From: Sulfurospirillum diekertiae
GTDB lineage: Bacteria > Campylobacterota > Campylobacteria > Campylobacterales > Sulfurospirillaceae
Length of the DNA stretch: 64,000 bases
Direction: 5' to 3'
Assembly (NCBI RefSeq): GCF_011769985.2
Contig: NZ_CP039734.2
Coordinates: forward strand, 2,666,001-2,730,000
Shown: piece by piece, positions 1 to 64,000 of the stretch
Numbering within the stretch: the first letter of the stretch is position 1
Layout: each line of letters begins with the position of its first letter
Program-made: the position numbers and the translations under genes
The notes under the pieces: model-generated
What the model was told of the DNA's origin: nothing
What the model saw: the letters and a program-made list of their open reading frames with translations, nothing else
Databases searched by the model: none

Positions 1-208
1 TCTCAGGTCCATAAATTTCAATAATACGCCCTTGAGGAATACCACCGATTCCCAGTGCAAGATCAAGTCCAATAGAGCCTGTGCTAATTGAAGCCATAGG
101 CTCAACCACTTTATCCCCAAGTCTTACCAATGCCCCTTTACCAAACGCTTTGTCAATCTGTTTGATCGCAAGATCAAGTGCTTTTTTCTTATTTTCATCG
201 ATTTGCAT
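1..208 (-). CDS. recA: RecA recombinase, N-terminal part (cut by window edge)
   Basis: The minus strand from 208 encodes about 69 residues that match the start of Rec[16 protein letters not shown], then the [11 protein letters not shown] and [15 protein letters not shown] stretches, ending at EIYGPE just before the Walker A loop. RecA forms ATP-dependent filaments on single-stranded DNA for strand exchange and SOS induction. The rest lies outside the window. It is divergent from mqnD, with a 148-bp AT-rich gap holding both promoters. An AGAGGTAGT ribosome binding site precedes the ATG. The identification rests on direct reading of the translation. Confidence 0.96.
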
Positions 209-356
209 TGTACTACCTCTTTTATAGTGTTAATATTTTATCATTTCGAGCTTGAAAAAGCCCTTTGAAGCAATTCTATACGATTTCTTTGAAAGCAGTT
301 CAAAATATTTCAATATGGAATATGTTAAAATGATTTAAAATTTTCCAAGGATACTT

Positions 357-1220
357 TTGAAAACGATTACGGTAGCACATTCACCAGATGCTGATGATAT
401 TTTTATGTATTTTGCCATCAAATTTGGCTGGGTTAGTACACAAGGTTTGAGTTTCGAAAACATCGCTCTCGACATTGAGACACTCAATCTTGAAGCCTTA
501 AAAAATAGTTATGATATCACCGCGATTAGCTTTGCTCTTTACCCTAAAATTCGCAGTGAATATGCCCTGTTACGCACGGCAGTGAGCTTTGGAGAAGGAT
601 ATGGCCCAAAACTCGTAAAACGTAAAGAGACCAAACTCAAACGCAATTTTAAAGTCGCCCTCAGTGGAACCCATACAACCAATGCTCTTTTATTTAAAAT
701 TGCCTACCCTGAAGCACGTATTATCTATAAAAACTTTTTAGAGATTGAACAAGCCGTTATTGATGGAGAGGTGGACGCAGGTGTTTTAATTCATGAAAGC
801 ATTTTAAATTTTAGCGATACACTTGTGGTTGAGCGAGAATTGTGGGATATATGGAAAGAGCTTTGCAAAGAAGAGCTTCCTTTACCCCTAGGAGGTATGG
901 CACTGCGTCGTTCTATGCCAATTTTACGAGCAATTGCCTGTGAAGATGCCCTCATTCAAGCTGTGGATGTTGCCCATACCCATCAAGGGCTTCTTTCTAA
1001 AATGCTGATTGAACGAAACCTCGTTCGCGTCGATCAAGCGACACTTAAAAAGTATCTTGGACTCTATGCCAATGAAAATTCGATCGACATGAGCGACATT
1101 CAATATCAAGCAATCGACAAACTCTTTGAACTTGGGTACAATCACGGTTTTTATGACCAACAGATTAAAGCGCGTGACTATCTTATTCCCAAAGAATACG
1201 AAGCATTGCGAAACAGCTAA
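357..1220 (+). CDS. mqnD: 1,4-dihydroxy-6-naphthoate synthase (futalosine menaquinone pathway)
   Basis: This 287-residue protein has the MqnD signature near its start (HSPDADDIFMY) and the periplasmic-binding-protein-like fold of the MqnA/MqnD family, with a central LSGTHTTNALL and the EVDAGVLIHE segment. MqnD releases 1,4-dihydroxy-6-naphthoate from cyclic dehypoxanthinylfutalosine, a late step of the futalosine route to menaquinone used by Campylobacterota. The start is a TTG at 357, preceded by CCAAGGA; no better-placed ATG is available. It lies 11 bases upstream of fliQ and is probably cotranscribed with it. Other mqn genes are not in the window. Confidence 0.9.
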   Translation: MKTITVAHSPDADDIFMYFAIKFGWVSTQGLSFENIALDIETLNLEALKNSYDITAISFALYPKIRSEYALLRTAVSFGEGYGPKLVKRKETKLKRNFKVALSGTHTTNALLFKIAYPEARIIYKNFLEIEQAVIDGEVDAGVLIHESILNFSDTLVVERELWDIWKELCKEELPLPLGGMALRRSMPILRAIACEDALIQAVDVAHTHQGLLSKMLIERNLVRVDQATLKKYLGLYANENSIDMSDIQYQAIDKLFELGYNHGFYDQQIKARDYLIPKEYEALRNS

Positions 1221-1231
1221 AAAGGTATTTT

Positions 1232-1498
1232 ATGGAAGCAAAACTCATCGGACTCGGTGTTGAAACGTTTAAAATAGCGCTTTATCTCTCCATGCCGATG
1301 CTCCTCTCAGGACTCATAGCCGGTCTTGCCATTAGTATTTTTCAAGCGGTCACCCAGATCAATGAATCCACACTGAGCTTTGTTCCAAAGATTCTTGTCA
1401 CCATCGTTGTTGCTATTTTTACGATGCCATGGATGATGAACATGATGATTGAGTTTACAACGCGAATGATTGATATGATCCCTTCCTTTGTTTTTTAA
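1232..1498 (+). CDS. fliQ: Flagellar export apparatus membrane protein FliQ
   Basis: This 88-residue protein has two hydrophobic helices and the conserved FliQ stretch GLAISIFQAVTQINE followed by LSFVPKI. FliQ is an inner-membrane component of the flagellar type III export gate with FliP and FliR. The length is normal for the family. The murB start follows the fliQ stop with no gap, so the two are translationally coupled. The fliQ-murB pair near recA is, as I recall it, also found in Campylobacter. No other export-gate genes are in the window. Confidence 0.95.
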   Translation: MEAKLIGLGVETFKIALYLSMPMLLSGLIAGLAISIFQAVTQINESTLSFVPKILVTIVVAIFTMPWMMNMMIEFTTRMIDMIPSFVF

Positions 1499-2272
1499 AT
1501 GACAAAATCGATTCATTTTTCGACCTATTCTAGCATCAAGATTGGTCCAACACTTGATGTTTTACTGCTTGATTCTATCACGCCACTTCCCAAAGCCTAT
1601 AAGCTTATTGGTGGCGCAAACAACCTTTTGGTAAGCCCTACCCCACCTCCCCTTGCGATGCTAGATAAATGCTTTGATTTTATTCGTTTGGAAGAAACTG
1701 TTTTACATGTAGGCGGCGCAACGCCCAGTGGTAAAATTCTCTCCTTTGCAAAAAAGCACGATCTTGCAGGTTTTGAGCTGATGCAAAAACTCCCAGGAAC
1801 ACTGGGTGGCATGATCGCAATGAATGCGGGACTGAAAGAGTGGGAAATTTTCAATGACCTCATCGCTATTCGAACCGAGCATGGCTGGATAGAAAAATCA
1901 AAGATAGAACACGGCTACCGCTTCGCGAAAATCAAAGGCATTGTGTATGAAGCCACCTTTACATGTAAAAGCGGTTTTGATGAAAATTTGCTGGCCATGT
2001 TTAAAAAAATGCGCGACAATCAACCTAAAGAGCCTAGTGCAGGAAGCTGTTTTAAAAACCCAGAAGGACACTTTGCGGGAAAGCTTATCGAAGAGGCGGG
2101 CTTTAAAGGTAAACGTGTTGGCAATATGATGTTTAGCAACGTTCACGCCAACTTCTTAGTCAATCTGGGAGATGGTACGTATGAGGAAGCTATCACACTC
2201 ATTACGGCGGTCAAAGAGGAAGTTTTCAAACGCTTTGGCGTGAAACTGGAAGAAGAGATCATTATTTTATAG
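1499..2272 (+). CDS. murB: UDP-N-acetylenolpyruvoylglucosamine reductase MurB
   Basis: MurB reduces UDP-GlcNAc-enolpyruvate to UDP-MurNAc with NADPH and FAD in peptidoglycan synthesis. The 257-residue protein shows the FAD-binding YKLIGGANNLLV stretch, the LPGTLGGMIAMNAG loop, the catalytic-serine region SAGSCFKNP and a C-terminal acid run LEEEI. It is short, as in other Campylobacterota, suggesting the type II form. The start directly abuts the fliQ stop. A TTTACATGTAAA palindrome at 1958-1969 encodes FTCK, and a one-mismatch copy at 1703-1712 encodes part of VLHV. Confidence 0.94.
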   Translation: MTKSIHFSTYSSIKIGPTLDVLLLDSITPLPKAYKLIGGANNLLVSPTPPPLAMLDKCFDFIRLEETVLHVGGATPSGKILSFAKKHDLAGFELMQKLPGTLGGMIAMNAGLKEWEIFNDLIAIRTEHGWIEKSKIEHGYRFAKIKGIVYEATFTCKSGFDENLLAMFKKMRDNQPKEPSAGSCFKNPEGHFAGKLIEEAGFKGKRVGNMMFSNVHANFLVNLGDGTYEEAITLITAVKEEVFKRFGVKLEEEIIIL

Positions 2273-2291
2273 CAACCAAAAAGGAATTTTC

Positions 2292-2987
2292 ATGCAAAAA
2301 ACAGCTTTAGTCACGGGTGGAAACAAAGGTATCGGTCTTGAAGTTACCAAAGCTTTTTTGGCGTTGGGCTACGATGTTATTGTCCTCGCGCGTGACTTTA
2401 AAAATTTTGAGCTATCAACACATCCAAAAATTAAAACCATCGCGTTTGATTTAGTGAAAGTCGATGCCATTCCTGCGCTGATTGCCTCACTTCCAGCAAT
2501 TGATATTCTTATTAACAACGCTGGCATTATGTACGCGATTCCTTATGCAAACTACAAAAACGATCAAATTAACACCATGCTTAAAATCAACCTTGAAGCA
2601 CCCGTGAAGCTCATTGAAGAGGTCGCCAAAACGATGCTTGAAAAAGGTGGTCGTATTGTCAACAATACCTCGATTGCGGGACAAATTGGGCATCCTGATA
2701 TTTGGTATGGTATCACAAAAGCAGGATTGATCAATGCCACCAAAAGCTTTTCAAAAATCTTTGAAGGCAAAATCATCATCAACGCCGTTGCCCCAAGCCC
2801 CGTTACAACAGATATGCTAAACACCATTCCTCAAGCACGCCAAGAAGCCTTTTTAAAATCCGTCATTTCCAAACGATTTGCCATGCCTGAAGAGATCGCC
2901 AAAACCATTGTTTGGCTCGCTACGGAGTCGCCAGAATACATCAATGGCACGGTCATTGACATTAACAACGGATCGTTTCCACGTTAA
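2292..2987 (+). CDS. Short-chain dehydrogenase/reductase (FabG-like)
   Basis: This 231-residue classical SDR has the cofactor loop TGGNKGIG at residues 8-15, the NNAGI motif, a catalytic Ser in NTSIAG and the YxxxK pair in WYGITKAG. The C-terminal INGTVIDINNGS is also typical. Such enzymes perform NAD(P)H-linked oxidoreduction of hydroxyl or keto groups; the substrate cannot be read from sequence. It follows murB by 19 bases on the same strand with an AAGGAATTTTC ribosome binding site, and converges with tsaD 4 bases downstream. A true FabG is usually near acp and fab genes, so this is more likely an accessory SDR. Confidence 0.85.
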   Translation: MQKTALVTGGNKGIGLEVTKAFLALGYDVIVLARDFKNFELSTHPKIKTIAFDLVKVDAIPALIASLPAIDILINNAGIMYAIPYANYKNDQINTMLKINLEAPVKLIEEVAKTMLEKGGRIVNNTSIAGQIGHPDIWYGITKAGLINATKSFSKIFEGKIIINAVAPSPVTTDMLNTIPQARQEAFLKSVISKRFAMPEEIAKTIVWLATESPEYINGTVIDINNGSFPR

Positions 2988-2991
2988 GATT

Positions 2992-3993
2992 TTAAAAGAA
3001 AATATCTTTCGATGTGCTACGTACTTTTAAATCAGTTATGCTTACAAAAGAGCCTTTAGCATAGGCTTCGAGGGCACAGCGTCCAATCATCGCGGCATTA
3101 TCGGAGCAAAATTCCATTTTCGCGGTATGAAGTGTCGCTTTTTTAGACATGCAAAATGCTTCGAGTTCGCCACGTAAATAGAGATTTGCACTCGCTCCAC
3201 CGACAACACCAAAATGTTCAACCGGACGCTCTTTATACGCTTTTTTGATCTTTTGCATGAGGTGCGCCACAGCCACACGTTGAAACGAAGCGCAAATATC
3301 GCAGATGGTCTGTTCATCCAAATTTTCCTGCGCCTCAACGCAGAGTCTTACTTGGTTTTTAAGACCCGAATAGCTAAAAGCTAGTAATGAAGTGGAGGTA
3401 CCTTGCAAAGGAATCGTAAAATCAAATCGTTTGGCATTGCCTTTTTTAGCATACGCCTCGATAAGCGCACCGGCAGGATAAGGAAGTCCCAACATTTTTC
3501 CTACCTTATCAAAACTCTCTCCAAAGCTGTCATCCATCGTCGTTGCAAGTAAGGTTATTTCCTCTAAACTCTTTACATGTAAAAGCTGAGTGTGCCCACC
3601 AGAGACCAATAAAACATCCATCGGAAAACGTATTTCATCTTCGATAAAAAGGGAGCAAATATGCCCTTTGAGATGATTAATACCAAGGAGTGGAAGATGA
3701 AGCGCAACGCTGAGTGCCTTTGCCATGCTAACACCTTCTACCAAGCTGACCGAAAGTCCTGGCTCATTCGTCACGGCAATTGCTTTGAGCTCCGCAAAAT
3801 AGGGCTTCGCCTCTTCAAGTATTTTAGGAAGAGTCACCGCATGAAGGCGCGCGGCAAGTTCAGGTACAACACCACCATACTGTGCATGTTCCGCATCTTG
3901 CGAAATTTTTTTATGGAAGAGCAGTTTTTTATCACTTAAACGCGTAATCGCAATAGAGCTATCGTCACAGCTACTTTCAATGCTTAAGATCAT
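2992..3993 (-). CDS. tsaD: tRNA N6-adenosine threonylcarbamoyltransferase TsaD
   Basis: TsaD transfers the threonylcarbamoyl group to A37 of tRNAs reading ANN codons. The 333-residue ASKHA-fold protein starts MILSIESSCDDSS, carries the metal-ligand histidines in NHLKGH (about H107 and H111), and has GGVVPELAAR, SGGHTQL and the late Asp in CSDNAAMIG. The length is normal. The gene abuts the upstream M15 peptidase gene without a gap. A perfect TTTACATGTAAA copy at 3572-3583 reads as LHVK in this frame. Confidence 0.95.
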   Translation of the reverse strand: MILSIESSCDDSSIAITRLSDKKLLFHKKISQDAEHAQYGGVVPELAARLHAVTLPKILEEAKPYFAELKAIAVTNEPGLSVSLVEGVSMAKALSVALHLPLLGINHLKGHICSLFIEDEIRFPMDVLLVSGGHTQLLHVKSLEEITLLATTMDDSFGESFDKVGKMLGLPYPAGALIEAYAKKGNAKRFDFTIPLQGTSTSLLAFSYSGLKNQVRLCVEAQENLDEQTICDICASFQRVAVAHLMQKIKKAYKERPVEHFGVVGGASANLYLRGELEAFCMSKKATLHTAKMEFCSDNAAMIGRCALEAYAKGSFVSITDLKVRSTSKDIFF

Positions 3994-4740
3994 CTAGACA
4001 ATCTTCACGTGCCACGGCTCATACCGGACACCATCTCCATTGCCGATGGTATAACGTGTCGAAACATAAGAGAGTTTTTGTAAATTCCAAAACTCCTCTG
4101 TACGTGCAAAATTAGCGGTAAAGTTTTGACGTCCCCAGCCACGTTTCCCCACATCAAAATCACCTACCGAATGATAAGAAAATCCAGGGGGGACTAAGGA
4201 GCGTGTCGCAATAGTAATATTGCCATTTTCATTTTTAATTTTTTCCATATGAAGGCTGAGCTGCTTCATGACACTGCGAACACCCGATGTTAAAATCAGT
4301 GTTGGCCCAATATCTTTCATTAAACGCGTTAAAAGCTCTTGTGAAGTCTCTCGGTAGACATAATGCCCCGTACCATCAATTTTAATGACATCTTTTTCAG
4401 GAATACTATGGCTCAAATCTTCGACCGTTCGCTTCCCATAAAAACCATAGATTATAGGATCGGTATAGAAAATCTCTTCAATGTAGGCAATTTCAGCAGG
4501 TGTAAAGGCGCCTATTTTAGGATAGTTTTTAGCAATTTTAAGTGTTTCATCAAAAGAGATAAGATTAAAGTTAGCATAACCAACTGTTCGCTCAACCATA
4601 TCAAGCTTTTTCATCACAGAGTCAAAAATAACTTTTTGCTCATCTTTAAGCCAAATGTCGGGATGTTTTAACTCATCAGCCTGTGCCAAACTTCCTACTA
4701 ACGTTGCACCCATTAATCCTAAAAAATATCTTCGTTTCAT
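3994..4740 (-). CDS. Exported M15-type D-alanyl-D-alanine carboxypeptidase (VanY-like)
   Basis: The 248-residue protein begins MKRRYFLGLMGATL, an RR-x-F-L signal that could use Tat or Sec, with a likely cleavage site after LAQA. The C-terminal half carries the M15 metal motifs: SYHSVGDFD (H and D ligands) and EPWH (catalytic Glu and His ligand). VanY-type enzymes trim the terminal D-Ala of peptidoglycan stem peptides in the periplasm. It is directly upstream of tsaD in transcription order. I infer the activity from the motifs. Confidence 0.75.
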   Translation of the reverse strand: MKRRYFLGLMGATLVGSLAQADELKHPDIWLKDEQKVIFDSVMKKLDMVERTVGYANFNLISFDETLKIAKNYPKIGAFTPAEIAYIEEIFYTDPIIYGFYGKRTVEDLSHSIPEKDVIKIDGTGHYVYRETSQELLTRLMKDIGPTLILTSGVRSVMKQLSLHMEKIKNENGNITIATRSLVPPGFSYHSVGDFDVGKRGWGRQNFTANFARTEEFWNLQKLSYVSTRYTIGNGDGVRYEPWHVKIV

Positions 4741-4772
4741 ACTCTGCCCTGTTTCATTGTTTCCTGTTATGA

Positions 4773-7658
4773 TTATAACATGTGCATTTGATTTTTTAAT
4801 AAAAGTTCTGCATCTGCGGCAGCTATAGGCTTACTAAAGAGATAACCTTGCATTAACTCACACCCACTACTATAAATAAACTCTTTTTGTCCTTGTGTCT
4901 CAACACCCTCTGCTAAGACTTTTAGCCCCAAACCGCGTCCAAGCTCAATGATTGTTCGAGCGATTGCACGATCTTCTCCACTCTCTTCTAGATTTTGAAC
5001 AAAACTTTGATCGATTTTTAGCTTTGTAATCGGGAGTTGTTTAAGATACGCTAGCGAAGAGTGTCCTGTTCCAAAATCATCAATCGAAATATCGACCCCT
5101 AATTCTCGAAACCGTTTTAACAGTGCTATGGATTTGGTAGTATCTTTCATAATAAATCGCTCAACAATCTCCATTTCTATCCATTCAGGCTTACACCCAC
5201 TCTCGCGTAAGCTTTGAATCATAAAAGAGACTAATCCAGCTTCTTCTAGCTGTTTTCCTGCAATATTAATCGCTGTTTTTCCAGGATCAAGCCCCATATC
5301 ATACCAAACTTTAATCTGACGCATCACCTCTTTAATCACCCAATTTCCAATCTCAATGATGAGCTCACTCTCTTCTGCAATATTGATAAAATAGCCCGGT
5401 GCCGTCAAACCTCGTGTTGGGTGATTCCAACGAATAAGTGCTTCAAAGCCCACAATTTTTTCACTTTGAAGATTAATTTGGGGTTGATAAAAAATCACAA
5501 ACTCATTCTTATCCAGTGCTTTACGCAAACTTTTTTCAATTTCAAGATGTTCATTGGTCTCTTGGTTCATCTCTTGATCGAAAAAGACATAACGATTGCG
5601 CCCTTTTGATTTAGCTTTATACATTGCGATATCAGCATTTTTTAGGAGTTTACTCGCCACTTCACCGTCATTGGGGTAAACGCTCACACCAATACTCATG
5701 GTAATTTTAAAACTCTCATTTCCTAAAAGAAAAGGTTCTTGAAAAGCAGAAACCAATTTTTTAATTGCAACAAAAATATCGCTGACATCTTTACACCCAT
5801 CAAGCAATACAATAAACTCATCACCGCTTAACCGCGCTACCGTATCTGTCTCACGGACACTGCTTTTCATGCGTGTGGCGATTGTTGTTAAAAGAATATC
5901 ACCTGCATCGTGTCCTAAAGAGTCATTGACGCTTTTAAATTTATCAATATCTACAAACATAACACCTAAAACTTTACCATCGCGACTCGCTTTTTTGATC
6001 GCTTGCGTGAGTCTGTCTTGTAAAAGATTACGGTTAGGAAGTCCTGTGAGCGTATCGTGTTCTACTTGATGGATTAAAAGTTTTTTCTGGTTTTTATTCT
6101 CGTCTTCAAGCGCTTTACGGATAGTAATATCGCGCACAGAGCAGTGTTGAATAATACCTTTGTCCATATGAATGGTTGTCATCATCACGCTAATCCAAAA
6201 AAGCTTTCCATCACACGCTCGCGCTTGCCACTCAAATTTATGGACGCTTTGTTGCGATGCCAAGGCATTCATCCACAAAGCTTTTTCATAAGAGCTCTGT
6301 TCATCTGGCTGAAATTCTGGTGAGAGATCTGCTAAAGTCACATTGATGAGTTCTTTTTTATCTTTGGCTTTGAACATCTTCATAATCGCTTCGTTACAGT
6401 CGACAAAAACACCCTCTTTCAACAACCAAATTCCATCGGCAGATTTTTGATACAGCGTTTCAAAAACCATTTTTTGCTCTCTTATTTGCTTGTTACTTAA
6501 GAGTAAGTGGTTTTCATAACGTGCTAGAACAGAACGAAGTTTTGTTGATATGAAAAACATAATTCCCATCACCAAAAGCATAATAATTAAAGAGACTGCC
6601 AACATGTTAATAATCGTTGACTGCATTTTATCTTTAAGGATCTGTTCTTGCTCTAACATCGCATTATTTTCTTCATACAAGTATGCACCCGTGCCGATCA
6701 CCCACCTAAACTGTGGAATTGCGCGAATAAAAGAGACCTTGCTACGATCTTGTGCCGTAGGATGATAAGAGGCAACATAACTCATAAAGAAGCCTTCAGG
6801 ATTGCGCTTACCCCCTTCGACAATATCTTTGATAATAAATTGATGATTGGTGACAACGTCCAGTCTATTTTTACCGACCAGCGAATGATCGCCATGCGAG
6901 ATGGTATTGCCATCATAATCATACGCGAAGATATAGCCATACTCGCCATACTTTGTATTCAGAAGCAGTTTTTGAGTCTCTTTTTTGATTCGCTCTCTCA
7001 GCTCATCTTCATAACGCCCACTGGCAACATAGATATTTAAAGGAGCAAATTGCCTAGCATAGCCTATTTTATTACGAACTTTTGCATCTTGGGGATTTTT
7101 CCAAGGATAAATCAGCGAAAAAGCTTCCTCTCTTTTTAACCGTTCAATTCCCTCTTTAATATAATATTGGCCTGCAGCATCTTGTGCATCAATAAAATTT
7201 TTCCCTTCTAGCTCTTTATTGGCACCATGCATGATGCATGTTCCATCCAAACCAAAAATGACATAATACCCACTCAGATCGTTAAAAAAGCGCGTATCTC
7301 TTAACTTTTTTTTAATTTTTTCTAAAATTTGATCTCGCGGAAGGTTGGGGTTTTCAATGTAAATATCATTAATACTTTTATAGGCAAAATTGACAATGTT
7401 TTTAACTTCATCTTTCGCTTCATTCATCAAAAATTTTTCATTTTCATTGATATAGTCGATCAGTTTATCAATGCGTTCTTGCGCTTGGGCTTTAGAGCGT
7501 TTCACATAAGCAACACGTGTGTTTTCAAGTGATTTATAATACTCAGCACGCTCGGCAGAGATAATAATCGCCAAGGTAATTGAAAAAGTGAGTAGAATGG
7601 CAAAGGCAGGTAAAAAAACAATCCATTTGGTAATATTTTGTTTTTTTAAGCTTAACAA
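4773..7658 (-). CDS. Membrane Cache-PAS-GGDEF-EAL c-di-GMP protein
   Basis: This 961-residue protein has one membrane helix near residues 12-33, an extracytoplasmic sensor with two Cache-like repeats (GYYVIFGLDGT and GYIFAYDYDGN), a second helix near 350-375, then a PAS domain (KSADGIWLLKEG), a GGDEF domain and a C-terminal EAL domain. The GGDEF core reads SGDEF after the TGLPNRNLL start, which can still be active. The EAL domain has EALIRW, DDFGTGHSS and LAEGVE, so its metal ligands look complete. It probably adjusts c-di-GMP in response to a small extracellular ligand. It lies alone between an M15 peptidase and the FmdE-like gene. Confidence 0.9.
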   Translation of the reverse strand: MLSLKKQNITKWIVFLPAFAILLTFSITLAIIISAERAEYYKSLENTRVAYVKRSKAQAQERIDKLIDYINENEKFLMNEAKDEVKNIVNFAYKSINDIYIENPNLPRDQILEKIKKKLRDTRFFNDLSGYYVIFGLDGTCIMHGANKELEGKNFIDAQDAAGQYYIKEGIERLKREEAFSLIYPWKNPQDAKVRNKIGYARQFAPLNIYVASGRYEDELRERIKKETQKLLLNTKYGEYGYIFAYDYDGNTISHGDHSLVGKNRLDVVTNHQFIIKDIVEGGKRNPEGFFMSYVASYHPTAQDRSKVSFIRAIPQFRWVIGTGAYLYEENNAMLEQEQILKDKMQSTIINMLAVSLIIMLLVMGIMFFISTKLRSVLARYENHLLLSNKQIREQKMVFETLYQKSADGIWLLKEGVFVDCNEAIMKMFKAKDKKELINVTLADLSPEFQPDEQSSYEKALWMNALASQQSVHKFEWQARACDGKLFWISVMMTTIHMDKGIIQHCSVRDITIRKALEDENKNQKKLLIHQVEHDTLTGLPNRNLLQDRLTQAIKKASRDGKVLGVMFVDIDKFKSVNDSLGHDAGDILLTTIATRMKSSVRETDTVARLSGDEFIVLLDGCKDVSDIFVAIKKLVSAFQEPFLLGNESFKITMSIGVSVYPNDGEVASKLLKNADIAMYKAKSKGRNRYVFFDQEMNQETNEHLEIEKSLRKALDKNEFVIFYQPQINLQSEKIVGFEALIRWNHPTRGLTAPGYFINIAEESELIIEIGNWVIKEVMRQIKVWYDMGLDPGKTAINIAGKQLEEAGLVSFMIQSLRESGCKPEWIEMEIVERFIMKDTTKSIALLKRFRELGVDISIDDFGTGHSSLAYLKQLPITKLKIDQSFVQNLEESGEDRAIARTIIELGRGLGLKVLAEGVETQGQKEFIYSSGCELMQGYLFSKPIAAADAELLLKNQMHML

Positions 7659-7675
7659 TTCATACTCCAGTTGGG

Positions 7676-8270
7676 TTATTTTATAGTTATTACTTTATCA
7701 AAAAATTCTAAAATTTTGCCTACCCTTGCCTGCCATAAACGTGAAAAAAGCATTTTTTCTTCCGCATTGAGTGTTTCAGTAAGTAACTTTTGCATCAAAG
7801 GTTGCATGAGCGGGTCAACCTCAATACAACTAGGATTATATGCAATATCCACAAATTCATCCGTATCCATCCGCTGTATTCTTACATGTAAAGGTATTTG
7901 AGCATTAAAAAACATCAAATCTGTGCGTTTGTGATGAGCCCCTAAACCTTTAAATCCCCAATGATCGGTTGCTCCTGTTATCAGGGAAAAGACATTCGCA
8001 ACGACACCTGTTGTTCCTTCTTTTTGCGCCTCTTTAAAGAAAAACTTTGATGCCACCTCGCTTGGGTATCGCGTTAGGATAAAGTGCTTTAAGCCCTTCT
8101 CTTACCATCAAATAAGCGCCTGCAATCGTTGGACAACTATGCCCTGCACTTTTGACAACATCTAAATAACTAAAAATAATTTCTCCCTTTTCAAAAGCAC
8201 CTAACACTTCCGAGAGAGGGTCATACAGTGTGATGGTTTCTATCGTATCAAAAAAAGTAGGGTATTTCAT
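7676..8270 (-). pseudogene. FmdE-family protein, interrupted by a one-base frameshift
   Basis: The ATG at 8268-8270 has a strong GAAGGAG ribosome binding site. The first part reads to GHSCPTIAGAYLMVREG and PKRGGIKVF, then hits TAA. The rest (FKEAQKEGTTGVVANVFSLITG and onward) continues in another frame. Removing one base from the run of five T (minus strand) at about 8035-8043 restores one 197-residue reading through the join. FmdE-family proteins carry the HSCP motif and often a C-terminal zinc region, with molybdenum enzyme associations; function here is unknown. It could be a sequencing error, a true mutation or programmed slippage. A TTACATGTAA copy lies at 7882-7891 (PLHVR). Confidence 0.8.
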
Positions 8271-8378
8271 TGTGACTCCTTCGTATGATGAAAAGATTTT
8301 AACGAAAATAAAAAAGAATGTCATTGATTTAAATTGTGTTACAATAAACTGATAATAACGATAAAAACAAGGGTGCAG

Positions 8379-8984
8379 ATGCAAGCATTTTGGAATGAAA
8401 AATTTCAAACAAACCATTTTATCTACGGTGAAGCACCCAATAATTTTATTAAAGAGAACAGTGACCTTTTGCTTCAAGCAAAAAAAGTGCTTTGTTTGGG
8501 TGAAGGAGAAGGGCGTAATGCCATTTTCTTAGCCGATAAAGGCCTTGAAGTCGAAGCTTTGGATGCTTCAGATGTAGCACTTTTTAAACTACGCAAACGT
8601 GCAAAAGAGCATTATGTCTTTATCAAAATTCGTCATACACTTTTGGAGTATTGGCAACCTGACACGCTCTATGATGCCGTTATCTGCACCTATCTACATC
8701 TCGCCAAGCCCTACCAAAAAATGCTTTTTGAAAAATCGGTCGAAGCGCTTGCTCCTCAGGGTTATTTTATTGCCGAATTTTTTAGTGAAAGCCAAATCCA
8801 TTTCGAGAGTGGAGGGCCAAAAGATCTTACTTTTCTCTACGATGTCAATGATATTCTAGATACGGTAACAAACCTCTCTTGCAAAATTTTGAAACTGGCG
8901 CAAGAAGTTGTTACCCTAAATGAAGGAGATAAACATATCGGACGGGCAAGTGTTATTCGCATTATCTTACAAAAAACAGCTTAG
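8379..8984 (+). CDS. Class I SAM-dependent methyltransferase (TehB-like)
   Basis: A 201-residue protein starting at the ATG at 8379, after a weak upstream signal (AAGGGTGCAG). It has the glycine-rich SAM-binding loop VLCLGEGEGRNAIFLA, the acidic EALDASD at strand 2, and DAVICTYLH as the motif before the catalytic face. The starting FWNEKFQTNHFIYGEAPN resembles TehB-like methyltransferases. The substrate is unknown. An in-frame upstream codon at 8334 exists but lies before the conserved start. Its 3' end overlaps the convergent lipoprotein gene by 4 bases. Confidence 0.82.
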   Translation: MQAFWNEKFQTNHFIYGEAPNNFIKENSDLLLQAKKVLCLGEGEGRNAIFLADKGLEVEALDASDVALFKLRKRAKEHYVFIKIRHTLLEYWQPDTLYDAVICTYLHLAKPYQKMLFEKSVEALAPQGYFIAEFFSESQIHFESGGPKDLTFLYDVNDILDTVTNLSCKILKLAQEVVTLNEGDKHIGRASVIRIILQKTA

Positions 8985-9523
8985 CGCTCAATTGTTCCAT
9001 AATAGCGACTTCGCTCCAAATTTTCAACCCATTTATAATCTGGATCGTCCCCTATTTTTGCCCAGTAAAGCACGCCAGAATTGCGCCACGGGTCGATCAA
9101 AATACCCGTACGAAATGGCGCACCTTTCGCAACAACGACGACGGAATTGTGTTCATTAAATTCACCCTTGTTTGCCACACCCCAACGCAAATCAAAACTT
9201 TGGTATTTTAAACCTTTCAGATGGGTGATCATATCTTCACTCCACTGATAGCAAAGACCTCGATCTTTCAGCCCCGTATTAATCAAAAAATTATGAAACG
9301 TTGGTGGATAGACAAGCCCATAACGTTCCGCTAAAATTTGAGGGTACAGTAACGATTCATAGGCAAACATACGCGCTTCTTGGTAGTCAACATCGGGGCT
9401 TAACTGTGTCAGTTCTGTTGTGAGCGCGGAGACGTCACTTGGCATTACATGTAAAGAGTCTTGTTTGGCACTGCACCCACCTAAAAGAAGTGTAAACACG
9501 AGAAGAAAAAGAAACTGTTTCAT
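8981..9523 (-). CDS. Lipoprotein with a possible Cys-His-Asp (transglutaminase-like) triad
   Basis: The 180-residue protein begins MKQFLFLLVFTLLLGGCSA, a lipoprotein signal with cleavage before Cys17. Within the mature protein GLCYQW, EHNSVVV and LIDPWRNSG occur in the order and context of a Cys-His-Asp triad of papain/transglutaminase-like folds; that assignment is inference. It overlaps the upstream metallophosphoesterase gene by 4 bases (ATGA), so the two are coupled. The palindrome copy at 9445-9454 is read as SLHVM, close to the mature N-terminus. I recognise no named family. Confidence 0.7.
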   Translation of the reverse strand: MKQFLFLLVFTLLLGGCSAKQDSLHVMPSDVSALTTELTQLSPDVDYQEARMFAYESLLYPQILAERYGLVYPPTFHNFLINTGLKDRGLCYQWSEDMITHLKGLKYQSFDLRWGVANKGEFNEHNSVVVVAKGAPFRTGILIDPWRNSGVLYWAKIGDDPDYKWVENLERSRYYGTIER

Positions 9524-10644
9524 ACTTTTTTGACTTTAAGATTGATTTTGACGATTTCACTAGGCGCCATAATACGCACCGCTGGACCCCAAAAACCCGC
9601 ACCATTACTGACAAAGACTTGTGTGTGCTTTGAGTGCTGATACAGACCACTTAAATAAGGCTGATCAAGGAGTACCAAAAGACCAAAAGGAAAAATCTGT
9701 CCCCCGTGTGTGTGACCACTAAGAATCAGATCAATCTTTTCATCGGTCATCTCTTTGACAATTTTAGGTTGATGGGAGAGCAAAATTGTTGGCAATTCTG
9801 GCTTTACATGTAAAAGTGCACGCTTTAGATCAGGTGGCTCAAAATCAAAACGTTTGCCAGACATATCCATCACACCCGCAAGATTAATCGTATGATTGAT
9901 GACAATAGAACGGTTGGAAAGAACATGAACGCCCAAAGTGCGAACATACTCCATAATTTTATGAACCCCGTAAAAATACTCATGATTTCCCGGCACATAG
10001 TAAACACCCAAACGACTCTGAATGGCGCGCAAAGAGTCAAGTTTGTCACCAATTTGATTCACCGGCATGTCAATCAAATCACCGGTAATGACAACCATAT
10101 CCGCATCTAAAGCATTTACTTGCTTCACCACAGCATCCATAAACGATTTTCCAAGGGTTTTGCCGATGTGCACATCCGTAATCTGAACAATGCTGAGCTC
10201 TGATTCCAACCCATCAATAAAAACATCGACCTCTTTAATGCGCGGTGCTTTCATACCATTAAGAAAGCCTTTAGCAATGTACGAAAATGCCAAAATAAGC
10301 ATCGTAACATCAAATACCATTTTGATAAACAATCGTCTGGAATAATCATGTGGGATTTTGGCATAAGGAATATGAAAGAGATCGTAAAGTATCGCCACAC
10401 AAAACAGCATAAACGAGACACCGATCATCGCCGAGAAGAGTGTGTATAAAATGGGGTCAAGATTGTCCAAACGAAGGACTAAGAAGTAGCATATTTCGCA
10501 CAGGGTAATGGCGATCATCACCCATTTGATCACACCTTGAATCTTGAAAAACAGATCCAAGCGTTTGAGAAAACGCTTGTAACTGTAAAAATTAATAAGC
10601 GATAAAACTGCAATAGCCGCAAATGCGAACGAAAGACGAAACAT
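9520..10644 (-). CDS. Membrane-anchored metallophosphoesterase (YkuE/calcineurin-like)
   Basis: The 374-residue protein has about four to five hydrophobic segments in the first 145 residues, then a calcineurin-like phosphoesterase domain with all metal motifs: TDVHIG, VITGDLID, PGNHEYFYG, LLSHQP and LSGHTHGGQ. Related YkuE-type proteins act on phosphate esters at the membrane; the substrate is not evident. It shares an overlap with the downstream lipoprotein gene. The palindrome copy at 9804-9813 is read as LHVK. Confidence 0.88.
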   Translation of the reverse strand: MFRLSFAFAAIAVLSLINFYSYKRFLKRLDLFFKIQGVIKWVMIAITLCEICYFLVLRLDNLDPILYTLFSAMIGVSFMLFCVAILYDLFHIPYAKIPHDYSRRLFIKMVFDVTMLILAFSYIAKGFLNGMKAPRIKEVDVFIDGLESELSIVQITDVHIGKTLGKSFMDAVVKQVNALDADMVVITGDLIDMPVNQIGDKLDSLRAIQSRLGVYYVPGNHEYFYGVHKIMEYVRTLGVHVLSNRSIVINHTINLAGVMDMSGKRFDFEPPDLKRALLHVKPELPTILLSHQPKIVKEMTDEKIDLILSGHTHGGQIFPFGLLVLLDQPYLSGLYQHSKHTQVFVSNGAGFWGPAVRIMAPSEIVKINLKVKKV

Positions 10645-10656
10645 ACCCTATTTTCC

Positions 10657-11988
10657 TTACTTAAGACTCTCAAAATAACGCTTACTCTCAGCCGAAATGA
10701 CACGAGAGAGAAGTAACAGCGCTATAAGGTTTGGAATTGCCATCATACCATTCATAAGATCTGAAAAATTCCAGACAAACTCAAGTTTCAGCATCGAACC
10801 GACCATCACGCCTACAATAAATAAAACACGGTATAAACGAATAAATCGCTCACCAAAGATGTACTCAAATGCTTTTTCACCGTAATAACTCCAACCCAAA
10901 ATCGTCGAATAGGCAAATAAAACGGTTGAAATCACAACCACGATTCCACCAAATGTGCCTAAGTAAAGCTGAAAGCTCTGCATTGTCAGTGCACTTGGAC
11001 TCACCCCTTGTTGCCAAAATGGCGAGATCAAGATAATGAGTGCGGTCATCGTACAAACCACTAAAGTATCAATAAATGTTTGGGTCATGCTGACTAAGGC
11101 TTGACGTACAGGGTCGTTTGTTTTAGCTGCCGCTGCCGCAATAGGCGCTGAGCCAAGACCTGATTCATTGGAAAAGACACCACGTGCGACACCGTAACGA
11201 ATAGCTGCTGCCATCGTAGCGCCTACAAATCCACCACCCGCAGCAATCGGGCTAAAGGCATAATGAAAAATAAGACCAAAGGCATCACCTAATTTATCAA
11301 GGTTCATGGCTAAAATAATCAAAGAGACAGAAACATATGCCAAAATCATGAACGGAACAAGAAATGAAGTAAAGTTACCGATTGATTTAATGCCCCCTAA
11401 AATGACCACGGCTGTTAGGGTTAAAAGAACCACACCTGTCACCCATGTTGGGACGGCCATTTCACTGCTTAAAATCTGAGCGACTGCGTTGGCTTGTGTC
11501 ATATTACCAATGCCAAATGCTGCAATGGCGGTAAAAATAGCAAATGCCATACCCAGTTTCGGCATATTAAGCCCATACGTAAGGTAGTACATTGGTCCAC
11601 CCTTAAAGCCGTGATGATGCCCTTTTTGACGGTATTTCACCGCTAAAACGGCCTCAGAGTATTTCGTTGCCATTCCCACAAGTCCTGTCATCCACATCCA
11701 AAAAACAGCGCCAGGACCACCCAGTGTAATCGCTGTAGCGACGCCAACGATGTTACCAATACCCACCGTTGCGGCGAGAGCTGTCATAAGGGCGGCAAAG
11801 TGACTGATTTCGCCCTCACCATCACTCTCTTTGTGGAAAATAAGTTTTAACGCATGTGGCAATGCCCAAAACTGCATACCTCGTAAAATAATCGTCAAAT
11901 AAAGACCTGTACCTACTAGCAATACAAGCATTGGGGCACCCCAAACAATACCTGAGAGCGTCGCTACCAATTTTTCAATCATCTCCAT
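10657..11988 (-). CDS. Alanine/glycine:cation symporter (AGCS family)
   Basis: This 443-residue protein has around ten membrane helices and the family signature region LAATVGIGNIVGVATAI followed by GGPGAVFWMW, plus MYYLTYGL and the later ANESGLGSAPIAAAAA-like stretch (here SNESGLGSAPIAAAAA). AGCS carriers import alanine or glycine with sodium. The gene lies 12 bases upstream of the metallophosphoesterase in transcription order and 18 bases after the uracil permease gene. No palindrome copy falls within it. Confidence 0.92.
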   Translation of the reverse strand: MEMIEKLVATLSGIVWGAPMLVLLVGTGLYLTIILRGMQFWALPHALKLIFHKESDGEGEISHFAALMTALAATVGIGNIVGVATAITLGGPGAVFWMWMTGLVGMATKYSEAVLAVKYRQKGHHHGFKGGPMYYLTYGLNMPKLGMAFAIFTAIAAFGIGNMTQANAVAQILSSEMAVPTWVTGVVLLTLTAVVILGGIKSIGNFTSFLVPFMILAYVSVSLIILAMNLDKLGDAFGLIFHYAFSPIAAGGGFVGATMAAAIRYGVARGVFSNESGLGSAPIAAAAAKTNDPVRQALVSMTQTFIDTLVVCTMTALIILISPFWQQGVSPSALTMQSFQLYLGTFGGIVVVISTVLFAYSTILGWSYYGEKAFEYIFGERFIRLYRVLFIVGVMVGSMLKLEFVWNFSDLMNGMMAIPNLIALLLLSRVISAESKRYFESLK

Positions 11989-12006
11989 CTATCTTCCTTA
12001 ATTTCT

Positions 12007-13260
12007 TTATTGTTCACTGATATGATGCCCTTTGGGCAATACTAAATTAAGTACAATACCCACAATCGCACCTAAACCAATACCGCTAAATGCAACGCCA
12101 CCCATATCAACGACCATTCCACCAATGGCTAACACCAAAATCATAGAGACAATGATCATATTGCGAGGGTCATTCATATCGACTTGCTCTCTCACCATCG
12201 TTCCCAAACCAATGGAAGCGATAATCCCAAAAAGAAGTAGCAAAATTCCGCCCATAACGGGGACTGGAATTGTGGCTAAAAGTCCTCCCAATTTACCTAC
12301 AAAGGCTAAAAGAATCGCAAACAGTGCCGCCCACGTCATAATGGCAGGGTTGAACGCTTTGGTAATCGTGACCGCACCAGTCACTTCAGAATAGGTTGTA
12401 TTAGGGGGGCCACCGAGCATAGAAGCTGCTGTTGTAGCAATCGCGTCACCTAAAAGCGTGGTTTTCAAACCGGGTTTTTTCAAATAATCGGTTTTGGTGA
12501 CATTGCTGATGGTTAAAATACCACCGACATGCTCTACCGCTGGGGCAATGGCAATCGGTAAAATGTAAAGAATCGCTTCAAGATTCCACTCAGGAGTTAC
12601 AAAATTCGGTATGGCAAACCATGCCGCTTTCGCCACTGAATCAAAACTGACAATACCTAAAATCAACGAAACCACGTACCCTGCAATAATACCACACAAA
12701 ATAGGCAATAATTTCAGCACACCTTTCCCTAAAAGCGCTACCAAAAGCGTCACGATCAACGCTGACATCGAAACCATCATCGCTTGATGAAGAGGAACCA
12801 ACACCATCGCACCATCGCCCGTTTTTCCCATTGCCATATTGACGGCCACAGGTGAGAGAATCAACCCAATCGTCATAATAACAGGCCCTACCACGACAGC
12901 GGGAAAAATCTTATGCAAAAAGTCTGAGCCTTTAATGCGCACGAGGATACTTAAGAAAAAATAGAACAAGCCTGCCGCGGCAAGCCCACACAACGTACCT
13001 GCTAATCCCCATGTTTTAAGCCCATAAATAATCGGCGCAATAAATGAAAAGGATGACGCCAAAAAGATGGGAGGAATCTGTTCACGTGTGGTCAGTTGAA
13101 ACAAAAGCGTTCCAAGACCTGCGGTGAAGAGCGCAACATTGGGGTCTAACCCTGTCAAGATTGGCACTAAAACCAATGCGCCAAAAGCAACAAATAAGAA
13201 CTGCAACCCAATAATGCTGTCCTTAAACCTAAAATTGTAGTCTGTTTTGTGTAACATCAA
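12007..13260 (-). CDS. uraA: Nucleobase permease of the NCS2 family, probably uracil
   Basis: This 417-residue protein has 12 or more hydrophobic segments and the NCS2 core AIAPAVEHVGGILTI, matching the helix that carries the substrate-binding Glu. It also has GGPPNTTYSEVTGAV, typical of the uracil/xanthine permease family. The start MMLHKTDYNFRFKD follows a weak ribosome binding site; a second ATG lies one codon later. Uracil is the more likely substrate, but xanthine cannot be excluded. The repeat island at 13291-13592 lies directly upstream. Confidence 0.85.
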   Translation of the reverse strand: MMLHKTDYNFRFKDSIIGLQFLFVAFGALVLVPILTGLDPNVALFTAGLGTLLFQLTTREQIPPIFLASSFSFIAPIIYGLKTWGLAGTLCGLAAAGLFYFFLSILVRIKGSDFLHKIFPAVVVGPVIMTIGLILSPVAVNMAMGKTGDGAMVLVPLHQAMMVSMSALIVTLLVALLGKGVLKLLPILCGIIAGYVVSLILGIVSFDSVAKAAWFAIPNFVTPEWNLEAILYILPIAIAPAVEHVGGILTISNVTKTDYLKKPGLKTTLLGDAIATTAASMLGGPPNTTYSEVTGAVTITKAFNPAIMTWAALFAILLAFVGKLGGLLATIPVPVMGGILLLLFGIIASIGLGTMVREQVDMNDPRNMIIVSMILVLAIGGMVVDMGGVAFSGIGLGAIVGIVLNLVLPKGHHISEQ

Positions 13261-13290
13261 TACCTCTCTTTGATTCTATTTTTACACGCT

Positions 13291-13592
13291 TTTGGGGCAA
13301 AGCCCGAAAAGCTACGCTGCACTGGGCACTAAAGCTTGCCTCGTACGAGGCAGAACTTATCTCTTATCCTCTTTACATGTAAAATATTTCACTCACATTT
13401 TAACATCTCTACGTTTGGGGCAAAGCCCGAAAAGCTACGCTGCACTGGGCACTAAAGCTTGCCTCGTACGAGGCAGAACTTATCTCTTATCCTCTTTACA
13501 TGTAAAAAGTCATTCACACTCATTTGTAACATCTCTATTTTTTGGGGAAAAGTCCGAGCAGAACGTATCTTCCAACCCTTTTACATGTAAAC
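13291..13592 (+). repeat. Structured intergenic repeat, island A (two full copies and one short copy)
   Basis: Two copies (13291-13384 and 13414-13507, period 123) share about 94 identical bases. Each begins with a GGGC-AAA-GCCC hairpin, has AAAGCT...AGCTT in the middle, a TGCCTC-GTAC-GAGGCA hairpin, and ends at TTTACATGTAAA. A third copy (13541-13592) lacks the middle but keeps GGGGAAAAGTCCGAG, CAGAACGTATCT and a terminal TTTACATGTAAA. The island fills the gap between dxr (stop at 13593) and uraA (start at 13260), antisense to both genes. A reading frame across it only translates the repeat. Confidence 0.85.
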
Positions 13593-14663
13593 CTAAAGGG
13601 CTAAGCAGTAACGCCTCACTTCGCGGTCGATCTCAAAGACCTCATCTAAACTTTTAGGAATTGCATCTTCAAAGTGTCGATAGGCTTTAATCGTTCGTTC
13701 GGCTAGTTCTAAAATATTAATCTCTTGATTAAAAAACTTCGCAATACCCACTTCATTGGCAGCATTGATGACAACACCACGTGTTGGGTTGGCAAGAACA
13801 TCGTCTTTAATCTCCCAAATAGGATAACGTACCGCCTCAATAGGGCGGAAAGAGAGAGAACCAATAGATGCTAAATCAAGGGAAGGTAAAATAGGCTCTT
13901 CCACTTCACCTACCAAAGCAAAGGCAATGGGAAGTTTCATATCCGCAACCGCTAAATGAGCTGTGGTGCTACCATCTTTAAAATTTACAAAGGCATGTAT
14001 TAGGGATTTTGGTTCGATGATGGCATCGAGTCTATCAACACCAAAAAGCCATTTAGCTTCTAAAAGCTCAAAAAGCTTGTTGGTCATCGTCGCACTATCA
14101 ATGGTTATCTTTGCGCCCATACTCCAATTGGGATGTTTAAGGGCGTCTTGAAAGGACATCGTTGAGAGTTTTTCAAGGGGAGTATCTCGAAAAGCACCCC
14201 CACTTGCCGTAATGGTCATACCACTTACGGGGCGTTTTCCTAAAAGATACCACAAACCAAAATGTTCACTGTCAATGGGGGTAATATGAGAGGTATCCAA
14301 CAGATGCCCAGCAACCACGAGGGATTCTTTATTGGCAAGTGCCAAACGTTTTCCAAGTCGCAATGCTTCGATGCTAGGAGCCAACCCCACAAATCCAACC
14401 AAAGCATTGACAACCAAATAACTCTGTGTTTTTTGTAAAAGCTCTAAAATACCCTCTTTACCAACAAATACATTGGTGTGATTGACTAAAGTACGATCTT
14501 TCGCGTCACTAATGGCGACATATTTTGGGTGGTGCTCTTTAATTTGTTCATTGAGAAGTCCAATATTTTTACCCGCAACAAGGGCTTCCACCGTAATACC
14601 AAAACGTTTGGCAATGATCAGCGCATTGACGCCAATGGAGCCTGTTGATCCTAGGAGTACCAC
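13593..14663 (-). CDS. dxr: 1-deoxy-D-xylulose 5-phosphate reductoisomerase
   Basis: Dxr converts DXP to 2-C-methylerythritol 4-phosphate in the MEP isoprenoid pathway, using NADPH and a divalent metal. The 356-residue protein shows LLGSTGSIGVNALI at the cofactor-binding N-terminus, LANKESLVV, PIDSEHFGLW, ASGGAFRDTP and TNKLFELLEAKWLF. The start is GTG at 14661-14663, immediately following the cdsA stop codon, so translation is coupled. The cdsA-dxr pairing is common in bacteria. The downstream gap is repeat island A. Confidence 0.95.
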   Translation of the reverse strand: MVLLGSTGSIGVNALIIAKRFGITVEALVAGKNIGLLNEQIKEHHPKYVAISDAKDRTLVNHTNVFVGKEGILELLQKTQSYLVVNALVGFVGLAPSIEALRLGKRLALANKESLVVAGHLLDTSHITPIDSEHFGLWYLLGKRPVSGMTITASGGAFRDTPLEKLSTMSFQDALKHPNWSMGAKITIDSATMTNKLFELLEAKWLFGVDRLDAIIEPKSLIHAFVNFKDGSTTAHLAVADMKLPIAFALVGEVEEPILPSLDLASIGSLSFRPIEAVRYPIWEIKDDVLANPTRGVVINAANEVGIAKFFNQEINILELAERTIKAYRHFEDAIPKSLDEVFEIDREVRRYCLAL

Positions 14664-15428
14664 TTACGCGAGCCCTCGAAGCAGGATGACCATGACCACG
14701 CCACCAAAAAGGTAACCATCAAGTCTGTCTAACATGCCACCATGTCCTGGAAAGAGCGTGCCACTATCTTTTAGCCCCGCCTCTCGTTTGAGATAACTCT
14801 CAAAAAGATCGCCAAATACAGATGCCACAGAGGTCACAAATGCAATGAAAGCTGAAAGCCACAATGGAATCAAAAACGTTCCATACAACGCACCCGCCAC
14901 TGTTGCGATCACCACGCCGCCGATGACACCTTCGAGTGTTTTATTGGGTGAAGTTGGAGAAAAAGGTGTTTTACCAATGCTTTTACCCACGCAATACGCC
15001 CCCGTATCGGTAAGAGCTACAACGATCACGAGCCATACCAAAACGGACATACCGAAATCGTGGTAAAGAGCGTAGAGAAACAGCATCGAAACCGAAGGGT
15101 ATAAAAAAGGTGCAAGAAGTTTATAATTCACATTTTTAGTGTAAGCCATAACAGCTAAAAATCCAATCAGTGCTAAATAGATCAAATCATCAGGATTGGG
15201 ATAGACAAATGCCGCTAACCATAAAAGAACCGCATACACATACAGTTTATTGTCTTTGACATCAAAAAGGTTCATTGCCTCATAAAAAGCGAGTAAATAC
15301 ATAGCACCAAGAATGAGCCATGTGAGGAGTGCGTTGTTTAAAAATGCGACCACTATAGCAAATGCGAGCATCACGAAGCCCGTGAAAACGCGCTGCTTAT
15401 TTGATTCGTAGAGTGCTTTAAAGTTCAT
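14664..15428 (-). CDS. cdsA: Phosphatidate cytidylyltransferase CdsA
   Basis: CdsA makes CDP-diacylglycerol from phosphatidate and CTP at the inner membrane. The protein has about seven hydrophobic segments and the signature in GDLFESYLKREAGLKDSG followed by FPGHGGMLDRLDGYL. I chose the ATG at 15428 (254 residues) because AAAAGAG lies just upstream; an ATG at 15467 adds 13 residues but has no ribosome binding site. It is upstream of and coupled to dxr. Confidence 0.92.
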   Translation of the reverse strand: MNFKALYESNKQRVFTGFVMLAFAIVVAFLNNALLTWLILGAMYLLAFYEAMNLFDVKDNKLYVYAVLLWLAAFVYPNPDDLIYLALIGFLAVMAYTKNVNYKLLAPFLYPSVSMLFLYALYHDFGMSVLVWLVIVVALTDTGAYCVGKSIGKTPFSPTSPNKTLEGVIGGVVIATVAGALYGTFLIPLWLSAFIAFVTSVASVFGDLFESYLKREAGLKDSGTLFPGHGGMLDRLDGYLFGGVVMVILLRGLA

Positions 15429-15485
15429 AGGGACTCTTTTAAGGATGTTGTCTAAAGAGGCAATCATAGCAAAGTCAAGGTGAGG

Positions 15486-15824
15486 CTAAGCTTTAACGTC
15501 TAAATGGCCATCGTGTACTGCAGGAACTTCCTCTTCTTCGGCTTTAGAATGCTCTTTCATCTCCTCTTGTTGCTTCATTTGCTCTTCTGTAGCGCCATTT
15601 TCTTCTTCATTTTTTTGGCGCTCATGCTCATTTTCAGGATCAATTTTATAGGTCTCTTCGGCAGGCCTAACATCTTCCACTATCTCTTCTTTTTCATTTT
15701 GCATTGCTTCAGCAATCATGCTTTGCATTTGAACACTGTTTTGGTAGTCCATCTGTTTTGCTGCTTGTACCGTTACCATTTGGTTTGCATAAATGACATT
15801 TCCAATAGCACCAACACTTGCCAT
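15486..15824 (-). CDS. Small acidic protein of unknown function
   Basis: The 112-residue protein begins with a hydrophobic-to-polar MASVGAIGNVIYANQ helix, followed by a highly acidic and glutamine-rich region (EEIVEDV, EEENGATEEQMKQQEEMKE, EEEEV) and a short tail HDGHLDVKA. It has no membrane segment after residue 20 and is probably disordered or coiled. The ATG has a GAGG-type ribosome binding site. It lies between cdsA and repeat island B. I do not recognise a named family. Confidence 0.65.
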   Translation of the reverse strand: MASVGAIGNVIYANQMVTVQAAKQMDYQNSVQMQSMIAEAMQNEKEEIVEDVRPAEETYKIDPENEHERQKNEEENGATEEQMKQQEEMKEHSKAEEEEVPAVHDGHLDVKA

Positions 15825-15840
15825 AAAAGCCTCCTTATTT

Positions 15841-16058
15841 TTACACGCTTCTTAGGCAAAGCCTCAAAAGCTACGTTGCACTAGGCACTAAAGCTTGGCT
15901 CTACGAGCCAGAATACTCCACTACTCTTTGTAAATTTTTAAGGTTTGATACTCTTCATAAGCAACGTTACTATTTTAACACGTTTCTTAGGCAAAGCCTC
16001 AAAAGCTACGTTGCACTATGCACTAAAGCTTGGCTCTATGAGCCAGAATACTCCGCTA
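15841..16058 (+). repeat. Structured intergenic repeat, island B (two copies, period 135)
   Basis: Two copies of the same element, starting near 15846 and 15981, keep the core AGGC-AAA-GCCT, AAAAGCTACGTTGCACTA and CACTAAAGCTT. The second hairpin is TGGCTC-TAC-GAGCCA in the first and TGGCTC-TAT-GAGCCA in the second. Compared with island A the stem pairs have changed on both sides. The 135-bp unit also contains a second copy of the last 45 or so bases of the NFACT gene (15926-15970 against 16056-16100). No palindrome copy is present here. Confidence 0.85.
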
Positions 16059-17390
16059 CTCTTTGTAAATTTTTAAGGTTTGATACTCTTCATAAGCAAC
16101 ATTCGCTCCATCAAAGGGTTTGACGTTTTTACGTTTCGTATAATCGACCAAATAGCCACCTTTTTGAGCCATGCTAAACTCCACGCACAGTTTTGCGGCA
16201 AATATGAGAACAGATTCAGGAACGTTCTGTTTTTCGGTACAAATAATCACATGAGAGGAAGGCAAATCTTTTACATGTAACCATATATCGCTCTTTTTCG
16301 CTTCTTGTAAAAGTGCGATGTTTCCTTTTTCATTTTTACCAAGCAGTATGCGATAACCCTCTAACAAAAAAGTCTCATAAAGATTGCTCTCATCGCCTTT
16401 TTGCTTTGATTTGCGCTGTTTGGGCACTAAAATTTGTATCTCTTCAGGGTCATGCGCCGCATTAATCACACCTACCATTCGCTCCAAGAAGAGTCGTTTC
16501 TCGTCTAAGTTCTCTTTTTGGCGATGCACCGAGAGCGCTTTTTGGCGCAGTTTTTTTGACTTTTTAAAGAGCATATTCGCCGCCATTTGCGGTGTTTGTG
16601 CTTGAGGAAGGTTGATCGTCACTTCATTGCCTTCAAAATCCACCAGTGTCACCGCTTCTTGATACCCTTTGATCGTGTTGGTATGCAAATGCGCTAAAAC
16701 CAAGGTTGCCTCTTTTTGCGCCTCGTCACTTTTCACCATCAACTCTTCTTCATTCTCCAGGGCATCAATCGCCTGAACAAGCTTCGTGATCTTTTTTTCC
16801 ACCTGAGCAATTTTCTGTTTTTTGATCTCTTCAAGCTTTACATGTAAACGTTTTTCATACGAGGCTTTCAGATACTCTTCAATACTTCCACCCAGCTCAA
16901 ATGGCTTCTCTTTAAGCTCTTTAGGCGGTAATTTTTCCAGTATTTCACCCACCTTAACACTGCGAAAAGAGACACTGGCATCAATATGACGCATTGCCTC
17001 TAAAACCACCTCGTTTTCATCTAAGATAATCGCGTTGGTATTGCGCCCCGTGAACTCTAACTGTAACGTTGTACGCATCGCTTTATAACTCGAACTCGCC
17101 ATCACCCCAATGCGCCAAATACGATTCCCCTCTTCCACTTCCATGCACTCAATCTTCGCATTTGAAAATCGCTTGGCAATCAGAACATCAAAGGGTGCGG
17201 TGTAACGCTTGGCTTGTTTGAAATCCTCTTTAAAAAACATATACGAATCCCCACGCCCAAGGTCGACAAACAGCGGCTCTCCCACTTCAAAAATAATGCG
17301 TAAGACAGAGTCATCCACACGGTAAATCGAAGAAATTTTATGGTACTGCTTTAAATAGTCATTGATACAAACAAGTTCACTGTGTTTCAT
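16056..17390 (-). CDS. NFACT-domain RNA-binding protein (RqcH/FbpA-like)
   Basis: The 444-residue protein has an N-terminal NFACT-N-like region (MRTTLQLEFTGRNTNAIILDE), a charged coiled-coil around residues 180-300 and a C-terminal NFACT-R domain (DIWLHVKDLPSSHVII). Family members include RqcH, which tags stalled nascent chains on the 50S subunit; the length is shorter than the usual 550 or more residues, so it may be a reduced form. Two palindrome copies (16271-16280 and 16838-16847) read as LHVK, the first inside the conserved NFACT-R motif. The gene ends within repeat island B. Confidence 0.85.
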   Translation of the reverse strand: MKHSELVCINDYLKQYHKISSIYRVDDSVLRIIFEVGEPLFVDLGRGDSYMFFKEDFKQAKRYTAPFDVLIAKRFSNAKIECMEVEEGNRIWRIGVMASSSYKAMRTTLQLEFTGRNTNAIILDENEVVLEAMRHIDASVSFRSVKVGEILEKLPPKELKEKPFELGGSIEEYLKASYEKRLHVKLEEIKKQKIAQVEKKITKLVQAIDALENEEELMVKSDEAQKEATLVLAHLHTNTIKGYQEAVTLVDFEGNEVTINLPQAQTPQMAANMLFKKSKKLRQKALSVHRQKENLDEKRLFLERMVGVINAAHDPEEIQILVPKQRKSKQKGDESNLYETFLLEGYRILLGKNEKGNIALLQEAKKSDIWLHVKDLPSSHVIICTEKQNVPESVLIFAAKLCVEFSMAQKGGYLVDYTKRKNVKPFDGANVAYEEYQTLKIYKE

Positions 17391-17406
17391 ACATCTCTTT
17401 TTTCAT

Positions 17407-17655
17407 TTTGATACGCTTTATAGGCAAAGCCTAAAAAGCTACATTAGCCACTAAGGCACTAAAGCTTGCCTCTGCAAGGCAGAATGATGGTGTTCGTTTT
17501 CAAATGGTCATACGATTCTATAAGTAAAGCTCTAAAAACTACGTTAACACTGAGTTTCCTTCGGCAAGATGCCCGCACACCTTTGGTGCTTTTGCCTCTG
17601 TGATTGTATTGATTTTGCCAATGGTACTGAATCTTGCTTCTTATAAGGCAGAATT
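17407..17655 (+). repeat. Structured intergenic repeat, island C (one full, one diverged copy)
   Basis: The first copy (about 17407-17484) reads TAGGC-AAA-GCCTA, AAAAGCTACATTAGCC, GCACTAAAGCTT and TGCCT-CTGCA-AGGCA. The second (about 17509-17655) has TAAGTAAAGCTCTAAAAACTACG, is split by about 90 unrelated bases, and ends in TTGCTTCTTATAAGGCAGAA. It overlaps the last codons of the glycerate kinase gene. It is in the same orientation as islands A and B, and fills the gap between glycerate kinase and the NFACT gene. Confidence 0.7.
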
Positions 17656-18786
17656 TTTCAAGGCTTTGATCAGTCGAAAAATCTCTTTGGTGCTCTGTTT
17701 TATCAGCTTTTGAGCGCGCTCTTTTTCCATTGCCTCTTCCAAACTCATCGGGTAGCGCATCACGGAGAAAAGTGCATCCACGCCCTCATGCTCTTCCAGC
17801 TCATCGGCAATGCCGCCGCCCAAGGCGATGAGAGGCACACCCACTTTTTGAGCGCGTTTGGAGACGCCACTGAGTACTTTGCCCATCAACGATTGCCTAT
17901 CGATGCGCCCTTCTCCCGTGATGACGAGCGTTGCATTTTTAAGGTGGTCATCAAACCCAATCTGATCTAAAATAATCTCAATGCCAGAGCGAAGGGTCGC
18001 ATTCAAAAAGGCTTGCATACCGCCACCCATACCACCCGCAGCACCTGAACCTGCGTGCATTGCCACATCTTTTCCCCGTGTAGCTTTCAGCACATCCGTA
18101 AACTGTTTCATTCCTGCATCAAGGCGTTCGATCATCGCCTCATCGGCCCCTTTTTGCGCGGCATACACATGCGCTGAACCACTGGACCCATACATGACAT
18201 TATCGACATCGCATGCGACAATAAATTCACATGCTTTAAGTTCAGGTAACACATAACTTTCATCCACATGATGCACACTTTCCAAAATAGCACCACCCAA
18301 ACCAAGCTCGTTACCAGTGACATCCAAAAAGCGGTACCCCAGTGCTTGAAGCATGCCAAGGGCGGCATCATTGGTCGCACTGCCACCAATGCCGACAATA
18401 AACTTCCGACACCCTCTCTCAATCGCATCCTTAACCATTTCACCCACACCATACGTTGTCGTCACAAGCGGATTGCGCTTCTCTTTGGGCACAAGAGGGA
18501 GTCCTCCTGCTTGCGCCATCTCAATGACGGCAGTGATACCATCTTCCAAAATGCCATACTGCGCGCTGATAGGATTCATCAACGGATCATGCACGTTACA
18601 TGTAAGGATTTTTCCTTTGACATTTTGCATGATCGCGAAAAGCATTCCCTCGCCACCGTCGGCAATATAACAGGCATGGACATCCGCTTCAGTGTAAACC
18701 TCTTTAATACCCTCTTCTATCCACGCGGAGAGTTCCTGAGAACTTGCACATCCCTTAAATGAATCAATTGCTAAAACCACTTTCAT
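17641..18786 (-). CDS. Glycerate kinase (GlxK/GarK family)
   Basis: The 381-residue protein starts VVLAIDSFKGCASSQELS, the signature of the bacterial glycerate kinase family (PF02595), and has ADGGEGML, GVGEMVKDAI, IGGSATNDAALGM, GAAGGMGGG and TGEGRIDRQS. These enzymes phosphorylate D-glycerate with ATP, in glyoxylate or serine-type metabolism. The 3' end overlaps repeat island C and the start overlaps ogt by 4 bases (ATGA). The palindrome copy at 18596-18605 is read as LTCN. Confidence 0.93.
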   Translation of the reverse strand: MKVVLAIDSFKGCASSQELSAWIEEGIKEVYTEADVHACYIADGGEGMLFAIMQNVKGKILTCNVHDPLMNPISAQYGILEDGITAVIEMAQAGGLPLVPKEKRNPLVTTTYGVGEMVKDAIERGCRKFIVGIGGSATNDAALGMLQALGYRFLDVTGNELGLGGAILESVHHVDESYVLPELKACEFIVACDVDNVMYGSSGSAHVYAAQKGADEAMIERLDAGMKQFTDVLKATRGKDVAMHAGSGAAGGMGGGMQAFLNATLRSGIEIILDQIGFDDHLKNATLVITGEGRIDRQSLMGKVLSGVSKRAQKVGVPLIALGGGIADELEEHEGVDALFSVMRYPMSLEEAMEKERAQKLIKQSTKEIFRLIKALKNSAL

Positions 18787-19238
18787 CGATATTTCTGCTC
18801 CAATGCTAATAAATACTCTTTACGCCACAATCCTCCACTATACCCACCAATACCGCCATCTTTGGCAATGACACGATGGCAGGGAATCACAATGGCAATT
18901 TTATTTTTTCCGTTGGCATTCGCAACCGCGCGCGTGGCTTTAGGATGCTTCAACAGTTCCGCTTCGTGGCTGTATGAAATGGTCTCACCATAAGGTATGC
19001 CTTGAAGGACATGCCATACGCTTTCTTGAAAAGAGGTTCCTTGAGGGTGCAATGGCACTTCAAACGTTTTGAGCTTGCCTGCAAAATAAGCCTCTAACTC
19101 GTGTTTGAGCTGTTCAATATGCTGATTAGATCCTTCTAAAATGTCCCCATTCTCGTCAAAATCAAGCGCACAAATACCGCGCTCATCCGCAGTGATTAAC
19201 AACATGCCCACAGGCGAAGAAAAAGTGCAGTGTACCAT
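18783..19238 (-). CDS. ogt: Methylated-DNA-protein cysteine methyltransferase
   Basis: This 151-residue protein has the active-site motif VIPCHRVI, with the preceding ATRAVANANGKN and the PYGETISYSHEA stretch. It removes O6-alkyl groups from guanine in a suicidal transfer to the Cys. The length is normal for Ogt-type proteins. It overlaps glycerate kinase by 4 bases and follows the GNAT gene by one base; the three genes are probably cotranscribed. Confidence 0.92.
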   Translation of the reverse strand: MVHCTFSSPVGMLLITADERGICALDFDENGDILEGSNQHIEQLKHELEAYFAGKLKTFEVPLHPQGTSFQESVWHVLQGIPYGETISYSHEAELLKHPKATRAVANANGKNKIAIVIPCHRVIAKDGGIGGYSGGLWRKEYLLALEQKYR

Positions 19239-19239
19239 G

Positions 19240-19692
19240 CTAGCTCCTTAGTACTTTGCGCATACAGACGCTGTTTTCCATCCCCACATAAGGTGCATAA
19301 TTGGGAATGACCGCATACCCCATTTTGGTATAAAGTGCTATGGCTTCGGGTTGACCCTTACCCGTCTCCAATTGAGCATACAAAAAACCACATTCTTCTG
19401 CCCACATGTGTAGCTCCAAAAGGAGTCTTGATGATATGCCCCGCCTTCGATAGTTGGGCTGCACAAACATACGTTTAATCTCAACCGTTTGAGCATCAAT
19501 TTGTTTGAAACATCCGCATGCAACAGGCAGATTATCTTCATAACCAATTAACGCTGTTTCGATTGGATCTAGCACATTGTGTTTGTCATACAGCGCTTGC
19601 TCTTTACCATAACGCATATTAAGCTCTAAATCCAACGCATGCGTAAGAGCGCAAAAATCTTCATGCATGTTGGTTGTTTTACATGTAAACAT
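19240..19692 (-). CDS. GNAT-family N-acetyltransferase
   Basis: The 150-residue protein has the acetyl-CoA loop in VQPNYRRRGISSRLLLEL (R/Q-x-x-G-x-G/S variant), preceded by VEIKRMFV and followed by LETGKGQPEAIALYTKMGY, typical of GNAT acetyltransferases. The substrate is unknown. Translation starts MFTCKTTN: the initial residues are encoded by a TTTACATGTAAA copy at 19678-19689, so the palindrome sits right at the start codon. Confidence 0.85.
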   Translation of the reverse strand: MFTCKTTNMHEDFCALTHALDLELNMRYGKEQALYDKHNVLDPIETALIGYEDNLPVACGCFKQIDAQTVEIKRMFVQPNYRRRGISSRLLLELHMWAEECGFLYAQLETGKGQPEAIALYTKMGYAVIPNYAPYVGMENSVCMRKVLRS

Positions 19693-19796
19693 TGAAAAAC
19701 CTTGGATGATTTCTTATTATTATACCCTCTTTGCATAATTTTTGAGCAACCCAGCGGTGACAAAACGTGGTATCATTTTCTATCAAGGAGTCACGT

Positions 19797-20198
19797 ATGG
19801 CACATCTTTTCACTTATGGATCACTTATGTTTGAAGACGTCTGGAATAGACTGATCAAAGGAAATTATCTCTCACAACAAGCAAGCTTGGCAGGCTATGC
19901 AAGACGTTCCGTCAAAGGAGATGAATACCCCGTTATTTTTAAAGCCAATGAACTGGTAGAAGGAGTCGTTTATTACGATATCAATGAAGAAGATATGGCT
20001 ATTTTGGATGCCTTTGAGGGTGAATATTATCAACGTACGGAAGTAGAACTTCTGGTAAAAAATGAGCCCATCCAAGCTTGTGTGTATGTTTTAAAAGAGA
20101 AGCACTTTGATATTATCGACCCTAAGCCTTGGAGTGAAGCACTTTTTGCAACCGAGGGTATCAAACGCTTTTTAGCACACTACAAAGGGTTTGCATAA
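19797..20198 (+). CDS. Gamma-glutamylcyclotransferase-like (AIG2/GGCT) protein
   Basis: The 133-residue protein starts at the ATG at 19797, preceded by AAGGAGTCACGT. It has the GGCT-fold motifs FTYGSLM, LAGYARRSV, VEGVVYYDI and FEGEYYQR. Family members cyclise gamma-glutamyl amines or related substrates; the substrate is not evident. It is divergent from the GNAT gene and upstream of the Crp/Fnr regulator gene. Confidence 0.86.
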   Translation: MAHLFTYGSLMFEDVWNRLIKGNYLSQQASLAGYARRSVKGDEYPVIFKANELVEGVVYYDINEEDMAILDAFEGEYYQRTEVELLVKNEPIQACVYVLKEKHFDIIDPKPWSEALFATEGIKRFLAHYKGFA

Positions 20199-20245
20199 TT
20201 CATCCCCTTCATTACGAATTTTGAGCATTTTGAGTAAAATTTTTG

Positions 20246-20270
20246 TACAATAAAGCATTCTTACATGTAA
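20246..20270 (+). promoter_or_regulatory. Promoter -10 with downstream palindrome before the Crp/Fnr gene
   Basis: A TACAAT -10-like hexamer at 20246-20251 is followed by the palindrome TTACATGTAA at 20261-20270, near the expected transcription start and 9 bases before the ATG at 20280. The AAAGG overlapping its right edge probably serves as the ribosome binding site. The leuC leader has the same arrangement. Confidence 0.45.
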
Positions 20271-20279
20271 AGGTAAATA

Positions 20280-20897
20280 ATGCTGAGTTTGAACGAGTTT
20301 GAATTTGCTAAAGCCTTAAGTAGCGAAGAATTTGAATACCTTATGCACCATGCAAAACGCGTTTCAATTCCTAAAAATACCATACTTTTTTACCAAGAAG
20401 ATATTTGCAAAGATATTTTGCTTTTAGGCAAAGGCGAGATAGAACTTTATATGTATGGCGAAAACGATAAAAAAATCCCTTTGTATGCACTCAAAGAGGG
20501 AGAACAATGCGTCATTAACACTTCAAGCACAATCTCTCAAACACCCGCCATTGGTACTGCACAAAGCTTGAGCGATGTTGAGGGGTGGATGGTCAGCGAA
20601 GAGGTCGTTAAGCATCTAATGCACCAATCCCCTACATACCTCAACTATGTTTTTTCACTCTTTACGATCAAACTTGATGCCCTAGCTACACTCATTCAAG
20701 ACATCAAATTTAAAAAACTCGATAGCCGCATTCTAGAATGGCTCAGAACACATCATTCAAACCTTGTACAAGCAACCCATGAAGAGATTGCGGAGGCATT
20801 AGGAACATCGCGCGTTGTGGTGAGTCGTGTACTCAAAGACCTCGAAAAACAAAATATCATTCGTCTCCATCGTAAAGAAATAGAAATTTTGTCATAG
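20280..20897 (+). CDS. Crp/Fnr-family transcriptional regulator
   Basis: The 205-residue protein has an N-terminal cyclic-nucleotide-like beta barrel (FYQEDICKDILLLGKGEIELY) and a C-terminal helix-turn-helix THEEIAEALGTSRVVVSRVLKDL. There is no FNR-type N-terminal cysteine cluster, so it is not oxygen-sensing through 4Fe-4S; the ligand is unknown. A GTAAC-N4-GTTAC box directly downstream (20902-20915) fits its own or a related DNA site, before a DUF2892 gene. Confidence 0.88.
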   Translation: MLSLNEFEFAKALSSEEFEYLMHHAKRVSIPKNTILFYQEDICKDILLLGKGEIELYMYGENDKKIPLYALKEGEQCVINTSSTISQTPAIGTAQSLSDVEGWMVSEEVVKHLMHQSPTYLNYVFSLFTIKLDALATLIQDIKFKKLDSRILEWLRTHHSNLVQATHEEIAEALGTSRVVVSRVLKDLEKQNIIRLHRKEIEILS

Positions 20898-20901
20898 ATT
20901 T

Positions 20902-20944
20902 GTAACGTATGTTACTGACAAATAAAGCTTTTTTGTTTTATAAT
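20902..20944 (+). promoter_or_regulatory. Crp/Fnr-type operator and promoter of the DUF2892 gene
   Basis: GTAAC-GTAT-GTTAC at 20902-20915 is a perfect inverted repeat with a 4-base spacer, the form of Crp/Fnr-family sites. A TATAAT -10 lies at 20939-20944. Taking a start near 20951, the box centre lies about 42 bases upstream, the typical class II activator distance. No clear -35 element is seen. The regulator is encoded immediately upstream. Confidence 0.65.
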
Positions 20945-20971
20945 AACCAAAATCAAAATAAAGGATTTAAA

Positions 20972-21199
20972 ATGAAATGCAATGTAGGAAAAACAGACAA
21001 GATGATTCGCGCGATTGCAGGTATTGCTGTCATTATTGTAGGAGTGATCTACAGCAGTTGGTTTGGATTGATTGGTGTCGTTTTATTAGGAACAGCACTT
21101 ATGCGCTTTTGTCCAGCGTACCTCCCATTTTCGATCGATACCTCCAAAGGTGATGAAAGTGGCTCTTGCGGTGGTGGCGGTTGTGGTTGCGGCAAATAA
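20972..21199 (+). CDS. DUF2892 small membrane protein with C-terminal glycine-cysteine tail
   Basis: The 75-residue protein starts at the ATG at 20972 after AAAGGATTTAA. It has MKCNVGKTDKMIRAIAG, two hydrophobic helices and a tail rich in Gly and Cys (CGGGGCGCGK), which could bind metal. DUF2892 proteins resemble the membrane part of YgaP and often accompany sulfur-transfer genes. Context with the Crp/Fnr regulator suggests regulated expression. Confidence 0.8.
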   Translation: MKCNVGKTDKMIRAIAGIAVIIVGVIYSSWFGLIGVVLLGTALMRFCPAYLPFSIDTSKGDESGSCGGGGCGCGK

Positions 21200-21228
21200 C
21201 CATTTTTTAATCCTGCATGTAAAACAAA

Positions 21229-21300
21229 AATAGCTTACAAAATTACAAGCTATTCATTTCCAAGAGTTGTCCTTTGCGGCAACTCTTTTCCCTCTTTTTT
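21229..21300 (+). terminator. Tandem hairpins after the DUF2892 gene
   Basis: Hairpin 1 pairs AATAGCTT (21229-21236) with AAGCTATT (21247-21254). Hairpin 2 pairs AAGAGTTG (21262-21269) with CAACTCTT (21280-21287), followed by a T-rich run around 21294-21304. This is a plausible rho-independent terminator before the leuC promoter. Confidence 0.75.
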
Positions 21301-21359
21301 TTTCTTAAACCTTTTTTTGCTAAAATACCCCTATTTTACATGTAAACAAAAGGCATACC

Positions 21360-22625
21360 ATGGGACAAACCATCACTGAAAAGATTTTTAGCGACCACGT
21401 GGGTCACGCTGTCAAAGCAGGCGAAATTATTAAAAGTAAGATTGATATGGTTATCGGTAACGATATTACCACACCTATCTCAATCAGAGCATTTGAAGAG
21501 AGTGGTGCGACCAAACTTGCCAATCCCGATGGTTTTAGTATCGTCATGGATCACTACATCCCCGCCAAAGATATCGCCAGTGCCAATCAAGCCAAAATCA
21601 GCCGCGAATTTGCGTACAAACATGACCTCAAACACTATTTTGATGAAAAAGATATGGGTATTGAACATGCACTTTTACCTGAAAAAGGGCTTGTTGTTCC
21701 AGGTGATGTCATCATCGGTGCAGATTCACACACCTGTACACACGGCGCACTTGGCGCTTTTGCAACGGGTATGGGCTCAACTGACCTTGCGTTTGCGATG
21801 ATTACCGGTGAGAACTGGTTTAAAGTACCCGAGTCCATCAAAGTGGTTTTTAGTGGCAAACCCAAACCCTATGTCTATGGAAAAGACCTCATCCTTGAAG
21901 TGATCCGCATTTTAGGGGTGGATGGCGCATTGTACCGCACACTTGAATTTACAGGCGACACGATTGGTTATTTGAGCATGGATGATCGTTTTTCATTGTG
22001 CAATATGGCGATTGAAGCGGGTGCGAAAAGCGGTATTGTTGCCGTTGATGAGACAACCAAAGCATTTTTAAAAGATAAAAATCTTGCACGTGAACCAAAA
22101 TTCTTCTACTCCGATGCGGATGCTGAATATATCCAAGTTCTTAATATCGACGTAGCGAACCTTGACCCTGTTATCGCGTATCCATTTTTACCTTCAAACG
22201 GTAAATCCATCAATGAAGCCGTCAAAGATGATCTAAGCATTGATCAAGTCTTTATCGGCAGTTGTACTAACGGTCGTTTGGAAGATTTACGCATTGCGGC
22301 AAAGATTCTTAAAGGTCACAAAGTAGCACGTAAAACACGTCTTATCATTACACCCGCAACACAGAAGATCTCCTTGCAAGCACAAAAAGAGGGTCTTGTT
22401 GATATCTTTGTTGAAGCAGGGGCGGTCTTTAGCAACCCAACCTGTGGCGCATGTTTAGGTGGATACATGGGTATTTTAGGCGAAGGAGAACGTTGTGTCT
22501 CCACGACCAACCGTAACTTCGTAGGACGTATGGGCGCTCGTACCAGTGAAATTTATCTTGCTAATTCTGCCGTAGCAGCAGCCAGTGCGATTATGGGCAA
22601 AATCACCGATCCAAGAACTCTTTAA
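21360..22625 (+). CDS. leuC: 3-isopropylmalate dehydratase large subunit
   Basis: The 421-residue aconitase-superfamily protein isomerises 2-isopropylmalate to 3-isopropylmalate in leucine synthesis. It has GADSHTCTHGALGAF, GSCTNGRLEDL and PTCGACLGG, with the cysteines of the 4Fe-4S cluster. The length fits the shorter LeuC type. LeuD, the small subunit, is not encoded nearby. The leader has a palindrome copy at 21336-21345 between a TAAAAT -10 and the ribosome binding site. The stop overlaps the mobA start by one base. Confidence 0.9.
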   Translation: MGQTITEKIFSDHVGHAVKAGEIIKSKIDMVIGNDITTPISIRAFEESGATKLANPDGFSIVMDHYIPAKDIASANQAKISREFAYKHDLKHYFDEKDMGIEHALLPEKGLVVPGDVIIGADSHTCTHGALGAFATGMGSTDLAFAMITGENWFKVPESIKVVFSGKPKPYVYGKDLILEVIRILGVDGALYRTLEFTGDTIGYLSMDDRFSLCNMAIEAGAKSGIVAVDETTKAFLKDKNLAREPKFFYSDADAEYIQVLNIDVANLDPVIAYPFLPSNGKSINEAVKDDLSIDQVFIGSCTNGRLEDLRIAAKILKGHKVARKTRLIITPATQKISLQAQKEGLVDIFVEAGAVFSNPTCGACLGGYMGILGEGERCVSTTNRNFVGRMGARTSEIYLANSAVAAASAIMGKITDPRTL

Positions 22626-23197
22626 TGCTTTTTATCCCACTGCCTTTAGTCATTGTAGCTGGGGGAAAAAGTTCACGTATGGGAAGCGATAAAGCTTTGC
22701 TTCCCTTTGGCAATTTTAAAACACTGACCGAGTTCCAACTTCACAGGCTCAAACCCTATTTCGCCAGTTTACATGTCAGCGCAAAAAACAGCGCAAAATT
22801 TGAGTTTGACGCCTCGTTTATTGAAGACATTGGCAGTTATAGTGAGCACTCTCCGCTCATTGCGTTGCTGTCTATTTTGGAGCACTTTAAAACACCGGTA
22901 TGCATTCTGAGTGTTGATACCCCTTTTGTGACACCCGAAGTCTTTGAAAAACTTTATGAGCAACTAGATCATCATGATGCCGTTATTGCCACTTCGCCGT
23001 GTTCATCACACCAACTCTGTGCTATTTATGCGCCTTCCATTATCGAAAAAATTCGCGAACTACTCTCGCATAATGAGCACAAAATACGCCTTGTATTGCA
23101 GCAAAGCAATACCCATTATGTCACTTTCGAAGACGATACTTTGTTCTTAAATCTTAACTATCCCGAAGAATACAACAAAGCACAGGAGCTTTTATGA
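22625..23197 (+). CDS. mobA: Molybdenum cofactor guanylyltransferase
   Basis: The 190-residue protein has the nucleotide-binding VIVAGGKSSRMGSDKALL signature of MobA, the enzyme that attaches GMP to molybdopterin for Mo/W-bis-MGD enzymes. This fits the psrA gene at 44-46 kb. SVDTPF supplies the acidic metal ligand. It is translationally coupled to leuC and overlaps the next gene by 4 bases (ATGA). A one-mismatch palindrome (22769-22778) reads as SLHVS. Confidence 0.9.
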   Translation: MLFIPLPLVIVAGGKSSRMGSDKALLPFGNFKTLTEFQLHRLKPYFASLHVSAKNSAKFEFDASFIEDIGSYSEHSPLIALLSILEHFKTPVCILSVDTPFVTPEVFEKLYEQLDHHDAVIATSPCSSHQLCAIYAPSIIEKIRELLSHNEHKIRLVLQQSNTHYVTFEDDTLFLNLNYPEEYNKAQELL

Positions 23198-24363
23198 TTG
23201 ATGCCCTCACCAAAGTCTCTTCCCATAGCGCCTTTGAAGAAAAATTGCTTACATGTAAAAGCCCCAAACTTTTTTTGGTCGATATTAAGCAGTTTAAAAA
23301 TATCAATCTTGCCTTTGGCGACGAAGGTGGAAATTTTGTCTTGTGTGCCTTTTCTTTAACACTCCAAAGCTTTGCAAAAGAACATGAAATGGAGCTTTTT
23401 CGTATTCAAGATGATAAGTTTATACTGCTACTAGATACGCCCTTTGAACTCTCAAAAATGGAGTGCATTACGCTATCTCTTCGAGATACAATACAACGCC
23501 TAAGCTATGCTTACCAAAATCAAAATATTGATCTTGAGGTACATATGGGAATTAGTTTTGACCACTATGAGCCTTTGGAAAAAGCACGCAAAGCGCTTCT
23601 GGTTGCGAAGGCTGAAAATCAACCGTTTGTGACCTATTCTGAATTTGCCAATATGCTTATGAATGAAAACGAAGAAGCAATCGAATCCATGATAAAAGGT
23701 GCGATTGAGAGTGGACAAATAGTTCTTCATTTTCAAGCCATCGTTGATCAAAATGAGCAACCCTCTTATTATGAAGCGCTTCTTCGCCTAGCCTATCATC
23801 AAACTGTACAATCGCCAAAACTCTTTTTAAAAATTGCGAAAGAGCGCAACCTCTATGATGCTCTCTTTAAAAGCATTGCCAACAAAGTAGCACAGCTTTG
23901 CGATCAAACGCATTTGCGTCTTGCCCTAAACCTTTCTTCTGAAGACATTGTAAATCCTGAATATTTGAGCTTCTTAAAAACATGTTTTTCAGGTAAAAAT
24001 AGTGTCTTAGAAATTCAATACGATCAAAAAACCTCTCTTGATGTTTTAAAAAATGCGATACGTGAACTCAAAGAGGTGGGGTTAAGCATTGCTTTGGACA
24101 ATGTGGATAACGAAGAACTCATTAGTACATTTGAAACGGGAATGATTGATGTCGTCAAGGTATATGGAGAACTTATCCGAAATCTCTCGCTTGATGCTTC
24201 TGCTCAGTTTACATGTAAAACGATGGTCGCATGCTGTAAAAGCAAAAACATCCAAATTGTCGCGACGCAGCTTAACGCTAAAGCCGTTTTAGAGGCTGCT
24301 CGAGAGCTTGATTTTGACCTCTTTCAAGGGTATATCTTCGAGCAACCTCACACACTAACGTAA
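23194..24363 (+). CDS. Degenerate GGDEF-EAL protein
   Basis: The 389-residue protein keeps the fold of a GGDEF domain, but the active-site region reads IQDDKFILL instead of GGDEF. The EAL domain starts YEALLRL but lacks DDFG (here ALDNVDN) and the usual AEGVE (here VATQLN). It therefore probably binds c-di-GMP or another partner, or is structural. It is coupled to mobA by a 4-base overlap. Palindrome copies at 23249-23258 (LTCK) and 24209-24218 (FTCK) lie inside it. Confidence 0.82.
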   Translation: MIDALTKVSSHSAFEEKLLTCKSPKLFLVDIKQFKNINLAFGDEGGNFVLCAFSLTLQSFAKEHEMELFRIQDDKFILLLDTPFELSKMECITLSLRDTIQRLSYAYQNQNIDLEVHMGISFDHYEPLEKARKALLVAKAENQPFVTYSEFANMLMNENEEAIESMIKGAIESGQIVLHFQAIVDQNEQPSYYEALLRLAYHQTVQSPKLFLKIAKERNLYDALFKSIANKVAQLCDQTHLRLALNLSSEDIVNPEYLSFLKTCFSGKNSVLEIQYDQKTSLDVLKNAIRELKEVGLSIALDNVDNEELISTFETGMIDVVKVYGELIRNLSLDASAQFTCKTMVACCKSKNIQIVATQLNAKAVLEAARELDFDLFQGYIFEQPHTLT

Positions 24364-24367
24364 ATAC

Positions 24368-25498
24368 TTATTTCTCTTGTGCATCAATTAAAGCGTCATC
24401 GATTTTAGCAAATTCGATGACTTGTAAACCTTTATGGTCTTTCATAAAGGTTTGGGCACTCTTGAACGTTTTAAAAGGAATAAACTCTTTACCCATAGGA
24501 CCCATAACATCGCTTCCTACTACATAAAATGCTTTCTGTCCATCCATGGCTTCCCCCGTATAGTAATCACTCACTAATATCTTAAGCTCAGCATCTTTAT
24601 GTTTCGTATAATTTCCCCATTTTGCAGGATCTTTATAGAATTTCAACATATCTTTTACGCCATCAAACGCATGGCTGATTTGTTTACCATTTTCAACATA
24701 ATTCATTCGCGCTGCCCATTTAGGGTATTTATAAGCAAACATGCCACATACGGGGCATTTTTCATCTTTTTCCACATGGATGGTTGTTGTATGATCATGC
24801 GCTTCAAGGCGTACAACTTCCCATAAATACAGTGAAACAGCCTGTAACTCTTGTTCATTCACCGCTCCACAAAGCTGTGTTTTTTTCAAGCCAACTTTGA
24901 GTTCCGCAATGGTATTAAAATCATGCAAATGGATTTGATCTTTTTGGCATTTTGCATTGTAAATCTTCTCACCCATTGGATATGCACCTTTTTGCTTTTT
25001 CTTAACAAATTCGTCCACATCATCGTTTAAAGAAGCTTTTGCTTTGGCAAACGCCGCATCAAAATTCATCACTTCGCCACCATTTTCAGTTGCAAATGCC
25101 TTTGCATCGGCCTCATGGGCAAAAGCAAGCTTACTGACCATACTCATTGTTCCAGGAACTTTGGAGCCTACAACATAAAAAGCACTTTTGACATCGATCA
25201 GCTTTTCACTTTTGACATCGGTAACAACAATTTGCTTGACTTGAGGCTCAATGGACTTCCAATCTGCAGCTAAACAGCGCATGGAACAGTATTGTTTTGC
25301 CGTACCATCTTTTAAGATAACGCTATGGGATGTTTTGTAGAACATTTTCAAGCTCATGCCACAAACGGGACAATACGCTTTTTCATCCCCTTTTTGTAAT
25401 AACTCAGGCTCACCTATTGCCATCTTGTTGAACTCTTCTGCATGCAATCCCAATGCTATAATGACTGCGAAAAACAGTGCCCATATGCTCTTTTGCAT
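24368..25498 (-). CDS. Exported protein with two NosL-like domains around a haem-less cytochrome-like segment
   Basis: The 376-residue protein has a Sec signal (cleavage near GLHA), a first NosL-like unit with YCPVCGMSLK and QYCSMRC, a middle segment YNAKC...IHLHDFNTIAEL that resembles a cytochrome c without its CxxCH, and a second NosL-like unit with CPVCGMFAYKY. NosL is a periplasmic Cu(I)-binding chaperone of nitrous oxide reductase; copper binding here is inference. No nos genes are nearby. It converges with the GGDEF-EAL gene 4 bases away. Confidence 0.75.
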   Translation of the reverse strand: MQKSIWALFFAVIIALGLHAEEFNKMAIGEPELLQKGDEKAYCPVCGMSLKMFYKTSHSVILKDGTAKQYCSMRCLAADWKSIEPQVKQIVVTDVKSEKLIDVKSAFYVVGSKVPGTMSMVSKLAFAHEADAKAFATENGGEVMNFDAAFAKAKASLNDDVDEFVKKKQKGAYPMGEKIYNAKCQKDQIHLHDFNTIAELKVGLKKTQLCGAVNEQELQAVSLYLWEVVRLEAHDHTTTIHVEKDEKCPVCGMFAYKYPKWAARMNYVENGKQISHAFDGVKDMLKFYKDPAKWGNYTKHKDAELKILVSDYYTGEAMDGQKAFYVVGSDVMGPMGKEFIPFKTFKSAQTFMKDHKGLQVIEFAKIDDALIDAQEK

Positions 25499-25630
25499 AC
25501 CTTTCTCCTTTTAAATAATATTGTTGAGTTTATTCCCAAAGTATTAAATTAGTGTTAAATGTCACACTCAATACCATCATCTTTTTGACATACGAATGCG
25601 CTATAATTATTCTAAAATTAAGGAGAAAAG

Positions 25631-25918
25631 ATGGTTAAACATATTGTATTTTTCAAGCTACCCGATAATTCTGAAGCCAATAAACAAGCGGTAAAAGACC
25701 GCATCATGAGTATGCAAGGCAAGCTTGCTTTTGTCAAACATCTTGAAGTAGGTATCAATTTCTCACCCGAAGAGCGTGCGTTTGATATTGCCCTGATTAG
25801 CGATTTTGAAACGAAAGAAGACTTACAAACCTATGCAACACATCCTATTCATTTGGAAGTCATTCATTTCATCAAATCACTCAATGCTGTCTCTAAAGTG
25901 GTCGATTACGAGTACTAA
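25631..25918 (+). CDS. Dabb-domain (stress-responsive alpha/beta barrel) protein
   Basis: The 95-residue protein has the Dabb fold signature: VKHIVFFKL at the start, the central LEVGINFSPEERAFDIAL and the THPIHLEVIHFIK helix. These dimeric ferredoxin-like proteins are linked to stress or cyclase-like reactions; the role is unknown. It has an AAGGAGAAAAG ribosome binding site and overlaps the convergent EamA gene by 26 bases at its 3' end. Confidence 0.85.
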   Translation: MVKHIVFFKLPDNSEANKQAVKDRIMSMQGKLAFVKHLEVGINFSPEERAFDIALISDFETKEDLQTYATHPIHLEVIHFIKSLNAVSKVVDYEY

Positions 25919-26810
25919 TTTTTTGCCACATTCCCTCAAAAAAAGAGAATGACGAGACAATGGAGCCAAGGACGATCAAAACACAGGCAATCCAAATTGC
26001 ACTGTTTGGAGCTGATCGTCCAAAGAGAACAAGCATCAACGTTGAAAGTAGCGGCGTTGCGTACGAGAGAGAGCCTATCAGCTTGATATCTCCTTGTTTC
26101 ATCCCATAATCCCATACGAAAAAAGCAATACCAACCGGTCCAAGTCCCAATCCAATTGCCGCTAACAACTCTTGTGTATTGGGAATATAGGTCCTCTCAA
26201 ACACGAGATGCGCCACAAGTGAGAGCAGTGCACTTGCGCCACAAAAACCGCCAACGGAAAGTGTAGGAATAGCGCCAAAATAGCGGGAGAGGACAGAGTA
26301 ACTGCTCCAAATAAATGCACAAAAAAGTGCATACATGTAACCTTGTGCATGTTGAGAGGAAAAAGCAATCTCTTTATCAAAACCTAAGAGCATAAAGGCT
26401 CCAAAGAAACCTAAAAATGCTCCCATAAAGTGAAACCATCTCAATTTTTCACTGGGCAAGAAACTACTAAGAAGTACAATGAGTAAAGGCCAAAGATAAT
26501 TAATCAGGTTAGCTTCCAAAGCGGGAGCGCTTTTGAGGGCTAAAAAATAGAAGAAGTGATAGCCAAAGAGACCGTAAATACCTAGTAACCAAACTTTCCA
26601 TGGCAATTTAAGATGAACAATAATCCCTTTCCCCTCCTTAATCCATAAAAGAAGCCCCAGTGTAAAAGCAATACTAAATGCAATACACGTCAATTCAAAA
26701 GGAGGAATAGGGTTGGTAAACACTGTAAAAAGTGCTAATGTTGCCCATAACAATATGGCAATCATCCCTGCAATGTTTCCTTTTTGTACACGATTCATTT
26801 TCATATCCAT
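25893..26810 (-). CDS. EamA-family (DMT) transporter
   Basis: The 305-residue protein has ten predicted hydrophobic segments in two EamA repeats, beginning GNIAGMIAILLWATLALFT and repeating in the second half around GYMYALFCAFIWSSYSVLS. These are exporters of metabolites such as amino acids (YddG type is the nearest in appearance); the substrate cannot be set from sequence. A one-mismatch palindrome (26331-26340) lies inside the gene. Confidence 0.85.
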   Translation of the reverse strand: MDMKMNRVQKGNIAGMIAILLWATLALFTVFTNPIPPFELTCIAFSIAFTLGLLLWIKEGKGIIVHLKLPWKVWLLGIYGLFGYHFFYFLALKSAPALEANLINYLWPLLIVLLSSFLPSEKLRWFHFMGAFLGFFGAFMLLGFDKEIAFSSQHAQGYMYALFCAFIWSSYSVLSRYFGAIPTLSVGGFCGASALLSLVAHLVFERTYIPNTQELLAAIGLGLGPVGIAFFVWDYGMKQGDIKLIGSLSYATPLLSTLMLVLFGRSAPNSAIWIACVLIVLGSIVSSFSFFEGMWQKISTRNRPL

Positions 26811-26849
26811 TATTATTGCGTTATAATTTCATCTTTTGAAAGGTAAAGA

Positions 26850-27896
26850 GTGAAAAAAATACTTCTCTGTGCTATTGTAGCACAAATTCCTTGGGCACTT
26901 TTGGCGAGCGACACCAGTGTTCTGGAGGAAAAGGCAACGCATGGTGATGCACACGCTGCTTATGAATTGGCTAAATACTATGAAGCTCAGCACGAATCTG
27001 ATCGTTCATTGTTGTGGTATAAACAAGCTGCTATTTTAAGTTTGGAAACAAAAACAACACAAAATAAAGCACTTGAAAGTGGTTTAACAGAACAACTTCA
27101 AAAAATTGAGCGTAAAGAAACCGTGTATAGCTCATTTTTAACGCCATACAAAGACGATGAAGAGACCAAAAATTCAGTGCAACAAATGGTAACGCAAAGC
27201 TTCGATATTGCTCCGTATAAGATGAATTATCTTTTACCAATTACGTACGATGCTGTTAGCCATGACAATAGGGATCATCAAGAAACAAAGTTCCAAGTGA
27301 GTTTCCAAAAGGGATTATCGGATAACCTTTTAGGCCTACATGAAAGTTTTGTTGTTGCGTATACCCAAACATCATGGTGGCAAACAGCCGCAGAATCAGC
27401 TCCATTTCGTGAAACAAACTACCAACCTGAGCTCTTCATGATTATGCCTCACTTTGATCAAGACAGCTTTATTAAAGCGTATCAATTTGGTATTTTGCAT
27501 GAATCCAATGGTCAAGGCGGTGAAAAATCACGCTCTTGGAACCGCTTGTATGCTAAAACATTTTTGCAAGCGGGTGGGCTTGTCATTGCTCCACGTATTT
27601 GGTATCGTATTCCAGAGAACAGTGCAACAGATGATAACCCAAATATAGAGGACTATCTAGGTTATGCTGATCTCGAACTGACGTACCCATGGAAAGCACA
27701 AACCTTTAAATTACTTATAAGAAACAATCTACGTTCAGAAAACAATAAAGGTGCTGTACAAGGGGATTGGACATTCCCACTTTGGGAAAAAGATTTATTT
27801 GGATATGTGCAACTGTATAGTGGTTACGCGGAGAGTCTTATCGACTATGATAAACGAAGTAATCGTATTGGTCTAGGTTTTGCCCTTTCTCGATAA
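26850..27896 (+). CDS. pldA: Outer-membrane phospholipase A with an N-terminal TPR/Sel1-like extension
   Basis: The 348-residue protein starts with GTG at 26850 after AAAGGTAAAGA and has a Sec signal. Residues 25-90 resemble a Sel1/TPR repeat (EKATHGDAHAAYELAKYYE). The barrel follows, with the catalytic HESNGQ (His and Ser) and SRSWNRLYA (Asn) regions of OMPLA. PldA hydrolyses phospholipids in the outer membrane and is linked to acid or membrane stress. The TPR extension is unlike E. coli PldA. A bidirectional terminator follows. Confidence 0.9.
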   Translation: MKKILLCAIVAQIPWALLASDTSVLEEKATHGDAHAAYELAKYYEAQHESDRSLLWYKQAAILSLETKTTQNKALESGLTEQLQKIERKETVYSSFLTPYKDDEETKNSVQQMVTQSFDIAPYKMNYLLPITYDAVSHDNRDHQETKFQVSFQKGLSDNLLGLHESFVVAYTQTSWWQTAAESAPFRETNYQPELFMIMPHFDQDSFIKAYQFGILHESNGQGGEKSRSWNRLYAKTFLQAGGLVIAPRIWYRIPENSATDDNPNIEDYLGYADLELTYPWKAQTFKLLIRNNLRSENNKGAVQGDWTFPLWEKDLFGYVQLYSGYAESLIDYDKRSNRIGLGFALSR

Positions 27897-27905
27897 CTAA
27901 ACGTA

Positions 27906-27940
27906 AAAGAAACTCCACCAAAACGATGTGGGGTTTCTTT
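27906..27940. terminator. Bidirectional terminator between pldA and the RRM gene
   Basis: AAAGAAACTCCAC (27906-27918) pairs with GTGGGGTTTCTTT (27928-27940) with one G-T wobble, giving a 13-bp stem and a 9-base loop. The stem is A-rich on one side and T-rich on the other, so it can act in both directions between convergent genes. A TTACATGTAA copy overlaps its right edge (27939-27948). Confidence 0.8.
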
Positions 27941-27951
27941 ACATGTAAGCG

Positions 27952-28230
27952 TTAGTTAAAATCTCTAGGAGATCTTCTTGGACGCTCTTCTCTAGGTCTA
28001 GCTTCATTAACTTTTAAAGTTCTTCCGCCGATCTCTTTTTCATTTGTTGCTTCGATAGCAGCTTTTGCTTCTGAATCATTTGGCATTTAAACAAAACCGA
28101 AACCTTTTGATCGTCCAGTCTCTCTATCACTGATGATTCTTGCACTTGATACTTCACCATACGCTGAAAACATCTCTTGAAGTTGTTCTCCCGTCATCTC
28201 ATACTTTACATTGCCCACGTAAATATTCAT
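27952..28230 (-). pseudogene. RRM RNA-binding protein gene with an in-frame stop at codon 48
   Basis: From the ATG at 28230, with an AGGAGTACGGTAA ribosome binding site, the reading is MNIYVGNVKYEMTGEQ (RNP2) then RIISDRETGRSKGFGFV (RNP1), then TAA at 28087-28089, then MPNDSEAKAAIEATNE, GRTLKVNEARPRE and the basic tail RPRRSPRDFN. RNP1 normally continues GFGFVEM, so a GAA (Glu) codon changed to TAA by one base would explain it. Single-RRM proteins of this type bind RNA and are abundant in Campylobacterota. The stop could be a true mutation, a sequencing error or read-through. Confidence 0.82.
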
Positions 28231-28520
28231 TTACCGTACTCCTCATTTTTGGATCATTCACGTTACCTTGTGCCCGTAACTTTCGTTAACCTTAAGATAA
28301 CACTGAACGACTTTGCAAAATCATTGTAGCATAAAATCAAGATTTCTAAGCAGAGAGGCGATTGTTTTTACGAACAATGAGAAGAAATGACACACTCTTA
28401 TCACACACTCTCTTAAGAGAAATGGTGTTATAATAGATCAAACTTCTTGCGAATGCGAGAAATTTAAATGCACGTTTTCAAGAGTTTTTACAAAGCTCTA
28501 TCAAAAATAAAGAGGGGCGG
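28231..28520. other. Intergenic region between the RRM gene and moaC
   Basis: This 290-base stretch holds the divergent promoters of the RRM gene and moaC. It contains an AAAGAGGGGCGG ribosome binding site for moaC. No tRNA, terminator or palindrome copy was seen; a GTTAACCTTAAGATAACAC segment (28287-28305) is the only short inverted-repeat-like part. Confidence 0.6.
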
Positions 28521-29000
28521 ATGAAACTAACCCATTTAGATGAAAAAGATCGACCGAAAATGGTCGATGTTAGCGACAAAGTAGAGAGTTTTAGAGTTGC
28601 AGTTGCCAGTGGCACAATTACAATGAGTCAAATCGCATTTGATATGATTATTTCACAGCAAACAAAGAAGGGACCCGTTCTTCAAACGGCTGTTATTGCG
28701 GCCATTATGGGAACGAAAAAAACCAGTGATCTTATTCCTATGTGCCACCCATTGATGCTTACTTCTGTAAACTGTGATGTTGAAGAACTTCCAAAACTTC
28801 CAGGATTTAAACTAACAGTCACAGCAAAACTCAAAGGGCAAACAGGCGTCGAGATGGAAGCGCTTACAGGAGTCAGTATTGGTCTTCTAACTATTTATGA
28901 TATGTCTAAAGCCATTGATAAATCAATGGTACTGAATGATATTCGCCTTGAATCCAAAAGTGGAGGGAAAAGTGGAAACTACACCCGAACTTCAGCTTGA
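28521..29000 (+). CDS. moaC: Cyclic pyranopterin monophosphate synthase MoaC
   Basis: MoaC acts with MoaA in the first step of molybdopterin synthesis. The 159-residue protein has [18 protein letters not shown]-like start ([11 protein letters not shown]), the active-site MCHPLMLT and [11 protein letters not shown] motifs, and YDMSKAID. The length is normal. It supplies cofactor that enzymes such as PsrA need. The following YbeD-family gene overlaps its 3' end by 29 bases. Confidence 0.95.
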
Positions 29001-29229
29001 TTATCCTTGTCATTGGGAATATAAATTGGTTCTAAGTTCTGAACATAATGTCACAACCTTAGTACAGGAGATACTCGAAGATCGTATACATGAAATTCGA
29101 AAATCACAAAATAGTACCAAAGGCAATTACGCCAGTTATACCCTACGCATACTTGTCCATAATGCTGACGATCGTAAAATGCTTTTTCAAATGCTCAAAG
29201 CACATCAACGTATAAAATTCGTACTATAA
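28972..29229 (+). CDS. DUF493/YbeD-family protein
   Basis: The 85-residue protein starts at GTG 28972, because GGAGGGAAAA just upstream is a strong ribosome binding site; the next upstream in-frame start lacks one. It overlaps moaC in another frame. Residues [12 protein letters not shown] and the [11 protein letters not shown] segment match the small DUF493 (YbeD) family, whose ferredoxin-like fold is thought to be regulatory. Role unknown. Confidence 0.8.
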
Positions 29230-29242
29230 AAGAGAGGTTACC

Positions 29243-30496
29243 ATGGAATCCACTTACACTATTTTTTTAGCCACGCTCAAAGAGAATAAAGAGCATGCCG
29301 ATCTTTATAAACTCATCAGCGAGCTTACTTTTGAACTTTCACGTAAAAAAATCCAACGCCTGAAAGACGAAGTCAATATCAACAATCGTATAGGAGAGCT
29401 ATTTGAGCTCTATTGTAAAGCACTACACGATGAGGGACTCAAAACATCTCGTGCTATTAGTAGTGTCATCGATGGTCTTTTAAAAGCAACCACTCATGAG
29501 AAAGAGGCATTTTTATATAAAAGTATTTATGAAAAAGAGCAGCTAGAAAAAAGCATTTATACACAAAAACAGCAAATTCGCGCAACACTTGCAGATACTT
29601 TTAACACCATAGAAGCACATATCGTATCGATACAGCCTGAAACACAACAAAATGCCTTGACAGCAGTACATGACACGAAACTTCGTGGAATTGAAATGCT
29701 CGGAATTTTAAAAGAGACAACGGCAGAGGCACTATTAACTACTCTTGAGAAGGGCAGTGATATTGCAGATACGATTCATGAAATCACTAAAAATCTTACA
29801 TTTCAGACCATTCATGAAGGTGATTTTACAAAACAGCGCATGATCAATATCTCCAGTACAATTATTGGCGCGAGTATTGAAATTGCAGATGAAGACTTAG
29901 GACATGCCAAAGATATTTTAGACGGCTCTATCAATGGTGTAAGAGAAGGTATCACGAAAGCGATTGAGAAGTTTAAAAATGATCTTAAATACGCACCAAC
30001 AGATGCAATGGAAGGACTCCTTGAAACAGATCTTTCAGAACTTCGTAAAGACCTTGTGCGCATTGACGAACAGTTTATCGCTCTCTTAGAGGTTCTTGCT
30101 TCTCAGAGTGAAGGTATCTCAGCTAGTCTTGTTAAAGAGATGATCAAAGAGATGACGAGTTCAACTGTCAAAATTAAACGAGCCGCTAATGATGCCAAAG
30201 AGGTCATTGGTGAGCGTATAGAACAACTGAAGGCCGAAGCTTCAGTCTTTGAAAAAACCTTTAAAGACAAAGCTGAGAAAAAACTCGAATCACTCAAAAA
30301 AGATGTCAATGAATTAGAGAAAAAAGCTTCTGCAAAAGTGGAATCATTTAAACAATTTGAATTTGAAAACGATACAGCCAAACAAGTTGCACAAGAAGCG
30401 AAAAAATTAGGATTTCGTGCTTGGGAAGTAGCAAAAAATATGATGGATGGTGCCGTAAAAGGGGCTAAAGAAGCCATGAAAAAAGAGGACAAATAG
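29243..30496 (+). CDS. Large helical/coiled-coil protein of unknown function
   Basis: The 417-residue protein has no membrane segment or signal peptide. It is strongly helical, with a Lys/Glu-rich C-terminus (KDKAEKKLESLKKDVNELEKK) resembling apolipoprotein- or phasin-like repeats, and a repeated pattern of AKEAMKK at the end. A central segment reads DLGHAKDILDGSINGVREG. It may be a structural or granule-associated protein. It converges with the DUF4405 gene. I recognise no named function; a DUF6781-type family is a guess. Confidence 0.6.
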   Translation: MESTYTIFLATLKENKEHADLYKLISELTFELSRKKIQRLKDEVNINNRIGELFELYCKALHDEGLKTSRAISSVIDGLLKATTHEKEAFLYKSIYEKEQLEKSIYTQKQQIRATLADTFNTIEAHIVSIQPETQQNALTAVHDTKLRGIEMLGILKETTAEALLTTLEKGSDIADTIHEITKNLTFQTIHEGDFTKQRMINISSTIIGASIEIADEDLGHAKDILDGSINGVREGITKAIEKFKNDLKYAPTDAMEGLLETDLSELRKDLVRIDEQFIALLEVLASQSEGISASLVKEMIKEMTSSTVKIKRAANDAKEVIGERIEQLKAEASVFEKTFKDKAEKKLESLKKDVNELEKKASAKVESFKQFEFENDTAKQVAQEAKKLGFRAWEVAKNMMDGAVKGAKEAMKKEDK

Positions 30497-30510
30497 TCCT
30501 TATTTTAGCT

Positions 30511-30540
30511 TTACATGTAAGGAAAAATCTTTACATGTAA
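30511..30540. repeat. Pair of TTACATGTAA palindromes, 20 bases apart
   Basis: Two exact copies at 30511-30520 and 30531-30540 lie between the stop codons of two convergent genes. The pair lies close to a possible terminator position (30499-30545), and could itself form a hairpin. Confidence 0.9.
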
Positions 30541-30544
30541 AGAT

Positions 30545-31057
30545 CTATTCTGGTACGTTAGGCGCTGTAAAAACGATATTGAGAATATCATCGTTTGTTT
30601 TACCATTAGCTTTTGCAATTTCTGAAACAGATTGCTTACTAGATGCAATAATCTGCTTATCTGCCAATACTTTCACCATCATCGCTTCATCTAAATCCAC
30701 AAAGGTCGCTACTTTGGAAAGTGGTGCATTCATCATCGTCCCAATAATTTTACTTTTTGGATTAATGCCTTTTTCTTGTGGGTTCAATAACGGTGTAATG
30801 ATAAATACAGCAATAATGAAGAATCCGAAAAAGATAGAGACTAGCGTAGAGCGTTTTTTAAAGTAAGTGATAAATCCATTCCAATTTTTGAGCAAATGCA
30901 CACAAGAAATAGCCACAAAGGCAAAACCCAACCAAATATGTAGTGCCTCACTGGAGAGCATACGAATTTTGAAATACATCATGACACCCGTAATGGAAAC
31001 AACTACAAACATAACCGTTAATAACGCACTTAATATATTTCTAGGGATAACGTTCAT
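30545..31057 (-). CDS. DUF4405-type membrane protein
   Basis: The 170-residue protein has an N-terminal helix (ILSALLTVMFVVVSITGVMMYF), a second helix with HIWLGFAFVAISCVHL, whose two histidines could bind haem as in cytochrome b-like DUF4405 proteins, and a third helix around residues 75-92. The C-terminus (KSKIIGTMMNAPLSKVATF and onward) is a soluble domain with SVSEIAKANGKTNDDIL. Its function is not known. Confidence 0.72.
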   Translation of the reverse strand: MNVIPRNILSALLTVMFVVVSITGVMMYFKIRMLSSEALHIWLGFAFVAISCVHLLKNWNGFITYFKKRSTLVSIFFGFFIIAVFIITPLLNPQEKGINPKSKIIGTMMNAPLSKVATFVDLDEAMMVKVLADKQIIASSKQSVSEIAKANGKTNDDILNIVFTAPNVPE

Positions 31058-31114
31058 CTATAACTCCTTAATTTCGTTTGGAAGTATAGATGATCTATGT
31101 TAATCCTTTGTTAA

Positions 31115-31363
31115 TTACTCAATGCCTTGCGAATGCATAAACATCACTTTATCTGCAACCATTTTCACTTTAATATACTGTTTTTCATCACCCCAAGTAC
31201 AGTCACTCATACCTGCAAGCGAGTCACATTTAGTTGCTTTTCCTAAAATATCGGTTACTTGAGTGTAACTCATGCCCACTTGAATCTTGTCATAATTTTC
31301 TTTGCTCAGCTTTGAACACCCTATAAAGACAAGCAACACTAAAGTCATCATGATATATCGCAT
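31115..31363 (-). CDS. SmpA/OmlA-like small lipoprotein
   Basis: Starts at the ATG at 31363 (82 residues), set by the AAGGAG upstream; a GTG at 31369 is the other candidate. MRYIMMTLVLLVFIGCSK is a lipoprotein signal with cleavage before the Cys. The mature part KIQVGMSYTQVTDILGKATKCD has the two-residue GM-VxxxLG pattern of SmpA/BamE-like folds. It may work at the outer membrane or as an inhibitor-like protein. Confidence 0.75.
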   Translation of the reverse strand: MRYIMMTLVLLVFIGCSKLSKENYDKIQVGMSYTQVTDILGKATKCDSLAGMSDCTWGDEKQYIKVKMVADKVMFMHSQGIE

Positions 31364-31483
31364 GCTCACTCCTTGATTCGATCTTGTAATAGACTAGCAT
31401 ATTTTTACTGTTTTTTGACTTTTTGATCTACGATAGATGACAGTGATAGAGTGAGAAAAGATATCTAGAAGTTTATGACGAAT

Positions 31484-31511
31484 AAAAAAAGAGAGGCCAT
31501 AAGACCTCTCT
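31484..31511 (-). terminator. Rho-independent terminator of the DUF3373 gene
   Basis: AGAGAGG (31490-31496) pairs with CCTCTCT (31505-31511) around a CCATAAGA loop. Read on the minus strand this hairpin is followed by a U tract from the A run at 31484-31490. It lies 13 bases past the stop codon of the gene at 31524. Confidence 0.85.
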
Positions 31512-31523
31512 AGGAAGATTAGA

Positions 31524-33029
31524 TTAATATCTGTATCTTAAAGACAATCGTAAATCTTGAGCTGTTTTAACTGCCCCTGGTGTTGAATCAACATCCATTG
31601 GAGTACCTGTCCAACCAAAGAAAGTATCACTACCAGTATAAGCATAATCGATATAAACATAGCTAAGTTGTGCTGTCAAGTTTTTACCGACAACTGGCAT
31701 AATATAGTAGAGCTCATAGGCATTACCACGTGCTGCAAGTTTAGATCCTGCTAAAGTATCCTCACCATAGGTAAAGCTTCTCCAGTATTTGCTACCATGA
31801 TTATACTCAAGACCAAGTCTTTGACCTTTCATAATACCTGGAACTTGAACACCTGTATAAATTGAAGAACCAAATTCTTTATCTGAAGAACCAAGCATAC
31901 CAGCCATAGAAACTAATCCAGAAGAAGATATAGCACCCAATTGATTATTATTTGGATCTGTCTTGCTAAATGCATAAGAGAGGAAGAAAATACTATCATC
32001 CAAGAAATCACTAATGCCGTCACCAATACCATTAACTTGTAATGATAAAGTACCTCCAGTCATATCACCAACATCTGCAAAATTAAAATATGGTTTTTGA
32101 ACATACGTCAATCCGCTACTAGTATAAACTGGTGTCATAGCTATACCCTGAACATTCATATCCATCATATTTTTTGCAACAAGGTAATTACCCATTAACT
32201 TATACTGACCATTGTCAAAGAATTGAACAATTAAACCAGCTAAATCCATATTAGGGGTTTGATCATCATTAACATACCCTGGATTAAAGCCCATGCTACT
32301 CATATTCATTGAATATGCCCCAGTCGTATTTGAGAATCCTCGACCTAAACATAATTTGGCATAAAGACCTGAGATACCAGTAACTTTATCGAAGTCAAAT
32401 TTAAAGCTAGCACCATCAAATTCCATATTGATATTATGGCTAATTGGTGAAGCAGGGTTTTCATTATCATTTCTTAGATTTGCCAAGAAACCATCAACAG
32501 ATGGGCGACGACCAAATGAAGCGCTATAATGTACATCACCCATATCACCAGTATATAAGAAATAAGCTTCTCTTAAACGAATATTTGAATCATTCGGTTT
32601 TTGAGAATCATACCAATCAAATGTTTGAAAATAACTAGTACTACTTATATTAGTTTGACCAAATGCTTTATATGCTGCCAAAGATCCCTTGAATACTAAA
32701 TTGTCAGCTGGCTGTGCGCCCATACCAAGAATAAGTTTATTGGTCCAAACACCGTTGTCTTGTTTATCGGCACCTTGAATTTTGTAATCTACGTAATCAT
32801 ATGCTGTTCTAAAATCAACATTCCATTTAATATTATCACCTGCATCATGTGCTTTGATCTCAGAAACTTGAGCTCGAAGTGCATCTACATTGATTTTTGA
32901 TTGAGCATCTTTTAGCTCTGCCATTTGCGCTTTAAGCGCCTCTACTTCTTGCTTGAGTGAATCATCAGCAGCAAATGCTGAAGATGATAATGCAGCTCCT
33001 ATGAGCAATGGAGCAATAAATTTCTTCAT
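31524..33029 (-). CDS. DUF3373-family outer-membrane beta-barrel protein
   Basis: The 501-residue protein has a Sec signal (cleavage after SSAFA), an N-terminal coiled coil (QEVEALKAQMAELKDAQ) and a barrel of alternating polar and hydrophobic strands ending in aromatic YRY, the mark of an outer-membrane porin. DUF3373 proteins occur in Campylobacterota and may be porins next to c-type cytochromes; here two cytochrome-like genes lie just upstream in transcription. No palindrome copy is present. The AAAAAGG ribosome binding site is weak. Confidence 0.85.
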   Translation of the reverse strand: MKKFIAPLLIGAALSSSAFAADDSLKQEVEALKAQMAELKDAQSKINVDALRAQVSEIKAHDAGDNIKWNVDFRTAYDYVDYKIQGADKQDNGVWTNKLILGMGAQPADNLVFKGSLAAYKAFGQTNISSTSYFQTFDWYDSQKPNDSNIRLREAYFLYTGDMGDVHYSASFGRRPSVDGFLANLRNDNENPASPISHNINMEFDGASFKFDFDKVTGISGLYAKLCLGRGFSNTTGAYSMNMSSMGFNPGYVNDDQTPNMDLAGLIVQFFDNGQYKLMGNYLVAKNMMDMNVQGIAMTPVYTSSGLTYVQKPYFNFADVGDMTGGTLSLQVNGIGDGISDFLDDSIFFLSYAFSKTDPNNNQLGAISSSGLVSMAGMLGSSDKEFGSSIYTGVQVPGIMKGQRLGLEYNHGSKYWRSFTYGEDTLAGSKLAARGNAYELYYIMPVVGKNLTAQLSYVYIDYAYTGSDTFFGWTGTPMDVDSTPGAVKTAQDLRLSLRYRY

Positions 33030-33068
33030 TTTTTTTTTACCTTTTTAAGTAATAATTATTTTACACAA

Positions 33069-33407
33069 CTAGCAAGACGGAACGTTGCCGCTATCGCTTG
33101 CAAACTCAACACAGAAATCTCTAATATCTGGCATAAATTTCTCAAATTTATCGCCTTTTAGAAATCCATCCAATCCTGGATACTTTTTGCCATACTCAGC
33201 AACAAATTTTTCTGCTTTACCATCAAAAAGTGCTTTCCACTCTGCTTGAGTGTGTTGTGTTGCGAATTTCGCACCATTCATTCCTGAACCATCTTTCATA
33301 TACTTAAGATAGTACTTTTGTCCTTTTGCTGCATCTGCAAATGCAGATGTACTCATTAACCCCAATACCAAGAATGCTGAAACAAGTAAACCGAAGACTT
33401 TTTTCAT
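33069..33407 (-). CDS. Exported cytochrome c-like protein without CxxCH, copy 1
   Basis: Starts at the ATG at 33407 (112 residues), chosen because it gives the same N-terminus as copy 2 and has a GGAG five bases upstream. Signal peptide cleaved near SAFA. The mature protein keeps a cytochrome c-like AAKGQKYYLKYMKDGSGMNG start, then HTQAEWKALF and DGFLKGDKFEKF, but no CxxCH haem site; a C-terminal Cys pair is present. It differs from copy 2 by two residues (Gly/Ser, Val/Ile). I infer a redox-like or scaffold role beside the DUF3373 barrel. Confidence 0.82.
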   Translation of the reverse strand: MKKVFGLLVSAFLVLGLMSTSAFADAAKGQKYYLKYMKDGSGMNGAKFATQHTQAEWKALFDGKAEKFVAEYGKKYPGLDGFLKGDKFEKFMPDIRDFCVEFASDSGNVPSC

Positions 33408-33587
33408 CATTTCTCCTTTCCAAAATTTAAATATGGAGTCATCATAACAAAAGTAAAATAAATTTTAATTTAAAAAGTTAATTATTAGAAGAAATAAGTA
33501 AATATTATTTTTATTTTTCTTAAAAAATGAGGTTTAAAGCTGAATAGTAGCACTATTTAAGTAAATATTATTTAACTTTAATAATTG

Positions 33588-33620
33588 CTTTTCAGATAAT
33601 TTTATTATTTATCTGAAAAG
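33588..33620. terminator. Perfect 12-bp hairpin between the two cytochrome-like genes
   Basis: CTTTTCAGATAA (33588-33599) pairs exactly with TTATCTGAAAAG (33609-33620) around a 9-base AT loop. It lies 22 bases after the stop of the upstream copy (33642) and about 180 bases before copy 1. A terminator or RNA-processing stem are both possible; there is no strong T run. Confidence 0.6.
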
Positions 33621-33641
33621 CGTAAAATATTTTAGAAAGAA

Positions 33642-33980
33642 TTAACAAGACGGAACGTTGCCGCTATCGCTTGCAAACTCAATACAGAAATCTCTAATAT
33701 CTGGCATAAATTTCTCAAATTTATCGCCTTTTAGAAAGCCATCTAACCCTGGATATTTTTTTGAATACTCAGCAACAAATTTTTCTGCTTTACCATCAAA
33801 AAGTGCTTTCCACTCTGCTTGAGTGTGTTGTGTTGCGAATTTCGCACCATTCATTCCTGAACCATCTTTCATATACTTAAGATAGTACTTTTGTCCTTTT
33901 GCTGCATCTGCAAATGCAGATGTACTCATTAACCCCAATACCAAGAATGCTGAAACAAGTAAACCGAAGACTTTTTTCAT
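33642..33980 (-). CDS. Exported cytochrome c-like protein without CxxCH, copy 2
   Basis: A 112-residue protein nearly identical to copy 1 over the whole length, including the signal peptide and stop region. The changes are SKK for GKK in the middle and FCIEF for FCVEF. The start has AAGGATATAAC upstream. The high DNA identity of the coding parts, with quite different spacers, points to a recent tandem duplication or gene conversion. It begins a likely minus-strand unit leading into the barrel gene. Confidence 0.82.
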   Translation of the reverse strand: MKKVFGLLVSAFLVLGLMSTSAFADAAKGQKYYLKYMKDGSGMNGAKFATQHTQAEWKALFDGKAEKFVAEYSKKYPGLDGFLKGDKFEKFMPDIRDFCIEFASDSGNVPSC

Positions 33981-34295
33981 GTTATATCCTTATAATTTAA
34001 GTTGAACGCTCATAGTAACGCAAAGAGTCTAAAAGATAATTGAAAAAATAAAACTGTATATATTTAATAATAATTATAATAAAAATAAATGATATTTAAA
34101 TAATGAGCTTACAAAATTTTATTTAACAAGGGCAGCAGAATACCAAGAGAGATAAAGAGGTGTATAAAGTGAAGAAGAGATCATATGATGATTTATGATC
34201 AAATAATGATGAAGCTTTGTATTGAGAATAATCAGAGGAAAGCGCCTTTGAATAAGACGAGATAAAAGGTATGTTGTAAAAGAAAGAATCACGAA
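33981..34295. other. AT-rich gap between the rRNA operon and the cytochrome-like genes
   Basis: This 315-base stretch is AT-rich, with poly-A runs (AATAATAATTATAATAAAAATAA). I see no gene. A short AAAGCGCCTTT (about 34240-34250) is too weak to be a terminator. It probably holds the promoter of copy 2 and the end of the rRNA transcript. Confidence 0.5.
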
Positions 34296-34410
34296 CTGGC
34301 AGCGACCTACGTTTCCATCCCAGTAAGGGAAAGTATTATCGGCGATGAAGAGCTTAGCTTCCTGGTTCGAAATGGGACAGGGCGTTTCCTCTTCTCTATA
34401 GCCACCAGAA
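34296..34410 (-). rRNA. rrf: 5S ribosomal RNA
   Basis: The minus strand shows the 5S closing stem CTGGTGGC with GCTGCCAG and the conserved CCCATTTCGAACCAGGAAG with AAGCTCTTCATCGCCGAT. The ends are approximate. It is the last gene of the rRNA operon, about 140 bases after the 23S. Confidence 0.92.
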
Positions 34411-34549
34411 TCGTGAATTAAATCTATGTCGTATTATAACGAAATAGGCTTAATTCACCATTCTTCAGGTGATTTTAGTATTGTCTAGTCAACAAAGCGC
34501 TTTACACTTAATAAGGAAGTGAAATAGCATTATCATACGTAATAATATG

Positions 34550-37457
<2,908 letters not shown>

Positions 37458-37680
37458 ATTCGTATTCTAATGCACATTTCACTCCCTTATTAAATGTAAA
37501 CCATCTAACAAGTTGTAAATTGTTTTTTTGCGTTTTGTTGACTTTGACAATAATAAATTAAATAACATTTAGACTAAAAAGTCTAATATAAAAACAACCA
37601 CAATTGTTCTTATATTAGACGTTGTGTCCTCATTTTCACTAACAATGTCTTGATACAATCTTTCACCATTTTTGATAAAA

Positions 37681-37756
37681 TGGTGGAGAATAGCGGGATC
37701 GAACCGCTGACCTCCTGCGTGCAAAGCAGGCGCTCTCCCAGCTGAGCTAATTCCCC
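37681..37756 (-). tRNA. tRNA-Ala (anticodon TGC)
   Basis: The minus strand folds as GGGGAAT...ATTCTCC acceptor stem with ACCA end, GGTTCGATCC T-arm and a CTTTGCACG anticodon loop with TGC. CCA is encoded. It is one of the two spacer tRNAs of the operon. Confidence 0.96.
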
Positions 37757-37800
37757 ATGGCTGGCCTGATGACGCAGTTATTTTCTGCAGAGACAAGGCA

Positions 37801-37857
37801 GTTTTTTAAATGGTGCAGGAGCGTACATTAAGTACGTGACTAAACCATTTAAAAAAC
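37801..37857. repeat. Nested inverted repeat between the two spacer tRNA genes
   Basis: GTTTTTTAAATGGT (37801-37814) pairs exactly with ACCATTTAAAAAAC (37844-37857). Inside the loop CGTAC (37822-37826) pairs with GTACG (37832-37836). A cruciform or RNase III processing stem of the precursor rRNA is possible. Confidence 0.75.
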
Positions 37858-37888
37858 TAACACAGGCTATGCGAAAAAGAACAAGTCA

Positions 37889-37965
37889 TGGTGGGCTTAA
37901 GAGGACTCGAACCTCTGACCTTACCCTTATCAGGGGTACGCTCTAACCACCTGAGCTATAAGCCC
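37889..37965 (-). tRNA. tRNA-Ile (anticodon GAT)
   Basis: The minus strand reads GGGCTTATAGCTCAGG..., anticodon loop CTGATAAG, T-arm GGTTCGAGTCC and TAAGCCC-ACCA. Length 77 with CCA encoded. It lies between 16S and tRNA-Ala, the usual 16S-Ile-Ala-23S order. Confidence 0.96.
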
Positions 37966-38052
37966 CTCTTTCATTCAATCTCTCAAAACTAAATAAGCTT
38001 CCTTAGCAGTTCTCGCCGGAGCACCATTGTGAGATAGTGCCCCTATACTCTA

Positions 38053-39563
<1,511 letters not shown>

Positions 39564-39955
39564 TTTTTATGAAGTGTTCTTCATTTGACTTAAAGTATCT
39601 CTTTTTTTAATAAAGAGTTGATAATCTCTTTTTTCGCGTCACTGACTAAGGTCGCTTATTTAGATTTCAAAGATTGAATTTGACATTGTTAAAATGGTAA
39701 TGAACGTGAAGCTTATCCCCTACTTTGGGTACTTCTCTTTAACCCCGCTTTCTCAAACGAGGACGAAATTATATATCCTTACACCTTACAAAGACATTAA
39801 ACATATACAGGTTCAGATTAGTTTTTTTATTCCTCTCAAGTTGATTAATTTTTCGTTTACTCTCTTTCCATATAATAGACAATCCACAAATTGCATTTCA
39901 TCTTATTAATTTGATAAAATGCGATTTGATTTTACGTCTTTTGAAGGAGAATTAC
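39564..39955 (-). promoter_or_regulatory. rRNA operon leader and promoter region
   Basis: On the minus strand a TATAAT -10 lies at 39768-39773, which would start transcription near 39761, about 200 bases before the mature 16S end. No strong -35 element is clear, as is common in Campylobacterota. The right end carries the ribosome binding site of the divergent Bax1-I gene (GAAGGAGAATTAC). No gene is supported here. Confidence 0.5.
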
Positions 39956-40663
39956 ATGGGACTGTATGACAGAAACTACATACAACACAATGCTCAAGAG
40001 AGTACCTACGAGCAGACAAAGGTCAATGAAAGCTCTATGGGAGTTTTTATTAAACAGACCTATCAACTGTTTGCAGCATCATTACTTGCGGCAAGTGCTG
40101 GCTCATATGTTGGAATTGGTATGGCAAAAACTATCTCTTCTTGGTATTTAGGCCTTGTCATTTTAGAGTTTGTCTTCTTATTTGGACTTTTTGCTGCTAA
40201 AAAGAAAGCTGGGCTCAATATGATTTTGCTTTTTGGTTTTACATTTATCAGTGGATTAACACTCGTCCCTTTGCTATCACATACATTGGGAATGCCAGGG
40301 GGTGCTAGTATTGTGGCTAATGCCTTCATTTTAACAACAGTTGCTTTTGGCGGTCTTTCTGTATTTGCGATGAATACCACAAGAGATTTTTCTGCAATGG
40401 GTAAGATGTTATTTATTACATTGATTGTAATTGTGGTTGCGGGTATTATTAATATCTTTTTTCATAGCCCAATTTTACAACTAGCTATTGCTAGCATTAG
40501 CTCTATCTTGTTTAGTGCATTTATTCTTTATGATACACAAAACATTATTAAAGGTGCTTATGAGACACCTATTGAAGGCGCTATTGCATTGTATTTAGAT
40601 TTTTTAAATCTCTTTATCTCTTTACTTCAAATTCTAGGAATTTTTGGATCACGCGACGAATAG
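39956..40663 (+). CDS. Bax inhibitor-1/YccA-family membrane protein
   Basis: The 235-residue protein has seven hydrophobic segments after a polar N-terminal tail of about 35 residues. The final segment LYDTQNIIKGAYETPIEGAIALYLD carries the conserved aspartates of the BI-1 family pore. It starts at the ATG at 39956 after GAAGGAGAATTAC. BI-1/YccA proteins influence membrane protease FtsH or proton/calcium leak in bacteria. The 3' end has a terminator. Confidence 0.92.
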   Translation: MGLYDRNYIQHNAQESTYEQTKVNESSMGVFIKQTYQLFAASLLAASAGSYVGIGMAKTISSWYLGLVILEFVFLFGLFAAKKKAGLNMILLFGFTFISGLTLVPLLSHTLGMPGGASIVANAFILTTVAFGGLSVFAMNTTRDFSAMGKMLFITLIVIVVAGIINIFFHSPILQLAIASISSILFSAFILYDTQNIIKGAYETPIEGAIALYLDFLNLFISLLQILGIFGSRDE

Positions 40664-40681
40664 GCTTTTATTCAAATATAC

Positions 40682-40722
40682 AAAAGGGGCGAGAGAATTT
40701 AATTCCTCTGCCCCTTTTTTTT
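40682..40722 (+). terminator. Rho-independent terminator of the Bax1-I gene
   Basis: AAAAGGGGC (40682-40690) pairs with GCCCCTTTT (40710-40718), with AGAG/CTCT and AATT/AATT extending the stem, followed by a T run to 40722. A palindrome copy at 40725-40734 follows immediately. Confidence 0.85.
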
Positions 40723-40740
40723 ATTTACATGTAAAATATT

Positions 40741-41952
40741 TTAACCTAAAGGTTCATTGACCTTGATCTCACATTTACCACTTTTATCACATTTAATATT
40801 GGCATCAAAGTAAAATATTTTACTAACATCAATTTTTGTATTTTTAAGTTTTAAGAACGCTTCCATAGATCTTCCACCTGCTGAGCAGTTCATAATCACC
40901 ACTTTACCTTTAGGAAGCTTGGCTGCAAATTCCGTTGCACTCATTTTCCCTGCTTCAATATTGATAGCCCCTTTAATATGCCCATTAGCAAACTCACCAG
41001 GTGTTCTAACATCTATTACAGCTACATTCGCAGGAATTTTATCACTCATAATAAGCGCTTTATACCATTCTCCATCCACAGTACCCTCATCTTCACCTAA
41101 TTTGATACCGTCCACAAAAGCATCTTTTTTAGGCGTCGTTGCTACTTCTACTTTTTTAGCACCACCCGCTGTGGTTTGCAACCCTGCTTCTTTCCATTCA
41201 GGGTACCCACCAGCGTAGACACTGATTTTTTGATAGCCAAATTCTTGAAGTTTTTTAGCTAAATTATGTGATTTAGCACATGAATAGCCTTCGCAAAAGC
41301 TTACGATAGGGGTTGTTTTATCTACAGGCAATCGACCTTTTAGTTTATCAAGCTCTTCATCGCTCATATACATTGAACCTGGTATTGTTCCTGCCATATA
41401 TTTTGCATAAGGACGTGCATCCATAAAAAGAGCACTGTTATTTTTGAAAATGGCTTGAGCTGCTGGCAAGCCTATTTCTGGATAGTTTTTAGTAATCCAT
41501 TCAGGTTCACCCGCTTGGTACAATTTAACATTAGTAAAGCCTTGTTCTTTCAGATAGCCTGCAACGATTGGGCTTTTTTCACACTCCCATCCACCACAAT
41601 AGACAATAATTTCTTTATCTTTAGCCACTTTATCTAATTGACCAATATATTGATCAATTTGCGTATCGGGAATATTCAAGCTTGAAGGAATCGTACTTGC
41701 TAAATATTTTGGATGGGGACGAGCGTCAATCAAGAGTGCTTTGGCACCATCTCTTGTTCCATTACCTATAGCTATTTTAACGTAAGCATAATCTACATTT
41801 TCAAGTTTATACTTTTCAATCAACTCTTTGACATGTGCTGTTGGTTCAGTTAATACTTTTGCACTCGGGGTGCTTGCTTCTGGATGTGTGCTACATCCGC
41901 CAAGTAGCAAACCTATAACAACAATGCTTGAACTAATTATGCGTAATTTCAT
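40741..41952 (-). CDS. Triple-rhodanese lipoprotein
   Basis: Starts at ATG 41952 (403 residues), after AAAAGGAAATAAG; an upstream alternative at 41991 lacks a ribosome binding site. The signal KLRIISSSIVVIGLLLGGCST has a lipobox. Three rhodanese domains follow, with active Cys in VYCGGWEC, VSFCEGYSC and MNCSAGGRS. The first two carry DARP before the core. Such sulfurtransferases can carry sulfane sulfur from polysulfide in the periplasm; it is next to psrABC, on the same strand. Role as a Sud-like partner is inference. Confidence 0.85.
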   Translation of the reverse strand: MKLRIISSSIVVIGLLLGGCSTHPEASTPSAKVLTEPTAHVKELIEKYKLENVDYAYVKIAIGNGTRDGAKALLIDARPHPKYLASTIPSSLNIPDTQIDQYIGQLDKVAKDKEIIVYCGGWECEKSPIVAGYLKEQGFTNVKLYQAGEPEWITKNYPEIGLPAAQAIFKNNSALFMDARPYAKYMAGTIPGSMYMSDEELDKLKGRLPVDKTTPIVSFCEGYSCAKSHNLAKKLQEFGYQKISVYAGGYPEWKEAGLQTTAGGAKKVEVATTPKKDAFVDGIKLGEDEGTVDGEWYKALIMSDKIPANVAVIDVRTPGEFANGHIKGAINIEAGKMSATEFAAKLPKGKVVIMNCSAGGRSMEAFLKLKNTKIDVSKIFYFDANIKCDKSGKCEIKVNEPLG

Positions 41953-42263
41953 CTTATTTCCTTTTTCATAGTTGTACATTGTTAGACTCAATTCTTAAAA
42001 ATATTTCTTGAGCACTAAAACGTTATTAATCACTATTGTGACACCAAAAAGCTATAGACCTAATAATTATATAAATAAAATATAATAAAAATTATATTTT
42101 ATTACTTAAAAAGAATTAGACATTTAAAAAAAGTTTAACAAAAAAACTATTTTTTACCAAGAGTAGCATATGATTTTTGATAATTCAAACGTGGAGTCAA
42201 AGAAGATTTTAAAAGCGAGGTATGGGGGAAAATATTTCCCCCAAAAGATGAAAAAACTATAAT
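41953..42263. other. Intergenic region between psrC and the rhodanese gene
   Basis: This 311-base stretch is AT-rich, with a TATAATAAAAATTATATT inverted repeat-like part at about 42081-42100. No gene, tRNA or palindrome copy was seen. It may hold the rhodanese promoter and the psrC terminator. Confidence 0.45.
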
Positions 42264-43439
42264 TTAATGATGTGCACTTTCAGTATCATCAAGATTAAAT
42301 ACTTTATCTGCAAGATAATACATAAATAACGCTAAGCCAATGCCACCAAATCCTATTGCAAACTCTGCTGCAGAAGGAAAATAATTTACAAAGGTAGGTG
42401 CTAGTTGGTATTCTGCACGTTTGAGTGTTGTCATAGGATAGAGCAATGTGTCATGAACCAAATCATAACGCATAAAGAAAATACCCACCATGCCTGATAT
42501 AGAGGCATATACGGTTGCTTTAATTGCCTTGGCATTACTGACCAAAATAATCGTAAATGGTATCAACATGCCTAAAATTAACTCACCGAACCAAAAAGTG
42601 GGGCTTTTCGTCGCATGTAAAATAGTTTCTGCACGCTCTGGCATATCTCCATAAAGTGCTGTTATAATTTTCCATGCTTCAAAGAAGATAAGTACCGCTA
42701 AAAGCATGCCTAAAATTTTTGCAAGTTTGACAAGCATTACACTTACTTTTTCAGGGAAATTCATTTTATATCTAAAACCATACATTAAGAAAACCAAATA
42801 ACATCCTGTGATCATTGCTGAAAGAATGAAATAGACAGGATAAAATACACCATTGGCAGATGGACGTGAGATCAAAAATCCAAAAACGGCACCAAGATTT
42901 GAGTGTGCTGCAAGACCGACTAAAAGACCGCAAATACCAAAGATTTTAGAAAACGTATGATTGACTTTAATCGCTAAAAAGAAAAATTCTAAACAGATAA
43001 ACGTAAGGTAAAGACCATACAAGGTTCCCATCCACCAAATAGCAGAGGTAAGCCCTGGTGTTAAGACGTTGTAAATCAACATCGTCATTGGGTGACCAAT
43101 TTCTAAGCCAATAACGGCGAAACCTGAACTAATCGTGATAATGGCACCCGCAATGGCACGCTTACCAATTTGTTGAAACTCTGGAATGCCAAAAACATGC
43201 CCAATTGAAGAGATAATACAAAGACCCGTACTGGATACAACAAAGAAAACATACATCGCAATTAGTAAACCCCATGGATGTTGTCTTGTTACATTATATA
43301 CATGATGTCCATGCAAAATGTAGGCAACCGCACCTGCAGCAAAAGCTGCAAGAAGTGCGACAGTTGTAAATGCCATCACTAAATTGAGTGGTGTTTTTTC
43401 AAAATAAAAGAGTTTTTTCAAAGAAATTGTTTGCATCAT
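42264..43439 (-). CDS. psrC: Polysulfide/thiosulfate reductase membrane subunit (NrfD/PsrC family)
   Basis: The 391-residue protein has eight or more membrane helices and the NrfD-family layout (LVGLAAHSNLGAVFGFLISRP in the middle). In psr/phs complexes the C subunit binds menaquinol and passes electrons to the Fe-S subunit. The order psrA-psrB-psrC on the minus strand is complete: psrB lies 6 bases away. The electron acceptor may be polysulfide, thiosulfate or sulfur; phsC is an equally valid name. Confidence 0.85.
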   Translation of the reverse strand: MMQTISLKKLFYFEKTPLNLVMAFTTVALLAAFAAGAVAYILHGHHVYNVTRQHPWGLLIAMYVFFVVSSTGLCIISSIGHVFGIPEFQQIGKRAIAGAIITISSGFAVIGLEIGHPMTMLIYNVLTPGLTSAIWWMGTLYGLYLTFICLEFFFLAIKVNHTFSKIFGICGLLVGLAAHSNLGAVFGFLISRPSANGVFYPVYFILSAMITGCYLVFLMYGFRYKMNFPEKVSVMLVKLAKILGMLLAVLIFFEAWKIITALYGDMPERAETILHATKSPTFWFGELILGMLIPFTIILVSNAKAIKATVYASISGMVGIFFMRYDLVHDTLLYPMTTLKRAEYQLAPTFVNYFPSAAEFAIGFGGIGLALFMYYLADKVFNLDDTESAHH

Positions 43440-43445
43440 AAACTC

Positions 43446-44009
43446 CTACAATATATAAAATAGTTTTGGTTTAGTACCCAAGTGACTCTTCACTTGACGA
43501 TACTCTTTATTCACAAGCAACTGTGAAATTTCGCTATTTGGATCATCCAAGTCACCAAATACTCTTACTTTTGTCGGGCAGGTTGCTTGACATGCTGTGG
43601 TTGTTTCACCATTAGCCAGTCTCGTATCTGAACAGAAAGTACATTTATCAACCGTATTGGTTCGATTATCCACATAACGCGCATCATAAGGGCACGCATT
43701 AATACAATACGTACACAAGATACATTTAGTAGGATCAACCATAACCATGCCATCTTTACTGTAATAAGTTGCATTCGTAGGGCAGACTTGTTGACACGGT
43801 GCATTGTCACAATGTTGACATTGACTTGGTTGATAGGTTTGGGACGCAATAGAGATATTGGGAAATTGTCCTTCTGCCTCTTTAACCCCTACCCAAATAC
43901 GATAATGATCGGGTAGGAGTAAAACACCATTTTCTTCTTTACATGCACTTTCACATGCTTTACAATTAATACAATTATTGTAATTTAGTGCCATTCCATA
44001 ACGTGCCAT
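43446..44009 (-). CDS. psrB: Polysulfide/thiosulfate reductase 4Fe-4S subunit
   Basis: The 187-residue protein starts at ATG 44009, with AAAGG upstream, rather than at a TTG at 44015. It has four ferredoxin-type Cys groups (CINCKACESAC, CQHCDNAPCQQVC, CILCTYCINAC, CTFC and CQATC), the usual set for an electron-transfer subunit of DMSO-reductase family complexes. It lies two bases from the psrA stop. Confidence 0.93.
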   Translation of the reverse strand: MARYGMALNYNNCINCKACESACKEENGVLLLPDHYRIWVGVKEAEGQFPNISIASQTYQPSQCQHCDNAPCQQVCPTNATYYSKDGMVMVDPTKCILCTYCINACPYDARYVDNRTNTVDKCTFCSDTRLANGETTTACQATCPTKVRVFGDLDDPNSEISQLLVNKEYRQVKSHLGTKPKLFYIL

Positions 44010-44011
44010 AA

Positions 44012-46351
44012 TCAAACCTTTCTAATTTCTACAATTGTGTCATGAAGACAAGAGGCTCCATGCATTGGCTCAATGCTATCTTCAATAATCGCTGCATCAT
44101 TACCACCATTATGATATGCGCGCGTTAATGCTTCAGAGTAGTTGCCAAATCCATGGATAAAGAAGAGTGTATCGGGACCAATTTTCTCGGTTGGATACGC
44201 TTTAATCGTTGTTTTACCCACTTTACTGGCGACTTCGATTTTATCACCAAATTTGATACCCATTTTTTCTGCTGTACGTTTGTTAATCCATGCAAAATTT
44301 TCAGGAACAAGGTTCAGCAACATGCGATTGTTAGATGTACCAGATTGTGTAAATTGAGCATGGCGACCGGTTACAAATCTAAATTTACCAGCAGGAACAG
44401 CCATTTCATACTCTTTTTTCCATACAGGCATCGCATCAATACCTTTTTTAGCAAGTGCAGGGACTGAACACTCAACTTTACCTGATGGCGTAGCAAATTT
44501 ATTATTCTTTACAGAATAAGCGCGTTTTGCATCAGGATAGTATTCATAGTCATTCACACCTGTTTTTTTGAAATATTCATTCATATTAGGATAGAAGACA
44601 CCTTTTTCTTTTAATATTTCTGCGGCACCTTCATACTTAGCAACGGCATGCTCATTCAGCTCTTCTTGTGAAGAAGCAAATGGCTTGGTAAGATCAAAAT
44701 CTCCATATACTTTATCTTCGCCATCATCTTCAATGGATGATTGCACATCTTCATCGTATTTTTTTGTGATTTCAAACAGTGGTTTTGAAAGTTTTGCGCT
44801 GAGTCCACGCATAATTTCCATAATCGGCTTACTCTCAAACATAGGATCAACCACTTTATTGCGTTGTGCTATAGAAGGCTCAATACCCCCAAAAGAGACA
44901 ACAGGATCGGTTCGCTCTAAGTAAGTACACTCCGGTAAGATAACATCACTGAGCATCACGGTATCACTTGGCATCGTATCAATCGTAACGACTAAATCCA
45001 AGTTTTTAAGAAACTCTGCTGTTTTAGCGTTGTTTGGCATATTTTGCATTGGATTGTGTTTGTAGTTAAACAGTGCACGAATCGGATAGGGGCTTCTTTT
45101 TTCTAACACCATGTTTCTAAAAGCGACCCATGAACCAGAACCGCCCACAACGGCTGCTTCATCTTTTTCAATTCTTGGTTTTGCTTGTGCATACATTGGA
45201 GAAGGAATTTCATGCTCGGCGAGTGCTAAACTTTTACCAAAACAGATACCACCTTTAATATCAACACCACCACCGAGTGCTGAAAAGATCGCTTGAGCTC
45301 GACGCAATTGGAAATCATTTTTAGACCATGTCGTACGTCTTCCTTGGTAGTAAATTGATTGAGGTGCATTCACCATAAAATCACGTGCAACTTGGTAAAT
45401 ATCGGCTGCTTTAATACCTGTAATTTTCTCAGCCCATTCAGGAGTGTAGTTATTACTTAAAATATGTTCTTTATAGGCATCAAAACCATTAAAATAGTTT
45501 TCAACAAACGCTTTATTGTAAATCTCTTCTTTGATCGCAACATAAGTGAGTGCTAGAACAAAAGCTAAATCAGTTCCAACATTAATAGCAAGCCATTTGT
45601 CACTTTTGGCTGCAGTATTGGTAAAGCGAGGATCGACGGTTACGAGTTTTGCACCACGACCTTTGGTACGTTTGAAAAAATCCATGGTATCGGGAGTCAC
45701 AATGGCTTCCGCACGATTGGCTCCTGCCATAATGACATACTTGGCATTGTCCAAGTCGGCTTGACCATAACCACCAATGGTGAGTGAATACCCTGAAACG
45801 GTTGTTGCAAGACAAAGACTTACATGGTTAAGAAAATGAGAAGAACCAAACATCGTAAAGAAACTGTGGAACGTATGTTCTGCCATACCTTCTCCCGCAC
45901 AAAAAGCTACGGTTGAACGGTTATCTTTCTCTTCATCTAAAATTTTGGTGAGTTTTTCATTAATGTAAGCATATGCTTCGTCCCAACTGACGCGCTTAAA
46001 CTTGCCACTTCCTTTTTCACCATCACGAATTAACGGATACTTTAAACGATCTGGATCATACAGTGCTTGAATACCTGAATTGCCTCTTGCACAAAGCATA
46101 TTACGTGATTTTGGGAAAAGTGGGTTCGGATCAAGTTTTTCAACGACTCCATTGTGTACATGCGCAATTGCCGCACATTTATTAACACACATTTCACATA
46201 ATGTTGCTACTCTTTTATCTTCATTGCCAACTTTTTTGGCTGGTGATGTAGCGCTCGCCATAATGGAAGAGGAACTAAGGCTCACTCCGCCAGCGATAGA
46301 CATCGCTACACTCCCTTGAAGAAATCTCCTTCTCGAGATCTCTACTTTCAT
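44012..46351 (-). CDS. psrA: Polysulfide/thiosulfate reductase molybdopterin subunit
   Basis: The 779-residue protein starts with a Tat signal (SRRRFLQGSVAM), has the Fe-S binding CEMCVNKCAAIAHVHNG...CARGNSG, and the bis-MGD fold with FNYKHNPMQNMPNN and a C-terminal RFVTGRHAQFTQSGT. It is a periplasmic molybdenum enzyme of the Psr/Phs group; arsenate or selenate reductases are less likely because of the PsrB and PsrC partners. It needs molybdenum cofactor, made with MoaC and MobA encoded here. No palindrome copy lies in the operon. Confidence 0.88.
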   Translation of the reverse strand: MKVEISRRRFLQGSVAMSIAGGVSLSSSSIMASATSPAKKVGNEDKRVATLCEMCVNKCAAIAHVHNGVVEKLDPNPLFPKSRNMLCARGNSGIQALYDPDRLKYPLIRDGEKGSGKFKRVSWDEAYAYINEKLTKILDEEKDNRSTVAFCAGEGMAEHTFHSFFTMFGSSHFLNHVSLCLATTVSGYSLTIGGYGQADLDNAKYVIMAGANRAEAIVTPDTMDFFKRTKGRGAKLVTVDPRFTNTAAKSDKWLAINVGTDLAFVLALTYVAIKEEIYNKAFVENYFNGFDAYKEHILSNNYTPEWAEKITGIKAADIYQVARDFMVNAPQSIYYQGRRTTWSKNDFQLRRAQAIFSALGGGVDIKGGICFGKSLALAEHEIPSPMYAQAKPRIEKDEAAVVGGSGSWVAFRNMVLEKRSPYPIRALFNYKHNPMQNMPNNAKTAEFLKNLDLVVTIDTMPSDTVMLSDVILPECTYLERTDPVVSFGGIEPSIAQRNKVVDPMFESKPIMEIMRGLSAKLSKPLFEITKKYDEDVQSSIEDDGEDKVYGDFDLTKPFASSQEELNEHAVAKYEGAAEILKEKGVFYPNMNEYFKKTGVNDYEYYPDAKRAYSVKNNKFATPSGKVECSVPALAKKGIDAMPVWKKEYEMAVPAGKFRFVTGRHAQFTQSGTSNNRMLLNLVPENFAWINKRTAEKMGIKFGDKIEVASKVGKTTIKAYPTEKIGPDTLFFIHGFGNYSEALTRAYHNGGNDAAIIEDSIEPMHGASCLHDTIVEIRKV

Positions 46352-46686
46352 CGCGTCTCCTTGTTATCTTTTGCCTTTAAGTTTCGTACTTTAAAACTGG
46401 GTTTAAAAGTACGTCTTTGTATATCCATTGTAAAGCATCTATCTTAGAAAGAACTTACAAAAGATAAAAAAAAGTATCATAAAATGCAAAAAGCTATATA
46501 AACGCCTATTTTAGGTGATTTAAAATGTAATAAATTATGAGATATTTGGATATATTTTAGGTATAAAGTAAATTTTTGTAAACTTTTTTTGCCATTTTTT
46601 TCTAATTTTAGATAAAAAAATACGATGAAAGTAAATTTATTCATTTAAGGATAAACACTTATTATAGGCATTTTTATAAATTTTGG
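46352..46686. other. Intergenic region upstream of psrA
   Basis: This 335-base AT-rich stretch has runs of T near 46580-46610 and must include the psrA promoter. No clear -10/-35 pair, Fnr-type box or terminator was found. The psrA ribosome binding site AAGGAGACGCG lies at its left end (about 46353-46363). Confidence 0.5.
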
Positions 46687-47406
46687 TTATATTTTATTAA
46701 CCTTTTGAAATATTTTAGATATACCCCAAATAAAAAGTACTTCAAATTCAAGATATTCATGTGGATAATTTTGAATCAATGCTTTGGTTTGTGTCACATT
46801 TAACCTTCTTTGCCCACCACTAACGCCACTTTTTTTGATGTAGCGAAATTTTGAAAGATTGTCATCAAAAAAGAGGCGAAATGTTTTGATTTCATATTTA
46901 CATGTAAAATGAGTTTCAAACATTTCGGCTAAGCTTTTTGCGTTGGGTAAAAAGGTAGGCAGATGACTCATCGCATAGATCGTTTCGAAAGTTTTATCGG
47001 TAAAAACAGCAAATGCCCCTTCTTTACATGTAAAGACCATTTTGGAGATTAACGCTTTGATATCATTGGCCCATTGCAATGCAGAAGATGAAACCAAAAG
47101 ATCGTAAGGCGGTGTCAATTTTGAAAGCAATGTAAGTGCCTCAAAATCCTCACAAATAATTTCAACCTCTTTACATGTAGGGTGAAGATCACACATACCT
47201 TGAGCACTGTCCACTCCTGTAAAACGCTCTACCTGCCATGTAATATTTTTAAATACGGCACCACTTCCACACCCCAAATCTAAAATTGTTTTAGGCTGAG
47301 TTGTAATATGGGAAACTAAATAATGTGCTATATCTTGTTGTAATGCAGTGTAATCATCGTAACGATAGGCATTTTTAGAAAATTCTTTGATATGTTTTGC
47401 GATCAT
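46687..47406 (-). CDS. BioC-like malonyl-ACP methyltransferase
   Basis: The 239-residue protein starts IKEFSKNAYRYDDYTALQQDIA, resembling BioC, and has the SAM loop ILDLGCGSGAVFKN and the SALQWANDI segment. BioC methylates malonyl-ACP at the start of biotin synthesis. A general methyltransferase is possible; no other bio genes are here. Palindromes at 46898-46907 (FTCK) and 47024-47033 (FTCK) and a near copy at 47171-47180 (PTCK) make it the densest gene for this repeat. Confidence 0.65.
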   Translation of the reverse strand: MIAKHIKEFSKNAYRYDDYTALQQDIAHYLVSHITTQPKTILDLGCGSGAVFKNITWQVERFTGVDSAQGMCDLHPTCKEVEIICEDFEALTLLSKLTPPYDLLVSSSALQWANDIKALISKMVFTCKEGAFAVFTDKTFETIYAMSHLPTFLPNAKSLAEMFETHFTCKYEIKTFRLFFDDNLSKFRYIKKSGVSGGQRRLNVTQTKALIQNYPHEYLEFEVLFIWGISKIFQKVNKI

Positions 47407-47557
47407 GTTAACAGAATATCCACTCTTTTTTAAATAAATTATACTGCCTTCTCTTTTAAAAACGAGACCTTTACATGTAAAAAAATTTAACTATGAGCAA
47501 TGTAAGTTTAAGATAATTTTTTCTACAATAAATGATCATAAAAATAAAGGGGCAAAA

Positions 47558-49246
47558 ATGTCTAAATGCGGGCGTTTAGGTATTTTGATGTGCCTTATAA
47601 TAAGCACACCAGTCTGGGCAGCTATCGGTCAAGTTTCACTTTTAAAGGGCGAGGCTATCGCCAACCGCAATCAAAAAATAGTTTCGCTTACCAGTGGCGC
47701 AACATTTGAAGAACATGACATCATCACAACACGTGCAAACAGTCAAATTCAGCTCACCTTTGAAGATAAAACGGTCATTACGCTGGGTAGTGAAAGTGTA
47801 TTAAATATTCAAGAGTACCTTAATGATGCAGAACAACCTAAAGCCAAATTCAAATTTGGCCAAGGCACTTTTAAAAGTATCACGGGACAAATTGGTAAAA
47901 AAGCACCTGAAAATTTTAAACTTGAAACATCCACTGCCACGATTGGTATTCGGGGTACAACCGTTGCAGGTACAGCTGCTGCAGAAGGTTCACAAAATAC
48001 TGTAGAACTTCTTGCATGCCTTGATGGAGAAATTGTTGTTTCGAATAATCATGGTAGTGTTATTATAAGCTCGGGATACTTTACACTCGTAAGTCCAAAT
48101 ATGCCGCCACCGCCGCCTGTAGTTATGACGCCACAACAAATACAGCAGTTGTACCAAGGGGCAATCAATGCACGACCACCATTGCCAGAGCATGAACAAA
48201 ATGAAGCTGAAAATACACCACCTCCGCCATCACCACAGCAACAAATTCAACCACCCTCTCCTACTATGCCAGCATTAGCAGAGCAAGCTTCTCAAACCAA
48301 TACTTCAACCAATATCGCTCACGCTATCACTAATCATGTAGAAGAAATTTTCAACAACAATGGAAACAATGGAAATTTGACATATCCAACCTTTAATCCA
48401 CCACTACAAGCGGCTACTCATGCAGCTGGCATCATTAATCTCGTTGGTATTGCAACTTCCACATACACTCAAGATGGTATGACGCGAACCAGTGCCACAG
48501 ATACTTTGACACTTAATCTTGATACGAGTGATGATAGTATCACCACCGATAGCTCTATTTTATTGGATCGTGGTGATGTTAACTACCCTGTATCTTTAGC
48601 CAAAGTCAAAGATTCCAATACAATGACCTATAAAAATAAAGATGAATTTTCCATCAAAAATTTTGACTCACAAGCAGGTTGGATGCAAACCGAAAATACC
48701 TATACCAATGACTATGTTTCATGGGGGTACTGGGCAATGAAAATCAATAATGACAGTAAACTCCTAAGCAGCACTAACTATTGGGTTGCAGGTAAAAATG
48801 TAGATGCCGATACCGCCAATAATTATATTACCACTAAAATTCACGAGACATCCGCCACATCCTATGCCTATAATGGTCATGTTATCGGGTCGGTCAGCGA
48901 TAGAGTCAACAACTACAGCATTAACCCCACCAACAACAATGATGTCAAATTAAATTTTAATTTTGGGGCGGGGAGTGGTAGTCTCTTAAATACCAGTTAT
49001 ATTCAATTCCAAACCAATCAGGCAACCCCGCAAACATGGAAAATTTTCCCTTCTGGCACGATTGAAGGAGGTAGCTTTAATCTTCAAAAAGAAGCGAATG
49101 TGGCTATTAATGGTACTACCAATAATGCTAGCCTCAGCACCATTAGAGGTCAGTTCTATGGTAATGAGGTTCAAGTTGTCGGCGGAACATTTAGTGCAAC
49201 AGCGGGCACCAATACCGCTACGGGCGTTTTTAAGGCGGTCAAATAA
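47558..49246 (+). CDS. Secreted FecR-domain protein with a TbpB-like C-terminal barrel
   Basis: The 562-residue protein has a Sec signal ending PVWA (no lipobox), a FecR domain around residues 25-160 (IGQVSLLKGEA, VITLGSESVLNIQEY, TATIGIRGTTVAG), a proline-rich linker around 175-240, and a beta-rich C-terminus of about 270 residues. The end GQFYGNEVQVVGGTFSA with GVFKAVK resembles the closing strands of TbpB-like/Slam-dependent proteins. The next gene is Slam-like, with a 1-base overlap (TAATG). A role as a Slam-exported sensor or ligand-binding protein is inference. Confidence 0.7.
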   Translation: MSKCGRLGILMCLIISTPVWAAIGQVSLLKGEAIANRNQKIVSLTSGATFEEHDIITTRANSQIQLTFEDKTVITLGSESVLNIQEYLNDAEQPKAKFKFGQGTFKSITGQIGKKAPENFKLETSTATIGIRGTTVAGTAAAEGSQNTVELLACLDGEIVVSNNHGSVIISSGYFTLVSPNMPPPPPVVMTPQQIQQLYQGAINARPPLPEHEQNEAENTPPPPSPQQQIQPPSPTMPALAEQASQTNTSTNIAHAITNHVEEIFNNNGNNGNLTYPTFNPPLQAATHAAGIINLVGIATSTYTQDGMTRTSATDTLTLNLDTSDDSITTDSSILLDRGDVNYPVSLAKVKDSNTMTYKNKDEFSIKNFDSQAGWMQTENTYTNDYVSWGYWAMKINNDSKLLSSTNYWVAGKNVDADTANNYITTKIHETSATSYAYNGHVIGSVSDRVNNYSINPTNNNDVKLNFNFGAGSGSLLNTSYIQFQTNQATPQTWKIFPSGTIEGGSFNLQKEANVAINGTTNNASLSTIRGQFYGNEVQVVGGTFSATAGTNTATGVFKAVK

Positions 49247-50550
49247 TGAAACTCTCACATATCGCACTCATTGCTCTTCTTGGGACACACCTTTTGGCAC
49301 AAGAACCAACATCTGGAGAACTTTATAGTTCGGCTCAAAAAGCCTATACTCAAAATGACTTTGCTACGGCATATTCACTTTTTGAACAGCTTTTTGAACA
49401 AACACCCAACAACGCCGAAATTAACTTTTTTGTGGGACGATGTGCCTTAGAACTTCGTCATTATGACGAGGCTGTCGCAGCATTTGATCGTGTGCTGATT
49501 CTCAACCCAAAACACACACGTACTCACCTTGAAATGGCACGCCTCTACTTTGAACGCAAACAGTTAGAGCTTGCACAAAGTGAACTCGACCTCGTCTTGA
49601 ATGAACAACTTCCTAGCGATGTACGAGACTCCGCTATGGCATTTAAACACACCATTGATGAAAATCTGAGCCGCCATCGCTTTGGAGGAGCCCTCATTGT
49701 AGGTGGAGGATACGATAGTAATGTCAATAATGATATCGGCGCAAAACAGTTCACCATACCCGCTTTAAATATCCCGATCTCAGGTAATGCAAAAAATGGA
49801 GATGGCTATGGTTTTTCAACGTTTGTTTTCAACCACAGTTATGACTTTGGTGATCGCGGTGGATGGAGTTTGGAAAACAGCTTCATAGCTTACGATAAAC
49901 TCTACTCCCAATCGAGCCTAAACAACCTCGTTCTCTTTTCACTCTCAAGTGCACCAACGTGGAGTGAAGATAAAACTACCGTAGCACTTCCTGTCACATT
50001 TGATCGTGTTTATATCGATGGCAAAGGCTATCTTGCCAATATTGGAGCAGGCGTTAAAAGCAGTTATCTTCTTGACCCGCTCTCTCAAATTGAGGGGGGC
50101 TATAGCTTTAAGCGAGGGTATTATCACGATGAGACATACGATGTCAATGCACATCTGCTCTTTATCAATTATCGACGTATCATCGGCGAAAACCTCTTTG
50201 CATTAGGACTTCATACCAGTTATGGCATTAACAAAGAAGTAGAGTCTGTGCGCACCGATGTGCAAGATAAAGAGTGGAAATACGGGCTTGATCTCTCTAA
50301 AGAATTTACCAAAGATTTTAGAAGTTCTTTAGGTTATACCCGCACTTCAACCAACTATGACGATGTGGATACTATTTTCTTGACTAAGCGCCAAGATGAC
50401 AAAGACCAATATGAACTCTCTTTTGGCTACACACTCCAAAAGAACCTCTCTTTGGGAGCCAGTGTCATGTATAGCAACAATCACTCGAATCACGATCCTT
50501 ATACTTACGATAAGATAAACGCACTTGCTAGCATTATGTGGGCATTCTAG
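49246..50550 (+). CDS. Slam-like TPR/beta-barrel outer-membrane protein
   Basis: The 434-residue protein has a Sec signal, an N-terminal TPR region of about 130 residues (YDEAVAAFDRVLILNPKHTR, AQSELDLVL) and a barrel from about residue 145 that begins GGGYDSNVN, as in Slam (surface lipoprotein assembly modulator, DUF560 barrel). The C-terminus ASIMWAF ends in an aromatic. Slam moves surface proteins across the outer membrane. It is coupled to the FecR gene upstream and followed by the CHASE2 gene after 3 bases. Confidence 0.75.
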   Translation: MKLSHIALIALLGTHLLAQEPTSGELYSSAQKAYTQNDFATAYSLFEQLFEQTPNNAEINFFVGRCALELRHYDEAVAAFDRVLILNPKHTRTHLEMARLYFERKQLELAQSELDLVLNEQLPSDVRDSAMAFKHTIDENLSRHRFGGALIVGGGYDSNVNNDIGAKQFTIPALNIPISGNAKNGDGYGFSTFVFNHSYDFGDRGGWSLENSFIAYDKLYSQSSLNNLVLFSLSSAPTWSEDKTTVALPVTFDRVYIDGKGYLANIGAGVKSSYLLDPLSQIEGGYSFKRGYYHDETYDVNAHLLFINYRRIIGENLFALGLHTSYGINKEVESVRTDVQDKEWKYGLDLSKEFTKDFRSSLGYTRTSTNYDDVDTIFLTKRQDDKDQYELSFGYTLQKNLSLGASVMYSNNHSNHDPYTYDKINALASIMWAF

Positions 50551-50553
50551 CCT

Positions 50554-52770
50554 ATGCGTAAAAGCCTACTTCAACTCCTTTTTAGCTTCATCGTTATGGC
50601 AGGGAGTGTTGTAGGCTATCTTTATGAAAGCTCCTTTTGGCTTCCTTTTGAGTATAAAATTAAAGATAGGATGCTGCAAAGTAGAGGTGAAATCACAGGC
50701 GATGAAAATATTGTGATTATAGACATCGACGAAAAGAGTCTCAAGGCATTGGGACAATGGCCTTGGAGTCGCGATAAAATAGCAAAACTTCTGCAAAATC
50801 TCTCCGATCTTGGCGTTGCCATTGTAGGACTCGACGTCGTTTTCGCCGAAGCCGATAGCAGCTCTCCTCAAAAAGTTTTAGCACAATTGGGATTGCCCCA
50901 TAAAGATGTACCTGATTACGATGCTATTTTTGCCGAAACGATTGCGCATACACCTACCGTTGTGGGCTATGTTTTTGCGCTCACACCTGACTCGATCCAA
51001 CCAGAAGGCAATCCAAAATCAGCGGCAATTCTTGTAGAGCAAAACCGCCCCAAACGCTCTTCTTTGATTAAGCCATACCGTGCCATTCTCAACATTCCTC
51101 AGATTCAAAAACAAGCTTACTCAAGTGGCTATTTCAACACGATTCCTGATAACGATGGCATCGTACGAAGTGTTCCGTTAGTGATGGAATATGATGGTGT
51201 TCTCTACCCCTCTTTGAGCCTAGAAATGGTACGCATTGCGCTTGGTGAAAAAAAAATCCACATTGTGTATGATGAAAATGGGCTGCGCCAAATTGAAATT
51301 GGTGAACATATTATTCCCACAGACTTTTTTGGACGCTTAATGGTGAACTATCGCGGAGGTCAAAACAGCTACCGCTATATTTCTGCCATTGATGTCTATA
51401 ACAATAGCGTTGATCCTTTACATGTAAAAGATAAAATAGCCCTTTTAGGCACTTCTGCAGCGGGTCTTTTGGATCTAAGAAGTACACCATTTGAAAGTGT
51501 CTACGCAGGGGTAGAGGTTCATGCCAATGCGATTGATAATATGCTCCATGAAGATTACATTTCACAACCTATTTGGGCGCGCGGTGTCGATCTACTCAGT
51601 ATCGTGATACTTTCAATCGTTACCTTGGTGGCGTTACTGGTTCCTAGTGCATTTTTTAGTTTTATCGCCCTTGTGATACTTAACCTCATCGTCGTCATCA
51701 CGCATTACTATTGCATGGTATATCAAGGTATTTTACTCAATACGATTTTGCCGCTATTTGCCATTAACATTCTCTTTATTGTGGGACAAGCCATGAACTA
51801 CTTTTTAGAAATTCGTCAAAAAGAGCTTATTAAACATAAATTTTCAAGTAAAGTCAGCCCTGCCGTTATGAACAATATTCTCTCTAGTGGAGATGATATT
51901 CTACAAGGTATCGAAAAAGAGATCACCATCTTTTTTTCCGATTTACGTAACTTTACAGGTATTTCAGAAGCAGCAGGTGAGCCAAAACATCTTATTCATC
52001 TGATGAATGCCTATATGGATCCCATGAGTCAAATTATCATTCACCAAGGAGGCACAGTCGATAAATTTATCGGCGATGCGATTATGGCGTATTGGAATGC
52101 ACCTATTAGCACCCCTAATCATGCGGATAAAGCTGTCACTGCTGCACTCCAACAACTTCATCATCTCAAGGCACTCAATGCCACTATTCGTACCAATCCA
52201 GAGTTTGAAACCATTACGGCTATGGCAGATCAAAAAGGAGTGCCTATTATCGACATTGGTATTGGTATCAATACAGGTGTTGCCATTGTTGGGGAGATGG
52301 GAACAAGCAATAGAAGTGATTATACGGTCATTGGCGATCCCATTAACCTAGGCTCAAGGCTTGAATCATTATGCAAATACTATCATTCGCACCTCACTAT
52401 TTCCCATTTCACCAAAAATAAACTCAAAGGTGCTTACCTCTTTCGCTTCTTAGATTTAGTAACCGTTAAAGGCAAACATGAACCTATAGAAGTATGGCAA
52501 ATCCATGATTTTGATACACTCCAAACCGAGCCGCTTTACGCAACATCGTATGAAGAGCTCCAAGAGGAATTACGTTTACACCACGAAGCCATTGAACTTT
52601 ATAGAAAAGCTGATTTTACCGAAGCACTCAAATGTTTTGAAGCATTGAATCGAAGAGAAAATAAAACCAATGAGGCAATCTATCCTCTGTATATTGAACG
52701 CTGTTTGCACTATATCGCGTTTCCACCTTCTTCATTTAATGGTGTTTTTGTACACACCACCAAAGGATAA
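50554..52770 (+). CDS. CHASE2-domain class III nucleotide cyclase
   Basis: The 738-residue protein has one N-terminal helix, a periplasmic CHASE2 sensor (residues about 26-340, with DIDEKSLKALGQWPWSR), two to three membrane helices near 345-420, and a class III cyclase domain. The metal aspartates are in FFSDLRNFT (about 459) and KFIGDAIMAYW (about 503); the transition-state N and R are in INLGSRLE. The Lys before IGD suggests ATP as substrate. A TPR-like tail follows. The next gene begins two bases after the stop. Palindrome at 51418-51427 (LHVK). Confidence 0.9.
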   Translation: MRKSLLQLLFSFIVMAGSVVGYLYESSFWLPFEYKIKDRMLQSRGEITGDENIVIIDIDEKSLKALGQWPWSRDKIAKLLQNLSDLGVAIVGLDVVFAEADSSSPQKVLAQLGLPHKDVPDYDAIFAETIAHTPTVVGYVFALTPDSIQPEGNPKSAAILVEQNRPKRSSLIKPYRAILNIPQIQKQAYSSGYFNTIPDNDGIVRSVPLVMEYDGVLYPSLSLEMVRIALGEKKIHIVYDENGLRQIEIGEHIIPTDFFGRLMVNYRGGQNSYRYISAIDVYNNSVDPLHVKDKIALLGTSAAGLLDLRSTPFESVYAGVEVHANAIDNMLHEDYISQPIWARGVDLLSIVILSIVTLVALLVPSAFFSFIALVILNLIVVITHYYCMVYQGILLNTILPLFAINILFIVGQAMNYFLEIRQKELIKHKFSSKVSPAVMNNILSSGDDILQGIEKEITIFFSDLRNFTGISEAAGEPKHLIHLMNAYMDPMSQIIIHQGGTVDKFIGDAIMAYWNAPISTPNHADKAVTAALQQLHHLKALNATIRTNPEFETITAMADQKGVPIIDIGIGINTGVAIVGEMGTSNRSDYTVIGDPINLGSRLESLCKYYHSHLTISHFTKNKLKGAYLFRFLDLVTVKGKHEPIEVWQIHDFDTLQTEPLYATSYEELQEELRLHHEAIELYRKADFTEALKCFEALNRRENKTNEAIYPLYIERCLHYIAFPPSSFNGVFVHTTKG

Positions 52771-52772
52771 CG

Positions 52773-55172
52773 ATGAGTTTAATTCACATTCTAGGTGCAA
52801 ACGGTAGTAGATCTAAACAAAGTTTTACAACCTGTATCCAAGTCACGCCCAATACAATCATTGATGCTGGCAATATTATGTATGCTCTAGGCACTGAAGC
52901 GTTACATGTAAACCGTATTTTTTTCTCACATGCACACCTCGATCACATTATAGACAGTGCTTTTCTTATTGATAATTTTTTTACACAACGCAAAGAGACA
53001 CTCTACCTCTATGGACTTCCCCAAACCATTAAAGCTATCAAAAAACATCTTTTTAATGATATGGTCTGGCCAGATTTTAGTAAAATCAATCTAACACATT
53101 GTGAATGTCCTGCTATCACCTATATTGAGATAGAGCCCTATAAACGTTATTTCATTGAAGAGAACATTACACTCACTCCCATTCCAGCCAATCATGCCGT
53201 ACCCTGTTGTGGTTATATCATTGAGCAACAAGGAAGCAGCATACTCTTTTCAGGCGACACTTTTCATAATGAAGCGCTTTGGAACATCCTTAACGAAAAC
53301 CTTTCCATCAAAGCACTGATCATCGATGTCTCATTTCCCAATCAGCTCTCTCATGTCGCAGCTGAAAGCAAACATCTCACACCTCATTTTCTTCAAGAGG
53401 GATTAATAAAACTGCTTAAACGTGATGACCTCCATCTCTACATTAACCATCTCAAGCCTTTCTACGCAGACCTGATTGTCAAAGAATTGGAAGATATGGG
53501 CATTGCAAAAAAATCCATTTTGTGTGATGGAGAAAAAATAGATATCGCCACTGGTTTACTACACCAAATGATGTCTAGCCATACCAATGATGAACGTGTT
53601 CAAAAATTAACGCAAATTGGAACCGCTCTCTCTGCCAATGAAAGCCTTGAAAATCTTTTAGAAATGATTGTCACGGAAGCCAAAAATCTTACCAATGCCG
53701 ATGGAGGAACACTTTATTTATTAGAAAAAAATGAACTTCGTTTTAAAGTCATCCAAACGGACTCTTTAAAGATTAAGATGGGCGGTACAAGTGGAAAGAT
53801 CACATGGGCACCTTTGCCACTCTACCTTGAAGATGGAACGCCCAATAAAGCGATGGTGGCAGCGACCTGTGTCTTAGAAGATCGCCTTGTTAATATTCCC
53901 GATGTTTATGAAGCAGTGGGATTTTCCTTTGAAGGAACCAAAAAGTTTGATCAAGGAACAGGTTATCGCTCAAAATCCATGCTAGTTATTCCTCTCAAAA
54001 ACCATGAATACGAAATTATAGGTGTGTTGCAACTGCTTAACAAGCAAAATGATTATAAACAAGAAGTCATCCCTTTTAACAATGAAGATGAAAAAATTAC
54101 TTTATCGCTCGCTTCACAAGCGGCAATCGCTATTACTAATACCTCGCTCATTCAAGGGCTTGAAAATCTTTTAGAAGGCTTCCTTAAAAGTATCATTTTT
54201 ACAATCAGCAAAAAATCACCTTATACTGCTGGGCACATCAAACGTATGGTCAAACTCAGTGTCATGCTTGCCGAAGCAATCAATCGCGATACAATCACAT
54301 ACGCCCATAAGCATTTTAATACCGAAGAGATCAAACAGATCAATTTTGCGGCCTTAATGCATGACATTGGAAAACTGGCTTCACCCGAACACATCCTCAA
54401 TAAATCAACCAAATTGGAAGCATTATGTGACCGTATTGTGCTCATTGAGAGTCGTATTCAAACGATTGAAAAAGCTTTACATGTAAAACTTCTAGAAGAC
54501 AAAATTGCTCTTTTAGAAGGTAAACAAATAGGTGATGTAACAACTTTAGAAAAAACATACGAACAGCAGATCAAAACACTCCGTGAAATCTTTTTACTTC
54601 TCCAATCAAGTAACAATGGAGAACAGTTTCTCAGTGATGAGAAAGCTGCAAATATTAAAGCTATCGCTGAGCATCCATGGCATATTGGGAATGAAATCTA
54701 TACAATTTTAACACCTGATGAAGCACATCATTTGAGCATACAAAAAGGAACGCTAACCTCAGAAGAGCGTGAAATAATTAACAATCACGCGAAGCTCAGT
54801 ATTGATATTCTAAACCGCCTTCCCTTCCCTAAAAAATACCAACAAATTCCGCAGATTTCAGGGAATCACCATGAAAAGCTCAATGGAAAAGGTTATCCTC
54901 AAGGACTTAAAGGGGATGAAATTAGCTTTGAAGCACGTATTTTAGCCATTGCTGATATTTTTGAAGCCTTAACAGCAAGTGATCGTCCTTATAAGGCGGG
55001 TATGCCCCTCTCCACGGTTATGAAAATTCTTTATACCATGGCACAAGCAGGTGAATTGGACAAAGAGTTGGTCAAGTTTCTCTATACATCAAACATCTAT
55101 CTTGAATATGCAAAAGCTTTTTTACCCGAACGTTGCATTGATGAAATTACGGTCGATTTTAACATGTTATAA
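52773..55172 (+). CDS. Class II PDE (MBL fold)-GAF-HD-GYP fusion
   Basis: The 799-residue cytosolic protein has an MBL domain (residues 1-265) with SHAHLDH (H53, H55, D57, H58), NHAVPCCG (H141), SGDT and INHLKP (H226). The GLPQTIKAIKKHLFND and VWPDFSK elements match class II cyclic-nucleotide phosphodiesterases. A GAF domain follows (about 280-445), then HD (LMHDIGK, about 527), a helical insert, and GYP in HHEKLNGKGYP (about 699). So it may hydrolyse both cAMP and c-di-GMP. Palindromes at 52902-52911 (LHVN) and 54477-54486 (LHVK). Confidence 0.85.
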   Translation: MSLIHILGANGSRSKQSFTTCIQVTPNTIIDAGNIMYALGTEALHVNRIFFSHAHLDHIIDSAFLIDNFFTQRKETLYLYGLPQTIKAIKKHLFNDMVWPDFSKINLTHCECPAITYIEIEPYKRYFIEENITLTPIPANHAVPCCGYIIEQQGSSILFSGDTFHNEALWNILNENLSIKALIIDVSFPNQLSHVAAESKHLTPHFLQEGLIKLLKRDDLHLYINHLKPFYADLIVKELEDMGIAKKSILCDGEKIDIATGLLHQMMSSHTNDERVQKLTQIGTALSANESLENLLEMIVTEAKNLTNADGGTLYLLEKNELRFKVIQTDSLKIKMGGTSGKITWAPLPLYLEDGTPNKAMVAATCVLEDRLVNIPDVYEAVGFSFEGTKKFDQGTGYRSKSMLVIPLKNHEYEIIGVLQLLNKQNDYKQEVIPFNNEDEKITLSLASQAAIAITNTSLIQGLENLLEGFLKSIIFTISKKSPYTAGHIKRMVKLSVMLAEAINRDTITYAHKHFNTEEIKQINFAALMHDIGKLASPEHILNKSTKLEALCDRIVLIESRIQTIEKALHVKLLEDKIALLEGKQIGDVTTLEKTYEQQIKTLREIFLLLQSSNNGEQFLSDEKAANIKAIAEHPWHIGNEIYTILTPDEAHHLSIQKGTLTSEEREIINNHAKLSIDILNRLPFPKKYQQIPQISGNHHEKLNGKGYPQGLKGDEISFEARILAIADIFEALTASDRPYKAGMPLSTVMKILYTMAQAGELDKELVKFLYTSNIYLEYAKAFLPERCIDEITVDFNML

Positions 55173-55260
55173 GCGCTTTTCAACTGGTTAAATGATTTTT
55201 TAACCCATTTTGGATATAATCCTTAGTTCTACATTATTTTGAAAACAAAGGACATCTCTT

Positions 55261-55596
55261 ATGACCACCGTTTTACTGGTATTACAATTTGTATTTACCG
55301 TTATTTTAACTGTTTCTGTACTCCTTCAAAAAAGTTCATCTATTGGTCTTGGCGCTTATAGTGGAAGTAACGAATCTCTCTTTGGAGCAAAAGGTCCAGC
55401 AGGATTTATGGCAAAATTTACATTTGTTATGGCAATCTTTTTCATTGCAAATACCCTTGCTTTAGGTTATTTTTACAACCAAACTAAAAAAGTTTCAATT
55501 GCTGAAGATATCAAAATTGAAAAAAGCGTTGTTCCAAGTGTTCCAGCTCCTGTGACAACAGCTCCATCAGCCCCAGAAGCTCCTAGCGCTAAATAA
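55261..55596 (+). CDS. secG: Protein-export membrane protein SecG
   Basis: The 111-residue protein has two helices (LLVLQFVFTVILTVSVLLQ and FTFVMAIFFIANTLALGYF) separated by GLGAYSGSNESLFGAKG, the SecG signature, plus an Ala/Pro tail. SecG supports SecYE in translocation. It has a AAAGGACATCTCTT start region and is followed closely by the polysaccharide deacetylase gene. Confidence 0.94.
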   Translation: MTTVLLVLQFVFTVILTVSVLLQKSSSIGLGAYSGSNESLFGAKGPAGFMAKFTFVMAIFFIANTLALGYFYNQTKKVSIAEDIKIEKSVVPSVPAPVTTAPSAPEAPSAK

Positions 55597-55602
55597 TTAG
55601 CC

Positions 55603-56559
55603 ATGAAATCCTTTTGGCTTGTATTATGTTTGAGTGTCATGGTATGGGCAGATGCCCATATCTTTATCTACCATCGTTTTAACGATTCAAGATATCCCTC
55701 AACCAATACAACACTTGAAGAACTTCGCAAAGAGTTTGACTACTTTAAAAAAAATGGCTACGAAGTCATTCCCCTTGAAAAACTAGTCCAAGCACTTCAC
55801 AACAAAGAGACAATTCCAGATAATTGGATTGTTCTCACCGTTGATGATAACTATAAAAGCTTTTACGAACATGGCCTAGCACTCTTTAAAGAGTACCACT
55901 ACCCCTTCACCATGTTCGTCTATGTTGGAGCAACGGAGCAAAAATACGGTGATTTTATGAGTTGGGACCAACTGAAAGAGACAGCCAAATATGGCTCTTT
56001 AGAGTTTCATTCTCTCAACCACCCCCATATGACAGAACTAAGTAATGAAGCACTTAAAAAAGACTTTGATGAGGGATTAGCCCTTTTTGAAAAGCATCTT
56101 GGTCTAAAGCCTCATTATTTTTCTTATCCTTTTGGCGAATTTAGCCCTCGAGTAAAAGCCATTGCACAAAGCTATGGTTTTGAAGCTATTTTAAACCAAA
56201 CTATGGGTGCTGTTGCAAGTTTCAGCGATCCGCTTGATTTAGACCGCTCCGCACTGGTTGGCAAAAGCGATTTAACTGGATTTTTAAAATATAAAGCCCT
56301 TGAAGCCACCTGGTTTGAACCTACGGTATTGCTCAGTGATGGCAAACTTGGCGCTTTACATGTAAAAGCACAAACCACTTCGACTAAGGGCGGTATTTAC
56401 ATTAGCGAACATGGATATCAAGAAGTGAGTCTCAGTGATGGTGTGTTTGAAGCACAAATCAATAAAATACTCACCAAAGATCGCACACGGATCATCGTCT
56501 CTGTGGGCAATAAAATTTCAACGAAACTACTTGTAAAGGATAAATATGGAACTCAATAA
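55603..56559 (+). CDS. Exported polysaccharide deacetylase (NodB domain)
   Basis: The 318-residue protein has a Sec signal (cleaved after VWADA) and NodB motifs: TVDDNYKS (aspartate pair), HSLNHPHM (metal histidines) and SYPFGEFS. NodB-type enzymes remove acetyl groups from cell-wall or capsular sugars. A beta-domain of about 90 residues follows. The 3' end overlaps frr by 14 bases. A palindrome copy at 56356-56365 reads ALHVK. Confidence 0.86.
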
Positions 56560-57106
56560 AATCTATGCTGAACAAAAAGAGCATATGGAAAAATGTATCT
56601 CAGCACTCAAACGCGACTTTATAACCATTCGTAGTGGTAAAGTCTCTACCACTATTTTAGATAACATTCATGTCGATTACTATGGAACACCAACAGGCCT
56701 TAGTCAAGTAGCGACAGTTCTAGCCACGGATGCAACCACCATTACTATCTCTCCTTGGGAAAAAAAGATGCTCAGAGAGATCGAAAAAGCGATTATGCAA
56801 GCCAATATCGGGGTCAATCCTAACAACGATGGTGAAACCATTAAACTCTTTTTCCCACCAATGACAACCGAGCAACGCAAAGAAGGTGCAAAACAAGCCA
56901 AAGCAATGGGTGATAAAGCCAAAATTGCAATTCGTAACGTTCGTAAAGACTCTAACGATCAAGTCAAAAAACTTGAAAAAGATAAAGTGATTACTGAAGA
57001 TGGTTCTAAAAAAGGACAAGATGAAGTGCAAAAAATCACCGATGCTACGGTTTCTAAAGTCGACGAACTCGTCAGAGAAAAAGAATCTGAACTTCTCAAA
57101 ATTTAA
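56546..57106 (+). CDS. frr: Ribosome recycling factor
   Basis: The 186-residue protein has the RRF order: [36 protein letters not shown], and [25 protein letters not shown]-like core, then [18 protein letters not shown] and EF-G split post-termination ribosomes. The start ATG overlaps the previous gene; pyrE follows 8 bases later. Confidence 0.97.
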
Positions 57107-57114
57107 GGCAAACC

Positions 57115-57723
57115 ATGCAGATTGAAAAAATTTATAAAGATGCCAATGCGCTTTTAGAGGGACACTTTTTACTTAGCAGTGGTAAACACTCACACTACTA
57201 CCTTCAAAGTGCTAAAGTCTTGGAAGACCCCAAAGTAGCTGAGCAATTAGCGGTGGCATTAGCCAAAATGATTACTGCTTCCAACCTTAAAATCGATACC
57301 ATTTGTTCTCCCGCACTCGGAGGCGTTTTGGCAGGATATGAACTTGCACGCGCCCTTGGAAAACGTTTTATTTTTGCGGAGCGCGTCAATGGTGAAATGA
57401 CGATTCGCAGAGGCTTTGAAGTTTCAAAAGGCGAAAAAATCCTTGTTTGTGAAGACATTATCACCACGGGCGGCTCTGCTTTGGAAGCGGCTAAAGTGGC
57501 TGAAAGCATGGGTGGCGTGATCGTGGGTTTTGCAGCACTTGCGAATCGTGGTTTTTGTAAACGTGTCGGAAGCGATCTAGCAGGAAAACCTACATGTAAA
57601 CTTCCCAATGATGCACCTTTTTTCGCATTGGCTGATTTTGAATTTGATATTTATGAGCCAAGCGAGTGCCCTTTATGCAAAGAAGGTAGCGTAGCGATTA
57701 AACCGGGCAGTAGAGGAAACTAA
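57115..57723 (+). CDS. pyrE: Orotate phosphoribosyltransferase
   Basis: PyrE makes OMP from orotate and PRPP in UMP synthesis. The 202-residue protein has [31 protein letters not shown] and the PRPP loop [17 protein letters not shown] one-mismatch palindrome near the 3' end (57590-57599) reads PTCK. The length and motifs are normal. Confidence 0.96.
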
Positions 57724-57729
57724 GTTTTA

Positions 57730-58191
57730 ATGCGATGGAGAGAGCGTAAGAAAGGGATTCAAAAAGGGCGAAAAAGCTCTTTACCTTCTTACGCCATCGC
57801 ATCCTTTACCCAGCGTTTTAAAGCCTTTGTGGTCGACTCATTCATGCTTTTGATGCCGATTTTGTACATCGTTTTTTATCTCGTTTATGGCTCACGGGAA
57901 GGCTTTGCCGCACATATGCTTCAAGGGTGGTTTTTGATTCTCATTCCTTATGGCGCCCTTACCCTTTTGTTTCTCAAACGAAACGGTCAAACCCCTGGGT
58001 ACAAAGCGTATGATCTTTTACTAATTGATCTAAGTACTCAGCAAAAAACCTCTCTGATGCAACTCCTTGTACGCTATCTTTTCATGCTTTTGACCGCTTT
58101 TACGATCATCGGACTTTTTCTACCATTGATACGTAAAGACAATCTAGCGCTCTATGATATTTTAAGCCAAACCGCTCCCATTGCGAAATGA
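57730..58191 (+). CDS. RDD-family membrane protein
   Basis: The 153-residue protein has basic start WRERKKGIQKGRKSS, then ASFTQRFKAFVVDSFML, the RDD start (here R-x-D), three helices and GQTPGYKAYDLLLID, typical of RDD proteins. Function is unknown; transport is suggested for some. It overlaps the MFS gene by 4 bases (ATGA). Confidence 0.84.
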   Translation: MRWRERKKGIQKGRKSSLPSYAIASFTQRFKAFVVDSFMLLMPILYIVFYLVYGSREGFAAHMLQGWFLILIPYGALTLLFLKRNGQTPGYKAYDLLLIDLSTQQKTSLMQLLVRYLFMLLTAFTIIGLFLPLIRKDNLALYDILSQTAPIAK

Positions 58192-59279
58192 TCTTTTTTA
58201 AAATCTCTGGTTTTTTCTTTTCGTACTTTTCTGTCACCAGTGTGTATGTTATTTTTATGCCAAAAATCTTGCAAACGATCGGATACAGTGCACTTCAAAT
58301 TGGCGCTATTTTTGCCTTAGCCCCTTTGATGCGTTTTTTTGTACCCTTTTTCTTCCTCAAACATTTTGAGCTCAACCAAAAAGTCTTTTACACAGCCCTT
58401 AGTGGCGCTATCCTTTCCATTATACTCTTCTACCCAACCATTCACCATTTCTACCTCTTTATGCTTCCTAATATGCTTTTAGGAGCCTGTTTGGGTATGA
58501 TATTGCCGTACATTGAAACCTATGCGATGGAACACTTGCGTAAAGAGCATTTTGGGAAATCACGTTTGTTTGGCTCAATTGGTTTTATGCTCATTGGCAT
58601 TGTCTTGGCACGCCACTTGGAAAACTACACCAATGGCTTACATTACCTACTTTTAGCCATTAGTGCAACGGCTTTGTTTGCCTATTGGCTCACCCAAAAT
58701 AATGCACATTTTACAACAGCGAATGCCACGATAGAAGAGCCTTTTAACTTTTTACATGTAAAGTATTTATGGATCAGTCTTTTCTTGATGCAAGTCAGTT
58801 TTGGGGGTTTTTATAACTTTTTTACCATTTATGAAACGGCACATGGTATCAGCCTTGAAATGACCAGTTATTTGTGGGCATTTGGTGTTATTTGTGAAAT
58901 TATACTGTTCTATTTTCAAGCACCTCTATTGAAACGCTTTAGCCTTTTAACCTTGGTAAAACTAGGAGTTTTGACAACAGCACTTCGCTGGTTGTTACTG
59001 TTTGCCTTTCCATCATCCCTTTGGATCTCATACCTGTCGCAATCCATGCATGCTTTTAGCTTTGCACTGCATCACACCGCAGCTCTGAGCCTTCTTTACA
59101 CACTTTATACTCATAAAAAACTAGCCGCTCAATTTTACTATGGATTTTCCTTTGGTTTAGGAGGGTTTGTTGGGGCTCTACTTGCAGGATATTTTTACGG
59201 TGAGTATCTTTACTTGTATGCAAGCTTCATCGCACTGCTTTCACTAGGAAGCTTAATGCTTTTCAAGGAGAAAGAATAA
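58188..59279 (+). CDS. Major-facilitator transporter (MFS_1-like)
   Basis: The 363-residue protein has eleven to twelve hydrophobic segments and the MFS_1-like motif GKSRLFGSIGFMLIGIVLA with GALLAGYFYGEYLY near the end. Substrate is unknown. It is coupled to the RDD gene. Its 3' end overlaps the convergent FliL-like gene by 17 bases. Palindrome copy at 58752-58761 reads LHVK. Confidence 0.82.
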   Translation: MIFFKISGFFFSYFSVTSVYVIFMPKILQTIGYSALQIGAIFALAPLMRFFVPFFFLKHFELNQKVFYTALSGAILSIILFYPTIHHFYLFMLPNMLLGACLGMILPYIETYAMEHLRKEHFGKSRLFGSIGFMLIGIVLARHLENYTNGLHYLLLAISATALFAYWLTQNNAHFTTANATIEEPFNFLHVKYLWISLFLMQVSFGGFYNFFTIYETAHGISLEMTSYLWAFGVICEIILFYFQAPLLKRFSLLTLVKLGVLTTALRWLLLFAFPSSLWISYLSQSMHAFSFALHHTAALSLLYTLYTHKKLAAQFYYGFSFGLGGFVGALLAGYFYGEYLYLYASFIALLSLGSLMLFKEKE

Positions 59280-59718
59280 AGTTTTTAATGTAAATCGTCT
59301 CAATTTGATACCCAAATGTATTCTCTAACATATCAATCAATTCTTCTTTAAGACGCTCTTTCCCATTGACGGTTTCAAGACCATTGGCATCCATAGAATT
59401 TAGATACTGCAAAACAGCATTACGCACATTATCCATATTACCTTGCAATGCTTTTTTACTGGTATTGCTTTTCATAACTAAAGCAATATCGGCTTTTAAA
59501 ATCTTGTATTTTTGGGATCTAATATTGATATAGATTGTATCCAGACTGACTTCTCTAGCATCTGTGCTTAGATTGTTTGCCTTTTTTGCAATCGGAGGTG
59601 ATGTATAAGAGGGTTCGCTATTATCATCTTTGAGCACATAATTTAGTATTAAAAAACCTATAATAAGCAATAACGCAATAAAAGCTAAAGAGAATTTGAG
59701 TAATTTTTCATTAAACAT
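59263..59718 (-). CDS. FliL-like membrane protein
   Basis: The 151-residue protein has one N-terminal helix (FSLAFIALLLIIGFLILNYVL), a short linker and a C-terminal domain with KILKADIALVMKS, DNVRNAVLQYLNS and NGKERLKEELIDMLEN, closely like FliL. FliL associates with the flagellar stator. The gene is paired with DUF3137 and LemA genes instead of fliM, so it may be a FliL-type paralogue. Confidence 0.72.
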   Translation of the reverse strand: MFNEKLLKFSLAFIALLLIIGFLILNYVLKDDNSEPSYTSPPIAKKANNLSTDAREVSLDTIYINIRSQKYKILKADIALVMKSNTSKKALQGNMDNVRNAVLQYLNSMDANGLETVNGKERLKEELIDMLENTFGYQIETIYIKNFILSP

Positions 59719-60687
59719 TTATCGTTTACTCCACAGTTTTTCATTTAATTTAAATTCATTGACAATACTTACAATCATGTTCAAAAGTTCAAAGTAGTCT
59801 TTAATAGAGGTAAATTCTAACAATGAATGTGATAATATCGGCTCAAACAATGGTTTTGTGTAGTGCATCGCCAAATAAAGTTTTGAATCAACAAAAGAGA
59901 GATAAAGAGGTTTACCTACTTTCGTACGAAATTGCACGATCTCTTCCATCAGTGAATGCGACAAAATATAACGGCTCTCTATAGGATCATCCCCATACGT
60001 TACAAAAAATTTTTCAAATTCTGGATGATCAAGCTTGATCAATTTTCCTCGTTGTACATTCATTCCTTGCATCCACGAACCAAGCACTCCAAATGTACGC
60101 TCTGCAATATCGGGTAGAACGACGACTTTAGAGTGAAAGGTTTTATTGAAATCCGCAATAAAAAAGAGCCCTTGAAAAATATCAACCCACTCCTCTTTAT
60201 TGTCTGTATCCCGTACTTTTTGCTCTACATGTAAATCACAAAAGCGTACATCCACGCCCTCTATTTTCCCCATCACTAAGTCATTGCCCACAAAACGATC
60301 ATACGATGCTAAAAAGAGTTCACTCCGTTGATACTCTAATTCACTGATAGAGCTCATTTTGGAGTAGATGAGTGAAGGGTCTAAAAAATGAATAATTTTT
60401 TCTATCACTTGGTCTTTAAACAACATACTATAACCAGCACTTTCATGCCTGTAGATAAACATAAAGATTAAAAAGGCGCTCATTCCTGAGACAAGTGCTG
60501 CATGAAGTGGTTTGAACATAAAAGCCTGATGAAGGACAAAAAAGAGTATAAGAGAGATCAACAAAAGAATAAAAGCAGCTTTTTTAAGAGTCGCCATTGT
60601 ACTTAAACGTTTTTCCTCCAAAGCTTTAAGCTCTGGGTACATTGACTCATAATAATAATCCAGCAGTGATGCAAGATTTGGTTTCAC
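59719..60687 (-). CDS. DUF3137-family protein
   Basis: The 322-residue protein has two hydrophobic helices at about residues 35-80 (AAFILLLISLILFFVLH) and a cytosolic domain with MGKIEGVDVRFCDLHV and FNKTFHSKVVVLPDI, as in DUF3137, a family regularly found with lemA. It lies next to lemA and one base from the FliL-like gene. A one-mismatch palindrome (60225-60234) reads DLHV. Its function is unknown. Confidence 0.78.
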   Translation of the reverse strand: MKPNLASLLDYYYESMYPELKALEEKRLSTMATLKKAAFILLLISLILFFVLHQAFMFKPLHAALVSGMSAFLIFMFIYRHESAGYSMLFKDQVIEKIIHFLDPSLIYSKMSSISELEYQRSELFLASYDRFVGNDLVMGKIEGVDVRFCDLHVEQKVRDTDNKEEWVDIFQGLFFIADFNKTFHSKVVVLPDIAERTFGVLGSWMQGMNVQRGKLIKLDHPEFEKFFVTYGDDPIESRYILSHSLMEEIVQFRTKVGKPLYLSFVDSKLYLAMHYTKPLFEPILSHSLLEFTSIKDYFELLNMIVSIVNEFKLNEKLWSKR

Positions 60688-60694
60688 TATTTAC

Positions 60695-61252
60695 CTATTT
60701 TTGAAAAAGGTTTTTCACATCAACATTTTGGCGTTCCATCACTGGAATACTAAAAACCTCTTTTCGCTTTAACTTCATAAAACCTGCCATAAAATTAGTA
60801 GGGAACATTTGAATGGCATTGTTATAGTCCGTTACACTTTGATTGTATGCTCTACGTGCCGCTGAAATCTGCTCTTCCAATTCATTCAGTGTACCTTGAA
60901 GGTGTAAAAAATTTTCATTCGCTTTAAGTGTAGGGTAGTTTTCAACAGCGACCATGAGATTGCCAAGCATGGAAGAGAGTTGTTTATCGAGGGCTACTGT
61001 TTCAGCATCTGTCAGAGTATTTGTTGTGGCTTTTGAGCGAAGTTCGGTGATCTTCTCAAGTGTAATGCGTTCATGAACCATATACTCTTTCACAGTTGCC
61101 ACAAGGTTTGGGAGAAGATCGTAACGTTTTTTGAGGATCGCATCAAGTCCTGCGAAGATATTATCGACTTGATTTCGTTTGGAGATTAGCGTATTGTACA
61201 TGACAATAATGATAAAAATGATGACACCTGTAACAATTAAAAATGTTTCCAC
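60695..61252 (-). CDS. lemA: LemA family protein
   Basis: Starts at the GTG at 61252 (185 residues) because GAGGAGGTTACT lies directly upstream. It has one N-terminal helix and the LemA motif YNTLISKRNQVDNIFAGLD, with AENYPTLKANENF-like (here VENYPTLKANENFLHLQGTL) near the middle. LemA proteins are membrane-anchored coiled-coil proteins of unknown role, often next to DUF3137. Confidence 0.93.
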   Translation of the reverse strand: METFLIVTGVIIFIIIVMYNTLISKRNQVDNIFAGLDAILKKRYDLLPNLVATVKEYMVHERITLEKITELRSKATTNTLTDAETVALDKQLSSMLGNLMVAVENYPTLKANENFLHLQGTLNELEEQISAARRAYNQSVTDYNNAIQMFPTNFMAGFMKLKRKEVFSIPVMERQNVDVKNLFQK

Positions 61253-61329
61253 AGTAACCTCCTCAATTATTATCACACAATAGGATTTTGCCATCATATG
61301 GGTGGCAAAATCTTTACATGTAAAACTTC

Positions 61330-63129
61330 TTAGCGGCTCATACGTTTACGTAGGTTTGGATCTAGGTATTTTTTACGAATACGAATGTTGATAGGTGTTA
61401 CCTCTACCAATTCATCATTTTCAATCCACTCAAGTGCTAATTCAAGGTTCATTTTGCGTGGTGGAACGAGTTTAATCGCTTCATCAGCACCACTACTTCT
61501 TACGTTACTTTGTGGCTTACCTTTGATAGGATTGACATCCAAATCGTTCGGACGTGAATGCTCCCCAATAATCATACCCGCATAAACTTTATACTGTACA
61601 TCCACGAAAAGAACACCACGCTCTTGCAAACTAAAGAGTGAATAGCCCATCGCAGTTCCATTCTCCATGGAAATAAGCGCACCATTTTTACGGTGTTCAA
61701 CTTCGCCACTGAGTGGTCTAAAATCAAGGAATGAGTGGTTCATAACACCCTCACCTTTGGTATCGGTCAAAAACTGTCCACGAAAACCTATAAGTCCACG
61801 TGCAGGAATTTCAAACTCAATTCTCGTTTGACCATCTCCCGTTGGGTTCATCGCTTTCATTTCCGCTTTTTTACGACCCAATTTTTCAATTACCGTACCT
61901 GTAAAATCATCGGGAACATCGATCACCAAATGCTCATATGGCTCCATTTTAACGCCATTTTCTTCTTTAATAATAACTTCGGGACGTCCAAGAGAGAACT
62001 CAAAACCTTCACGCCTCATATTCTCTGCCAAAATCGTAATTTGAAGCTCACCACGTCCACTTACTTTAAATTTACCTTCGCCTGCATTCTCATAACGCAT
62101 TGCAATGTTGGTTTTCATCTCAGATTCTAAACGCTCAGCAATTTTGTTGGAAGTAACGTATTTACCATCAAGTCCAGCAAAAGGAGAGTCATTAACACCA
62201 AAAACAACGGAGAGCGTAGGCTCTTCAATGTGCAATGGATCAAGAGGTATTGGATTGTTTGGATCAACGATACTATCGCCCACATCGAGTGTTTCAAAGC
62301 CAGCAATGGCTACGATATCTCCACTTTCTGCTTCGGCGATGTCGATTCTATCCAATCCATGGAAACCAATCAATTTAGAGATACGTCCACGAATTTGTTC
62401 GCCATCTGCTTTGGCAAGCAATACCGTTTCATTTTTCTTAATCGTTCCATTGAAAATACGTGCAATACCAATTTTACCAACATAGTTGTCATAATCAAGG
62501 GTAAACACTTGAAGCTGAAGAGGGTTTTCTGGTGAGCCAGTCGGAACTGGAACATGCTTAAGAATCGTTTCAAAAAGAGGCACAAGATTTTTACTTTCGT
62601 CACTCATGTTGTATTTAGCAAAACCATCGCGTGCTGCTGCATAAATGATAGGGAATTCAAGTTGATCTTCATTCGCACCAAGAGCCACTAAAAGGTCAAA
62701 TACCTCATCAACAACACGATCAGGATCAGCAGCTGGTTTGTCGATTTTATTGACAACCACAATCGGACACAGACCAAGACTCAATGCTTTTTTAACAACG
62801 AATTTGGTTTGAGGCATAACACCTTCTTGGGCATCGACAAGCAATAAAACACCATCAACCATTTTTAAAACACGCTCAACCTCGCCACCAAAGTCAGCAT
62901 GGCCTGGAGTATCGATAATGTTAATTTTAGTATCTTTATAGCGAATAGCTGTATTTTTAGAAAGGATGGTGATACCACGTTCTTTTTCTAGATCGTTGCT
63001 ATCCATCGCTCTTTCTTCTACTTTTTGATGTGCTGAATACGTTCCTGATTGTTTTAACAGCTCATCAACTAAGGTCGTTTTTCCGTGGTCAACGTGCGCG
63101 ATCACGGCAATATTTCTAAACTCTTGCAA
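61330..63129 (-). CDS. typA: Ribosome-associated GTPase TypA/BipA
   Basis: The 599-residue protein has [15 protein letters not shown] (Walker A), [23 protein letters not shown] and domain II, with the C-terminal [18 protein letters not shown] segment specific to TypA. It is a translation-factor-like GTPase that helps ribosome assembly at low temperature or under stress. The palindrome copy at 61314-61323 lies just after its stop. Confidence 0.97.
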
Positions 63130-63283
63130 AAAATTCTCCTCGTAAACTTTGACTTTTACATCTCATATAAAACGTACGTGATTGGTGTAGTTTGATGAAG
63201 TAAATATGCTTCATTATAGCACGTTCTTACTAAAATTAAAATATCCTTACATGTAAAGCTATTTGAGCGTTCATTTTTTAAAA

Positions 63284-63301
63284 TTGGAATGAGTATTGCT
63301 T
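63284..63301 (+). promoter_or_regulatory. Sigma-54 (RpoN) promoter
   Basis: TTGGAATGAGTATTGCTT matches the -24/-12 form: GG at 63286-63287 and GC at 63298-63299, exactly 12 bases apart. It lies about 190 bases before a probable fliK. In Campylobacterota RpoN drives middle flagellar genes, which fits. Confidence 0.7.
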
Positions 63302-63310
63302 GTCAAAAGA

Positions 63311-63489
63311 GTGAAATCATCTCTTTGATTGAAGGATAGGTCAAAAAAGAAAGATGCTATTTCTCTCTAAAAGGCAAGCTTTTCAGAGAAACCTCGGCAC
63401 ATAGCCCTTGTTTTGTGGCTTTGTAGCTAATGTCGTTTTAAAGTTTCGTTCGGAAAATGTTATAAAAATAAAAAATTAAGGTCATGGCA
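63311..63489 (+). other. Long untranslated leader before fliK
   Basis: The stretch between the sigma-54 start and the probable fliK start holds no ORF. It includes GGCAAGCTTTTCAGAGAAACC and GGCACATAGCCC with GGCTTTGTAGC, which could pair locally. I did not match it to a known riboswitch. Confidence 0.4.
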
Positions 63490-64000
63490 ATGCAAGATAT
63501 TCTCTCCTTTATTCCAGCTCCAAGCCCTATAACTCTTGCGCCTTCAACAAACGAACCCATTCAAGCAGAGAGTGCCAATGGTGCTTTTTCCGAGAGTTTT
63601 TTTTCCATTATTCTAAGTCAAATGACAAAAGAAGGTAAACAAGTTTCACTGAGTGATCTCGCACAAGAAGCTCCAACAACAAATGAAACAAATCTCAATC
63701 TTACGGCAACCGATCAAAAAGCCAAAAGTGTGGATGAACACCTACTAGACGACCTTCTTAGTGTTGTTAATGCACTTCAACAAAATTCGCAAACAACCAT
63801 TTTTCCAACCCTTAAACCCTCTTCTACACTTGAAAAAATTCTTGGAAGCGAAACAGCTCGTCAAGATTTTGCCAATGTTAAAAACGTCAGTGATTTGATG
63901 GATTTATCTAAAAAATATAATCTTGGATTGGAAAAACTTTCAATCTCAACAGAAACGATGGATAGCATTCAAAAGAAATTCCCAACACTCGCTCAAAATA
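63490..64000 (+). CDS. fliK: Flagellar hook-length control protein FliK, N-terminal part (cut by window edge)
   Basis: Starts at ATG 63490 (the ATG at 63484 is too near the AAGG at 63478-63481). The 170 residues visible are low-complexity, with LAQEAPTTNETNLNLTATDQ and a later VSDLMDLSKKYNLGLEKLS, matching the N-terminal part of Campylobacterota FliK. The sigma-54 promoter supports a flagellar role. The conserved C-terminal domain lies outside the window, so identification is tentative. Confidence 0.6.
   Translation, partial: MQDILSFIPAPSPITLAPSTNEPIQAESANGAFSESFFSIILSQMTKEGKQVSLSDLAQEAPTTNETNLNLTATDQKAKSVDEHLLDDLLSVVNALQQNSQTTIFPTLKPSSTLEKILGSETARQDFANVKNVSDLMDLSKKYNLGLEKLSISTETMDSIQKKFPTLAQN

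What the first reader, a model, noticed from the sequence alone, without database searches (positions are those of the whole stretch)
1959..63256. A highly iterated palindrome, TTACATGTAA, shared by unrelated genes and spacers
I count 30 exact copies in 64 kb by eye. By base composition (about 0.3 A or T, 0.2 G or C) I estimate 0.17 expected, so the excess is over 100-fold. Eighteen are inside genes of different families. A palindrome reads the same on both strands, so only three frames matter: TTT ACA TGT AAA (FTCK-like, 7 genic copies), TTA CAT GTA (LHV-like, 11 genic copies), and the third gives TAA and is never used in genes. The conserved unit is therefore DNA, not protein. It resembles HIP1 of cyanobacteria or DNA-uptake sequences in its iteration, but I know of no description for this motif in Campylobacterota. 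Possible roles: DNA uptake, a site for an abundant DNA-binding or methyltransferase protein, or chromosome organisation.
Basis: partly seen in the sequence, partly recalled or inferred. Interest (0 to 1): 0.88.

Follow-up and report, generated by a model that had tools for sequence, protein, structure and literature searches.

The report
CATG-centred iterated palindrome, methyltransferase-linked
A ten-letter DNA palindrome occurs over a thousand times in this bacterium, is guarded letter by letter even where it changes proteins, and mostly rises and falls with a solitary enzyme that probably methylates its centre, so it may be a mark by which the cells recognise their own kind of DNA.

Summary
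The constraint is on DNA: synonymous-codon shuffles give 9.0 genic copies against 104, and at 80-90% local identity 212 of 223 aligned sites are perfect, against 23-34% of other 10-mers. The genus is Sulfurospirillum-like; species differ. Of the four protein families searched, the best correlate is an orphan D12 adenine methyltransferase of the NlaIII/HpyI (CATG) type: 15 of 15 genus genomes with it have 362-520 copies/Mb, and two nested species without it have 19 and 85. Distant Campylobacterales with related enzymes carry another CATG-core palindrome, TATCATGATA (1549 and 1009 copies). Exceptions exist: G171, G318, G360, G078, G257, G125 and G299 keep the motif without a detected enzyme, and many genomes have the enzyme but neither palindrome. 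It works like the HIP sequences of cyanobacteria, with a new sequence, lineage and methyltransferase. Most likely it is a methylated self-recognition mark, by analogy with CtsM-dependent DNA uptake; that function is inferred, not shown.

The parts
1959..1968 (.). TTACATGTAA, genic
3573..3582 (.). TTACATGTAA, genic
7882..7891 (.). TTACATGTAA, genic
9445..9454 (.). TTACATGTAA, genic
9804..9813 (.). TTACATGTAA, genic
13373..13382 (.). TTACATGTAA, intergenic, in a 123-bp tandem duplication
13496..13505 (.). TTACATGTAA, intergenic, second copy of the same duplication
13581..13590 (.). TTACATGTAA, intergenic
16271..16280 (.). TTACATGTAA, genic
16838..16847 (.). TTACATGTAA, genic
18596..18605 (.). 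TTACATGTAA, genic
19679..19688 (.). TTACATGTAA, genic
20261..20270 (.). TTACATGTAA, intergenic
21336..21345 (.). TTACATGTAA, intergenic
23249..23258 (.). TTACATGTAA, genic
24209..24218 (.). TTACATGTAA, genic
27939..27948 (.). TTACATGTAA, intergenic
30511..30520 (.). TTACATGTAA, between convergent genes
30531..30540 (.). TTACATGTAA, between convergent genes
40725..40734 (.). TTACATGTAA, between convergent genes
46898..46907 (.). TTACATGTAA, genic
47024..47033 (.). TTACATGTAA, genic
47471..47480 (.). TTACATGTAA, between divergent genes
51418..51427 (.). TTACATGTAA, genic
52902..52911 (.). TTACATGTAA, genic
54477..54486 (.). TTACATGTAA, genic
56356..56365 (.). TTACATGTAA, genic
58752..58761 (.). 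TTACATGTAA, genic
61314..61323 (.). TTACATGTAA, intergenic
63247..63256 (.). TTACATGTAA, intergenic

Best explanation
TTACATGTAA (extended CTTTACATGTAAAG) is a highly iterated palindrome held in place across the chromosome as DNA. Shown: over-representation, DNA-level constraint, site-by-site conservation, lineage-specific variants that keep the CATG core. Shown as a correlation with exceptions: its abundance follows an orphan D12 adenine methyltransferase of the NlaIII/HpyI (CATG) type, encoded about 183 kb before the window start (G000:C1:2481820-2482794, minus strand). Inferred: that enzyme methylates the central CATG, and the methylated palindrome is read by another protein whose flank preference sets the local variant. 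Most likely reader (inferred): the DNA-uptake machinery, so that cells take up or recombine DNA of their own kind, as Campylobacter does with CtsM-methylated RAATTY. Uptake bias then enriches the palindrome and restores mutated copies; when the methyltransferase is lost, the sites decay.
For: Abundance: 1220 copies, 8 of the control. Constraint. Methyltransferase: 15 of 15 genus genomes with type A have 362-520 copies/Mb; the 9 others have 19-467. G065 (19/Mb) and G104 (85/Mb) group with type-A genome G149 (support 100/99) inside the type-A part of the tree and lack the gene at its conserved locus. G104 and G231 show one-off words above chance at several motif positions, as decay would. Outside the family 10 of 12 palindrome-rich genomes have the enzyme against 63 of 342 others. 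A second CATG-core palindrome, TATCATGATA, reaches 1549 and 1009 copies in two genomes that both have the enzyme. CATG specificity of the enzyme family: in Helicobacter magdeburgensis a homologue (52% identical) starts one base after an ICEA-family endonuclease gene, and CATG is absent from that 21-kb locus, 0 against 76 expected; over 72 loci with homologues the median CATG observed/expected is 0.42, and 16 have an ICEA relative. No ICEA relative in 18 loci of the enzyme from the window's family. The uptake channel ComEC is present in 41 of 44 family genomes and T2SSE ATPases in 21 of 21 genomes tested.
Against: G171 keeps 934 copies with no sign of decay, but no D12 gene was found in it, and in its sister G318 (86% complete) no enzyme of this family; none of G171's contig ends shows the gene or its close neighbours. 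G360 (608), G078 (567), G257 (265), G125 (340) and G299 (194) also lack a detected enzyme (E 1e-20). Many genomes have the enzyme and neither palindrome: 63 outside the family by my thresholds, and six of ten in genus g2 (6-97 copies of TTACATGTAA). ComEC and T2SSE do not discriminate rich from poor genomes. No receptor, methylome or uptake assay was seen. Known uptake sequences of other bacteria are not palindromes (recalled). The specificity of the window genome's own enzyme is inferred from homologues at 52-53% identity. Only four protein families were tested as correlates.
Confidence: 0.45

Rival explanations
1. A chromosome-organising or replication-linked DNA-binding protein binds the symmetrical 10-14 bp site genome-wide; the methyltransferase only modulates or marks the site, in the way SeqA and Dam sites work (analogy recalled).
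For: The site is long, sharp and symmetrical; no spaced version is enriched. G171 keeps the motif without a detected methyltransferase. The 18 chromosomal stretches of 20 kb hold 2-12 copies each with no obvious trend.
Against: Spacing of the first 100 copies is random, CV 1.01. Two close relatives have lost most of it, and relatives change flanks while keeping CATG, which is odd for an essential architecture. No candidate protein was identified.
Confidence: 0.22
2. Methylation-biased repair creates and restores the palindrome as a by-product, as Elhai proposed for HIP1; it has no function of its own.
For: One-off variants cluster at the outermost position (23 of 45, 6.0 expected there), as in HIP1 (PMC4390886 section 2.6). 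Variant sequences share the core of a methyltransferase.
Against: The motif overrides protein sequence (LHV 90 against 20.9) and single sites persist at 95% over 10-20% divergence, which needs very strong bias. Campylobacterota lack classical MutS/MutL mismatch repair (recalled, not tested). G171 shows undiminished maintenance without a detected enzyme.
Confidence: 0.2
3. It is the operator of a global transcription factor.
For: Palindromic, 12-14 bp, and 4.9 times denser between genes than within.
Against: 104 of 173 copies are genic; convergent intergenic spacers hold 16 in 2,946 bp while divergent, promoter-bearing spacers hold 13 in 15,643 bp; over a thousand sites, randomly spaced where examined.
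Confidence: 0.03
4. Codon usage, base composition or a small mobile repeat explains the excess.
For: Two of 30 window copies do lie in a tandem duplication.
Against: Synonymous shuffles give 9.0 against 104; flanks of the copies are unrelated apart from that duplication; where a relative lacks a copy, 19 of 23 aligned places differ by substitutions and 4 by gaps.
Confidence: 0.01

Closest known systems
HIP1 and alternate HIPs of cyanobacteria (PMC4390886: abstract, section 2.6 and parts 1-2 of 3 of the Discussion read)
   Same: Palindrome iterated through genes and spacers; associated orphan methyltransferases for the core; one-off variants at the outer positions; relatives with replaced sequences and matching methyltransferases; some rich genomes without the expected methyltransferase.
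   Different: Core CATG instead of GATC/CGATCG; 80% A+T instead of G+C-rich; about 360-520 per Mb instead of 1000-2000; Campylobacterota, not cyanobacteria; an NlaIII/HpyI-type enzyme.
CtsM-dependent DNA uptake of Campylobacter jejuni (passages in PMC8468864, PMC8627207, PMC4687069)
   Same: A solitary adenine methyltransferase whose palindromic mark is needed for DNA uptake, in the same phylum.
   Different: CtsM marks RAATTY, which is simply common in those genomes (28,407 of 28,482 sites methylated in one C. coli); here a long word has become iterated. The methyltransferase is a different subfamily. 45 of 46 genomes of family f11 have a match at E 1e-20, mostly about 33% identical where shown; that f11 is Campylobacter and these proteins CtsM is my inference from size and distribution.
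DNA uptake sequences of Neisseriaceae and Pasteurellaceae (recalled; search listing only)
   Same: About one copy per 1-3 kb, dialects among relatives, conservation in place.
   Different: Those are not palindromes and not known to be methylated; no uptake data here; no receptor identified.
NlaIII / HpyI (IceA1) CATG restriction-modification systems (passages in PMC3261200, PMC4687069)
   Same: The methyltransferase belongs to the same D12 family as one that sits beside an ICEA-family endonuclease.
   Different: No ICEA relative at 18 loci of the window's family; CATG is not avoided (1870 against 1583 expected).

Membership tests
Highly iterated palindromes (HIP class, PMC4390886) | Perfect palindrome massively over-represented across genes and spacers | tested here: met
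   1220 copies, control 8; 104 genic and 69 non-genic in 452 kb
Highly iterated palindromes (HIP class, PMC4390886) | Genome carries a methyltransferase for part of the sequence | tested here: inconclusive
   Family enzyme in 15 of 24 genus genomes (type A) plus 2 (type B); G171, G318, G360 rich without one found
Highly iterated palindromes (HIP class, PMC4390886) | G+C-rich and 1000-2000 per Mb (described as general in cyanobacteria) | tested here: not met
   20% G+C; 362-520 per Mb in type-A genomes; hence a variant kind, not a cyanobacterial HIP
DNA uptake sequence | Preferential uptake of DNA bearing the motif | not testable with these tools
   Needs transformation assays
DNA uptake sequence | Host has transformation machinery | tested here: met
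   ComEC in 41 of 44 genomes, T2SSE in 21 of 21; also in motif-poor genomes
DNA uptake sequence | Recognised by a dedicated receptor | not tested
   No receptor sought beyond the two families
CtsM-type methylation-dependent uptake | Solitary D12 methyltransferase conserved in the species group | tested here: met
   No relative of ICEA or of the Capnocytophaga neighbour protein at 18 loci; same neighbours in the three type-A loci viewed
CtsM-type methylation-dependent uptake | Target RAATTY / orthology with CtsM | tested here: not met
   Closest relatives outside type A are the CATG type at 45-57%; the 33% subfamily is separate
NlaIII/HpyI CATG methyltransferase | MethyltransfD12 domain with DPPY | tested here: met
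   PF02086 E 4.2e-47; LDPPYN invariant in A1, 8 sequences
NlaIII/HpyI CATG methyltransferase | Specificity CATG | tested here: inconclusive
   Homologue beside ICEA with 0 CATG in 21 kb; median CATG observed/expected 0.42 over 72 loci; own enzyme not assayed
Type II restriction-modification system | Cognate endonuclease and site avoidance | tested here: not met
   No ICEA relative found at 18 loci or in the own stretches; other endonuclease types were not sought; CATG 1870 against 1583

The most novel reading that the evidence does not exclude
Campylobacterota use methylated CATG-centred palindromes as DNA-uptake signals: a solitary CATG methyltransferase writes the mark, a receptor reads mark plus flanks, and lineages speak dialects (TTACATGTAA in Sulfurospirillum-like species, TATCATGATA elsewhere). 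It would join HIP sequences, CtsM-type uptake and uptake-sequence dialects into one phenomenon.
Probability: 0.35. Interest if true: 0.93.

Novelty: new variant of a known kind. Interest (0 to 1): 0.82.

Why it matters
The purpose of highly iterated palindromes has been open since HIP1. Here is a second, independent case in another phylum with useful contrasts: close relatives that lack both the putative methyltransferase and most of the motif, relatives with exchanged flanks, genomes with the motif but no detected enzyme, and, in the same phylum, a genus in which methylation-dependent DNA uptake is already an established assay. That makes the question directly testable. It also shows a DNA word so strongly kept that it writes amino acids into roughly a hundred places in a sixth of the genome (excess of LHV and TCK/TCN over shuffled proteins).

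Tried and rejected
Codon choice: rejected by synonymous shuffles. Spaced palindromes: only the zero-spacer form is enriched. Regular spacing: not seen, CV 1.01 over the first 100 of 1220 copies. N6_N4_Mtase (PF01555) as correlate: no pattern in 44 genomes, absent from the window genome. ComEC and T2SSE as correlates: in 41 of 44 and 21 of 21 genomes, so uninformative. TGACATGTCA as a replacement word: only a minor form, 30 in G138, 15 in G276, at most 4 elsewhere in 44 genomes. Solved structures: no sequence relative of the methyltransferase. Assembly gap as the reason for G171: not supported, since neither the gene nor its close neighbours was seen at any end of its 13 contigs (only distant paralogues matched); the interior of the contigs was not fetched whole, though searched the whole genome.

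Weak points of my own statistics: one search counts ordered pairs of species in both directions, so its sites are not independent; the tests ignore phylogeny and use thresholds I chose after seeing the counts (30 copies of TTACATGTAA, 60 of TATCATGATA, E 1e-60); copies per Mb use rounded genome sizes, and some genomes are incomplete; the label 'own 450kb' is wrong, it held 387,849 bases without the window; gene calls are my own codon-score calls. G042 (L130) and G020 (L083), which led to TATCATGATA, were looked at because they carry the methyltransferase; G141, G206 and G251 were not so chosen. What label 'RE' includes relatives of a 286-residue protein beside the Capnocytophaga methyltransferase that matches no Pfam or NCBIfam family and is not shown to be an endonuclease; one search separates the two (16 ICEA, 5 of the other). 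One search's 19 loci include one, L084, that holds an unrelated D12 protein, leaving 18. One search stopped with an error after six of seven loci; I used its printed part.
Full report
CHECK. The window holds 30 exact copies of TTACATGTAA; dinucleotide shuffles give 0.14 on average and never more than 3. The whole genome (2,777,717 bases: one contig of 2,737,849 and one of 39,868, probably a plasmid) holds 1220, against 8 of the reversed word. I took 20 further stretches, which with the window make 451,849 bases and 173 copies. Around the ten bases the consensus extends to CTTTACATGTAAAG; 38 copies are perfect over 14.

WHERE IT SITS. Of 173 copies 104 are genic (0.26/kb) and 69 not (1.27/kb). 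Convergent spacers hold 16 in 2,946 bases and divergent ones 13 in 15,643, so it does not seek promoters. Genic frames: 68 LHV, 30 xTC, 6 ending the gene as YM-stop. Spacing of the first 100 copies is random. The 10-kb stretch of the window without the motif contains an rRNA operon. The 39.9-kb contig has 4 copies.

IT IS DNA THAT IS KEPT. Shuffling synonymous codons within 442 genes gives 9.0 genic copies (sd 2.6, largest 15 in 100 shuffles) against 104; LHV occurs 90 times against 20.9 in shuffled proteins, 77 of them as TTACATGTA; LHVK 42 against 1.6. One-mismatch words total 45 against 35 expected, and the excess is at the outermost position (23 against 6.0); at positions 2-5 they are at or below chance. 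In 14 orthologous sequences from 11 genus genomes, at 80-85% and 85-90% local identity 94 of 99 and 118 of 124 aligned sites are perfect, against 22.6% and 34.2% of other 10-mers and 86 of 194 and 78 of 136 control palindromic 8-mers; at 75-80% it is 28 of 39, at 70-75% 56 of 90 and at 65-70% 0 of 5 (ordered pairs, not independent). Against the motif-poor relative G065 0 of 12 aligned sites are kept, and residues inside seven genic sites are 13 of 24 identical while their flanks are 109 of 140 (small sample; for motif-rich G160 18 of 21 and 100 of 120).

DISTRIBUTION. In 398 genomes of the order the genus has 49-1496 copies; other genera of the family 6-733; one other family (f17) has eight genomes with 31-367; all remaining genomes have at most 19. 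A draw of 298 genomes from the phylum, which all turned out to be of the same order, shows nothing outside these two families above 9. G180 of f17 has the same methyltransferase at the same contig coordinates as a record named Sulfurimonas sp. RIFOXYD12.

THE METHYLTRANSFERASE. A scan of 44 family genomes for MethyltransfD12 led to a 325-residue protein at G000:C1:2481820-2482794, between a small hypothetical gene and a cheY-like gene. It forms one clade (type A, 14 sequences in the tree, support 100/99). All 15 genus genomes with type A (G378 in two pieces) have 362-520 copies/Mb; the nine without have 19-467 (Mann-Whitney p 3e-4). In a BipA tree G065 (19/Mb) and G104 (85/Mb) form a group with type-A genome G149 (406/Mb; support 100/99). 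At the conserved locus the gene is absent in G065, G104, G231 and G330, and in G138 and G276, which carry a different (type B) enzyme about 18-25 kb away. G138 has a relaxed motif (T2>G 23 copies against 0.6), while G104 and G231 have one-off words above chance at several positions, as expected of decay; G171 has them at position 1 only, like the window genome.

WHY CATG. Relatives at 50-57% identity are widespread (80 of 526 kept). In Helicobacter magdeburgensis the gene starts one base after a protein matching Pfam ICEA (E 1.9e-121), and CATG is missing from the 21-kb locus, 0 against 76; in a Capnocytophaga locus it is 0 against 75. IceA1 is an NlaIII-like endonuclease and hpyIM a CATG methyltransferase (passages in PMC3261200, whose text prints CTAG but whose cited title says CATG, and PMC4687069). 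Of 72 loci examined (of 80; 8 under 9 kb left out) 16 have an ICEA relative and 5 a relative of the unidentified Capnocytophaga neighbour; the median CATG observed/expected is 0.42. None of the nine loci with the strongest CATG-core 8-mer has either, nor do 18 loci of the enzyme from the window's family.

DIALECTS. Locus L130 (the same contig as in G042) holds TATCATGATA 17 times in 21 kb against 0.1, and L124 TTCATGAA 7 against 0.4. Across 398 genomes TATCATGATA reaches 1549 in G042, 1009 in G141, 166 in G020, 88 in G206, 66 in G251 and at most 49 elsewhere; all five have the enzyme. In G020, a member of the window's own family, TCATGA is at 92 against 26.6 and ACATGT at 8 against 26.6. Outside the family, 12 genomes pass my thresholds for either word; 10 have the enzyme, against 63 of 342 others (p 4e-6); in f17 alone 6 of 8 against 4 of 37 (p 6e-4).

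AGAINST THE LINK. G171, G318, G360 (genus), G078 (g3), G257 (g5), G125 and G299 (f17) have the motif without a detected enzyme; G318 and G360 are 86% and 77% complete, the others 99% or more. G231 and G330 also lack it and still have 412 and 168 copies, far above chance. In g2 seven of ten genomes have the enzyme, and six of these have few copies of either word. So the enzyme is neither shown necessary nor sufficient. HIP1 has the same kind of exception (PMC4390886).

MECHANISM. A palindrome whose centre is the probable target of a solitary methyltransferase, kept site by site, with flanks that differ by lineage, asks for a reader. C. [quoted passage not shown]), so a reader of methylated palindromes exists in this phylum. 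I therefore favour a methylated self-recognition or uptake mark; a nucleoid-type binder and a repair by-product remain open. None of these was tested.

VERDICT. Real, very strong, DNA-level, and in no paper that my searches surfaced. A new variant of the iterated-palindrome kind.

Noticed in passing
window 13291-13507: A 94-bp unit is repeated exactly with a period of 123 bp in the spacer before the DXP reductoisomerase gene; each unit carries one motif copy and a TGCCTCGTACGAGGCA palindrome.
   Followed up: partly
window 34294-39562: rRNA operon (5S, 23S, two tRNAs, 16S, minus strand) inside the longest motif-free stretch of the window.
   Followed up: yes
L028:1692-2729 (second contig of the window's genome): A second, divergent D12 methyltransferase (54% identical to the chromosomal one) whose C-terminus departs from its relatives, possibly frameshifted.
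   Followed up: partly
L158 (Helicobacteraceae MAG TD114a_bin11): GCGATCGC, the cyanobacterial HIP1 word itself, 10 times in 19.6 kb against 0.2 expected; CGCGCG is enriched too.
   Followed up: no
L180:10001-11005 and L149:10001-10999: The CATG-type methyltransferases of Sulfurospirillum sp. Kmv13 and Sulfurimonas sp. KA11 are nearly identical (tree distance about 0.016) across families, suggesting recent transfer; L149 also has a weak (26%) ICEA-like match beside it.
   Followed up: no
L314-L317 (G020): ACATGT is depleted (8 against 26.6 in 80 kb) where TCATGA is enriched (92 against 26.6): one CATG-core word seems to replace another.
   Followed up: partly
L018 (G000:C1:1350001-1370000): Low-G+C stretch (32%) with only 2 motif copies, perhaps an acquired island.
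   Followed up: no
G289 and G349 (genus g78): The control word ATAGTACTAT occurs 20 times in each genome, more than TATCATGATA there (6 and 10); another iterated palindrome may exist.
   Followed up: no

Follow-up and report, generated by a model that had tools for sequence, protein, structure and literature searches.

The window, a 64,000-nucleotide stretch of the Sulfurospirillum diekertiae chromosome, contains three gaps (islands A, B and C) that separate genes all lying on the minus strand. Covariance-model matches confirmed that the gaps hold copies of one repeat at the places where the initial annotation had put them, and the islands together carry five good copies of this element, termed F1, along with remnants (Table 1). 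F1 is approximately 80 nt long and comprises three hairpins, P1, a short P2 and an 11-bp P3, when read on the minus strand, which is the strand of the flanking genes. The order in this reading is TTCTGCC-TCGnnnGAGGCA (P1), AAGCTTTAGYGCCnnAGYGGCTA (P2), ACGTAG-GCTTTTNGGC TTT GCCNAAAAGC (P3) and GTnTAAAAATA. Both hairpins of the initial annotation are real; the first, however, is only the tip of P3, and P2 had been overlooked.

Table 1. Repeat copies and associated features in islands A, B and C (window coordinates).
Island	Feature	Position	Strand	Basis	Neighbouring feature
A	F1 copy 1 (P1-P2-P3 and A-rich tail)	13277..13355	-	cmsearch, 91.1 bits, E 1.6e-24	permease start codon 17 nt further on
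A	F1 copy 2	13402..13478	-	66.4 bits, E 3e-17	
A	degenerate third F1 copy with internal deletion	about 13540..13563	-	by eye from sequence	
B	F1 copy 1	15836..15913	-	84.2 bits, E 1.7e-22	start of 112-aa gene 12 nt further on
B	duplicate of the NFACT-like gene's final ~50 bp, between both F1 copies	15914..15970	-		
B	F1 copy 2	15971..16048	-	76.2 bits, E 3.8e-20	stop codon of NFACT-like gene 7 nt before
C	F1 copy	17404..17484	-	89.0 bits, E 6.5e-24	start codon of NFACT-like gene 14 nt further on
C	degenerate F2-type copy (GCACC-AAA-GGTGT hairpin ... GTGTTAACGTAG-P3)	about 17511..17600	-	by eye against F2 copies; weak model match 17512-17546	
C	remnant F1 head (P1 and start of P2)	17611..17653	-	22.7 bits, E 2e-4	

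Two of the islands are organized in tandem. The repeating unit of island A is 123 bp with its flank included, and good copies number two here and three in S. diekertiae JPD-1; F1 copies 1 and 2 are a 94-nt, 100% identical repeat over most of their length. In island B the unit is 135 bp and includes a near-identical, 55-nt duplicate of the 3' end of the NFACT-like gene, a duplicate that is also found beyond the element at L096, L098 and L100. Intrinsic terminators and sigma-70 promoters were no more frequent in the islands than in shuffles, and no U-run follows P3. Each copy in island A had been described as ending with the palindrome TTTACATGTAAA. This sequence is separated from the element by about 20 nt, belongs to the flank that is duplicated in tandem with it, and is a genus-wide palindrome present 791 times in this genome; because it is dispersed over the genome independently, it was ruled out as a part of the element. 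An attC-like site was weighed by eye alone and then dropped.

The covariance model, R1, was built from 19 dispersed copies. It gave five matches in the window, all on the minus strand with E-values from 3e-17 to 1.6e-24, plus the remnant head. A search of this genome (2.78 Mb) and its relatives, which the initial annotation had proposed as a check, returned 64 copies here at E<0.01, the weaker of them largely belonging to a subfamily, F2 (see below), and 8-89 copies in each of the other Sulfurospirillum genomes (22 of 22 searched). Outside the genus the element is almost absent, with two to four matches apiece in only five genomes. No Rfam family matched the element, either at the gathering cut-off or at E-values up to 5, and the papers searched on repeats and MITEs of Sulfurospirillum contained nothing on it.

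Pairing of the three hairpins was analysed in copies from dispersed sites, from relatives and from orthologous loci. Bases were paired in 94% of pair cells across the 19 dispersed copies, and both arms had changed in 13 of the 19 pairs; none of 500 shuffles reached the real values on any of five measures, and pairing dropped to 30-53% in slid structures. For 91 copies from relatives, none of which contributed to R1, 97.3% of cells were paired, a figure biased towards the structure by the R1-fitted alignment, although the controls came nowhere near it. This set contained 188 double-changed cells, whereas shuffles gave 40 and slid structures no more than 42, and RNAalifold recovered P1 and P3 from the alignment. 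P2 showed several pair types in a regular-expression search, which is an under-count since the pattern ends early. Some stems are wholly rewritten yet still pair, for example GCAACAAGAG/CTTTTGTTGC at 743217. Folding of single sequences was weakly informative owing to competition between P1 and P2 in some copies.

For comparisons at the same locus, elements were grouped by matching left and right flanks into 40 groups, a few of which contain tandem copies from one genome. The 46 nearest comparisons of equal length revealed 30 double-arm changes, against 8.8 (sd 2.4) expected when 3'-arm changes are placed at random among pairs; the excess is somewhat overstated, because this null ignores the unequal variability of pairs. 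A standard pair was kept in 26 of the 30. The orthologous copies L077 and L294 differ at four positions, including a compensated change from CG to UA. At 279218 and 2412242 the whole of P3 has been replaced between strains, and these swaps show that conversion or replacement happens too.

On the strand described here, G-U pairs outnumbered A-C mismatches by 124 to 15, and by 46 to 15 when two G-U-rich columns were left out; strand-biased mutation and the model-fitted alignment could each be a partial source of this excess. The covariation in the three sets of copies, along with the G-U excess, supports the original description of a covarying structured intergenic repeat, acting as RNA or single-stranded DNA and not as a protein site. 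Its author had regarded a lack of other copies and of covariation as telling against this description, and both further copies (64 in all) and an excess of double changes (188 versus 40) were found. The element had also been called antisense to both flanking genes, which is correct only for the strand read at the time: the G-U-tolerant strand is co-directional with the genes of each of the three islands, as it mostly is for copies outside the window.

Sixty-one of the 64 copies in this genome fall outside genes predicted by a simple gene caller. In relatives, neighbouring genes were co-directional and sense for 50 copies, convergent for 18, co-directional and antisense for 10, and divergent for seven, which indicates that the element tends to lie beyond the stop codon of a same-strand gene. 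Between co-directional genes, the preference for sense over antisense was strong (binomial P 1.6e-7, with orthologous copies counted in). Where the downstream gene is co-directional, its start codon lies a median of 18 nt past the tail of the element, and every window copy is placed in this way. REPs show the same placement together with G-T pairs, and both have been taken as signs of transcription (Di Nocera et al., PMC3733652). From their positions between genes and at gene ends, the hairpin cassettes of this family are probably co-transcribed with their neighbours.

The subfamily F2 is a sister of F1, with which it has a common GTTAACGTAG-P3 end. At 136 bp, F2 is a MITE bounded by AGASTTCTTGCAA terminal repeats and 3-bp duplications. 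Its ends are 13 bases, AGA(C/G)TTCTTGCAA, inverted at both termini, and in relatives such ends form facing pairs about 120-140 bp apart, mostly enclosing the 136-bp unit. Comparison of L096 with L113 revealed an F2 insertion with ATT on either side and flanks 98% identical on both sides; this 3-bp duplication ruled out a TA duplication of the IS630/mariner type. Exact duplications were present at six of 11 F2 copies, the rest having decayed. This genome also contains eight pairs of facing AGACATCTTGCAA ends at a spacing of about 916 bp, which delimit an IS with 3-bp ANT duplications at all eight copies; some F2 copies in G016 have exact AGACATCTTGCAA ends. The IS contains two overlapping frames with HTH_Tnp_4 and DDE_Tnp_4 matches, and, since its protein is split, NCBIfam IS5-family models match it only at scores under their curated cut-offs. 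By its ANT duplication and size it presumably belongs to the ISL2 group within IS5. In G019, a more distant IS has AGACTTCTTTCATAACCC as its end, which resembles the left end of the F2 copy at 371558 in this genome. The patchiness of the 916-bp IS (five of 23 genus genomes), set against the presence of the element in 23 of 23, tells against the overall model given below. Mobility of F2 is well supported, as is its assignment as an IS5-family MITE, with inverted ends in common with an autonomous IS and a duplication of the same length; we infer that the transposase of the IS acted in trans to move F2.

F1 copies largely lack such ends and still preserve P1 and P3 through compensating changes, including between species at one locus. 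Among 44 F1 copies in this genome, two had a left-end signal, four had a right-end signal and none had both; in L282, however, F1 is flanked by F2-type ends (AGACTTCTTGCAAAACTGCAAGAACTC ... AGAGTTCTGTAAGAACTCT). The L282 copy and the few one-ended copies are best read as indicating that F1 is MITE-derived, and these copies, with the P3 common to F1 and F2, suggest descent of F1 from such an element. F1 cores are kept at identical sites across species. Their presence also varies: in the dxr region, where the dxr protein is 99% identical to its JPD-1 counterpart, the filled islands differ among relatives, and F1 copies of this genome at 1620450, 2188855/2188941, 549251, 2301607 and 2191135 are absent or largely lost in JPD-1, as are three F2 copies. 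Most of these presence/absence boundaries are blurred through diverged flanks. Some of the F1 sites that are empty in JPD-1, 2301607 among them, are occupied in another species (L068), so loss from JPD-1, as opposed to gain in this genome, may account for them.

We consider it reasonably probable that the family consists of MITE-derived hairpin cassettes, of which F2 is mobile through the IS and F1 cores act in mRNA. According to this model, the IS5-family transposase would mobilize the 136-bp F2 in trans; full-length members carry AGA(C/G)TTCTTGCAA terminal inverted repeats around a hairpin core that closes with the common P3; and most F1 copies would have lost the terminal ends, leaving bare cores. 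That F1 cores without ends still covary argues for a function at the RNA level, and their placement suggests that they are transcribed inside mRNAs, where they would work as RNA hairpins. There they would most likely protect the upstream message at its 3' end, or mark a site of processing or attenuation between cistrons, and gain or loss of tandem units would alter the number of hairpins. A stronger version, in which the roughly 40 end-less copies per genome are an exapted RNA under genus-wide selection and bring unrelated messages under common post-transcriptional control, is put forward only tentatively. P1, the AAGCUUUAG segment, P2, ACGUAG and P3 could then be the recognition structure for an RNA-binding protein or nuclease.

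Several other explanations were weighed against this one. If F1 copies were neutral relics of MITEs, covariation would reflect only copying and gene conversion among dispersed palindromic copies, with no RNA function. The exchange of the whole of P3 at two orthologous sites fits such a history, as do the tandem arrays and their gain or loss from strain to strain. We nevertheless regard it as unlikely, because single compensated pairs separate orthologous copies only a few changes apart (L077/L294), cores stay at the same sites across species although their mobility ends are gone, and orientation is strongly biased (P 1.6e-7, orthologous copies included). A conserved 5'-UTR regulator, a riboswitch-like leader of the downstream gene, is suggested by the median of 18 nt from tail to co-directional start codon and by the position of all window copies. 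The downstream genes are unrelated, however (permease, hisG-like, murC-like, rnc-like and others), in relatives a co-directional downstream gene is missing for 28 of the 85 copies, presence varies between strains and Rfam offers no match; this reading is largely refuted, and we consider it highly improbable.

It is also improbable, though less so, that F1 is an element of the REP/BIME type moved by a resident RAYT (TnpA-REP), which would recognize the GTAG 5' of P3 in single-stranded DNA. Almost all rows of the alignment have GTAG just 5' of P3, pairing is strand-specific in a manner compatible with single-stranded DNA, and both the location downstream of genes and the G-T pairs are typical REP traits (PMC3733652). 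A gene for such a transposase elsewhere in the genome, the presence of which the initial annotation had advised checking, does exist: a single RAYT-type gene, for a Y1 transposase of about 258 aa, is conserved in the genus and present in 22 of the 23 genomes, all of which carry the repeat; the one that lacks it is an assembly with 86% completeness. The suggested link between transposase and repeat is not supported. Scanning of 21 Y1 transposase loci revealed no copy of the element closer than about 1.5 kb, and the RAYT of this genome, which adjoins a gyrA-like gene, has inverted flanks of its own and is not flanked by the repeat as in a REPtron. Whereas REPs and REPINs are short palindromes of 20-40 bp with an unpaired terminal GTAG, the units here span 80-136 nt with three or more hairpins, and the last G of GTAG pairs with C. 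The ends of F2, moreover, match those of the IS5-family DDE element, and together with its size and 3-bp duplications they suit a DDE element and not Y1 chemistry.

What the MITE-derived reading adds is a genus-wide structured repeat outside Rfam with a plausible transposase partner. With the same loci available in about 20 species, the MITE family, the IS and the end-less, structurally constrained descendants can be set side by side to ask directly when a transposon-derived hairpin turns into a conserved mRNA element. Among known systems, Correia/NEMIS and ERIC elements are likewise short, non-coding, intergenic and mobile, with terminal repeats and IS-derived ends, and their hairpins form on transcription (PMC10969869, PMC2229807), as would those of the present family. 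Their sequences are unrelated to it; the present family differs in its IS5-type 3-bp duplication, in having three internal hairpins whose covariation is independent of the ends, and in the loss of ends from most F1 copies with the core structure kept. The pneumococcal BOX, RUP and SPRITE repeats are also multi-hairpin intergenic elements, variable in number and sited for co-transcription at the 5' and 3' ends of operons (PMC3049150), but they belong to another genus and sequence, whereas the Sulfurospirillum family has an end-matched IS and compensation at orthologous loci. GTAG-tagged REPs and their RAYTs resemble it in the GTAG 5' of a hairpin, an intergenic and mainly gene-downstream location, G-T pairs and a RAYT in the genome (PMC3733652, PMC6006769); here, on the other hand, the composite is larger, the RAYT is unflanked, and F2 has DDE-type ends and duplications. 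The closest connection is to the ISL2-like members of the IS5 family. The terminal 13-19 bases of the resident 916-bp IS correspond to the ends of F2 and the 3-bp duplications are common to both, while the element is a non-autonomous form, of 136 bp or about 80 nt, with an interior not seen in the IS.

Several species carry a second copy of the 3' end of the NFACT-like gene (its last ~50 bp) beyond the three-hairpin element. This ~50-bp duplication exceeds the length of a normal target duplication. At L096, one of the loci upstream of dxr, the distal copy abuts the original downstream flank. Orthologous elements were also compared between strains (C1:279218 and C1:2412242, genome coordinates, versus L238 and L236 of S. 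diekertiae JPD-1). Both arms of hairpin P3 differ as a block while hairpin P1 is conserved, and this pattern suggests conversion or arm replacement.

Positions of the features discussed (C1, genome coordinates)
Feature	Position	Remarks
Palindrome TTTACATGTAAA, example sites	window 1958-1969, 16837-16848, 61313-61324	
RAYT-type Y1 transposase (L036)	C1:315364-315690	adjoins gyrA-like gene
916-bp IS copies (L339-L346)	C1:251176, 711402, 839959, 1010716, 1084423, 1234921, 1296674, 2312491	
Duplicated NFACT-like gene end	window 15914-15970; L096, L098, L100	L loci upstream of dxr

The 916-bp insertion sequence, of the IS5 family, is present in eight copies in the genome, with two overlapping frames and 3-bp duplications of the form ANT; the copy at C1:2312491 is the most divergent. 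The RAYT-type Y1 transposase gene, here beside the gyrA-like gene, is kept in 22 of the 23 Sulfurospirillum genomes, and in this genome the inverted repeat AGGGGTCAGGGCTAAA...TTTAGCCCTGACCCCT lies on both sides of it.

The palindrome TTTACATGTAAA occurs 20 times in the window versus 0.02 expected, and 791 times in the whole genome versus once for the reversed control, with sites both within genes and in gaps. Every Sulfurospirillum genome contains it (14-792 copies); two genomes of the same family outside the genus have 27 and 58 copies, and the remaining members of the order examined have only 0-1 each. A literature search for TTTACATGTAAA in bacteria found no report; its iteration resembles that of HIP1 or uptake sequences. 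RAYTs with flanking terminal repeats have been described (PMC3733652), and the transposase found here, lying between inverted repeats, is like them.
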